64,000 bases of DNA from Capitulum mitella. Its lineage: Eukaryota; Arthropoda; Thecostraca; Pollicipedomorpha; Pollicipedidae. Below, one piece after another: positions 1-64,000 of the stretch (positions are counted from its first letter, which is position 1; every line of letters begins with the position of its first letter). The translations under genes and the position numbers were made by a program. The notes under the pieces are model-generated. The model saw nothing but the letters and a program-made list of their open reading frames with translations, had not been told where the DNA came from and searched no databases. The DNA is taken from assembly GCA_030062745.1 (NCBI GenBank), contig CP099840.1:29019006-29083005 (forward strand), read 5' to 3'.

Positions 1-488
1 CCATCAGCAATTCATCTGACCACGCTTTAAGCGTTAGTAGTTTGTAAGGTTCGAAACATGTTCGTTATTGTTGATGGATGAGATTTGAGATTCGGCGCTG
101 AAATCAGATGTGATCTGAGACCTGAGATTTGCGCGCGGACAGAGTAGTTTTGCGGGCAATCGAAACATGAAGATGCCATGACTTGAAACACCGCCCTGCA
201 TCTATGCTGACTAATGCTCGGTACGGGAAATTTCAGTTCAGTTCCGGCATACCGACCAAGCCGGAAACGCCGAGACCAGGAACTTCGGTCCTGGGAAATG
301 AAGTAAAAGACACCGTCGGCGGGACTTAAATCTCAATCTGGCATACCATCTAGGCAGGTGGCAGGAAAGAAAGTCAGCTGTTACCTCTTGGTTCGGGGTG
401 AACAGGTCTTGTCAAGATTTGATGGGCAAGTTGCTTGATGGCATGCACCGAATGCGGCATCGTGGTGAACTAGGCCATAGGAACACGG

Positions 489-700
489 TCAGAGGAACGA
501 ACAGGTTCATAGGGACACCGCAGGGGAATAGGGTCGGGGTACGAGGAGGTTCAAAGGGACAGGGTCACGGGGGGATAGGGTCAAAGGGATAGGGTGGGAA
601 GGACGAACATGTTCAGACGGACAAAGTCAGAAGGATATCATCTAAGAGATTGGTTCAAACGGACAGGGACAGGGCCAGGGGGCAGGGGGTTGGAAGTACT
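489..700 (+). repeat. Degenerate G-rich tandem repeat
   Basis: Words such as AGGTTCAAAGGGACAGGGTC and GGATAGGGTC recur every 20-40 bases. Units are diverged and no clean period can be fixed by eye. The repeated GGG runs could form G-quadruplexes. Confidence 0.5.
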
Positions 701-1411
701 GGTTCTGAGGGATGGGGCCAGATGCATGTTTCACGTTTTCTGCATTTTCCTGTTGGAACAGCCTCCCTTTCTTGAGAAGCCGGTAGTCTTTTGCCTTCAC
801 CTGTGCAGGGCCACAGCAAGCCTTGCACTAGAAGTACTAGGGGAAATATGCGCGTTATGAAGTCACTTAAATACTTTTCATGTTAATATAATTACAAGTT
901 CTTAAATTCCAAGACCTTCAAGTTTTTGAGTCTTTCAGGTTAGCCACCTCGGAAAATAACGTTGTGTTGTTTGCCAAATAATTCGCTTCAGTTTATTTGC
1001 TTGGTCATCAGACGTGGCCCATAAAACGTCGGGAGATCCCTGGCGTCCGCGGACGGTGTCGTCCAGCAGCGCAGGCGTCCTTCACGGAGCCGCTCCGCCG
1101 GCGCCGGCCGGCGCTCAGGGGTCGTGACCGGGACGGGCGAGATGTGAGGGACCGGCCGTGGCCGGCACGGCCAGCAGCCCGGCCGGCGCCGGCCGCAAAT
1201 TGCTGCAAATTAGCCCCAGCCGGCTGCAGGCTGCTGCAGCCGGCAGGCCTCTGGGAACGGTGCCACCCCGAAGAGACGACAGCAAAAGTGCCAGGCGCGC
1301 CGGTAGGTGTGACTCGGTGCTGCGGTCGGATGCTTCGGGCATTGCTCATTCCCGCCGGCTGCGCTCACGTCGTCGCCCGGTGAGATAGGTCCGAGTGTTT
1401 CTCGGTGGGAT

Positions 1412-1453
1412 TAAGTGCCATCCACGAGGCAGGCTCCTCGTGGATGGCACTTA
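1412..1453. repeat. Perfect inverted repeat, 18-bp arms, 6-base loop
   Basis: TAAGTGCCATCCACGAGG (1412-1429) and its exact complement at 1436-1453 flank CAGGCT. The hairpin is too short for a typical miRNA precursor, and no T-run follows on either strand. Confidence 0.85.
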
Positions 1454-2298
1454 CCTCACATCAACACTAACCGAAGTCGGCGGTCATGCTTGACCACGGC
1501 GCCGCCGCTTTGCCGGGCTGAGCGTCGCTGTCCAGGGATAATCTGTCAGAGACGGACAGAGCCTCGATAACAGATGAAAACCGTCCGGGGGCCGCCTAGC
1601 CGAGCCAGCTGGCGCACCGCAGAACGTTGATCGCATGCAAATCTGTCTGTCTGCATTCCCAGCTACTCAGCGACCGGCTGTACATAGCAGTTATGATATT
1701 CGCTGAGAGGCGAACGATCAGTTAACAAAGCACTTTCAGACAATGAACTGCGCGGCGGAACGCCCATGCTTGTGCACGCGGATCACCAATTCCCACATGC
1801 AGTTATCCGTTACGAGCGACTGCTTATCCTTGGTACCCAGGCGGCTGCATATCGAAATGAGGCATGCGGCTCCTCCAGGATGCCAGGCTCGATGACGTCA
1901 CTGGAATGGCCTCGTGAATGACGCGTGACAGTGGGTCTGCTGTCCCATTCGACGAGGGAACCGGACGTATGCTATCAAAGTAAATGCGCATTGTTCATGA
2001 ACGATAAGAATTGAACAGGTTATCACCGAAGGCCAGCGTTATGCTGCATTAAGTCAGCAGTTTATTTACAGGGTGATGAAACTGCTTATCATTGATCCTG
2101 CCGGTAATGGCTTGCCCTGAGCAAACAGATTCGGTGAACGTTTTGCGCGCGCGAACGCTTTTTCTGGTCGCCAAGAAACTGTAGGTTCTTATGTCGGTCG
2201 TTTTACGAATGCGTTGTCCCCGGTTGGCAGAAAGCTCTGCGTTTGCTGGTTTCGGCTCACCGCATAGCGTTGAATTCGTCGTTCCCTATTCACCTGTC

Positions 2299-2524
2299 GT
2301 CCCAGGAGCATCAGCTGTCGGTCCGTTGTAGCTGTCGTTCCCTGCCCCGTTCCGGTCTAGCTGTCGTTCCCTGCCGCCGTTTCGGTGAAGCTTTCGTTCC
2401 CTGTTCTCGTCTGGTGCAGCTGTCGTTCCCTGCTGCCGTTCCGGTGTAGCTGTCGTTCCCTGCCGCCGGTGCGGTGCAGCTGTCGTTCCCCACTGCCGGT
2501 CCGGTGGAGCTGTCGTGCCTGGTT
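2299..2524 (+). repeat. Minisatellite, about 30 bp, 7 copies
   Basis: The unit is near CCGGTGCAGCTGTCGTTCCC TGCCGCCGTT. AGCTGTCGTTCCC recurs at about 30-bp spacing. All frames are open by chance through the array on both strands, which explains the short ORFs there. Confidence 0.8.
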
Positions 2525-4061
2525 CATGGTGCCGCGTCAGAGTCAACGTTTCTTGTCCCAGCGCCACGGAAGGCAGCGGCGGAAGTGGACGGGATCAGAT
2601 CGGAGGGACACGATTGGAGGCACCCGCTCGGAAGAAACGAAACCGCAGCAGATGGGGACGTTCGGCGGTTGTCGGGATGGCGCTGGTCGTCAGAGCGCAA
2701 CTGATTGGAACGCTGCGGAACTAGATGGAACCGGGTGGCGCCGAACGAGACCAGACGGGATTAAGGATCGTGGCGACGGGAGGACAAAAGCCAAAAGCCC
2801 ATTTACTCTCGTTTGAATGGACAAGGAAACAATGGTGTTCGTTAATCGGCTCGCTTTTGCCATACTTCTTGTTGGCTTTTCTTGGTGGTCAAGATCATTT
2901 CTGTGGAGCTAACTTCAGATACTCTGTAACTCAGAAACTCTTAATAACGCGTTACGACACATGCTTTGCTGTAAACTTCAGCGGAGGCGTGGAGCGTAGA
3001 GATCGTGCGTTTTAGTTTGGGGTTGGCATTACTTGCGGAAAGGATTGTGGTGCTCAAAATCGTGCGTGACGACCTAACGTCTCCTAAACGATTTTGTTTG
3101 ATGCAAATGTGTCCAGATGGTTTTTTATTCTTTGCACAGACTGTCGCATTACGTAATATATATCCAACAACATTTCTTACAAACATACCTGTAGTAATTG
3201 GTATAGACATAATTTTCATCAGATATTTCCCTTTGTGAACGTGTTGCATACTGGCAGTATTCCAGTGACATGCTTTTCCTATGGAATGATAATGGACCAC
3301 ATTTTAAATTCGAATTTCTGCTGACAGTTCTCCACAGCTGCTTTAATAGGGCCTGAAGTCACAATAGTAGGGCTCTATTGCATATTGCTTGGGGTCTGGG
3401 CACTACTACAAGTAAACAAAATGACGTCCTTATGCCATTTAGTTGTTGATAGGCTTGCATCCTTTACGTCGTGGCATCAAAATCTGTTTCCCGACATATA
3501 CTGCAACCGCCAGCGAAATGCTGAATTTATTTCCATTTCATTTGGACTTGCACCGTGCCGTCGGGGATGCCGCCCCTGGGAGAGATCTGATGCCGTATCT
3601 GGGAGACCCCGCGCCCGGCTCAGCTCCGGCTCCCCCGGCGCCGGCCCTGGAAGGCCTGCACTCCCAGCACAGTTCCGGCGATTCCCGGCCGTGACGTCAC
3701 GGCCGGCGGCTGCGCCGGTCGGCCCACCGGGACCTCCGTGTTCGGGGCGGCGCGTGCCAACCGTGGCCGGTGCAGAGTTGGCCGCGACGCTGCGGCCGCC
3801 CGGGTCCGGGACCCGACGCGACGCCGCGGGTTTACCGCGGCTGGGTCCGGGGCCGGCCGCCGTGACCCTGAGGCTCCTCCCGACTCCCGGATCCTGGCCG
3901 CCGGCCCGGCCCGGCCCGGCCCGCACGGGGACACTGCCGTGTCCGCCCGTCGCCGGCGGCGCGTCCGTATCGCACACAGTGGCCGTGATCACGTGACAGG
4001 TCAAACCCGGGCCTCAGCATCGGTCGGACTTCGTTCAAATGGTACTCGCAGGGCAGAGAAT

Positions 4062-4127
4062 GATATCCGATAATGATGTAATGATAAATGATATATAATG
4101 GTATCATGATAATGATAATGATATCGA
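4062..4127 (+). repeat. Degenerate GATAAT / ATGATA simple repeat
   Basis: AT-rich tract of ATGATAAT-type words; low complexity, no gene. Confidence 0.7.
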
Positions 4128-5242
4128 AGATATTAGCGTGATTCCTCCTGTTCTGCGTCAGAAACGGGCTGATGCCGGCGAGTGATTCATGTTTCCTTGC
4201 TACTACGTTAAAGTTAAACGCTGCCGTAAATTACTCTTGAATCTGTACGATTATTCTACCATGAATGTCTGCACGATGTTCTTGTGTGTCCGAATTTGAG
4301 AACTTCCGTTTTTAAGCATTACGGATACAAAGGAAAATGAGTGACATCTGCATACAATAACGTGATTAGATCCCGGCTCTCTGTCACCGGGTGAGATTCG
4401 TCACTGGTATGTGTACACCGCAATGAGGCTATGCCCCTCAGCCACGGCGCTAGCTGATTTTGAAAGGACGGCAATGATCCTGAGACCGGTTTTCGGCCTT
4501 GATGCCCGCCACAGAAGACCGCTGGCTTGCTGCCGATCCGGCGGGTGTTACGGCCTTGCTCTATGGCCGCCAGCCTCCATGAAAAGACGGCCTGAGGCCC
4601 GGTAACCGGTTGGAAAGCCGTAGAGTGGCGTGCTGACACCATATCGCCTCAGGTCACCGCCGACCAGGGAGGTTGCTGACCGCTTTAGCGATCGAACTGG
4701 ACTGCCGAACGCAAGGACGAAAGAGCCTGGGAAAGGGAACAGTGGCGTTTATGAATTCGGTCAAATTTTGTCACGTACGGTGGCGGATATTTAAAAACAC
4801 CGCTGTAATGATCGCAGATTTAAAACACCGCTCTAATGACGTCACGAAAAGGCGTGGCTGGATGTGTGACGGTGTTCATTGGCTTGCCCTGGCGGCGACT
4901 AGATTGTGGTGACACTCAAACGCGTGACACCGTGTAAAGGAATGTGCGTGTACGACGGCTTGGTGAATAACGTTTAACCGGACCCATAGGGGCACACAGT
5001 GTGTGCGACAGGGACGGTGATAAAGTGGCGGCGTGTGCCCTGTTGCGCAACGACAGCCGGAAACGAGTCCAGTTGAGCGACCGATTGTCCGACCACAGGC
5101 AGACGAGCTGCAGGTTGTGGCCAGATTTGCGACAGCAGACGAGTGGTGACGGCACGTGACCGATGACGTAGCCGCCAGCGGATGAGTCGTTCTGTGACCG
5201 ACCCGATGACGTTTCGACTCTGACCCCTCTGCCCGTCTGCAG

Positions 5243-13352
<8,110 letters not shown>

Positions 13353-13372
13353 GTGAGAGCATCGCTGTCGCT

Positions 13373-13434
13373 GGTACGCCGCCAGGTTCACACGAGATCA
13401 TGGGTTCCAGTGGTCCACCGCCAAGTTCAGGCGA
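13373..13434 (+). repeat. Degenerate copies of the cuticle exon 2 donor junction
   Basis: 13402-13434 aligns with the exon end and donor at 13324-13356 at 27 of 33 bases, with GT changed to GC at the donor position. A more diverged copy begins near 13373 (CTGGTACGCCGCCAGGTTCA). Confidence 0.7.
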
Positions 13435-13549
13435 ACCAGCGGAAGCTATGGTAATATAGCGATGGTGACGAGGTAGCAGTGCTTTCAAGTTCAGTGTTCG
13501 TGATGCTAGGATATCCGAGGCAGTAAGCGTGGACCAGACGACTTACAAT

Positions 13550-13557
13550 GATATTTG
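13550..13557. repeat. Left target site duplication of the 3.7-kb hAT element
   Basis: GATATTTG directly abuts the CATAGGTGGG terminus and is identical to the 8 bases after the right end. Confidence 0.88.
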
Positions 13558-15821
13558 CATAGGTGGGCATCGTTACTAAAAAATGTAACTTCGTTACTCG
13601 TTAATACGTTACTCAAAAAAGCCAGTCCGTTACTCGTTACTCCGTTACTCTGCCTTAAAAAGTAACGGAAGTTACCGTTACTCCGTTATTCCGTTACTTT
13701 TTTAAATGCAGTGAAAACCAAGCGAACGCGGGTTTTAAGTCTTTTATGCTGCTTTGTGGTTGTAAAACGCATTCCATATACAAAGGGAAGAAACAAAAAG
13801 CGCTTACCCCAAACACTCCGCTAGCTGCCCACTGCCCTCACCAGCCGTTGTACAGTCGGCGGCGCCGGGACAGCAGCCGCGGCGGGTATTCTACCACTGT
13901 GTTAGCCACAATGTTCAAACCAACGAATTTTCATTTCATTCAAAAACCAACCAAAGTTCATTGCCCGCGGCGCCGACGGAGCGGGAACAACCGGCGCTGG
14001 AGCAGACGCATGCAAAATGCGACAAACAGCGGACATCTACCGACTGGGTTTGATCAACAATGCCTCTTGAAGTATCCGCCCTGAACATAATGGTCTCCGT
14101 TCAGAGCTCGTTTCGGTCTCGCGAACTTCTTGTTTTGTTTTGAAATTATGTGTGTGTATTAGTTTGTGCACGTGTGCGTGCGTGGAAGTAAGATTCCTGA
14201 TACCCCCGACGTTTTTTTAATACCAAACGACGAAGGACTCAAAAAAACATGACTGATATGGATTTTATTATTGTGAAATGAAAGACTAAAAAAAGGTGCT
14301 TTAGTACCTCTTCAGCACCCTTGAAAAGACAAATTAGCTATAAAAACATGGTCATAAGTAAGATGCAACGGAGGATGTTAGTCGTTCACAAGTGGAACAT
14401 TTTGGAACGATGACGTGACCTGACCTGACCCCTGTGAAAAGCCAAAATTGATATCAATGAACTCGCTATTGTCTTACGGTTCAGTATATGTCGCTTAAGT
14501 TCAGCTTTTCAGGGACAAGGTATTGTGTCAATTTACCAAATTCCACGGACGTGTTTTGACCTTTCATGGCGTCTGGTGGCCTCAAAATTGACCTGAGGTC
14601 AAAACTCTTGAATATTTTCGTCTCGGTTTGACAAAACCTTTCCGCCGGTGTTTTCCTTTTTTTCCGTGCGACATATGGGAGCCGAGATCCTGGGAGGTGC
14701 GGAAATCCGCGCCCCCCCCCTCCGGCCGGGCAAAGGGCATTCTGAGCCCGGCCGGAGAAGGGTTAAAAACACTTCATTTAACCCTATTCCCTGTGGGGGG
14801 GGGGGCAGATTCTGCTACCCGTGTCTTTTTGCTTGCCGCTCCCACACTGTTTGCCGCAGCGCCACAAGATTTTCTGACATTTCATGGAATTGATACACAC
14901 GTGTTTTGTCAACATTTAAAAAAAAAAATCGGTCCCGAAGAAGCGGTTCCAAGCCCCCGTTTTCGGCGGTAATGTGCTGTACGTGAAGCCGCAAAGTTGT
15001 GCGGTTCACTATCGTGATATTTTGGGTAGAAATAAAGATCACTGACTCATTTATATAGTCATACACATCCTAAACAATGTGTATGCACACACATTTTCAG
15101 GCGAACGCACACCCAGGCACTGAAAAAATGGGGGAGCACACTATTGTGCTTATGGTGCCCTCCCAGTTTTGTTTACCTGGATCCACCTCTGCGCTACATA
15201 TAAACTTAAACTGGCTTGCTAGTTGTACATCTGATGTTTATATCACCCAAAACAAACAAAAACAAAGGAAATTTCCTATTTCAAAAATCACCGTTCTTGC
15301 CCTCCCTGGAACTGCCTATGGTTTGCTATTTTAAATTTCAGCTTTCGGTATATTAAAGACTTGGACATTCCAAGCTGAACCGTGTTATTCCCATGGAAAT
15401 TGGTTGGTAAACACGGCCGCAGTGACCTTTCAAAAATCCCCAGATTTTGGAGTTTGTTTGCCCCCAGGCCTTATTTTTGCAATTTTTGAGTTTTTGGGGT
15501 CCGGAATCGGAGATCTCGTTGAAACCTATTAAATGGCATTCATCCCATCAACATTGGACGAATGAATCTCGAGATCTCTGGGAGGGCGGGGAGGGGAGGG
15601 GGCAGAATTGGTAATCTTCACCTTTCGGCCAATGCATATTTTTCGAAGGTGCAAAAGTGGCAACGGCTCATATCATGTTCGAGTCTGGGTCCTCACTTCT
15701 GCGTCTACAAAAAATAATGTGTCAGCCGAAAGGTGTTTCGGCCAGTTGATATTTTTTTTCGGGAACGCAGAAGTGGTAACTCGAATCGCATGGACAATGT
15801 AGCCTGTCCTCCAAGTTAAAA

Positions 15822-15848
15822 ATGATTTAACCTAACCTAACCTAAAAC
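15822..15848 (-). repeat. Short (CCTAA)n telomere-like tract
   Basis: AACCTAACCTAACCTAAAAC is a short run of the arthropod telomere unit TTAGG on the minus strand, inside the hAT element. Confidence 0.7.
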
Positions 15849-16272
15849 CTGCCGTATGGTTGCAGGGATTGCCCTAGATGGGCATGTAAAACCAATTTTT
15901 TGTTAGGTTCAATTTGCCTGTTTTTTGGTTTTGGTTAGCTCGTATCGGCTGAAGGCAAACATGTGTCAACTGAATCAAAATTCAAGAGTTACCTAACCAA
16001 GTCAGTTTACACACCCAGTAGGGGCCAGTGCTTAGAAAAATACCTTAATGGGCTAAATTGTTCACATTTGTGTTGCCACTTCCGCGTCTCCAAAAATTAC
16101 GCGTAAGCGTCGGCCGAAAGGTAGATTTCCGCAGATCTGCGCTTCCCCCAGGGTAATGTGAATCTCACTGCCTGCAGAGAATATGGTTAAGGCAAATAGT
16201 CCAAGCAATAGTCGACAAGCTTCATAATTATGCTTCACTACTGACAACTTATTGTGCACATTCTGTTCTCAC

Positions 16273-16548
16273 CTGGAAATACCGTAAATAATGCTTCCTC
16301 TTGATATGTGCCTTTAGGTTTGAAAGGCTACTCTTGTGACCCTTGATTATAACCTCTTTCGGTCGGCACAGGACATACGTAAAAATGACGTTTTTCCCCT
16401 CCTCCTTAAACTCAAAGTACGTTTCTAGATGTGGCCATGGGTGACCCAGACCGGGCTCGTCCTCTGCCTCCGAAGCTGAGGCACCGTCGGACTCGGAGTC
16501 AAGGCTTTCGACCTCCAGTGGCGGCGTAAAGATGCCTTGATGGGACAT
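16273..16548 (-). pseudogene. BED-type zinc finger exon of a hAT transposase (degenerate)
   Basis: The ORF opens MSHQGIFTPPLEVESLDSES and an acidic stretch, then HPWPHLETYFEF, and ends in LCRPKEVIIKGHKSSLSNLK and AHIKRKH. This is the C-x(2)-C...H-x(3-5)-H layout of BED fingers, but the first Cys position is Tyr, so zinc binding may be lost. YLRYFQ is followed by a good donor, CAG|GTGAGA, at 16273. The rest of the transposase would lie at lower coordinates, but no catalytic or dimerisation region was found there. It lies inside the 3.7-kb hAT element and gives its family. Confidence 0.65.
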
Positions 16549-17276
16549 TTTCGTGTCAGGTAGTTAAAATTTCAGGCCAGTCAAGAATCAATCACCACTC
16601 CATCGCCCCATGGACATCACAGATCCAAGGCCATGGCGGCAGTAATCATGTGCTCAACAGCCTTGAGTGATCTTGGCGGGGAACCGTGTCGCGGTGGTAA
16701 GCAATCCGTGACTGACTTGAGACAACATTGAAAACTGCCGTCAGCTGGCTTTTCCAGTATAAATGGCAGTAACTTTGAAATATTTTAGCCTGAAAAATGA
16801 CGACTGGTTAATTTATCATTTTAAGTCATATCAAACTTACGTATAATTCAATACCTTTGCCCCAAAAGAGACCAAAGTCAGCTGGCCTTTATACTGAACC
16901 ATTGCCGCCAGCTTGCCGTCAACGTTTATCAGCTGACGAATATTGTCAACAAGTCGACTCCGCGATTGTCAGCTGAGTGCGCGCCCAGCCGCGCTTGTAT
17001 CGCCGCACGCTATTGGGTGTTGGCTATTCAAGTAGCCAATGGGTGTGCCGATGCAAATAAAGCCGGTCGGTGACTGTAAGGAGTTTAAAAAGTAACGGAG
17101 CAACGGAGTAACGGAGTACCGGACCAAAAAGTAACGGAGTAACGGACCACAAAAGTAACTTCCGTTACTCAGTCCGTTACAGTAAAATAAAAGTAACGGG
17201 TCCGTTACTCCGTTACTCAAAAAAGTAACTTCGTTAGTAACGGAGTAACGGAGTAACGGACCAGTGCCCACCTATG

Positions 17277-17284
17277 GATATTTG
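17277..17284. repeat. Right target site duplication of the 3.7-kb hAT element
   Basis: GATATTTG follows CACCTATG and is identical to 13550-13557. Confidence 0.88.
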
Positions 17285-18354
17285 ATATGTCGATGTCAGG
17301 CCAAGCGTGCCCAGCTACGAACACGCCTTCCTCCTGCCACCATTTATTGCATGGGACCAAATGCAGGGAGGCGCGGTCATTTGATCTTCGTATCTGTGTA
17401 GTGTCAATTCACTGCGAAGGATAGGTACAGTCCAACCTCCCTTAACCTGCTCTCTTTCGAATATCTCGATTATAAGCGGAACTGAATACCGGAAAGTTCT
17501 GTTAAGTTGACCCCCTGTGAGGATCAGGTTTACCAAAATGATCATGAGGTTTCGGAAGTCGAAACAAACAGAAATCTCGCTGTAGTCATCGCTGAAGAGT
17601 GACAAGCAGCAGCTTGTACTACAGAACGTTAACCCAGCGATGGCAGACAGTGTTTTAATAGATCTTTTCCAGATGACACTTGCCGGGTCGATATGCATAA
17701 CGGAGTTTGTTCACGAAAGTTTCTTCTTTTTTCGGTTTATCTTTGTCTTTAATCCGAACTTGAAAGGCGACTGAGGTCGTATAGCACTAGACAGGGGTCC
17801 ATGAGGTATGCGTCCTTGGGATTTTGAATGCTCCATGAACTCTTGGAATTACCAGGATACCTTAAACATTTTTACGCTGTTTTGATGAAGGTATGTCCTC
17901 CTGTTTTGCAAACCATATTTTTGTGATTTTCCTCTTACATGAGAAACTGGCCGTCTGTTTGCATTAACGAACAGGACTAATTCTCTGTAGGCTAATGCCA
18001 GCAAGAACTAGAGAAAAGTAGCGGTTACATCTTCTGCAAATCCTGGTCAGAATGCAAGTACAGGTGCATGCAAAGGGACCTTAAGACTTTGAAAAAATCA
18101 GTACCGTTATTCATACGAACCGATCGAGGAATCGCAATGAGGCAGTCGACGAAAACCGGAGTTCTGTTTGACTGGTTGTTTACTTGCTTGAATGTTATTG
18201 AAATCTTGGAATATTGCGCTTAAACTTCGCTTCAGTAATTTGAGCAGAAGTATATTATGTTGTTCGTTGTTCGCCAGCAGATTCTCAGGCGCTCGTCATT
18301 TGAACTCGTGCTTTTGAATATCGTCTAGCTGATTTTAACGTAGTGCATTCTCTT

Positions 18355-18470
18355 TTCATTTATAAGGTTCATTTATTAGTTCATTTATTGGTTCAGTTAC
18401 TGCATTTATTAATTTCATTTATTCATGTATAAACTAATACATATTTCATTCATGTATTAGTTCAGTTTTA
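18355..18470 (+). repeat. AT-rich degenerate repeat of TTCATTTATT words
   Basis: TTCATTTAT and TTAGTTCATT words recur. An 11-bp inverted repeat, AACTAATACAT / ATGTATTAGTT, lies at 18432-18462. Confidence 0.65.
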
Positions 18471-21403
18471 GTCACATCAGTGTGCTGGGTGCGGGAATGG
18501 TAAAACAATTTGTTTTTCAATGTAAATGATCGAAATTTAAAGTGTGAATTACTGAAGGAGTCATTGCGAGACCTGTTACTTGCCATGGACGCATGTGCGA
18601 TCGTTGCCATTTGTCCTCTCTGTAACATGTTCCATAAGCCGGCCCTCGTTTTCGACCTGCGGACATTCTGCTTGTCGCAACCCCGCGACCTGCAATATGC
18701 TTGTTATGCCGACAATGTGCGTTGCTTACACTGCAAATAATTTCGTTCTAAATCACACAGACATTTTCTACTGAGGCGCACGGCAATCTCTCTGGTGCCA
18801 TGTTCGAACGCAGCTAATGCCAAATGTGGATATTTACCGAATGGTTACAGGCAAGCTTTGCTGTTTGCCGAATTATATACTTCAATCCGCTTTCGATTAA
18901 CTAAAACTGACGTAACTGCACCGGCAGAGAGCCGTGTGACACAATAGCATTATGTTCCGCACCACCTAAAATAGTGATAGAGCACGTGCGTCGCCAGCGC
19001 TGCCTGTAGCTACATCTATAATCTGGGCCCGCGCACATTTATGGGCTTATGCAGACAACTAAAAGGTTTTGATGGGAAGTGGGATGAATCCATTGATAGT
19101 GCTGCGATATCGTTTTCATCATTCTACCAACCAGTAGAATGGACTGCCAGCCAGTTGAGTTTCAGGGAAGATGCCCCACTGTGTTGCTGTTTTGCGGCCT
19201 TCTGTGAACCCCAGACTTGATGATACCGATGTTCAACCGATGTCTTTCTTTTGCCTCGAGGGTATAACTTCGTGCCAAATAAGTGTTCATTCTGAGCAAA
19301 TATAGTAATACTCATTCCGGTTAAAGGGTACGGTCCGCCTCTATCCGCTTTACATAAATAGGTTTAGTTTGTCTGAAAAATATCGCTGATAACATTTACA
19401 TTACTAATGCGTTCCGATAAAGGTCTGGAACCGTCAGAGATATACTTAATTAAAACTACATTCTGTAGCGATCCGCCCATATGCCGGAACACGGACTGCT
19501 CAGGCCGACGAAAGAAAGCGTTCTTTGACCTGTGGCCGCTGGTGACGTCACGCAGCAGCTGTAAAATGGACACGGTCGAATAAGACGCACCATAAAACCG
19601 TGGGAAATCGCCTTGAACTTCCGTCCGTGCAGAGTTTTGAGACATGATGCTTATTACAGACTGGCTTCTAAGGTCGGAAATCTAATGTAGTCTGTTCCAT
19701 TCACGATAATGTTGAAGGTGCAAGGATGCTGGCTGCAGATTGCGTTGTGCTGCTCGTATTGAGTTTTGGCCGGCAGCGGCGGTCTGGGAGACCAGTGTGC
19801 GCCGCCACCGGCGAGTTCGCCTTGAGCGGCGACCTCGGCCAGCTGGCCGGCTCTCGAAGCCGGCTCGCCGCCGCGGCGCCGCCTTGGCCGACGATTAGCC
19901 GGCCAGCGCCACCGGGGGCTCCGGTAATCTCGGCCCGGCCCGGCGCGGCGCGGCGTCCCGGCCACTCTGGCCGGCGCCGCACGCTCGGGCTGGCCGCCGG
20001 CCAGCCGGGCCGGGGTATTTTCCGGCTCAGTGGTTCTCTGCGGCGCGGGGTGACCTAATCTGCCGTAGTTCATGTAAGCCAGAAACCATGGGGTTTAACG
20101 TGAGTTGGTTCGGATTCGGTTATCTCCTCTTGCAAGCTCTGATTTCGACCGAAGGAGCCTAGGCGGTGAGCTGGACAGATCAGAAGGATGAGAGCAAACG
20201 GGTTATAACATTTCAGATGTGGACAGACTGGCCTCCTCTGCCGAAAGGAGCCGTTGCAGTTAACCGCCGTAGTGAAGCTGTCACATCAGGCATGCAGTCC
20301 ATCGCACTTAAAGTCTTACTTTTAATCCGGCACCACAAGTGGTGCGAAAGTTGTGAAAAAGAACCTGTGCATCATGCTGACCAATTGTGCAGTCAAAATA
20401 ACTCCGCCTCTGGTGTCGGCCTGCCGTGTCGTAAAGACGGCTGTTTTCGCCCAACGACTGTCGACTTGGCATCGTAACTTCGTAATAAGATGATTAACTT
20501 CGTGCGAAGAAGCGACCAGGAATTCAAGACTGTATAGCAAGACAAGTCATTAATTTGCGTTGTGTGATTTTGTCTTCGCAAGGAGCCCACTTCTTACCCC
20601 TTTTGCCCGGGATCGTGGGCTAGTGGCCGCAGTGATTTCACGTAGAGCTGTCGTAAATTACAAAAGATCCTGGCATTTGATGGTCTAGTGCATCAGTTAA
20701 ATCGTGGTCGTAATGCGGTGGTTGTAATGAAATGTTTCCTTCACAGCATTAAAACGTCATCACCGGAGGATTTTTCCACGTGGTATGAACGTAGCGTGCC
20801 GACAGGAAGAGTAAGCGAAGCAAGTGGCGTCAGCGCAAATGTCTAACGGTTTATTTTGGTCGGAATACGTGACTTACATTGTCGTCTTGTTTCCTGATTC
20901 CCATGGACTCTTGACAAGGTCAACTGGATAAATTCGGATAACGCATGGGCAACTGTAGATTATTCGTTTATTGGTAACGGAAATGATACGTGCTAGTGGA
21001 AGGCGTACTTCTGCCATAGCCGATAATGCCCTGTTATCCGTGATCCAGTGTACCAATACTGCCATATCATGTAGCCCGTGCTGCCTGCACGCCGCTTTTT
21101 CCGCCTATTTTTTCAGTTCATTTCATGATTTTTACTCATCATACACAAAAGATAATTGAACGCGAGGTAATCCGTGAACCCCAAGGGGAAAAGGAAGCCG
21201 GTATAAGAATAAGGGCAGAAGATTTTGGAGGAAAACATATGACATCCTGTTTTTTAACCTTCACAAAACTTCATGTTCAGTCTTTAGTTTTGTAGTCTGT
21301 ATCTAGCCATCCGTACTTTGATTCCTAGTTATTCTGCAAATATTCCAAGCATTTCAGAACTTAGCTTTATTTGTAATTTTGCTTGATTTACCGACCTGCC
21401 GCT

Positions 21404-21557
21404 CAGGGACGCTGGAACAGGAGGGGAAGGGGGCAGAGGGCAACTCCTTCCCAAACTTTTGGCAACATTTAACATTAATCCCGTAGCGCTGCATGGAGAA
21501 AAACAAGGTAAAAATCACGTTTGTCCCCCTGTCTCCACAGAGACTCCACCGCTCTTG
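21404..21557 (+). mobile_element. hAT-like MITE, family B, 154 bp, with perfect 8-bp duplication
   Basis: The element starts CAGGGACGCTGGAACAGG and ends CTCCACCGCTCTTG, an imperfect inverse. It is flanked by CTGCCGCT at 21396-21403 and 21558-21565. The interior shares GGCAACATTTAACATTAA and GGTAAAAATCACGTTT with the copy at 44069. Confidence 0.85.
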
Positions 21558-21596
21558 CTGCCGCTTAGTCCACAGAACTGACTGAATCATGTCGCT

Positions 21597-21805
21597 CTGT
21601 TCAGTGTCCAGTCAGCTGGAGAAGGTGCTCCGTCCAGTCAGTCAGCCGGAGAAGGTGCTCTGTAAGGTGTCCGGTCAGCTGGAGAAGGTGCTCTGTAAGG
21701 TGTCCAGTTGCTGGAGAAGGTTCTCGGTCCAGACAGTCAGCTGGAGAAGGTGCTCTGCTCGGTGCCCAGTTAGCTGGAGAAGGTCCTGCTTCCAGTTTGT
21801 CGGTT
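21597..21805 (+). repeat. Minisatellite, about 34 bp, 6 copies
   Basis: The unit is near CAGTCAGCTGGAGAAGGTGC TCTGTAAGGTGTC. It lies 32 bases after a family B MITE. Confidence 0.8.
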
Positions 21806-22490
21806 GAAGAATATATGTGACGTTGAAAGGCGGTGCGCTCGGCTGCAAGCGTCAGTATGACACATCGCTCTTGTAGGCATTTTTCATGAATTGCATGTCA
21901 CAAACTGCTTACCTTGGCATACCTTCGCATCATTATCGGCTGAGGCCGGATATGGGCATGGAACTCTGTTATGCAACCTAAAGCCATATCCGTTTCTGTA
22001 AGGTGTCATCAGCTGTTACTGTAGGCTCCTGGCTTATCAGCGGCTGATGTACCACAGAGACGTTGTTTCCTCGTTTCCGTTGGTTGAAATGAACAGGTAT
22101 CAAGCATCTTTGCACGCGATTCACGTGCGTGATCACCCCTAGACCATCTATGTTTTTTTTTCTTATTTGCATCTTATAACGGCCGGATACCGAACGTCAT
22201 GGGCCGACCCACTTCCTTATTTTCCGCCGACAGGAGTTCCGACCTTGCGAGACCATCTCTCCTCCCATCGCTCCAGCTAGTCTGCCCCCTGGTCTTGGAC
22301 GATTCGTTAACCTCCGATCTTACCAAGTAGTCTGGCACCCGGCCTCACCGGCTGTCCCAGGGGGGAGAAGACAGTGCGAGGATAGACGTTGACCATCTCG
22401 AACTTTGTTAACCTAACCCGACTTTGCTAGATCGCCTGAGATCTGGCCTTGAGGCCGACCTTCCGCGGCCTCCCGGGGGCATTCCTGGTC

Positions 22491-22830
22491 AGTTGGGGTC
22501 AGTCGGGGCTAGTCCGAGCCAGTCGGGGTCAGTCAGGGTCAGTTGGGGTTGGTCGGGGTCGGTCGGGGTCAGTCGGGACTGGTCCGAGCCAGTCGGGGTC
22601 AGTCAGGGTCAGTTGGGGTTGGTCGGGGTCGGTCGGGGTCAGTAGGGACTGGTCCGAGCCAGTCTGGGTCAGTCAGGGTCAGTTGGGGTTGGTCGGGGTC
22701 GGTCGGAGTCGGTCGGGGCTGGTCTGGGCCAGTCTGGATCAGTCAGGGTCAGGTGGGGTTGGTCGATGTCGGTCGGGATCAGTCGAGCCAGTTGGGGTCA
22801 GTCGGGGTCAGCCGGGGTCAGTAGGGCAGG
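22491..22830 (+). repeat. 10-bp tandem repeat with exact 70-bp higher-order period
   Basis: Monomers such as AGTCGGGGTC, GGTCGGGGTC and AGTTGGGGTT follow each other without gaps. The variant AGTTGGGGTT (or AGGTGGGGTT) recurs at 22541, 22611, 22681 and 22751, so seven monomers form a 70-bp higher-order unit, about four copies. The long open frame through it is a by-product of the repeat. Confidence 0.92.
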
Positions 22831-23315
22831 AGTCTCGGCCGGCTCCCGCGGCAGCGCGGCGGCGCGGCGCCCGGGACGGCTCCGGCGGTCCGGCGCCGAC
22901 CGACTCCCGCCGATGGTGCTGTCGGCGGCCCGATCTAATCCGAGGACGAGACGGGGAATGCTGCATCCTAGCGGTCTGCGGCTGGCCCGGCCCGGCGACG
23001 GCGGCCGGCCGGGCGGCGGCCATATACGGCAGCCGTCCGACCCCGCCGGCGCCTCTGCCGGCCCGGCGGACGGCCGGCCGGCCGACGACACTATGGAGAA
23101 AAGATGGACATGATGGCCGGCGGCAGAGCCGGCGGCACTCGCATGTTTCGGGCGATTTTCGGGTCGCTGTACCAACACAAGTGTCTCTTGACGCCTCGTA
23201 CTCGTGTTTTGATTTCAATTTATTGGCCTTTATTGTGAACGGTTTGCTTCCAAAGATGAACTCGGGTGGTAATAATACGGGCATATTATCAATGGTTCAT
23301 TGGTGCGCAGGTCCT

Positions 23316-23585
23316 GGGATCCTGCTGGTCCGATGGACGCTCGTCTGACCGTCTGGTGGTGTGACGGCCCACTTATGGCCATGGTCTGGTGGTCCGATGG
23401 TCTCTCTTCTGACCGAGGTCTGGTGGTCCGGTGGCCCACGTGTGGTCGTGGTCTGCTGGTCCGTGATCCCTCGTCTGGCCGTGGTCTGGATGTCTGAGAG
23501 TCCGTTGTCTGACTGTGGTCTGGTGGTCCTGCATCCTGTTCCTCGTCTGACTGCAGTTTGGTGGTCCGTTGTGGGCCACGACATG
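23316..23585 (+). repeat. Minisatellite of GTCTGGTGGTCCG words
   Basis: About eight units of 30-40 bp built on CGTCTGACCGTGGTCTGGTG and GTCCG. Units are diverged. Confidence 0.75.
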
Positions 23586-23714
23586 TCCTCGCCGACAGCC
23601 CGCTGAAGCCCTGGTGATCAAACCCATTTCGCATGAGCGGCAAGAACGCGCAGCTACACGCACTTCTTAGGTAGGTGCGCCAATTAGCGATCGCGATGAC
23701 TAGGCGTGTCGCGT

Positions 23715-23754
23715 GACAGATCAACCAGACCCAACTGGGCCTGGTTGATCTGTC
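23715..23754. repeat. Inverted repeat, 19-bp arms with one mismatch
   Basis: GACAGATCAACCAG-A-CCCA and TGGG-C-CTGGTTGATCTGTC flank a 2-base centre. It is nearly perfect, so probably young or maintained. Confidence 0.85.
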
Positions 23755-24844
23755 GCAGCTGGTCTGACCAACTACCACACTGGGCGAAACACAGGATTCC
23801 AGTTGACCGTAGTGGGGTCAGATATATTCAATGACTGTACTCCCGTCTGGTTGGTGGGGCCACGGTTATGGCGAAGTATGACGTTGTATGACATAAGCAG
23901 GAACGTGACGCCCCCTGCCAGCTGTTGCAAGCCGCGGTCGTCCTGCCGCCGCGCCAGGCAAAACCGCGCGTGTAAATTGGGCTTCAGTCCACGCCGCCGC
24001 CGGGAGAGCCGATGACGCTCGGAACCGGTGTCCAGTGTCGGGCAGGTAGCCGGATCACGCCGTGGTTAGGCGGCACGAAGATCGCCCTGCTCGCCCGCGC
24101 ACAGGGCAGTGGTCGGTGGCGTCAGGGAGCCTTCCGCGTCGGCCCGCCTCGGCCGGCTCTTGACTCCGGTCTCGGAGCCGTCGCCGCCGTCGCCGACCGC
24201 CGAGCGGCGGCACGTGGCGCCGCCTCCGTGCCGCCGCTCGGCGGGTTTTGGCCGGCGGCCGCGGCGGCCGGCCCGCCGTGCGCCGCCCCGCCACGTTCCA
24301 CGCCCTTGACTTGGCCAGACGTCATCGTAAAACTGGTAGGCCGCTGCAGCCGGCGGCCGAGGTTGCCGCGCCGCCCATCCGGCCGCTATCTCGCCGGCGA
24401 TACTGATCAGCGGAGGCGGAGGCGGGCCGGGCCCCGGGCCGAGCGGCGGCCGCCGCCTCACGCACGGCTCGCAGACGGGTCTCGGCGGTATCCCCGGATC
24501 ACGCGCGGTCCCGGCGGATCAGCGAGCCCGCCGGCGGTCCAGCTGGGCCTAAGAGTGATGTCGAAACAGTCGGCCGCCGCCCGCCTGACGCTGCCCGCAG
24601 ATCTGACCGCAGGCGTTGTGCAATGACGGTGCGCAGGCGAACGCGTCTTCGGGTCGGAACTGTTGGCAGCGTGCGAGAACTGCAATTGCATTATGTACTC
24701 TGCAAAGTTTGGATTCGTTGTTCTCGACTCGGGATGTGGTTTTTACGTGATTTTACATACGGCCCCTGTAGACATATGACCCCTGTAGAATAGTCGTTGA
24801 CTGCGTAAATACATAAAGGCGTTGAACCGTTGAAAAGCATCCCT

Positions 24845-24930
24845 CTGCTGTGGCCAACGGCTTATTTGGTAAAGCCCTGATCTCCCCATCCTGACAAGAC
24901 GGGTTCGAGTCTGTTCGGTGCTCGAGATAT
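24845..24930 (+). repeat. Possible tRNA-derived SINE head
   Basis: GTGGCCAACGGCTTATTTGG TAAAGC, then CGGGTTCGAGTCTG, resembles A-box and B-box promoter parts at tRNA-like spacing. No cloverleaf can be folded by eye, so it is not called a tRNA. Confidence 0.3.
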
Positions 24931-27900
24931 GGTACAAGACGGCCGTGCCAACCCCAGACGGCACGCTAAGCTTTCGCCACGAAATTAGCAATTACGTACC
25001 TGGAACTGCACGGTCGGACGACGGGCAGGGCGCATGCGATAAGCTGTGCAAATCCTCTTTCTGGAGGAATAAGAAGTGGCAAAATTGGATGGGAGGTAGT
25101 TTTCGTTGTCAGCAGGTTTCTGAAGTATGAGCATTTCATCTTGATAACAAATTGAGCCGTCAAAAATAACAATCTGACACAATAACGGACACAGAATCCA
25201 CTAGTCCCGATGGGGATGACGGTTCTAGAGCTGTTTGCTTCGTTACTGAGGTCAGTCGAGTGCGTTCCACTGCGCAATGCCACTTGGCATGACCATGGGT
25301 GCAGCCGCCAGAAGGATGTGGGGACATGCACTCTCCAGTTTTGGCGAAATGGGCTCTTGTCCGCCCCAGTTTTGGTCGGAAAGTGAACGTTTATCACAAT
25401 TTCTTGCTGACAAATCAGGTTTTGGGTCAGATTGTCCCCCAGATTTTGATTTGTCCTCCGCAGTTTCTGGGACGTGGATACACCCACGGTCATCACACTA
25501 CAATGGACGTCATTGCGTGAGATGCGAAATGCGCAATCAGTGTGGACAGGTGACGCGCAATCAATAGCGTCTTCGGGTATGCGTAGGATGAGGACTGGTT
25601 AACTTTATGGTCGAAGTCTGGATGTCAGGTTATCAAATGGTGCGAAGAGAATGGATCGCTGGAGAAAGACAGTTGCATGCAATATGAGATTCGGAGTGGG
25701 TTGAGGTCGTCTGGGGGCGAGCCGGCCGGCACATTCAAGGTGGGAGCGCAGGTCCGGCCGTCTCAGGCCCAAATACAGTCTCGGTGTTCTGAAGCCTCGC
25801 CAAATGGGCGAAAGGTGCGCCCATTCGTAGGCGTCTCGCGCGTCAGCAGCTGCATGGGTGACCGCGGTTGGACGCTTTGACGACGTGAGTCATCTCGTAC
25901 CCTTGTGACGAAAGAGCGTGCTGGCACCGAATGGCAACGGCAGTGCCGCTCTCCGCAGCAGACCAGCACCAAATGACAATAACACCACCCCTGCCCTCGC
26001 GTATGCCATGTGACATAAACAGTACCGCTGTCCTCCAGATGACCAGCACTGAGACGTCTGATACCGTTCTCCGGCAGGCCCGTGGCGTCGGTGCCCGTGC
26101 GGCGGCCCGAGACGAAGACGGCGCGACGCCGGCCGCTGATCGTTGGGCCCATCCCGGTGCCGCCGCCGCAGCTGAAGCGGTAGCGCCGGCCGCGCCCCAC
26201 TCGCCGCCTACAAGTGCAAATCGCCGCGCAGGGATCTCAGAGTATTGGGGCGCGCCAGCCTCGCGGACGCAGGGCGACGCGGCCCGGCGGACAGCGCCGG
26301 CCGCCGGCGCCGGCCGTTTGTTTTGTTTGTGTCTGTGCGGTGTCGGCGCGCCGGCCGGCTGCGCCGCCTTGCCGGCGCGCAAGGCGGCGCCCAGCCGCGC
26401 CGCGCAGCGCGCCTCGTTGTACCGGGTGTGGTGTCGTCGAATACAGCCAGCCACGTGCCGGTCCGGCTTGGAGGCGGCGCAGCGACGGAGTCGGCGCGGC
26501 CCGCGACTGCGTCGGGTCCGCCCGGGGATCACGGACGGCGCCGGCTTAGAGAGGCTGCGGGCGCTCTCAGACGTTCGACGTGGCAGGTGGAACGGGCACG
26601 GTGGCGCTTCCTGAGCCGACGCTGACAAACCCGTTAGAACGATGTAGCCCGAAGTGCGGAGCGCCTCCGCCCGGAGAGGGAGGATTAACTGCACTCAGCC
26701 GGCTCACAGAGGAACTTCATTTCTCACGGCCGAGAGTGCCCGCTCGGAAAAATGGCCATGGAATCGGATAAGTGGTAGCGACGTTCTGACGAAGACGACG
26801 GGCGAATGCAGCAGGATACGTTTCCTGGAAAGCCAACACAGCTGTATTCCTAGTCCCGGCAGCGGGAATATGTTCAGCCCAGGCCTGACGGCAGCTCCCT
26901 CCAGTCGCAACGTCCATCAAAGACCACGCACCGGCCAAGCGACTGTATCATCCCGATAAAACAGGCGCTTTATTGCACGGAGACACGACGCACTGGAGCT
27001 TAAGGGAACGACAATCATGATCCATACAAGGTTTCAATGAAAGACAGGCACGATATTCGAGATAAGCGGTCCAAACACACGTCCGGTTAGCGCGTCTCAT
27101 GTGTTTCTATTCCCATATTTCATGTCAACGTCCATGTTTCAGCACGGCATTTACCAGTGTCGAACGCCTAGATCTTGCACCGAACCGGAACAGATAACAT
27201 GGAACACAGATGATCCTGAGTACGATGGATACAACCAGCTCGGAGTTCATTCGCACTGCAACGAATGACACAAACGTGCTTCCACAGTGGGTAGCTCCGT
27301 ATCTTCATGTAAAATCCACGCATATACAGATATTGTCGGATGAGATTTGAGACGAATGTATAAAACCACGATTTGCCACCAGACCCCGAGTGTTAAACTT
27401 CACCACGTCCCGTCATTCTCAGGCCTTCCGATTCAGTTATGGTGTGGCCATGAGGCCATAAGAAACCTATGCAATACGAGTGAGTCAAAACCAGTCTAAA
27501 CATACCGGCGCATACAGCAGTGGTCACTCGCACGGCTGCTCAAGCTCAGGCGGCCTAGCCCAGAGTTCAGACTGACAAACCCCAGCTGACGAGCCCCGAA
27601 TGACGGCTGGTGACCCAGTCCGGCTGTCTGGCCTCCGAGGTGTGTCTGGCGACCGTCTGGCCTTCAGGGTCTGTCAGTGTGACCACTTGGCCGCCGCGCT
27701 TGTCAGTTCGACCGTCCAGGCTTTGACCGCCGCCAGCCGAGGCGCAGGTTCCAGCCAGTCTTCAAACACGACAGCGACGGCGAGAAGGATCTGCCCAGCC
27801 ATTCTCTGGTAAAATCACAGCGGAAAACACCAGGCAACACTGGTCTAACTATTGCCGCCCACTACCAATCGCCAGATCATTACATGGATCGGCAACACGC

Positions 27901-28760
27901 CACCGCGTGCTACTGGATGTTCAAAGCGCTGCGTCCGTTCCAAAACCAATCTGCAGCAAGGAGTAATGCGAGCCAGCATGTGCATCTTCCCGGTGATGTG
28001 CGCAGGAGGAGGTCATTCTGAAACCGATGGAGCTTAAGGCAATGCAGAGAACTAAAGCGGCATTCGAATGGGGCCATGTGCTTCGCAGCCCACGTGCCGA
28101 ACACGACTCTGATAAATAGCGTCCCAGGACCATTTGCCTTGTTTATGCAACGCAAATAGATCACCATGACATTCAACACCAGTCGCTAGACAAAAGGAAT
28201 ATAGCAGTTCCAGGAAGGCTGTCGCCTTTTGTGCAGAAGACCACGCGATGTATGCGGTGCCGCACTGAAGTGCCGGTCGGCCTGTGGTCTCTCCGAAATG
28301 CTGCCGTCTGATGGCCGCCAGATGCTGGCAGGACGCGGCGCGGCGTGAAAGACGCCGAGGCAGCTCTGCAGATAACGACGGCGCCGGCGGCTGTTTTGTG
28401 AAACGGAACATCTGACCACATACAACAGGACGTTCGCGTTTGCCAGATGCGATCGCCGAGGAGCATGGTGGCGAAGGCAGCGATCCCCGAGATGATCTCT
28501 TCAAACCGGTACCAGCCAGCGAGAACAACCGTTCGTGAAAGCCGTAATCGCCGCAAAACGCTCGCGAATCTCGCAGCAAATCACTCACAAATCTCCTGAT
28601 CGCTGATTGTCCTGAATACCCAATGACTCTGCACGTTCTGGCCGAGTCCATATGTAGCTAGCTGTAGGCTCTAGGCGTCATGTAGGCTCTAGGCGTGGTT
28701 TACAGCTCCACAAGCTTCACCAAAGTAATTGCCAAAGCTTGACCAGTCAGGTAATGATGA

Positions 28761-28940
28761 TGAACGAAATTGCACCCTGGCAGACCTGTGCCAGCGCGTC
28801 TCAAGGCGCATTGAATTCTACGTCATGGCTCGGTGCACCTGAACAGATTTGTGCCAGCAGGCCTCAAGGTCCACTGAGCTCTAGGCCGTCGCTTGATGTA
28901 CCTGGGCGGGACTGTGACATCAGGTCTCAAGGTCCGAGTG
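28761..28940 (-). repeat. Tandem copies of the PEX7 stop-codon region in the 3' flank
   Basis: On the plus strand, units starting at 28941 (real exon), 28881 and 28818 align over about 45 bases, with a partial fourth at 28761-28798. All three full units begin with CTA (the stop codon in antisense), then share the CGGTGCACCTGGACGG-like core and a CTGTG / CAGG end. Spacing is 60 and 63 bp. The units are probably transcribed as 3' UTR. Confidence 0.75.
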
Positions 28941-29091
28941 CTATGCGGCCGCTCGGTGCACCTGGACGGATCTGTCCCAGCCACAGGTGGCCAGAACCCG
29001 AGGCTCCAGCACCGACCAGTCGACGCCGAGCACGAACTCTGTGTGGCTGGCCAGTGCCGCCAGGCACCGGCCGTCTGCGGTGTTCCACAGC
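28941..29091 (-). CDS. PEX7: PEX7 terminal exon and stop codon
   Basis: The exon follows GATCGCAG at 29092, completes Arg, and encodes LWNTADGRCLAALASHTEFV, the GVDWSVLEP segment, LATCGWDRSVQVHRAAA and TAG (28941-28943). The family ends shortly after the CSWDETIKIYD motif, so this is the natural C-terminus. Degenerate copies of the last 45 bases, stop included, continue downstream. Confidence 0.92.
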
Positions 29092-31393
29092 CTGCGATCA
29101 GGGGCGCCAGTCAGTGGCCATAACACTCGTAAGGCACCGGAGTAAACGGCGTAAAAACACAGACCATCCAGCTCGCAACCACCCGGCCTCGTGACTGCGG
29201 CAGAGCGGTGACGCCACCAGACATTGCAAAATCGAGTGAAGCGCCATCAGAAACGTTCTGGTCTTGCCATCGTACGCCGTTTCAGTCGTCCTTGTGAAAA
29301 GTATCTGACTACACTTCATCAGCAAGCAAGACTATGACAGTAGTGAATGTCAAGCATCTACAAATCAGAAGCAGCATGGCGACGATGTGCCACGCATAAT
29401 CAAACGAAGGCCATACCTGCAAGTCTTGTCGTATGACACCGTTGCCAGTACATCGCTGTCAAAGGATGAAAACCTAGCCTTCCTTATGGCATAGGTATGA
29501 CCCTGTAACAAGATCGTCACTTGAAACGAATCCATCGGGCCGCCTTTGTTTGCACTGTCACGGGGTCTTTTTTTATTGCCATCTTCCCAAATTTCATGAC
29601 TTTAATGTAGCTTGACTAAGGGCATTTAAAGCTGCGGTTACGCACACAAGCTGATGACAGCAGAAGCCACAACATTACGAATGTCATACATGTCGTACGT
29701 CAAAATACTAAACCATGCTACTGAGCAACCGTAGTACATCCCAAGATACACTTCTACTGCTAGAACACGCGGTCCAGCCAGTGTTACACTATAAATCCTA
29801 ACAGACGCGGCCAAAATCTTTCGCACCGGTCGGTAAATAATGCCGGGACACTCAAGTAATTTATAACACCGCTGCAAGCATGCAAATAATGCAAGACTTT
29901 CACCACTGAGGGCGATGAAAGGACACACCTAACATACACGGAGCAGTCATCTCTACATCACTGCCTCGCGGTGCGCCATAACGTAAACGTGTCTGATACC
30001 GTCATCTGCTGGAGCGGCGCGCGCGCGCTGCGCAGGTCCCAGAGCCGACCGCAGCCGTCCACGCCAGCCGTGGCGATCAGCTGACCGCTATAGCGGCTCC
30101 AGTCGCAGCTCAGCAGCTCCGCCGGCGAGGCAGCCACGCTCAAGGCCGGCCGCGGCGTCGAGCGGCCGCTCCACACGCGCAGCACGCCATCAGCTGGGGA
30201 CACGAGCAGAGCCATCTAGCAGCAGTACAGGCAAACATTAGCTCGAGGTCGCTGCCGTCGGCCGGCGGTGAGGGAAGTACCTGAGGCAGTGGCGAATTGG
30301 CCGGCCTCCGAGGAGCACCAGGCGGCGTCGTAAACGCGCCCAGCGCACACCGGGTATGTTTGTGTGCAGAGAAGACTCCCAGCGTCCCACTGAAAACGGG
30401 GACCAACTGCAGCTGTGACCGAATATCGTGTACGTTGCCCAACACAAAGGCACCGTGAGCACAATACCATTCTGATGAAAAGCATTGCTACATGTCCGTT
30501 GTACGATAAAATATTTAATGCAGCTTACGCTTCGTCATTAAGGGTTCATTTCTAGGCGCCTCATTTTAATCACTGTGACTGAACAGACTGACCAAGAAAA
30601 ACACCCTCACAATATTAAGTTGCTAGACAAAACTGGCATCACTTTCGATAAGTATTAGATGTGATGGTCACAGCAAAAAATGTTTGAAACCGATCCGGTC
30701 ATTGATGGTTTTAACCGAACCGAAAAATGCAAAAGGATAGCACGGATAAATGGGACACACGCACTGATTGTAAAACGGCGAGAATGACAGCGACACGTTT
30801 CGAAACAAACCTGTTTGGCCGTGCCATCCCAGCTGGTAGAGAGAAGGGCCTGGTAACTTCTGACCTGACTCCAGGTCACACAGCTCACTTCCTGTGTGTG
30901 TTCCCGCCGCACAAGCGGAGCAGCCTGCAGCATAAGATCACCATGGATACATCCCAAATCTGCCTGTACAACCAGGAACCACCTTGAATGAAGCCATTAA
31001 ATGCATTAGTCATCAAAACGGAACAACTTTTCATCTCTTTGTACTGAACACCAAATCAGTCGAAATTTGCGTCAAGAACATCGCAGTGCACATAATATTT
31101 CACAGTATTTAGCAAAATATGACTGTCATAATTTCCATACATGAGACAACATCCATCCACAAAACAATGTTGAAACAGCATGCACCAGAGGCGGCGGCGG
31201 GTGCTGGCCATTACCCCAGGTTTGGAAATGTCGAAACAGGTGACAGCGTGGTCCCCGCTGCCAGCCACCAGCACGGCTGGACTGGACTCGGACCACGTAA
31301 TGTCAGTGATGACGTCGGACCACGGCGCACCCCAGAGGGGAACGAGGCGGACGCCACCGGACTCCAGGCGTAGCACGTCCACATGCCCACCTC
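28941..31393 (-). CDS. PEX7: PEX7, peroxisomal PTS2 import receptor (WD40), six exons, N-terminal exon not found
   Basis: Six minus-strand exons join in frame (31393-31215, 30924-30811, 30389-30281, 30193-30000, 29502-29417, 29091-28941) and give about 276 residues ending RSVQVHRAAA then TAG. The product is a WD40 beta-propeller that matches PEX7 along its length: TDITWSE, EHTQEVSCVTWSQ, VYDAAWC, LLSCDWSRYSGQLIATAGVD, GHTYAIRKARFS, HTEFVLGVDWS and CGWD. PEX7 is a cytosolic shuttling receptor that binds PTS2 peptides and carries cargo to the peroxisomal docking complex. The family is about 320 residues, so about 40 N-terminal residues (the RTPGRHGYAAEFSP-like part) are missing. The first exon here starts with two bases of a split codon, so another exon must lie upstream at higher coordinates; I searched to about 41 kb and did not find it. 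Confidence 0.93.
29417..29502 (-). CDS. PEX7: PEX7 short exon (GHTYAIRK blade)
   Basis: This 86-base exon was located by following the splice phases. TTACAG|GGT CAT ACC opens it, and it encodes GHTYAIRKARFSSFDSDVLA, TVSYDKTC and AG of an Arg before GTATGG. It matches GHTYAIRRVKFSPF..LASCSYDFTVR of PEX7 and connects both neighbours in frame. Confidence 0.88.
30000..30193 (-). CDS. PEX7: PEX7 exon, fourth and fifth blades
   Basis: The exon follows GTCCCCAG at 30194 and completes Ala, then reads DGVLRVWSGR, ELLSCDWSRYSG, LIATAGVDGCGRLWDLRS and APLQQMT before GTATCAG. EILSCDW and the WDLR repeat end are diagnostic of PEX7. The exon is GC-rich, unlike the neighbouring introns. Confidence 0.92.
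30281..30389 (-). CDS. PEX7: PEX7 exon, third blade
   Basis: The exon follows GTTTTCAG at 30390 and starts with WDAGSLL, finishing the previous blade (AKQ|WD). It then encodes GRVYDAAWCSSEAGQFATAS and ends TCAG|GTACTT with one base of an Ala codon. This corresponds to the IIYSTIWSP...FASASGD part of the family. Confidence 0.88.
30811..30924 (-). CDS. PEX7: PEX7 exon with EHTQEV motif
   Basis: The exon runs from CTGCAG|GCT to AAACAG|GTTTGT, phase 0 at both ends. It encodes AAPLVRREHTQEVSCVTWSQ followed by a blade ending SWDGTAKQ. The EHTQEV-x(2)-V-x-WSQ string is highly specific for PEX7. Confidence 0.92.
31215..31393 (-). CDS. PEX7: PEX7 exon, first WD blade region
   Basis: The acceptor is TTCTCAG at 31394 and the exon begins with GA of a split Gly codon. 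It encodes GGHVDVLRLE.., TDITWSESSPAVLVAGSGDH and ends DISKPG before GTAATG, with phase 0 at the end. It matches the DVTWSE...SGDGSLQLWD segment of PEX7. Confidence 0.88.
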
Positions 31394-31599
31394 CTGAGAA
31401 CAATCACCATCCAGCTCCCTACACTACAGAGCTGGTACTTCATTTTCAGCATCACCATGCACATGGCAGCAAGCAGCCAGCCAGGGCGTGGATGATACAG
31501 TAAGCACCAAATGTATTCAGAGATGCAATAATGATATGAAGAAATGTACATATTCTGCCCAGTCAAAACTGAAATGAGTCTCACAATACTCCACAACAG

Positions 31600-34500
31600 T
31601 GGGTCATAAAAACTTCATTAACCTCCCCTTCTGCAGCAGGGTTGGTTAGCACAATCTTCCCCTGAGCTCTTTTTTTCCAAAATGCTCCATATCGACTGCA
31701 GCAAACACTCCAAATGGATGATTTAAGAATATTAGCTGGATAATTCACTGACTTATGACCTATTCTTCAGGAAACATCACTGGGAAATCACAATATGGCT
31801 ACAGCTGCCATCAGACAGTACATGTTTTCAGTTTTTGTGTCCTTTTATTAGTCCTAATCAGCCTTATGTATGGGTCTTGCCCATGGTGTCAGTGACCCTG
31901 TGACCTCCACATTTACATCATATCATGGGTCAAGGTACTCTTAGGCCAAAATTTTGATCAGGTCACCAAACTTCTTTGAGCCTGTGTTGATCTCAGAAGG
32001 TCATTGATTTCAGGTCTTAATTAGAAGCTGTTTTGGCCCTTCAAAAGTGTGAATGGGTTATGTCCCATATAGTCTCAGGGAAACTAGCATCCTGTGGCAT
32101 GATGTAGGTTGTCTGTAAGACCATTGTGTGACTTTAAGGGCCAAACAGGACATTATCAGGCAGTAAAACAATAGATACAACTGCTATGTTTTATTATATA
32201 TATATCAGTAATGAGAAAACATTACTGATTCTCTGATACAGCATACCACACTCAGAAATGGTTGGGGATTGTACTAAAATGTGTTGAATAAATGCTGTGG
32301 AAGGTTGTCCTATGTTGACTACTGGCAGGGATTGAGATTTACTACATTACCCATTTGATCATTTTTTAATCTGCCTTCTAAAAGTGCAAAGATATATCCA
32401 ACCATACTGGATAAGAAATAAAATATTTGAAAGTTCAAATGCAAATTACAACTTAAGTCATTGGCTAAGTAGATAATCAGCAGCACATGATATAAACCAT
32501 GATGGAAGATAAACAGCAATAAACTTACCCCAAAGTCTAGATTGCATTACCCAATTTTACTTAAGCTAATCCAAAACTATTACTGCAGTTACTGTAGGCC
32601 ATGCAAAGCATTTTCAGTTATGCTAGTCATGTCAGTCAAAGGATACTCTCACCAAATATATGAAAGAATATGAGGTGATGATGGTATCATATTACAAATA
32701 ATTACATAATACAATGCAAACTTGGAAGTGTGATTAGGCCTGTGAATGAAATGCTAGGCAAAATGATTTGCAAATGAGCTTTATGAAGTGGCAGGGTGGC
32801 CACATGAAGTGGCCACATGCATCAGTGATGAGGTATATGGATGTGAGTTCATACTAACTTTGCACTGTGTGCTCTGTTTAGAGATCAAAGACTGTGCAGC
32901 AAACTATGCACAGTGCAAGCTCTGATTCTTAAATGTTCCAGCAGAATATCTGTATTAAATTTACAAAGAAGGGGGAAAGAATATTGCATATGGGAAAAAT
33001 ATTCCTCATGAAATATGCTTCTTTATGAAATGAGGATTTTTGATGCACTGGAACATTGGATAAGAGATGCACCACTTATACACCAGTGCAAAATAGTAGG
33101 AAATTGTTTTCATGGTGATACTATACTTTTTCATCTTTTTACAGACCACTTTTGCTACACATATGATACAGAAGAGCTCATAAACTTTCCTATGAGAGCA
33201 AGAAATGGTGACACAACCAGTATGGTTTTCAAAGGAAATGGAATTATGTTTCACTGTAAGCAAACGTGATCAGAACGGACAGCACCATCTTGTTTGCACT
33301 GCCTTGGCTCCAAGGATGCCCTATGTACTGCATGGGCAACATTGCACTGAAGGTGCAACCCAGTGCTGGAGGCACAGTATAGGATACTAGAGGCCATAGG
33401 CTGATTAAGGGTGCAATTGGACTTGGCTCCATCCAACAGAGGTTAGGGCATGCAACTAAATAGGTAAGGTTGGGTTAGGTTAGGTTAGGTTAGGTTATGT
33501 TAGGCTAGGCTAGGCTAGGCTAGGCTAGGCTAGGTTAAGGTTAGGGTTAGGGTTAGGGTTAGGGTTCAATTAGGTGAGGTTAGGTTGGGTTAGTTATCTT
33601 TTTTACTATTCATTAGGTTAGGCTACACCAATCACATCATTAGGCCCAAAATACTTTCATCTTCGGAATTGCCTTTTTGACTTTGTTACTGTAGAATCGC
33701 AGCAGGAGCCAAAACAGACAAGTCACACAGTGGTCAGCAATGAAGGGTGCTGAAATCACATTATGCAGCAACCAAGTCACAAGTATTTAACTTAGAACCA
33801 TTTGCTGTCTGATTTTTGTGCCATTTACACTGTTTTCATCACCTGGTGAGAATTTCATGTATGGCCATTTCCACAGAGCATTAAGTGTTTTTAAAACATT
33901 TTATGCCTACTCATATTGAAATGACAATTATTTTCTCTCACCCTGCCAAAAGTAGGATTCTAGAAATGTAATGTTTCTTCTCTAAAATTGAAAAATCCTG
34001 TGAATTTAAAAAAAACTACAGTTTAAAAGGAAAATAGTCATCTTCATTTCGGCTCTTCAGTACATTCTTAACATCGCGTACCTGAAAGTCCATAATTGGC
34101 ACCGGAAACAACAGCCAAAACCCCCACTTCAAAAGGTGACCAAGCAACTGCATAACAATGTTGTCCTTGGAACTTATATTGAGCCAAAGGCTGGTACATG
34201 GTAAGAAAATTATGCTGCCTACAAACAAAAGCGTTCTAGGTGGAATCAGATTAAGGTCTTCAGCAGCGAGATATAACGTTTATTTAAGCAAAAGGAAACT
34301 TTTCAGCAAAGAACATTTCACATGTTTAAAACCTTTTAATCATTATTATCGGCTGCTTATATTATTGTCTTGACTGAGTCATAATTGTACAAGATATTTC
34401 TTTGCAGTCGGCTGACTAAGTTGTGAACTAAGCTGAAATAGCTGTCTATATGTAAAAAAGTCCATTTTTAACACCACAATCTAGGAAAAGAATTGCATGT

Positions 34501-36620
34501 AGCCAGTCAATCAACTCAAAAATACCTCATCAAGTGTAAATATCAAGCAAAAAAATCAAGTATAAATACCTCATCATAAATAGCGAGCGATTGTGCGGTT
34601 ATTCAGTACCGGTCTTCACTAAGTCAGCGGTTTGCTAGTCTGCTAGGAAGCCATTCTTGACGCAATTGTGACATTTATTAACCATTCATTGCGTATAAAG
34701 GAAAATCATCAGCAAACTTTTCCAGTCCGCCGTGCACTGCGAGTGAGGTGGGAGGCGCCGGCAGTCGTAGCATCATCTAGTATCAGAGTTTGTTTATTGA
34801 TGGCAAGTTTGCTTTTTTCGTGTCCATTGTCGATCAGCTTCTTCTCCACGTGAATTCTGTGTGATTTACATCACCAGGTAAGAAAAGTAACCGAGGAATG
34901 TATTCGGAGTTCACTTGAAGCACCACATCGTGCCGTGATTTTGATGGCCAGAAAATTGGGTTGAGGATTGAAGTCTTCTGAAGTGCAGTTTTCTGATGTA
35001 TCTGTATCAGGTGAAGTTGCATTGACTCCCTCAAATGTCTGAAATCCCCCCTAAATCTGAAAATATTTATATGATTCCAAACTGTGCAAGAGATTTGCTT
35101 GCTATGGGACAAGGCTTATTTTGCCATATGATATTATGTGCATAAAGATTGCTTTGTAATACTGAGTAATTCAGCCTTCACTGCTACTGTCCTATTGTTA
35201 CAGAACACTCTGCATAGCAGTATTCCCATACAGAAGCATCTCTTTGTCAGCAGTATGTTTATGATATCAGCCTCTGAACTGTTTAGTGACATGATACACC
35301 TAAAAGATATATCACAAATATGTTTCATTAAAATCTCCTGACTTGAGTTAATTAATTAAGTTAATTCATGTAATTGTAACCATAATTGGCATGTTTATGT
35401 GCTTGCAACATCCACCTCAGCTTATTGTGTAAATATCCCTCCCCCTACTTAGATGGCATATTCCTGTAGTTACTTTTTTATTGCTCAGTCAGTGATTAGA
35501 AGCCATTTTGTAATTGCTGGGGTTTTCCATGGAAATACTCTATTTAATGTATTTCATGTATACTGTGTTATTATGTAATGTATGGTAAACATAACCAGAA
35601 AACACAACAACCAGAAAAAAAATCCTTTAGCTTCTCAGAAAACTAGGCAATGCTGATGCATGCTTGACAATGCCTTTGCAGTTTTCACAATCCTAGAGCA
35701 AAAGTTTGATGAGCAAATGTTTTGGAGGAGGGAATGGTGGAGCCAAAGGCAAAAACAGATGCACTGTTTGTTTTAATTTTTTGTTTTTTTTGCATCATGA
35801 TCATCCTTTTACTGTTTACTATCTGAACCTTTCAGGTCATACTTTTTGAAATAGTTTTAAATAGCACCTTAGTTTGATTTCACTAGGTGACTTTTGTGGT
35901 CCAGTGTATAATGGCAGTCCAGCAGTGCCAGCAGCCAGTCAGATACCATAAAGAAAAAAATGATGCCTCCTTTAGGAAACTGGTGAATTTTCGTACATAT
36001 TCTTCTTCTGTATTATGCCAAATTTTCATAATTTTACTTTCCTCAGGGGTAGAGCCAGACCAAGTTTTTGGGAGGCACCTCAGACTATTTTGGCACTGTT
36101 GAAGGTAAAACAAAAATGGCTGCCAAAAATAGGGTTTCTAAAGATGTAACTTGATGTCATATGAACATGAAGGTAAATAACTGGGCAATCATACAAAAAT
36201 ATTTGTGTTGATTTGAGATGTGTTCACAACATCAGGTGAAGGCAAAATCAAAATTTGGTTTTATGTAGACATTTTTGACAGTAATTTTCAAAATGCAAAA
36301 TCCAGAACATCTTTCATGCAACATAATTCCCTCTTCTTGTGTTCCAGGTTTTAGACTTATATCAGGCAGGATCACAGAGTTGTGACTTAAAATGTCCATG
36401 CATGTTGGCGTAAAATGACCTCAGTAGTCAGCATGCCAGAAAACACCACTAAGCAACAACAACAACAAAGTCTGTGCATGTTCCCAATAGCAAGAGGGCC
36501 ATAAACTGGACTTTTAGAATTACAGTCAGTTCAAATGACTGGAAACGTTTGGAACACTATGAAATGAAATGAATGCTATTCCATGGCAATCCGAGGTCAT
36601 GTGAGGTCATTTAAGTCCAA
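31600..36620. other. AT-rich, CpG-depleted block
   Basis: Most 60-base lines here have no CpG, especially 31.6-33.2 kb and 35.3-36.6 kb, whereas flanking DNA averages several per line. No gene, RT or transposase motif was recognised and no ORF exceeds about 90 codons. A more typical stretch lies at about 33.65-34.85 kb. The block may be an intron of PEX7 or intergenic DNA, since the PEX7 first exon was not found. Confidence 0.75.
33464..33600 (+). repeat. Interstitial telomere-like tract with TTAGG, CTAGG and TTAGGG units
   Basis: GGTTAGGTTAGGTTAGGTTA (about 33474-33500) is followed by about eight GGCTA units, then four TTAGGG units (about 33539-33566), then degenerate GGTTA words to 33600. 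Arthropod telomeres are normally TTAGG; the hexamer block is unexpected. Confidence 0.9.
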
Positions 36621-37459
36621 AAATTGTAGGTTGACTTGATGAGCATGCGACCAAGACAGTTCGTCTTTTTCAGGTTCCTGGCGCCAGCTGTCAACATAAT
36701 GCAAAAAATGCAATACAGTTTGTACTTGTTAGATACTACGTGATGAGTGAAACCTATAGAAGTAATTTTAACTTTTATATGAATTCAGTTTCCAATAGAA
36801 TTTCCTCATTTTCCAAGTCATGTGAACGCCCCTGATTTTCTCAGAACGTCACACCATGGGTCAGTGGGAAAAGTCCGATCAATCAGCCCGCGATTCATGC
36901 CAGTTGCATCAAAATCGGTCCGTAAATAGCGGAGTTATAACAAGTAATGATACCCCGTTTTTTACTTTATCCCTCTGTATCCAGCCCTTTTAACAATTTC
37001 AAACCTTTTTTATAAGAACGTACTTGACGTCATGACCGAAGAAATCGAACGGGCAGTTCTCGGAATGTCATTGAGGGCTGGATAGCCCCCCCCCCCCCAT
37101 ATGGGTTTGCGCCCTTGCGCTATGGCTACGGAAATCGGGGTAAAGAATAAATATCATCACCAGAATGTACCAAGAATGGTCCCTCCGACGATTTAGTCAG
37201 TGTTGTCCACACCACTGTTGTCGCGACAACGGTAGTTGCATCATATGTCATGATCCTGAAATGTTTCTAGGCTTTTGGGTTCTTATTTGCTCATGTGTGA
37301 GAAAGAAAGAATCGGCCACTGTTCTTCTGCTGTAGCCCTGCATTTAAATCGGTTTAGCAATATTTTCTGCACATGACCTTTGTTCCGCTTGCATGGTTCT
37401 AATCTCACGATATAACATGGCATTGTTTTGTATCTTACGTCAGTCGCACTGTACTTAGT

Positions 37460-37589
37460 CAGGGGCGAAGCCAGGGTTTTCTTAAGAGGGGGGATGTCAG
37501 TGAAAACTGAAATCATACGAAAACCGCCTGCTGGGAAGACGATGTGCGATGGTTTTCACTAAAGAATGGGGCCTCTGGTTGCGCCGGTG
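37460..37589 (+). mobile_element. hAT-like MITE, family A, second copy
   Basis: The copy starts CAGGGGCGAAGCCAGGGTTT and shares CTGAAATCATACGAAA, CCGGGAAGACGA-like and CGATGGTTTTC segments in the same order as the copy at 10318. Its end, GGTTGCGCCGGTG, is an imperfect inverse of the start. Flanks TACTTAGT and TACACACT agree at 5 of 8 positions, so this looks older. Confidence 0.65.
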
Positions 37590-38334
37590 TACACACTGGG
37601 TGCACTGGCCCCACTTTCAGCTTTTTTCTTGACGTATCCATCTCTTCATTTCGGCACACGTACCAGAAATGCACATTACATCTGCGTCCTGTACAACTAT
37701 ATGCAGTGCTGAAAGCATCGCACCTTCCCTTCCATCTCGGCCCGCAGCAGTCACGTGGCCGGGGGGGGGGCACGGCTGGCGCCCGCCTGGCGGGAATCCC
37801 CGCCCGGGCCGGGGACTGCGGCGATCCCACGGCAGAGCCGCCGCTACCCCGACCGGAGCCGCCGGCACTGGCCGCCAGACCCCGAACAACGAAACGTTTC
37901 ACTCCTCAACGTTTGCGTCTGATGCATCTTTCTGCAGTATGGCACGCACGTCACCCCATTCCTCGCAATATTTATTGGTATGGATTGCAATCTGGCAACT
38001 TGAATCTCATTCACGGTTATCACTTATAGTGTGTTTTGGAGAAGTATTATATTTCGGTTACAGTTTCTTCTTCGTACTTGAACTACCACTAAGTGTCGGA
38101 TGTGATGATCAGTGTTCTTAGTCTGTTTTCCTACTTGGGAAAGAAACATTGGAGGATCTGTAACTAGTTCGAATGTATATTTGCAGTGAAGGCAATTTCG
38201 TACGTGGTTAATGAAGTCTTCAGTTTTGGGACAACATCGTAGGAGATGAAGGACATCTAATATGAAATTACGCATGGACAGCTCCACGATTATTGCACAT
38301 TAAGCCTAGCACACAAGGTACTCGGGTGTGGAGA

Positions 38335-38425
38335 GCCGGCATCACTAGCAGCCGTGTTCCAGCTGAATAGTGCGATGCGATAACGAAACACGAGGCAAGA
38401 CCGGTTGTTTCGAGTCCCACGCTTC
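38335..38425 (+). repeat. Possible tRNA-like SINE fragment
   Basis: TTGTTTCGAGTCCCAC is close to a pol III B box, and CACTAGCAGCCGTGTTCCAG could be an A-box region. The evidence is weak. Confidence 0.2.
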
Positions 38426-38494
38426 GTGACAGAGGCTGGAAGGCGGCGTTTCAGTGTCATAATGCCTACTCTCGGCCTTATGACGATGAAATGT

Positions 38495-38540
38495 TGTCAG
38501 TTCGGCGGAAAGCCGGATTTGGCTTCCCGCCGAACTGACA
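38495..38540. repeat. Inverted repeat, 20-bp arms with one mismatch
   Basis: TGTCAGTTCGGCGG-A-AAGCC and GGCTT-C-CCGCCGAACTGACA flank GGATTT. Confidence 0.85.
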
Positions 38541-40331
38541 GCGATGCGGCAGCAGAAATTCGCACGAAATTTGAAACAGATGTTGTTCACTCGATGACGG
38601 ATTTGTGATTGCTTTTATGGTGTATACGCACGACGTGTTTGTGTGTTTGTGTGTCCGTGTGCTTTTTCACCTTGCGTTAGTTTGAGTCGTCTAAGCCACT
38701 GTGTCAAGTGGACAACCCCACGAGTCATACAATACGATACAACACAATACACCATGAAGTCGTATATGCTGCTTTGAGGTGGAATTTGTTTTCAGGCCAA
38801 TCATATAGTTATTTACTAAGGCTGGCCGTTTGCTCCGTTAAGCAAGATTGCTAGGCCCTTCTGCACTCCATAGGTTGTACTGAGACCAGTTTCGAGTCAC
38901 TCAGGTTTCCGGATCTAATAGTAAGTCCTGAGAAAAAAAGGCAACATGTATTCCCTTTTACACTCCTGCGCTAGACGGGTATCCCATGCAATGCACAACC
39001 AAGCGTCACAATAGTCCCTTTTGATCTGTAATCTTGTGAACGTGACACGTGTTGTATACTGTTGCACGCGCATGATGCCTTGCGATTTGGCGTTTAATTC
39101 CCTTCGGGACGATACGCATTTCGAGTCGCTATGGCGTTTGGTTCTCTATGTTCTCAGGTTCTCAGGTTGCTGGAACGATGACCGCTTTGATAACAAAAAA
39201 TGGCCGTTTTTTACGCAGCGGATCCCAAGTATTGGGCCTTGCGTGCGTCAGTAGGCCTGTTTGACAGTAGATTTAGCCGAAGGCTGCAGCCAGTAAACGA
39301 TTCTTTTTTTGCGAAAATCCGAATCTAGACTTGCAGGACTGCACGAAAGGCGGATTGTAACCGTACCGCACTAAAATGGGTCATATTTTGACTGGATATG
39401 GCGCACAAAAGAACGGGCTACATATCCTTGTAATTTTCATTGCAAAATGTGGACGGCCTCGCTATGGTATTGAAGTGGAATCGATAAACGGCTCGGGTAT
39501 GACTGCATTGTACCCTTCCAGGCGGTGTGGAACCCAAACCGTGAACTAGAGCCGTTTGCTGGGATTACAAACCAAAGACGGTACGCGAAGTTAGAACGTG
39601 GCGCTTTTCCAAGTCTCTGCGATCTCGGGGTCGCCAGCATCACATTCAGACCTAAGTAACGTTCAGAAACGGTTTTTTACACTGCCACCGCGTGCACGTG
39701 GCACCTGCCGCGAGCACTGAAACTCGGTGTGCACCGCGCGGCCGCCGTTCACCTCTCGTTCTGTGTTGATGCGTTTCGAGTCGATGCGACCCGTGGTCTC
39801 CGAGGAAGGTCGCTGAAACGATGATTAACGTTGTTGGTGATTCTCGTTAACGTGTTACCCCTGCGGGTTAAAAATTCTTGGAACGCGCATCACGCGTCAG
39901 TGAAGGGCCGCAGCGCAACGAAAAATGGCCCGTACACTGCAGAGCGCAAATCCTTTGGAACGGTCCGCACGTTTGGACCCTTGATCACAGCTCATATTTG
40001 TTGACAGAAAAGTAGGCAGACACACTCAGCTCAAATAGTATATAGATTTCAGTCGAAGCTTTGCGGAAAAGACATTTGTTTAGTTTTTGGTATCGTAAAG
40101 GAACATACGACACAGGCCACGGGTGCGAACATCATTAAGACTGCAGGAGACCATGCGGGAGGTTTTTGCTCTTTTCAGGTGTCAACGAGAACGACTTTGA
40201 GCGCTTTCTTGGCACATGGACCTGCACTGGCTACGGGTTGCTCCTCTTGCTAAAAAAACATCCTTCCTGTCGGCTGCAGGAATACATGGCGTTTCCATCG
40301 TTCCAGGCGTCCAGCGCAGTCGCCTGGCACC

Positions 40332-40456
40332 ATGTTCAAGTCGAAGGCGTTCAGGAAGAGGAAGAGGGAGGTGGGCACGGTCACGTCCTGGATCGAGTCG
40401 ACGTTCTCACGTCGAGACTGCTCTCGCTTTCTGCCCAGCGTCAAGGACAACAGCAG
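40332..40456 (+). CDS. TRPM coding exon 1 (start codon to SVKDNSR)
   Basis: The exon encodes [20 protein letters not shown] then [20 protein letters not shown] and S, and ends AGCAG|GTGGGT. The SWIE-x-TF-x-R-x-C...P-x(2)-KD pattern is the TRPM N-terminal signature. A possible acceptor CTTTTCAG lies about 150 bases upstream, so a 5' UTR intron is possible. A CpG-rich island (about 40540-40860) follows immediately, as expected near a promoter. Confidence 0.82.
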
Positions 40457-43400
40457 GTGGGTCGGCTTGTGCCGCGCGCGGTTCGAATGTGCGGCGAGCA
40501 CGCGGTGTGACCGCCGGCGGGTCGTGGGCCTGGGCGAAGTCGGTCGGCCGTGTTCGCAGATCTGACCCCGTCAGACGGTAACTGCGGCCGGGCTCGGACG
40601 CTGCGGCGCGCTCCGGCGGCCGGGGAAGCGGATCATGAAGCCGTTTCAGGCGCGCACCGGCCGGAGCCGGCTCAGCCGCCTGCGAGCTTCCGGCTCTTCC
40701 AGCCATTCTCAGTGGCCATTTGGGCTGGACATGGCGACCGCACGTGCCCCGGCGACCTGATGGAGCTTCAGAGCAGAGCCTCGGCGGAACGGCGGCCCCT
40801 CGTCGGCTGTCACGGAGGCCGGAGCTGATTGGGTGTCGCACGTGAACCAGTGCGGTAAGGCCGTGAACTTTGCGGCCTGTAGACCGGGAGGCCTTTGATT
40901 CGGCCGGGAAATGCGCTGATTCGAGTCGCGTCTGGTGCCTCAGGAATCGACACGTTCCGCAGAAGGCACGATGTGGTCTGCGTAATAAAGCTCGGACGCC
41001 CTCCGGGCTCGTGCGGTCGACGTACGCGAACATATTGCATTTGGAACGTCTCGCGGCAGTCGTGAGCAGAATTCCGGCCTCCGGAGTCGACGGCGGTTTG
41101 TCATTGTCTCCGCACTGCCATGACCTGCTCAGATAATGCATTACCTGCTAGGTTCGTGGGTCTAACCTATTTGTCATCGGTCTTAGAGCGATGGTATGCG
41201 ACACGGACAAGCACAGCGATCAGTTGTGGGAGCTACTGGGACACAAGCTACTGGGAGTGTTTCATCTATTTGTTTTGGCCTCGATGACTTACGAACGGCA
41301 AAGGCCAACAACCCCGAATTTCCTCTGCCCTTGTCTAACCAACACAGCTATCTTTTGCCCAAATTGATCAGTCTGTCATATGTCATATGCGCTGTACGTG
41401 TTTGGTCAGATGTATGGTAGAAACTGAATCATGGATGCGGTTTTCAGGTGGTGCTAGGAAATTAGGACTCCCGCATCTGCCGTTTTTTTTCGGACAGGAC
41501 TTGCAGAAGCTCATCAGAGATGACGTCGTAAACACCAAGTATCGAGCCACTGAAGTGACAAGTGACCTTAAGTGAGGTCACGGGGGCTGATTTGCCAGCT
41601 TCGCACGATGTTGCTCGATTCTCTTTTACAAGGCAAATGTGGCTCTAGGAATCAAAATATTGTACACAGAGCTTCTCGTAAAATTGTCCACTAGCTACAT
41701 GTCAAATGTAAAATATAAGGTCTTGATCTCATTTTATCTTCTTAAGTATATTGATTTCAGGGATTTGTTGCAAAATATGACTTGCGGGGCAAAGTAGGTT
41801 ATTTTGATATACCGGCAATTTGTGGCTTTGAACTGATCTGTGACGTCGTCATTCATCTTGATGTCAACAGAACGGTTTCAGATGGAGTTTCATGGCGACG
41901 GGTTATCGACTGCAGCTTGAGTTTGATATAATCATACTGGTTTGAGATAGTCAGGTGACGGGAAAATGTCCACAGTAACCGGAGGGTGGCGAGAAACACC
42001 TCAGTCATTGCGGACCAATGAACTGACGAACGTTCTTCTCCTCACATAGTTATGTTTATGTTAATGTGTATTTTTGGTCATTACTTTCCATGTGTGTTTT
42101 CAGAAATTATGAGATTTCCTTGGACGATGGGCAGCATTTCAGTCGGTTTTAAATTATGTTTGACACTTGCCGGTTTCATGGGGCTCAAATCGGCTTAAAT
42201 ATGGCACAGATGAACTGAAGTGAACTCCACACAAAAAAATTCAGCACATTAAATTAGCCTTGATTGGTATTGAATAGATAGTCTTACATATTACGCAGTA
42301 CGTCTTAGATTCCCACTAATGAGATTTGATTTTAACCGGTGTGGGATCGCTTTACATATGTTTATCTCAAAGTGACCTCTATTTTAGACAAATGACGCAG
42401 CTCATGTGGTTAGTTTTGCCAGAATCCCATTATGCCGGGTATACGTACATAATGGTACGCCACCAGTGCATTGTCATGAATGTTATTATTTAAATTATGA
42501 CCGATAGCAGCAATTCGGCTGCTACTGGTCACCGCTACCGCGGTTACTTATAAGTAACCACCACAGAACTGGCTATCAGCTGTTAACCCCCGCGAGTTGA
42601 TACAACCCGTACTTGCTCTATTTTCGCAAGTTGCCCGAAAACGACTAACGCGATGACCCTGAAATCTTTCGCAGCTGCGTTCGGAACGTTTTTACGTACT
42701 GCCTGGAAATGTGAGACCAATAACATGGCAGGTTGTGGAGCTGGGGCCACGTTCTCGAAGCCATGCCATGGAGAAATCGTGATCTGTTACAGCCATTCGT
42801 CGTACAGTAAAGCCTTAGACATTTTACGGTACTTAGTCTCGCTCATTTGTATGCAAAGGTTTACGTTCTCTGCACCTGCGTCCGGATTTAAGTCAGGATC
42901 ATCGTTGGTCAGTCACGGATTGAGCTCGTCGACCTTTTTTGACCTGAGGGCCCATATGGGCCATGAAGTAATCAGTAGCTCCGAATGTTATAGTAACAGT
43001 AGTTTCAGTTCCCTTTCATCGTCCGTAATCGTCCTGAAGCCCTCAAAAACATCGTGTTGAGTACATCCCATTTGGTCGAGTGGAAACCAAAATCGACTGA
43101 CGTGGTCTGTTTTGAGGTAACTTCTAAGATCCCCGCCTGATCTGAAAGAATCAAATTTGGTATCATTTTAAAGCCAAAATAATAAGCTACCCCCTTGTTT
43201 TGTGTCATTGCTCCGTCATGTCAGGTTTGAAAATGGCTAGGACAGGCTACCCCCTCCCATTTTCTGTCAGAAGTGGCCAGATAGCGTATATGAACGCGGG
43301 TAGTGTTGGGTTTTGTGACACAATGTTGCAGCAACATTTCAGATGTTATACATTTGAAAGTGGATAACGGTGTGTATGTTCAAAGCAGTGGCAGTGACTC

Positions 43401-46400
43401 GTTGGCAAACACTTCATTTTTACCATCATCAGCCTTTGTAATTTCCGAATATGAAAGCCAACTTCATGAGGTGGCATTTGTCTTGTGCCGTAGTCAGGTT
43501 AAAAGATTGGAGGAATGTGGACTTTGTTTAAGGCTCTTTAGTTCGTCTTGTCTTTCGTTACCCTGAATGTTTGGAAACCGCGTGCATGAAATCGCATTTC
43601 ACTGAATTGTTTTTCGGTACCTTCAGCCATATTTTCGACCACTCGGCGTCGAGTAGTTTCGGCCGGATTCCACCAACCCTGCCCTCGAGTGACGACGATC
43701 TTGTAAGACAGAACTCATCCCCGCGTCCAGAAATAGCAGCGATGAGCTTCCGGTCGTGAGAAACTTGCAGCTGCAGTTCAAACCGGCACTAGCCGGTTTG
43801 AACTTCCGAGTCTTGGTCTTTGACCAGATTCGCATGGAGTCCAGCAGTGATCTTCATCCTTGAATGCACTTACATACGTTTCAGTTGCTTTTAGGTGTGC
43901 TAAAAGCTTTGGTTCTTGTTTCGAGGGGATGTCATGTACCAGCCGGCTGCAGCCAAATGGGTGCGCCTAGTGGGACGGTGTGCGGTGACTTTTATGAAGC
44001 ACTCTTTGATCTGCTGCTGTGACGATGGGCATTCACTGCAGGTCTTGGCTCGCGATCATTAAACATTGCAGGGACGTAGGAACTGGGGGGGGGGGGGGCA
44101 GGGGGCAGCTGGCGCCCCCAAATTTAGGCAACATTTAACATTAACCCTTTGGCGGCGCGTGCAAAGAAACGAGGTAAAAATCACGTTTCCCCGTACCCCC
44201 ATCTCCACAGAAGTTCATCCGCTGCTGGAACATTATGACAGCGCGACCGTATTTTTCCATATGTTTGAAGTTCTGTTCAATCTATGGTTCACGGTTTTAA
44301 GTATAATATTGCAATAAACGTGATAGCATTCACATTGTTGCAACGGGAATACGACAACTATGTGTTCTGAATGCGCCAGACAAGAGCACTGCCTCTAATT
44401 TTAATGATACTTCGTGCCTCTTCTCTTTTCATTCATGGGTAACTCCCCGCCGACATTTACGGATGTCATCCAACACGTGCCGCATAGTTCGGTAACCCTT
44501 CCAGACAAGATCGCTATTTGCCGTTTTAGGACTGCAGGCCTTTTGTTCCATGCGGAAGCTGGCGTGTCGCAACAGTGCCGACCATAAGCATCCATCCCTG
44601 TCCGCCAGATGGGTCCTGCTAGGATCCTGTGCGGTCGGTGGCAGACTCCCCGGTTGCAGCATATCCCGATTTATTAACGGGTTTTAAGAGGCGGAGTTTA
44701 AGGACGAGGTTTAAAAGGTGGAAAATACACGAGTGCTTAGAAACGCACACCATTTGTTCGTCTAAATCCCCCGGTAAATGTTCCCCATGTCGGCCCGTAC
44801 ATCGCTGAGTGACCTCCCCAGGTCAGGTGTCCCCTACAACGCTGAGTGACCTCCCCATATCAGGTGGCCCTTACATCGCTGAGTGACCTCCCCAAGTCAG
44901 GCGGCCCCTACATCGCTGAGTGACCTCCCGAGATCAGGCGGTCCCTACATCGCTGAGTGACATCCCCGGGTCAGGCGGTCCCTACATCGCTGAGGACCTC
45001 CCCGGGTCAGGCGGTCCCTACATCGCTGCGTGACCTCCCCAAGTCAGGCGGACCCTACATCGCTGAGTGACCTTCCCAAGTCAGGCGGCCCCTACATCGC
45101 TGAGTGACCTCCCCAGGTCAGTCGGCCCCTGCATCGCTGACTGGCCTCTCCGGGTGGCAGGGGGCTATCTGGCGGACATGCCAGATAGCCCTGATCAGGT
45201 CAGCACCGGATCAGGTGTGACTGAACCGGTGCTGACCTGGCGTCTGTGGCCCCAACGACCGCGTCCGTCTTCTCTGGTTCGCCCACGACCACGTGGACGA
45301 ACCAGAGAGCACAGGGTGGTACCCTGTGGACTTCGTGACCAGACTGACCATTTTTACAGCGGTGGAGCACTAATGCGCGATAGTCGGATTCGCCGTTTTG
45401 GTTAGGAATGCTAAATAATGCCAATTTCTGCGTTGTTTTTACGAACGTTTTCGGCTTTTAGTGCAATATCAGATATTAACTCAGAAACCTGTAAACGCAC
45501 TTCGGCGATCTTTTGTGCGTTTGATGCATCGGGACCACTGTTTCTCAAGACTCAACGCAGCACTAGTGAAAGCCATTTCCAGGTGACAGTTGGTATCCAC
45601 CATATATGTTTCGGATTTTGGTTGGCCGTTGCCAGCGCGGGACTGATTGCCTTTTTGCACCAGGTCGGTCGGACTGCGGTTCCTGATTCACAGCCTGTCC
45701 CGGGGCGGGGATCTGGGCTCGACTGCCGGCGGAAAGCTGCGCGCTGCCGCCCCAAGCTCCCCTTGATTGAGGCTTAATGCGGACTTTAAGGCGCCGCGGG
45801 CTGCCGTGCCGGGACCGGGAGGAGCGCCCGCTGCAGGGCTGGAACAGCAATCGAGATTAAAGCCACCGCAGCGATTGGCTCGGGAACCGTAACTAAACCG
45901 AGTTCCGAGCAGACGCCGATATCCAGGACTCGAGGGCATCAGGAGACTTGTCACGGGTCCAGTGTCGGTGTCACTTTTTGTCGCGTTGAAAGGGACGACA
46001 GCCATGATATTTTCGTTCCGGTGATCTTCCGACTCTTCAAGTTCGCGTCACAGCTTGGAAGCGCGGAGTGGAATGTGCTGGAGTGCGTGATCCAAAGTGC
46101 TGCTTTTTCCTGGATTAATCCCCCTGTCTTGAGACAGCTATTGAGGTGGGTATTGATTTAAAGTGGATCTTGATGTTAATCGGGAACATGCCCTGGATTT
46201 GTCGTCTCTTCAGTGATGGATCTATGTGTTGAGGGGAGGGGTTAAGTCTTCACCCGTGTAACGTAACATACCCACAAAGGCAAGCAATGCAGTGCACCAG
46301 TATTATCCCCTTCGTGGTGACTGATAAGGTTAAAAGTTGCACTGTTGGTTCCCAGGATTTTGGCTAGATTATGGAAACACAGATTTCTGTATACTAGGAA

Positions 46401-49400
46401 AGCTGTGCTTTACACGCAGAGGATATGTATTAATACTGGATTCAACTTTTCGACTTAAGGCCGTGTTCAGGAAGATTTTACTGACGGTGACTGTGGGTCG
46501 AAACGTTGAATAAAATACAAATAGATGTGTATTACGTTTAAAACCCAATTTCTCCTCGCATAAGGAAAGCCGTTTTTTACAATCATGCATTTTTGGTGAG
46601 TCAGATTGCTGAGCCTCAAATGGAGCAGCAATAACCCCAGGCTTCTTGATGTTACTGTACCCTCGAGTTCGACTCTGCAGCTGTTTAGTCTACGGAGTAA
46701 CATATCCGCCAAATGCATTGGATCACCTTTGTGGTGTCTGTCGCCTGGCTTGTGACCACATCGGTTCGTCGCAGGGCACAGCCTGCTGGTACTGTTGACC
46801 TCTGGATAGAGTTCCTAGTAACTTGGAGACATTGCGTTGTGACATGGCAACTACTGACATTATTGACCTCCGGATAAAGATCTTGGTGACCTGTAGCCAT
46901 TGGATAATGGTATGGCACAGGCTACTATTCACCTCTGGATGGAGTTCCTGGTGACTTGGAGACATTGCATTATGGCATGACAAGGACTACTGACGCTACT
47001 GACCTCCTGATAAAGACCTTGGTGGCCTAGAGTCAGCGGATCGTCGCATGGCACAGGCTATTGGCTCAGTCAACTGCCGTATTCAGTGCCTGGTTGGTGC
47101 CAGAAAGTCTCTTCGTCTGAATCGTATTTTGTACAGCGCGGCGAGACATATATTTTCACGCGGACTTGCGTTCTGACTTTTAAAAATCGGAGGAATGGAT
47201 TGATAGATGACCACGCGCCCGCGTGGCGTTAACAACGCAACCATGGGCCTGAAAAGAGCGAGTCCTGAATGGTGACCATCAATGTGCCCAGTGAACTGTC
47301 TGAGGCGCTTCAAACCACGTGCCGTGGTGCTTAAGTCGTTAATGCGCTGTTGGCGCAGTAACCGCACTGATTGGTCCTTTTTTACCCCGCCGGATGGCTT
47401 GCCGTCTTGATTTCTGTGCTACAGTGCTGCGCTGCTGAACCCTTGTCCCGTCGTCTGTAGAACGAAATCAGTCATTCCTCCACTTTGATTTTCCTGTTTT
47501 GTAGGGCATGCGTCGCCCGTCCCGTGGGACCATGGAGAATGCGTTGCCGTGCGAACAGCATGTCGAGGAGCGTCGTGCAATGATAATAAAACTGTGGCCG
47601 TTGTGCCCGAACTGACGTGGCGAGCAATCAGCTGTCACGATGTAGGCGCACTTGGTAGAAAACCGCAAAAACTGCGGCGTTGCATTGCGTGTCAAAACGT
47701 CATTTGCACCAGCTCTGCTGGGCGATAATGGAAAGATTCATTCAGCTGTCAAATAGTGTACCCCTCGGCCTCCGTGCTGCGAGATGGCATCTAATCAGTG
47801 TTGGGGCAGGCGGCGCACAGCATCGCCTCACCGCCCTGGCAGAAGGCAGCCAACTGCCTGTTATGAAACCTCGTGGTGGGCGTGATCCGTCTTCGTTAGA
47901 GAATCGTGTGGCGGAACTGCGTGACGACCGAAAAAAAAAACGAAAAAAAAACGCAAAAAGTAAAAAAGAAGAGCCGGTAACAGGCCTGCCTTGGGAAAGA
48001 ACTCGGAGAGCCCGATTCAGCCGGGCTCGGCAGCAGCCTCGGGGCGCAGCGCGACAGAACCGGCTGATTGCGGGCCACTAACGGTCTCGCCACGCCCGAG
48101 TACGCCGCCCGCAGCTGCCGCCCTGCAGTCTTTGGTAACGAGACTGCTCGGGTGCCCGGCTACGCGCCGTGTGTGCCCCTCAGAGTGCGACGGCCGTGCT
48201 GACCTGCGTGATAACGAGCTGCGTCGTGTGCGTCTCGCCGGCGGCGAAGGATCGCGTCTGATTTCTTCACGCTCCTTCCTCTCTTACCTTGACTGGGCTG
48301 CGCCAAGGCCGCCGATCTGAACTGCGCAGTCACGAGAACGGGACGGTGATCTTGTCCCCCTGAAATATTTGCTGTCGAGGGGCAGCAGATTTTCCCCAGT
48401 TTTTGGTGGAAAACCGGCGTCGTACTTCGCAATTTCCGACAATCTGGCCATGAATACGGTATTGTTCTCCTGTGGTTTCGTCTAGTGATGGCCCCAGAGC
48501 AAACTGGTGCACTTTGGTCATCGCGTGCGGCCCATTGGGAATATACTTTTCGTCTGTACAATGTCAACACGCACTGTCGCCTTACGACGTAGCAAGGACT
48601 TGGCAGCCGTCATGTCGACGTGTTAAGATAGGCAGCATTGGCCGCCAACCCCCCCCCCCCCGATGACGTTGATGTTAATGATTGCCGTCATGCTTGGGTG
48701 GACGAGTTGTCCCGGATGTCCGCAGATGCTCCTGACGAGCCGTCAGTGGATGTCTGCAGATGCTGCTGTGTCCTGTGCTAACCAGTGACAGTACCACGTT
48801 GTCTGTGACTGATAGTATCGCTGTGTCCGCAGATGTTGCTGCGGTAACCTGTGGCAGTACCACAGCGACGGTAGCCCGGCCACTCTCCAGCACACGGTGA
48901 AGGGGGACGACCATTGGAACCCGCTGCGGCACACCACGCTTCATCCCACCGATGCCTATGGCACGATCGAGTTCCAGGCAAGAGATACGGTCCGGGGACT
49001 TCACACGTGTCCTCCCTCGCGATTCGTGTGGCTTGTGGCTGGCTTATTTGCCAGCCTGGCATTTGGTGGCTCAGCAAATGCCGACGTCATGGAAGGGGTT
49101 GTTTGCAATGCTGGCGGGCCCGGTGCTTTCACTGGTCCGCTTCCTTTGAGTGTTGCTGAACCGGGGAGTTACGGGGGAAATTTCTCCGTTTTGGTTTTCC
49201 GACATGACTTCTGAACGCCAAAAGCCAAACGCCAAAAACTTGAAACATTCAAGAACCCTACATGAACAACACTTCTTACCATTCAGATAAAAGATATAAA
49301 CCAAGTTATCGTTGGAGTCACAGATCCTGTTTTAGCCACTGCTGCCCTTTCTGTATCCGTCCTTTCCTACAGGAATGGCTTGAAATAGCCTCAGGATGGC

Positions 49401-52400
49401 GAGAAGGCCAAACTGAAGGTCATATAGACCACATGTGACCTCATGTAAGATCAAAACGGTTATTTGTGGGCTTTGCACAGTGCTCCTTTAGTGTTTTCTC
49501 CAATCTAAAGGTGGTTGGATCAGCCAGTGTTGCGGATGTAAAGAAACAAGTATTATTTTTTTAGGTTTTCGTAAAATTTTACACTACAACCATAAAAAAT
49601 GTTACATTGTCATATCATGGTCTCATTGGGCCTTGTGTCGAATGTGACAACATGCATACTTTCTCGAGGATATATATATATATATATATTTTTTTTTGTC
49701 GTAGCAAAATAAGCTCATTCAACGCTACATGTTGCCAGCTTCGACCACTCTTACACTATGTATGTCCCTCTGAAGCGGTCGGCATACTACCGCCAAATTT
49801 TAGGCTTGGCATGGCCTGTTACGTCGTTAGAAAGTTTGAGATTAACAAGTGAGCCACACCTGGTGTATTAGACTGGCTGGATATTGCTTGCCCTTAAAGA
49901 GCTGAAAGCTAACAACTACCCCAGTTATGCTGGGTTAATGTTTCGTAAATAGTAAGGCGAATCCAGATTGCGAATGTCGGAGACCACCGGGTCGCGGCAA
50001 TGAGTGGGAGAAATTGGAGAGTTAATTAAGTGGTCGTAGACCGTCCTGCAAGAAACTGAGTTTTCATCGGTGTAGTGTAGGCTTTGTAGTGTAGGCTTTC
50101 TTGTCGTATGGACACTTTTTCGTCATCTTTCTGAACGTCCTGGAAGCTGCAGATCCTAAATACTTACCGTAAAACTCACGCATGATTTGTGTTGCATGCG
50201 TTGTGAAGTGGTTCTACGAATCCCGTTGAGCTCATCTGGCGTATGCGAGATTTGTAATGCCGAGGATTGCGTATCTGACGTTGATCACCAGATAAGGCAG
50301 AGAAAGTCGCCAAGGAGATTAAGATGGCAGTGAGACGAGACGATAAGCTGACAGTTGTTACTTTTACGTTTGAATTTGCGATGGATAAGGTTTTACTACA
50401 AGTGAGCAAGCTCCGCAAAACTTAGGGGCGCATTGGAGAGGTTAGTGTGGCTGGTACCGGCTAATGTATTTCGTCACCCATTAGGAGATGGGAACATTCC
50501 TTACAGCAGTGTTTCATGCATGTGGACCTTCGGGGCTCGCGTGTCAATGGTGACGCCACGTATTATATGCGGTACCAGGAAACCGACCTTCAGCTCTTAA
50601 CCATTTGTTGGGATTGGTTGTTTTCCGAGACTTTCAACGCGAACGCATCATTGCTGACTATTTACTCAGTTGCTGTATCCCGCGCAGACTGCGTGTCCTT
50701 ATCGCACAGAGGCAGACGCGTCGACCTTTGTGGCTTTGTTCATAATGCGGTCTTGCGAACCAAAAAGCGAACCAGACACCCGCTCAAAAAAAATCGCGGC
50801 ATCTGTGGATGACAGTTTACACTACAAGCTGGCGACCATCTACTGTCTCATACTTTCAGTAACAGTGGTCCTGGACCCGATGCACCGAACGCACAGGAGG
50901 CTCACCACGTGCATGTGTGTAGTTTTCTACTCCTTTGTGGGTGCTCCTGCTTTGCGACCATATGGAGAAAGCACGCACAATGGCTTGGAGTCCCCAGGAC
51001 GAGGCGAAGACGGGCACCCCCAGTCCCTTGCACGGAGATTGTGCCGTCCTCTTGGAAGTGTTTCATAGTCATTCCGCTGCACAAGTCAGGTGATTCTTCG
51101 AATGCGTCAAATTTCCGGCCTATTAGAAACGTTCCACTGATCTGCAAAATTGTCGAAAAAAGTTGTACATCGCCAAGTCAGCGACTACATGCGGTGGATT
51201 AGCCTGTTCAGTGACGATCAGCTGGGTTTTATATCCCACCACTCAACGTGTACAGCTCTTTTAACTGTCACTGACCATATTCTGCAAGGTATGGACCGTT
51301 CAGAGGTATCGTTGCTGCCACTGCTCGATCTTAGCAAGTGTTTTGATGGAGTGGCTCGTGACGTGATCCTGGAGAAACTTCAGCGGCTGCAGATATCCCC
51401 AGGATGGTTTCCAGCTGTCTGAAAGGCCACACGCAACGTGTGAAAGGCGGCGACAGATTTTCAGAACCGAAAGCGCTGTAGATTGGCACGTTCCAAGGAT
51501 GGTGCCTTGGGCCGCTGCTCTTTAACATCGTCATTAGCGACCGAGCTTGTCACATTCCCAATGAGATCAATGGCTTCCGTATAGACATTGCTCAGTACGC
51601 CGATGATACCCAGCTGTTGATCACTGGCCCACGTTCGCAATGAGACGCGCTGGAGAATGTGTTGGACACTGTGTACACTTCGTTCTTTCAACACGGCATG
51701 AAGGTAAGTGCTCAAAAAACCGAGCTCATGTTGTTAGGTAGCAGCCGCAACCTCAACATGATAACAGATCCAGACACAGTGTCCTTCATACAGCAGCCTC
51801 TTGCCCCCTCAACAAAGGCTAGAACTGTAGGCGTGATCATGGACTCGTATCTTACGTGGGAGCCGCATGTCAACAGCGTTGTTTCAAAGTGTAACGGCAT
51901 ACTCATTGGTCTACTAAACGCCAGGAGCGTCTTCCCACCACGCCTCCTGCCTCGTCTCATCGACACTCTGGTGCTGTCTCACATCAGATATTGTTTGCCA
52001 GTCTATGGAAACGTATCTGCACCCCAGTTAGCCAAAATGCAAAAAGTTTTGAATTTCTCCGCTCGCGTAATTTCGTGTCGACGCAAATTCCAGCATATAT
52101 CTGATGTGATACGGCCACTCAAGTGGCTAACTGCCAAAGACCTAGCCATTGTTGGTGACGTCAACATGCTGCACACCATTTTAACATCGCAGCAGCCTGC
52201 GTATCTGTTTAAGAGTTTGTCTTACAAAAAGGACCACACCTGTCTTGTCACCAGACAGTCAAACATGCTGCATGTGCCCCGTTTTCAGCACCTTCGGCCA
52301 GCGCACTTTTATATACCGAGCTTGTGCCGAGTATAATACCCATGTCATACGTCACAGTTTACAACACTCCTCTTTACCGGTATTAAAGCATATCTTGAAA

Positions 52401-55400
52401 CACATCTTGCGATCTTTGTAGTCGAGCCGATGGTGCTGATTTTTTTTGTGTTCTCATTTTGACTTGCGAGTGGTGTGGTAATCAGGTTCTACACTTTACA
52501 TCTCTTTCATTCTTTTTATCTGCATACTACTGCTTATGTGACAGAGGCCACACAATGGCCCTTTTTAGTGGATGTGGCCTGCTTTTTATAAGCACAATAC
52601 AATACAATACAAATTTCATGTCTGGTCACTTGCGTATGTTTCCAGATTAATTGTGTGATATCTGGCATTATACTTAAAACCGAAATCATACGTAAACGTA
52701 ACGTATCCAGGCAGTATTTGATTTCTGGGCAGCTTATCCCATACAGGACTTGCGAAACGGGTTGGGTCTTTGGGTTTATGTCCGAAACACGGGTGAAAAA
52801 TGCTCCATTTGACCTACAGATAGCCCACCATCGTGCTGCATGCCATCAGGATTTGTGTTCGACATTGGTACTTTCCACGGACAACCGAATAAGGCTAATG
52901 TGAAATCGCTCCGGAAATCAATTCCAGATTCATATTCAGATTCGGTTTATTTGGGACACGACGGCGTGGGTTTTCTGTTGCCATTTCAGCTATTGTGGTG
53001 ATTATTGGAGAGAACGTATACCTGATAATGGACGATGGCTACATTGGCCATCAAATGACAACTAAAACACGCGACGCGTTCGAACACATGCGGTGACTGT
53101 AGGCGTGCGGTTCCACGCCAGAGCAGCGCGGTACGCAGGAGCCGGCTGGGTTCGGGCCGGACGGCAACGCCAGAGGTGTGGCGAGCCAGTGGCGGACAGG
53201 ACGCCCCTCGTCTGTGGCCACCGGAGACTAGTGTTCGTGTGTGGAAGAGCGCATACATGGAGACTGTGGGAAAGGGTTTGGAGACGGAAACCCGTTCACG
53301 TAAGGTTAATTTCACGACTGCGACAGTACCGAGTAAAGCTGTTGCTTCAGAAGATACAAATCCTTGTGCTAAGTTCAGGAATCAGCTCTGCTGTTGCCAT
53401 GAGGATGTCTGTGACGATGCTTCGCAAAGTCAGAGCGTTACGTAAACAGGCAGCTGTCTGGGGTCGGTTCAGTACCGTCAGGGTTTGGTGCGCTGCCATA
53501 ACTGCAGCGAATTTTCGCTTTAGATGTCGCATGCTTCTCAAACATCCTTTCTATCGAGTACCATACAGATTTAGTATCCGATTTGTGGAAAGAATGGAAT
53601 GGGTTATTTTCAGCTGCAATCAGCGAAACTGGCAGTCTTCATCTGATCGGTATAATGCCTGAAATACCTTTGGCCGGTACGTAGGTTCCGTAACATTAGG
53701 GAAGGCTACTCAAAGAATTGCCATGCTCACTACAGTACGGAGACATATGCCTGCGTACCAGAAGGGAGGGTATTTCAGTAGAGCTCTATGGATAACATTT
53801 AAGCGAGCTCCGGCGGAGCCAAGGAAGGCGCCCCTTCCCCTTAGACCCGCATTTTCTCTTAGCAAAAACCGTTGCACATCTTCCCAGAAGGCGGTTTTCG
53901 TTTGATGTCAGTTCTGACCGAGCTGCCCCTCCCCCCTCCCCGTAAGAAAATCCTGGCTGCACCTCTGCAAACGAGCAAGCATTTAGGACAATGGTTTTCA
54001 TTGACTGAATGAAAGCGCTCGCGCGCTTCGCTTGCTCGCCCATTGTGAACCATCACTGCCGATAGATATTGGACACAGCCCGTTCGCCCCACTGGTTCGT
54101 GATTCCTGATTGATGCTGCGCCCTTGGTTGCCACACACCCGCCGTGTGTTGCAATATTGCAGAGAAATAAATGGGCGATCATTGATGGGGTCCCACCACC
54201 GGCGAGGGTCCCGCCACACTGGTGAGTCCCGCCATCCGCAGGACCCACCAGTGTAAGATTCGGGCCCCGTCTCTGGCCAGGTTGACCGGTGTGAGGCCTG
54301 ACGTTTACGTTAACGTTAAGGTTTACGCAGTTGCTTTATCCTGTCGTCGACACGTCGACTGCCCCCCGTGCTGAGTTAGATTGTTTGGAGTAGTCTGATG
54401 GGACGGTCCTGGACAACGAATGACAAAAAGTAAATCACCTTTAATGGCAGAGAAGGGACACTGAACGAAAAAGTGAACACAGATAAGGACATAAAAGCAC
54501 AAGACAAAAATGTGTAGAAATGACAAAATAAAAACAAAGCGGACGAAAACTGCTTATTCCCTTTCACATTCTCTTATTTCGCCTAAACGAAGTTATCGTC
54601 CTTCGGACTTTTCCGACTTACTGGTCGTAAAACGGCCAAGAAATATCTGACTGACAGAAATGTAGCACACACAAGTCTCAATGTGAATGAATAGGAGTGT
54701 TTACTAACCGCAGCAAACAACTCTTGGCAGATATACAGTGCAAACAAGCATATAAATGTGCGTGAATGCGTGTTGTTCTTAGTTATAAATGTAAGAGGCA
54801 TGGCCTACTTTAAGGCTATTTGAGCCCCTTCCCAAGATGATGACAGATGTGCAAAAAGTTCCATTCAGCAGCCCATTGTGGTAATGCAGACGTAAACAAA
54901 GTGACTGTTGGCATCCGGGACATTATCTTGGACCGGAAATTCCCTCCTGCTGTTGAGCTGCGCCGGTGTAAACACATTCTTTTGTCTAAAACATTTCCTT
55001 GTAAAACATTTGCGAACACCATATCGCTTGCCATAAACGGACCACTCATATTAGTGGCCGCGGATTTCGTCTGCTGACATAAGCAATGCGCGGAATCCCG
55101 TCGCTTTCCCATCACCCGACCTTGTTTATTGTTTTGCGCTCTCGGACGTGTTTCCTGATTTGAAAGTCGTGAACGCCTGCCGAGGGGCGGTCCGCACGAG
55201 TGGGCGGTGGCGTGAGGTCTGTGACGCTTAACGCACCGTCAGTCGTCACCACGCCATTCTCTGGGGGTCGATACCCTCTTCCTTCGAAGGCGGTGTTTGC
55301 TTACGGCGTGGCGCGGTAGGTCAGGGGCCTGCTGCGTTTTAGGCACGAATGTTTACGTTAGAAACGAACGCCGAGAAGTTAAAAGAATGGTGTATCATTG

Positions 55401-58400
55401 GGTGTGCTGAGTGACCTGTATATATGCAGTGGGGTAATAGAGCATTTAAATTGTCGGGCAACTTGGTGGAAAAGGCAGGGTTGATCTTAATCTTTTGAAT
55501 CCATGTACTAAGCAGCTGGCATGATATCGCGCGGCGGTGAGGATCCAGGCACTTTTTGCCCTTTGGATACATCTGGCAGGGAAACGACGACTCTTAAGAT
55601 GCCAAGAAGCAATTTTCCTGCAGGGCGTTCGTTCTGTTTCCCGAGCTGTTTTGCTGGCATCTGAATAGTTCTGGCCGGGTCGTGTTTGTCCGAGGGGCTG
55701 GCTGTCTGGCTGACTGCCCGCCGTCGGTGGGCTGAGTGGGCCGAGAGTCTGGCTGAGTGCCCGCCGTCGGCGCGATCTGGACGGGGCATGCCGGGAACCG
55801 GAGTCTGGGTACACCCCGCCTGGTCTGAGTCCGGCCAGAAGTTGTCAGCCATTCCCCAGAATTATGGGGCACCTCAGGTTGTTCTGTATTTGTCAGTGCA
55901 GAACTGTTCGGTCATGAGTAAGCAATTTTTTACGTCAGTGGAGTGATGTAACCAGACGTATTGTTCAGTTCAGTCGCCGCCAACGCAACAGAAGTCATGT
56001 TGTCGGTGTGCTTAGGTCATTTCATTTATCAGTCACAGATTTTTTTACGTGAGTGGAGTGATGCAGCCAGACATATTGTTCAGTTGACCCGCCGCCTGTG
56101 CAGCACAAGTCATGTTGTTCGGTGTGCTTAGGTCATTTCTTTTCTGCTGAGTCGTGGTCACTGTGTCTCAGCATGCCGGACAGTGCCTTGCGGTACACGC
56201 AGCTCGGCGCCTTAATGGACCAACTCATTCACCGTAATTGTACAAGAAATTCGGCCTTTACTACCAGACTTTCCTTGGTGTTCGTTAATTTGGGTCCAGA
56301 CTTTTGTTCCAGAGCTTGCCTCAGCATCAGTCCGCGTCAGTCACACATACAATGAAAGCTTGGAAATGCGACCTTTCTGTTTCTGTATGTATCTGGGATG
56401 TCAGGTCGCTTGCGAACTCAGACCGGATGGTTCAGAAACTATTTCTGGCGTCGTGCCCGCAATATCTGATTTCTTGATGATGATTTCAACGCTTATAGCT
56501 TATCGTCAATGAAACTTCGCATGTACCCATTCCAGTTTCATCGCCTTGTCTGGCAAAAGTTGGGCCATCATTGGATAGCAGGTATGGTTTCAGTACGTGA
56601 CGTGTTGGCGATGCCCAGGGTAGGCATTTTGATTCCTCCGATCATGTCTTACCCTGAGTGACACTCCAGCGGCCGGGCAGACTCGGTGCGACCGAACCGA
56701 TTGGTTGTCGACGTCAGAGGCGCACCCAAGAGGAATGATAAAAGCACGTGGCCGAGCGTGATGATGAACGAACTGTGACTGTTAAAGCAATGTTTAATTT
56801 CGAACTTTATGCCCAGGGGTGTTCCCCTGATCGGAGAAGCGGGTTGGAAGAAGCCAGCCAGCACGTGTGCGTGACGGCGACAGTAGCGTTGGATGAATCA
56901 TGTCTTATCTTCTTGGTCTCTATCCGGGGTGTTGAGTCACGATGAATGGGTTACATTCATTACACGGGAAGTACCCGTACCTGTGGCCCGATTTTGACGG
57001 AACCTTTTTCAGAAATCGGCGCTAAGGCTTAAATGGCGCGCCGAGATGTCTTACCAGCGTTGAAGTATCAACGCAAGGTACCGTGTACATACATTCTTGT
57101 GAAAATCGCCTCGAAAATTTGGAAATGCAGGATGTAACACCGGCAGGGGTGAGGCAGTCTGCTGAGTAAACCTTCCCCAGGCCAACAGGGCATCTACGAC
57201 TCGGCCTGGTCCGGGCGGTAGTTTGTGCTCTTCATGACGTAATATCCCAGGTTTGCAACGGAACAGCTGTGCGCTGTTCGACTAAACGCACTGGGCGGCT
57301 TCCGTAAGCTCCTATCGGCATCAGCTAGTCACATTCATGTGAAGTTGAGATTATTGCTGCCGTCATTTCCATAAGACGCTGTGGGCTGTGACTGGCAATG
57401 TCATTCCCACAACAGTGAAGTGGACTGAAAGTAATTAGGTAAATTGACAAGACTGCATTGTGTAACGGGTGAAGCGAGTATGCACCATTAGCATTCCGGA
57501 AGATGTTAAATCGCATGTCTGCGCCAAATCTCGGTTGCAGAATTGCAGTCTAGGGAAGGTTGCAGAACTGCAGTCTAGAGATGTCATGTGATTTCGAATC
57601 CCAACCCGCATGCTACAGAGACAGACACCATCAGGTTCATGGGATTTAAGTTTGCAGCCATTTTTTTTTATGCCCAGTCAGACTGCAAGTCTTCAAATCA
57701 CGATTCAGCAGCCAAGTTTGAATCTGGAGTTCTTGGTTCTTAGTCGCGTTGGGCTAGCGCGATTTCTTCACGCTTTTTGTTATGCACAGTTAGTTCGGCC
57801 AGCAGCAATCAGATCTGTCTTTTTCATAAAATCCGGCGGGGCTGACAGTTGTGGCCCTCGTCTGCTGCCCTGTGCGTTTGTTGTTCCGAGAAGCCGACCG
57901 GTCTTGAGGCTGCGACTGGTGACGCCCTCCCTCCACAGGGCGGCGCTCACCCGAACAAGGCGCAATACGTGCGTGTGGCGTTCGACACCCGGCCGGAGCT
58001 GCTCACGCAGCTGTTGGTGTCAGCCTGGCGGCTGGAGCTGCCGAAGCTGCTCATCACCGTCCACGGCGGCAAGGCCAATTTCGAGCTGCAGCCCAAGCTG
58101 AAGAAGGCGCTGCGGCGCGGCCTGCTGAAGGCGGCCCGCACGACCGGCGCCTGGATCTTCACCGGCGGCACCAACACAGGTGAGCTGTTCACCGGCGCCT
58201 GGATCTTCACTGGTGGGTTTCTCCCAGCACAGTGGCGGTGACACTTGCTTACGCCTGTGATTTGACCGTCGGGGTTCGTCGCCGCACAGTGCAACAGTTT
58301 TTGACGGGGCGGATGACAGTGTTACGGTGCCTTGCTCTAGTTTCGACTCTGATCTGCTCCACCCAGATGTAAGGTTATGTTGCGTGCGGATTATACGCTG

Positions 58401-59211
58401 CCTCACGTGATCCGGGCGTGGCTGCGCTGATTTTCATTCAGGTTAACAATGCTGTAGCCGCTACAGATATTACCATGTACTGCCTTGTACTGTTATCGAT
58501 AAGCCACATCCTGTCCATGCATGGCGTTATTACTGTTCTCATCGTTTTCCTTCTCTTTGTCTTGGTATCGGAGGATGGGACGAGTCTCATATACAGTGTT
58601 GGAAACCTGGTTTTTCTTCCTGGTGTCGGAGTACAAAGTCTCTTGCAGTATAAAATGTCATGCGCTTATGTGAGGAACATGGAATAACTAGGTGTTTGGC
58701 AAGCATATGTGGCCAGCAGGGACGGATCCAGTGGCTCCGTTTGGGAGGACAAACCAGTTTCCTGGGTCTACATAGTAGGTCAGCGGAGTCAATGATCGGG
58801 GGGGGGGGGGCGGTTGATGGTGGCTGGCCGTGGGCTCGGAATGTTCTTCAGCGGCCAAGTATGAATGATAAACCATCAACCGGGGGGACGCTGGGCAACT
58901 TCCAACTCTGGTTGAGTAAGAATACCCATGCCTTTTGGGGGAGGGGGCAAATGACCATTTTGGAGTGCAAAATTTTTCTTGGAGTACAGATTTTTTGGTG
59001 CTCCCTGACACCAGAAAACGACAGTTTTTCGAACACTGTTGACAAAGGTCTGCCGCTGCCGCATCCGTTCTGGCTTTTCCGTGGTGTTTTCTTTCCCCAA
59101 TGAGATGGTCCTGTGTTCCGTGTAACTATGACCCCGCTGCATACTTTTTTAATTGACATATTTTGGTCCCCCACCGGAACTTTCGTTGTTAGTTGCGTGT
59201 TATTACAGTTA

Positions 59212-59248
<37 letters not shown>

Positions 59249-61905
59249 GCACGCACGCACGCACGCACGCACATTCTTGTAAGAGGTCGTTTATGGGGAC
59301 CGGGCGCGCGTGAGATACAATGCTAGCTTATGGAGACTGACTGAACTTCTTTAATATAAGAGGTAGCGCCATGAAATTTTCTGAGAAAGTGCATGAGGGG
59401 ATTGGTGCCGAATTGGTACCATTGATGTGTTCTTACGGCGATGTGAAAATGTTGCATGTAAAAAGAAATTTGTGGGGACCGGCGCCCCGCTGTGGGAATA
59501 ACAAAGCCCCAGCCGAGGTACAAGCTGTGGGAGGAGTTGGAATCCGTCGGTCCAGCTGCCTGAAGCGCACCGATCTATAAACAGTCCACGTCGGGTGGAG
59601 CGGTAGGAAGGACGTGGTTTGTGCTGAAAAGCGCGATGCTGACTCTTGTATCAAGTTAATGTGGTAAGAACACACATACAAAGGAAATGTCCATAGCGTA
59701 TGATGCAATTTTAAATCCACATCATTTGACACAACGTTCCTAAAACACGCAACTGATGATAGCAGCCTGGCAGCAGAGTATGGTTGTGTCCTGCCTAGCT
59801 TAACCTTCGCTCGCCCTCTAAGGGGGAATTCTCGAGCCCCCCCCCCTCACGTTTTCTAGATTCTAGACAAAGCTCACGAACAAAGAGAGCTAGAAACTGT
59901 GTGAGTGAAAGGAGTCGTCCACTACAGACAAGGCTAAAAGAACGTCTGGCAGACATCAGATCTGGCAAGATACATAAATCGGCCACAGCAAAGCACGTGT
60001 TTGACAGCAAAAATGATTTAAATCTAATTTTATTTTATTATTATTTTTATTTTTGTTTTTTCATTTCTTTATTTATTTTTTATTTAGCTATATATTAAAT
60101 TCATTTTTATTCATTTATCTATTAAATTAAATCAGCCCGTAAAAACTGTAGCTGTGATGCCAGCTTGGGGGAATATGGTGGTACGGGAAGCAATTGAAAT
60201 CAAGCAGCTAACTAGATTGGAACTAGACTGTTAGGATGGATTTGACTGGAATTGGACTGTTGGAATTGGAATTAGACTGTAATTATAATTTTGTGATTAT
60301 GATTGGACTGTTGGGATTGGAATTAAATTATTGTGATTGGAATGATACTGAGATTAGACTGTTATGATTAGGATTATACTGGAATTAGACTGTCAGTATT
60401 GGGATTAGACTGGGATTAGACTGTTGGGATTAGACTCAAGTAGACTGTTGTGACTGGAATAGGACTGCTGGGATTGGAATTAGACTGTTGGAATTAGGAT
60501 TAAACTGTTGGCATTGGGATTAGACTGTCGGGATTGGGATTGAGATTAGACTGTCGGGATTGGGATTAGATTGTAATTGCGGGACAGTCTTGACCACACG
60601 CTTGCTTCCAGGCTTCCCAGGTGGCACTTATGCACACACAAGGGCTATCCCGATTCTTCGGGCCCGGTAAAACAGAAGACTGCTCCGGTAACGTGAAATG
60701 AGGCCGTGCCCTCGGGCAATGCCACCGGGTCTATTTTAAGGCGGATCACGCCCGTGCACCCATTGCCGCGGGCGCTGGACGGTACAGTGTTTATCCCGCG
60801 ACAAGGCGAACATTTCCCAATTGCTGCCATCTCCTGGGTATGAGCCGGTCTAGGAAAAGTCTGCCATGTGTCAGGCTCGATCCGTAGACCTCCCACTTAC
60901 CGGTTACGCGCATTTCCCGTTCGCGCCACTGGGTTGGTTCCGCTGCATACTTTTACGAAGTTTCTTCCATGGAGCTTCAGTGTTGCTGCATTGCACATCG
61001 TTGCACGTTGGTCTAGGCCCCGTGGATGGTAGCTTTTATTGCTACGAACGTAAAGGGTAGTAAAACAGCTTGAAACACTTGTCAGCCTTTAGTCTGAAGG
61101 GGAAAGCGGGGTTTAGGTTTTGAGGAAAGAAAGCGATCTGAAAGTAGTGACGGCGTATTCCGTTGTTCGTTAGCGCCATGTGAACGAACGGTGTTGTCTA
61201 GGTCGGGGTAGACGGGGTGTATATGAGAGGGCGTACTCTGAAACAACGCCTCTCTCTCTCTCTCTTACGCGAAATTTTTTTTAATCTTTTGTTAACTACT
61301 GCTGATCTCGTCATTATTGGAACTAATCTTTTCTTAATGAAGACTGATTTCGTTTCATCCCAGAAACAGATTGTGACAATGTCGTACTCTTTATGAGTTT
61401 GACGCTACTGTGTTCCGCTCAGATGTGGCGCCGCGGCTGTGTTCCGTTGTAGCACGATGCTGCTGTGTCCCGAGCAAATGTGGTGCGGCTGTGTTCCGTG
61501 CGGGTGTGACGCGGCTTTGTGCCGTGCGGGCGTGACGCCTCTGTGCTCCACGTAGGTGTTGCGCTACTTTGTTCCATGCAAGTGTCATGGGTTGTGTTCC
61601 GTGCATGTGCAACGCCGCCTTGTTCCTGCGGGTGTAACGTGGCCGTGCTCCGGACTGGCGTGAAGCGCCTGTGTTCCCGCGGATGTAACGCGGTCGTGTT
61701 CAGTCCAGGCGTGACGCGCCCGTGTTGCCGCAGGCGTGACGCGTCACGTCGGTGACGCGCTGGCGTCCGGCCAGTCGCTCCGTCTGGGCGGCCAGCGCGC
61801 CGTCTGCATCGGCATCGCTCCCTGGGGCGTCATTGAGGGCCGGAACGAGCAGCTGATCGGCCGTAACCGGGAGGTGCCCTATCACATGGCGCAGGGCCGC
61901 TTCAG
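40332..61905 (+). CDS. TRPM-family cation channel, N-terminal four coding exons (gene continues beyond the window)
   Basis: Exons 40332-40456, 48833-48977, 57939-58179 and 61734-61905 join in frame into about 227 residues of the TRPM homology region (LSDAT-like N-terminus). Diagnostic strings are [88 protein letters not shown] and [23 protein letters not shown] proteins form tetrameric, Ca2+/Mg2+-permeable channels; this cytosolic region precedes the membrane core by several hundred residues. The ATG at 40332 (CACCATG context) gives [15 protein letters not shown] before the conserved SWIE, a reasonable start. The last exon ends with a split codon, so the channel core lies to the right. No frameshift is seen. 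I cannot say which TRPM subtype; arthropods commonly carry a single TRPM gene. Confidence 0.95.
42542..42559. repeat. 18-bp perfect palindrome
   Basis: GGTTACTTATAAGTAACC is self-complementary with no spacer. No adjacent coding feature explains it. Confidence 0.8.
43775..43804. repeat. Inverted repeat, 13-bp arms, 4-base loop
   Basis: AGTTCAAACCGGC and GCCGGTTTGAACT flank ACTA. The stem is perfect. Confidence 0.8.
44069..44227 (+). mobile_element. hAT-like MITE, family B, second copy
   Basis: The copy starts CAGGGACGTAGGAACTGG and contains the same GGCAACATTTAACATTAA and GGTAAAAATCACGTTT blocks as the copy at 21404. It ends CATCCGCTGCTG. Flanks AAACATTG (44061-44068) and GAACATTA (44228-44235) agree at 6 of 8 bases. 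A poly-G run near the start is expanded. Confidence 0.75.
44796..45155 (+). repeat. 36-bp minisatellite, about 10 copies
   Basis: The unit is near CCCTACATCGCTGAGTGACC TCCCCAGGTCAGGCGG. Copies are directly adjacent without spacers, so it is not a CRISPR array. It ends where a series of stem-loops begins. Confidence 0.92.
45162..45328. repeat. Cluster of four consecutive stem-loops
   Basis: GGGCTATCTGGC / GCCAGATAGCCC (45162-45191), CAGGTCAGCACCGG / CCGGTGCTGACCTG (45196-45239), TCTCTGGTTCG / CGAACCAGAGA with an inner CCACG/CGTGG (45271-45308), and CACAGGGT / ACCCTGTG (45310-45328). The long arms are perfect. No coding sequence is recognised. Confidence 0.88.
46481..46504 (+). ncRNA. Degenerate hammerhead-like or Penelope-like terminal motif
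   Basis: CTGACGG, TGACTGTGGGTC and GAAACGTTGAATAAA resemble the motif at 11744, but the core reads CTGACGG instead of CTGANGA. Probably an inactive element remnant. Confidence 0.25.
46740..47065 (+). repeat. Degenerate tandem repeat, about 60 bp
   Basis: GACCTCTGGATAGAGTTCCT, GGTGACTTGGAGACATTG and ATGGCACAGGCTACT-like words recur about five times. The unit length varies around 60 bp. Confidence 0.7.
48715..48832 (+). repeat. Partial tandem copies of the TRPM exon 2 acceptor
   Basis: TGTCCGCAGATGCTCC (AG end 48725), TGTCTGCAGATGCTGCTG (48759) and the real TGTCCGCAGATGTTGCTG (48832) are spaced 34 and 73 bp apart. The second copy also shares TAACC and CAGTACCAC with the exon. Confidence 0.7.
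48833..48977 (+). CDS. TRPM coding exon 2 (CCCG to GTIEFQ), GC donor
   Basis: The exon opens after GTGTCCGCAG, completes Arg, then encodes [37 protein letters not shown] and [11 protein letters not shown]. It ends CAG at 48977, followed by GCAAGAG rather than a GT. The next exon continues exactly at GGAHPNK, as in other TRPMs (GxIxFQGG), so the intron is GC-AG. Two partial copies of the acceptor and exon start lie just upstream (AG ends 48725 and 48759). Confidence 0.88.
50760..52612 (+). mobile_element. Decayed non-LTR retrotransposon (reverse transcriptase part and 3' tail)
   Basis: The segment keeps reverse transcriptase blocks in order: [20 protein letters not shown] with [44 protein letters not shown], the catalytic YADD (51596-51607), [24 protein letters not shown] and a thumb/C-terminal region to about 52336. 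The 3' end carries AATAC repeats (52593-52610) in place of poly-A. The order and motifs fit the Jockey/CR1/L2-like branch; I cannot fix the clade. The 5' half (endonuclease) was not recognised. It sits in the sense orientation in TRPM intron 2. Confidence 0.85.
51030..52336 (+). pseudogene. Reverse transcriptase of non-LTR element, broken by frameshifts and stops
   Basis: The reading frame changes near 51150-51170 (between CKIVEK and [10 protein letters not shown]). It stops after GWFPAV (about 51420) and again just after LLITGPRSQ (about 51641). An intact frame runs from 51659 to 52336 (225 residues), covering the end of the palm, the thumb and the C-terminus. The fingers and palm are therefore in at least three pieces, so the element cannot make a full protein. 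The number of lesions suggests an old insertion. Confidence 0.85.
53808..53967 (-). mobile_element. hAT-like MITE, probable family A copy in inverse orientation
   Basis: Read on the minus strand it starts CAGAGGTGCAGCCAGGATTT, close to the family A start. The other end is CTCCGGCGGAGCCA. Flanks TAAGCGAG (53800-53807) and CAAACGAG (53968-53975) agree at 6 of 8 bases. Length, about 160 bp, matches the family. Confidence 0.6.
55926..56160 (+). repeat. Direct duplication, about 115 bp
   Basis: TTTTTACGTCAGTGGAGTGA, ATTGTTCAGTT, AGTCATGTTGT and CGGTGTGCTTAGGTCATTTC occur twice in the same order (about 55926-56040 and 56041-56160). Confidence 0.8.
57517..57592 (+). repeat. Short duplication GGTTGCAGAAYTGCAGTCTA
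   Basis: Two adjacent 24-base copies, followed by ATTTCGAATCCCAACC, a B-box-like word. It could be a pol III SINE remnant, but the fit is poor. Confidence 0.45.
57939..58179 (+). CDS. TRPM coding exon 3 (GGAHPNKA to GGTNTG)
   Basis: The acceptor is CCTCCCTCCACAG at 57938. The exon encodes [58 protein letters not shown] and [19 protein letters not shown], and ends ACACAG|GTGAGC with one base of a Gly. This is the best-conserved TRPM N-terminal exon. The last part is duplicated 48 bp downstream in the intron. Confidence 0.95.
58143..58216 (+). repeat. 48-bp tandem duplication across the TRPM exon 3 donor
   Basis: ACCGGCGCCTGGATCTTCAC at 58143 (coding) recurs at 58191 (intron) with 24 of 26 bases shared over the whole block. 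The period is 48 bp, 16 codons, so the frame stays open through the second copy (TGAWIFTGG again) until 58241. Confidence 0.85.
58717..59072 (+). mobile_element. Possible hAT-like element (CAGGGACGGATCCAG terminus)
   Basis: The start CAGGGACGGATCCAG resembles hAT termini, and GCCGCATCCGTTCTG near 59072 is a plausible inverse end. I could not find a convincing target duplication, so the right boundary is tentative. A poly-G run at about 58799 and no coding sequence are seen inside. It lies in TRPM intron 3. Confidence 0.35.
59215..59273 (+). repeat. (AC)n(ACGC)n microsatellite
   Basis: About 14 AC units run into about 7 ACGC / GCAC units. Confidence 0.95.
60225..60585 (+). repeat. Degenerate repeat of GGGATTGGGATTAGACTGTT
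   Basis: ATTAGACTGT recurs about 15 times at 15-30 base spacing, with GGGATTGGAATTAGACTGTT as the commonest form. Confidence 0.85.
60795..60925 (-). repeat. Possible tRNA-derived SINE, minus strand
   Basis: On the minus strand GTGGCGCGAACGG, then GGATCGAGCCTGACAC at tRNA-like distance, recalls A and B boxes. Cloverleaf pairing is not convincing. Confidence 0.25.
61405..61733 (+). repeat. 26-bp degenerate tandem array of the TRPM exon 4 acceptor
   Basis: About twelve units with consensus near TGTGTTCCGTGCAGGTGTGACGCGGC lead directly into the true junction GTGTTGCCGCAG|GCGTGACGCGTC. The unit before it (AG end 61708) keeps CCAG|GCGTGACGCG, only 25 bp upstream of the real acceptor. Units differ at several positions, so the array is old. 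Confidence 0.8.
61734..61905 (+). CDS. TRPM coding exon 4 (VTRHVGDAL to GRFR)
   Basis: The exon follows GTGTTGCCGCAG at 61733, completes Gly, and encodes [38 protein letters not shown] and [17 protein letters not shown], ending TTCAG|GTGAGA. It matches GVxKHVGDAL...[10 protein letters not shown] of TRPM. It is preceded by about twelve 26-bp look-alikes of its own acceptor and followed by a 32-bp minisatellite. Confidence 0.95.
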
Positions 61906-61973
61906 GTGAGACCCGACAGGGCACAGGCGACTACTGGTCCAGGGGGCGGACTCGTCCAGCAGGTGGCTGTCCG

Positions 61974-62290
61974 ACCAGTTGGACCCACCGCCGGGTGACC
62001 GTCTGACCAGTCGGACCCACCGCCGGGAGACTGTCTGACCAGTCAGACCCACCACCGGGAGCCTGTCTGACCAGTCGGACCCACCGCCGGGAGACTGTCT
62101 GACCAGTCGGACCCACCGCCGGGAGACTGTCTGACTAGTCAGACCCACCACCGGGAGCCTGTCTGACCAGTCGGACCCACCGTCGGGAGACCGTCTGACC
62201 AGTCGGACCCACCGTCGGGAGCCTGTCTGACCAGTCAGACCCACCGTCGGGAGACCGTCTGACCAGTCAGACCCACCGTCGGGTGACTGT
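61974..62290 (+). repeat. 32-bp minisatellite, about 10 copies
   Basis: The unit is near GGGAGACTGTCTGACCAGTC GGACCCACCGCC. It begins about 70 bases after the TRPM exon 4 donor. No clear similarity to the exon was seen. Confidence 0.92.
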
Positions 62291-62387
62291 GCGATGGCTC
62301 GGACTAGCGCTGGACGACTATTCAGTGGGTTGTTGCCGCCATTGAGCGCCTCTTTGGCGGGTCAGGACGGCCATGAAGCGAATGGTG

Positions 62388-62417
62388 GATCATCAGCATC
62401 ATCATCATCATCATCAT
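62388..62417 (+). repeat. (CAT)n / (ATC)n microsatellite
   Basis: About nine CAT units in TRPM intron 4. Confidence 0.9.
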
Positions 62418-63534
62418 CGGTTGGCTGTGGGATGGATAGGCCACCATTAAATACAATCATCATCAGTTACCGGTCTCAGACCAGCACTATGACCTCACGC
62501 AGCCGCCTCCTCGCGTTCAATACGGTTCAGTTTCAAAGCCAGCTGCCCAGCCAGCTGGGCTTTTGTGTTCTTGTCATGAAAGTCCAATTTCGTCAGGCGA
62601 CCGCACAAGCCGGAGCACCCTGCGATGGTTCACGACCACATGAGATGGCCGGCCATTGGTCAACAGCGTGATTTTAATGCTGCAACTTTCCCGACCCCAT
62701 CTGTTTGATCTGGCCGCATCCAGTTATGGATCTGGACCGCGCGGCCCGGCGGTTCTTCGTAGACGAGGTCATGTGTGACGTTGCCATGGTGACATACAGC
62801 TTGCTTTATGTTCCTGGATACCAAATGGGCCGTGCTGGTTTTCAGTCCTCTTTTAGCACCACGTGTAATTAATTAGCGATACCGCGCCTTCGAGACATTT
62901 GAAGTCTTACACAGCAATTGCCGTGCCGATCATACGATGTTGCTGGGGTGTCCAGCTTCCGGTACAAATGCTGCAGAAGCCCGGAGAAAGCGAATCACAC
63001 TTATCGATAACTATAGACATACGAATTGATTGTGTGTATTAATAGGACACATTTCTGCTGGAAAACCCAGCGAAACACAGGACAGACGTAGAAAGTCGGC
63101 AGTAGGCTATAGAAACGACGAGGTTTGCGCGTCACAGATAAACTTAACGTGTGAAATGCCGCTTGATTTGGCCGCATCCAAGTATGTATCTGAACCGCGA
63201 TCTTGGTGGCCTGTGGTACAAAAAGGCTATCGATTTGGGCTGATGCAGTATTACACGAACAATTTCAGTGGTCTGTGACCTGACCTGGCCAGACTGGTGC
63301 AAACAAGACGTTTCTCGGACTTAGTCGCAATAGTCTTCTCTGACCACTGCTCCCAGGCTTATCTCCATCAGCAACTGCAATGGCCACGTTCACTCTTCGT
63401 GAACAATGGCTGTTTCAGAACGGAATTGGTCTACCGGAGGACGATGTTTGGGCACTGCCAACAAATCCGTGATAGAAGCATTTAACATTTGACTAAATAC
63501 GAAACAATCATGGTCATGCAGCTGCCGTGATTGG

Positions 63535-63600
63535 AAGCTCAGGTGGTGGGGCGCTGGTCTCACCGTTTCGAGTTACGTCGAAGGTCGATATTTGTCCCGC
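63535..63600 (+). repeat. Possible tRNA-like SINE head
   Basis: GCTCAGGTGGTGGGGCGCTG matches a tRNA A-box region well, followed by GGTCTCACCGTTTCGAGT and AAGGTCGATATTTG (imperfect B box). Too degenerate to call a tRNA gene. Confidence 0.4.
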
Positions 63601-63837
63601 TTTCCCGTTGTCGAACAGGCAAGTAGAGCACCGTAATGTCGCGTACGATCGTGTCATATTTGTAATGGCACGTTAAACTCTCACGGCAGAGCCATTGCAT
63701 GGAATTTCACGATTGAGTCTGGAGATCAGGGCCTGTGTAGCAGTCTGTTTTTTTTTTACGGACATTATTGTCCATTACCACCGGGAGAAACCATTTTGGG
63801 GAGAGTTTCAAAATGAAATAAATGCTCGACGCCCGAC

Positions 63838-63856
63838 GTTTCGAATTTGGTTTCAG
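63838..63856 (-). repeat. GAAACGTCGGGC-type terminal motif, minus strand
   Basis: On the minus strand CTGAAACCAAATTCGAAACG TCGGGC resembles the GAAACGTYG motif seen at 11763 and 46500. Probably a Penelope-like or related element remnant. Confidence 0.25.
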
Positions 63857-64000
63857 TTTTCAAAGGAGCATTTTCGCTCCCTATGTTGCTGTGTGGCCAA
63901 AGAGCTATAAGTGTCAAAGCATGTCAACCGAGTTGTCGAGTAAGTTTTGGTCGTTTCCTGTTGTAAGAGGACTTGGTATATGAATATGGAGCAGTCTCCG

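Follow-up and report, generated by a model that had tools for sequence, protein, structure and literature searches.

Tandem repeats that sit on an exon end have been described in animal genomes. In the human IFI6 (6-16) gene, a minisatellite with a 12-bp unit at a donor site creates several donor sites, and it is known as a single case. The closest described system is found in amphioxus, for which the available text of one report describes "mirages," tandem repeats that run across exon-intron boundaries (PMC3087553). In that text and in the available part of a second report, mirages are placed at Adh3, at the globin genes BflGb6 and BflGb9, at PGBD5, and at TnC (PMC3087553; PMC3902484), and similar structures are cited there for presenilin and retinol dehydrogenase loci. 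Mirages are described at both 5′ and 3′ exon ends, with gene-specific units of 10 to 160 bp, and many but not all copies carry the AG or GT dinucleotide (PMC3087553). According to the same partial text, RT-PCR suggests regular splicing despite mirages, copy number is unstable, and a Rogers-type model exists in which introns are gained through tandem duplication (PMC3087553). A literature search for intron gain with minisatellites surfaced only the amphioxus globin paper. No paper on exon-edge or intronic repeats in crustaceans or barnacles was found, which is only a weak sign that none exist, as the subscription literature was mostly beyond reach.

Arrays at exon ends were analyzed in a 64,000-nt stretch of the Capitulum mitella genome (here called the window), which belongs to a 477-Mb assembly in 16 contigs. 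Three features are shared with the amphioxus mirages: the repeat unit spans the exon-intron boundary (at 17 of 21 edges surveyed), acceptor and donor boundaries are both hit, and AG or GT is retained in many copies though not in all of them (35 of 45). The likeness is thus structural, while splicing neutrality and length instability are reports from amphioxus, as given in the available text. The arrays studied here differ from those of amphioxus in their arthropod host, in the genes concerned, and in that their frequency was taken from edges sampled blind to repeats. Like the IFI6 minisatellite, the arrays start at the exon end and repeat donor sites, but their units are longer than 12 bp. As in Rogers-type intron gain, the duplicated segment contains splice signals, but no new intron is seen and the copies lie inside existing introns. 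We conclude that the window arrays are mirage minisatellites, a named phenomenon that is real and widespread in this genome. An earlier reading of the window from its letters alone (the sequence-only reading) knew of no named system of this type and was wrong on that point, since the amphioxus mirages, insofar as the available text describes them, are of the same kind. As far as our literature searches reach, mirage-type arrays are new for this animal group.

Genes and edge arrays in the window

The window gene set comprised three genes with 12 exons and 24 edges (seven exons in PEX7, four in TRPM, and one in a cuticle gene), and the exons were fixed via translation, splice sites, and homology. 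PEX7 is encoded by seven exons on the minus strand, and its best solved relative was the PTS2 receptor 3w15 chain A. The protein joined from TRPM exons 1 to 4 matched LSDAT_euk with an E value of 1e-47. The cuticle exon matched Chitin_bind_4 (insect cuticle protein), which points to an arthropod. The exons concerned and the copies of their edges are as follows.

12781..13215, plus strand: array at the cuticle exon 2 acceptor (TRF at 12830-12941 and 13029-13219, period 46; copy alignment)
13199..13352, plus strand: cuticle exon 2 (Chitin_bind_4, PF00379, E = 1.5e-11; splice contexts)
13393..13441, plus strand: degenerate copy of the cuticle exon 2 donor edge (38/51 identity; period 78)
28786..28909, minus strand: copies of the PEX7 C-terminal/stop-codon edge (28786-28858 and 28859-28909; 52/73 and 38/51 identity; edge test score 40)
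28941..29091, minus strand: PEX7 last exon (stop at 28941-28943)
29417..29502, minus strand: PEX7 exon 6 (completes the seven exons of the edge set)
48717..48832, plus strand: copies of the TRPM exon 2 acceptor edge (48717-48734 and 48751-48797; realignment; edge test score 30)
48833..48977, plus strand: TRPM exon 2 (splice-context and LSDAT_euk evidence)
57939..58179, plus strand: TRPM exon 3 (LSDAT_euk match in the joined protein)
58192..58239, plus strand: copy of the TRPM exon 3 donor edge (realignment; edge test score 42)
61402..61733, plus strand: degenerate array of ~26-bp units upstream of TRPM exon 4 (TRF rows inside 61456-61545 and 61616-61743)
61734..61905, plus strand: TRPM exon 4 (exon call and profile match)

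TRF and local realignment recovered all six edge arrays claimed by the sequence-only reading, with periods close to those given there, and copy alignments bore out its claim that the repeats derive from the edges and differ in unit and period. The cuticle arrays lie outside the span to which that reading assigned them and sit at 12.8 to 13.5 kb. Upstream of the cuticle exon 2 acceptor there are seven copies, mostly 46 bp apart and one of them partial (ending at AG); the 46-bp unit includes the acceptor and the first 17 nt of the exon, and the last unit extends into the exon. At the donor of the same exon, one copy was found 78 bp downstream, where the dinucleotide is GC. The TRPM exon 2 acceptor is preceded by two copies with a spacing of 34 bp, the nearer of which is 73 bp from the edge, and the TRPM exon 3 donor is followed by one 48-bp duplication, the core of which is identical at 23 of 25 nt. 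Copies of the PEX7 stop-codon edge lie at 60 and 123 bp. We note that TRPM exon 2 itself appears to use a GC donor (CAG/GCAAGA; window position 48978, plus strand).

Frequency of local copies at exon edges and elsewhere

To score local copies, the terminal 40 nt of each exon were aligned with the 500 nt next to them, and the score was compared with those from as many as 300 random segments of 500 nt. Every null segment was outscored by five of the 24 window edges (both cuticle edges, the PEX7 stop, and in TRPM the exon 2 acceptor and the exon 3 donor). The TRPM exon 4 acceptor failed the 40-nt test (P = 0.058), though its ~26-bp array is visible, because its nearest unit holds the acceptor and only about 12 to 15 nt of exon. 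The six edges of the window were chosen post hoc. A near-identical test was passed by 7.8% of 1,876 non-exon window positions when a single equally good null segment was tolerated, and by 7.7% of 2,240 positions from 20 random stretches of 10 kb when all of the null segments, up to 200, had to be outscored. The pass rate varied strongly among the random stretches, from 0.9 to 48%. From these rates we conclude that this genome carries local tandem copies as a general feature and that single matches are not rare.

Outside the window, edges were sampled in two sets. For the blind set, random stretches were screened for exons on coding score with repeats ignored, and the exons were then checked in context and, for ten pieces, against Pfam. 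The genes were WDR47-like, FBXL20-like, RFC4-like, a sialyltransferase, NDUFS6-like, and OSGEP-like, names that are our own reading and that Pfam backs at the domain level only; of the two sialyltransferase pieces, one fell below the Pfam cutoff, as did the LRR matches of the FBXL-like piece. Left out were a CDC6-like exon with edges that were not fixed (stretch L003, another piece of which had no Pfam match), the first sialyltransferase acceptor (untranslated start), and the last stop (near the stretch end). Five of the 32 blind-set edges passed the local-copy test, one of them being the donor of the RFC4-like exon. That exon (L017, minus strand, oriented 6814-7068) has its donor followed by four degenerate copies in 51-bp steps, and it may owe its detection partly to repeats that lengthen its open frame; the reading frame remains open across the donor copies.

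For the family set, myosin-head (86 matches) and chaperonin (61 matches) exons were located genome-wide by Pfam, and 88 of the 147 matches (42 of 86 myosin and 46 of 61 chaperonin) in 14 loci were used. Edges were called for 137 of 176 possible positions, 78 by in-frame joining of neighboring exons and 59 by best splice site, the others being without an acceptable site or at profile ends. A copy in the adjoining intron was found for 10 of the 137 family edges (7.3%), which includes a first pass over seven myosin loci that gave 5 of 68. Edge repeats therefore recur beyond the window, as they do at the blind-gene edges. The proportion affected had been put at about a quarter of exon edges, a value that holds for the window (6 of 24) and is too high for the genome, given 15 of 169 unselected edges.

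The sequence-only reading had proposed a duplication process favored at exon-intron boundaries and had named, as its own refutation test, a comparison of edges with internal exon and intron positions. At the same family loci, exon-interior positions 40 to 80 nt from the end gave 0 of 137, and intron positions gave 311 of 3,944 (7.9%), for an edge/intron ratio of 0.91 (bootstrap by locus, 0.50 to 1.51). Four other settings gave 9 to 12 of 137 edges, with 0, 1, 0, and 0 of 137 interiors and 6.8 to 8.4% of intron positions. Edges thus exceed exon interiors but equal intron positions. A strong edge preference was rejected on this parity within the same loci, and the case for a position rule at exon edges is weak.

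Long arrays raise the intron rate by covering many positions, whereas an exon end can sit only in the last unit of an array. A geometry-matched control was therefore added in which only positions adjoining 150 nt of unrepeated sequence were counted (pseudo-edges). Pseudo-edges passed at 3.2% of 3,242 positions in the family loci, 2.8% of 5,888 in the random stretches, and 2.6% of 2,602 in the window, and real edges under the same control passed at 10 of 136 in the family set, 5 of 30 in the blind set, and 5 of 22 in the window. The null pool was redrawn for this control, such that the ten family edges differ slightly from those above (L030 out, one more in L033). In the family loci the ratio to pseudo-edges was 2.3 (1.1 to 3.6), and resampling within loci gave 6.0 expected against 10 seen (P = 0.08). 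The blind set exceeded its pseudo-edges with a P value of 0.001, or 0.02 (a marginal fit) with the control rate doubled, and doubling the expectation for the family set gave a good fit (P = 0.76). Pooling both unselected sets gave 15 of 166 against 2.9% of controls (P about 1e-4, with clustering ignored). Among young copies (score of at least 50), three were at edges against about 0.6 expected (P = 0.02 to 0.03), a result that comprises three cases only. We conclude that these results do not demonstrate a special boundary process, which keeps a small probability.

Splice signals in the copies and origin of the arrays

Copies were surveyed at 21 edges comprising 11 acceptors, 9 donors, and one stop codon. 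Copies that include at least 8 exon bases were present at 17 edges, namely six in the window (five splice edges and the stop codon) plus another 11 splice edges; at the remaining four (two acceptors and two donors) no copy with that many exon bases was found. Many copies look complete. At the acceptor of a chaperonin exon (L031, 2544-3112, plus strand), at least six upstream near-copies, each spanning 20 intron plus 34 exon bases and 89 to 98% alike over 49 to 54 nt, carry a pyrimidine-rich tract and cag/G. By our exon calls, only the last acceptor of the series fits the preceding exon in frame. Likewise, at least six donor copies lie downstream of a myosin exon (L022), with GT in all six found.

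Such complete-looking sites are what would be expected if the arrays were kept as decoy or spare splice sites or as in-frame alternative exon ends, the decoy function being one that the sequence-only reading had raised. The splice dinucleotide was retained in 35 of the 45 copies in which it was aligned, counted with the caution that copies within one array are not independent, compared with 73% expected by drift at 85.6% identity. Nearest periods were 25 to 170 bp and were distributed 6/6/5 modulo 3 over 17 arrays (7/6/4 with a TRPM exon 3 period of 48 in place of the gap-shifted 53), with a multiple of three in only 6 of the 17. Dinucleotides are therefore kept at about the neutral rate, periods ignore the reading frame, and the stop-codon array has no splice site at all. 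On these grounds a decoy function was dropped, and we regard it as very improbable.

The explanation that we favor, with a probability of roughly 0.7, is ordinary tandem duplication that splicing tolerates, giving rise to mirage minisatellites whose similarity to the exon fades slowly under constraint. Tandem duplication, presumably by slippage or unequal exchange, would hit non-coding DNA nearly everywhere in a minisatellite-rich genome. Where such a duplication chances to span the end of an exon, the exon would remain intact and the intron would gain a copy of the exon end, usually together with its splice signal. Such events would survive if splicing keeps using the exon-adjacent copy, as neutrality for splicing would predict, while deeper intrusions into exons would be lost, and the array may later grow inside the intron. 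The exonic copy would be held by coding constraint, such that its similarity to the intronic copies would fade about half as fast as that of intron-intron pairs. Edge arrays would thus stay visible longer because the exonic copy cannot drift, and this constraint could explain an edge excess of up to 2-fold. In favor of this explanation are the parity of edges with intron positions, the near-absence of copies in exon interiors, the neutral behavior of copied dinucleotides and of frame, and the amphioxus RT-PCR. What counts against a neutral origin is the excess over geometry-matched controls, which is seen also in young copies, for which slower fading should not matter. The young-copy excess, though it comprises three cases, points most strongly to a genuine edge preference.

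Conversely, exon ends may truly favor tandem duplication, with splice-junction motifs, R-loops, or the step in base composition seeding slippage or microhomology repair. Edges lay about 2- to 3-fold above geometry-matched pseudo-edges in two sets sampled blind to repeats, and the three young copies belong to that excess. Set against this are the lack of any excess over plain intron positions of the same loci, a within-locus P value of just 0.08, and the fact that acceptors, donors, and one stop codon are affected alike; moreover, slower fading of the constrained copy would by itself predict up to 2-fold. We consider edge-favored duplication unlikely. In its fullest form, which we hold to be equally doubtful, exon ends would be preferred founding sites (2- to 3-fold over matched intron sites) at which a boundary-linked process, such as splicing-coupled R-loops or junction microhomology, yields perfect decoys that the spliceosome ignores through an exon-proximity rule. 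If that holds, mirages would repeatedly supply new introns and exon extensions across the animals. Chance would account for the arrays if a minisatellite-rich window had simply been read with an eye for edges, without anything general behind it, and the post hoc choice of the six window edges and the local copies at 7.7 to 7.9% of arbitrary positions are in keeping with that. Edges sampled blind to repeats behave alike, however (5 of 32 and 10 of 137), and 17 of 21 edges have copies that include at least 8 exon bases. Pure chance was rejected on the repeat-blind sets, and the chance reading is left with next to no probability.

Implications and further features of the window

For amphioxus, the available text describes mirages gene by gene, and in the distant phylum studied here several percent of the exon edges carry them. 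This suggests that mirages may arise in any minisatellite-rich genome. The arrays are natural tests of splice-site choice, for example at the chaperonin acceptor, and how the exon-proximal site is chosen among the copies is a question answerable by RNA data. Mirages may likewise provide the material from which introns slide or are gained, a question raised for amphioxus.

Three other features of the window were observed. At 51141-52333 there is a non-LTR reverse transcriptase-like fragment, the first piece of which gave a weak RVT_1 match just below the cutoff and the second of which had no Pfam match. An interstitial telomere-like TTAGG array with an internal TTAGGG stretch lies at 33461-33593. 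Finally, TRPM carries two intronic minisatellites, for which an exon-edge origin was not noticed, with units of 32 bp (61967-62290) and 37 bp (44791-45155).
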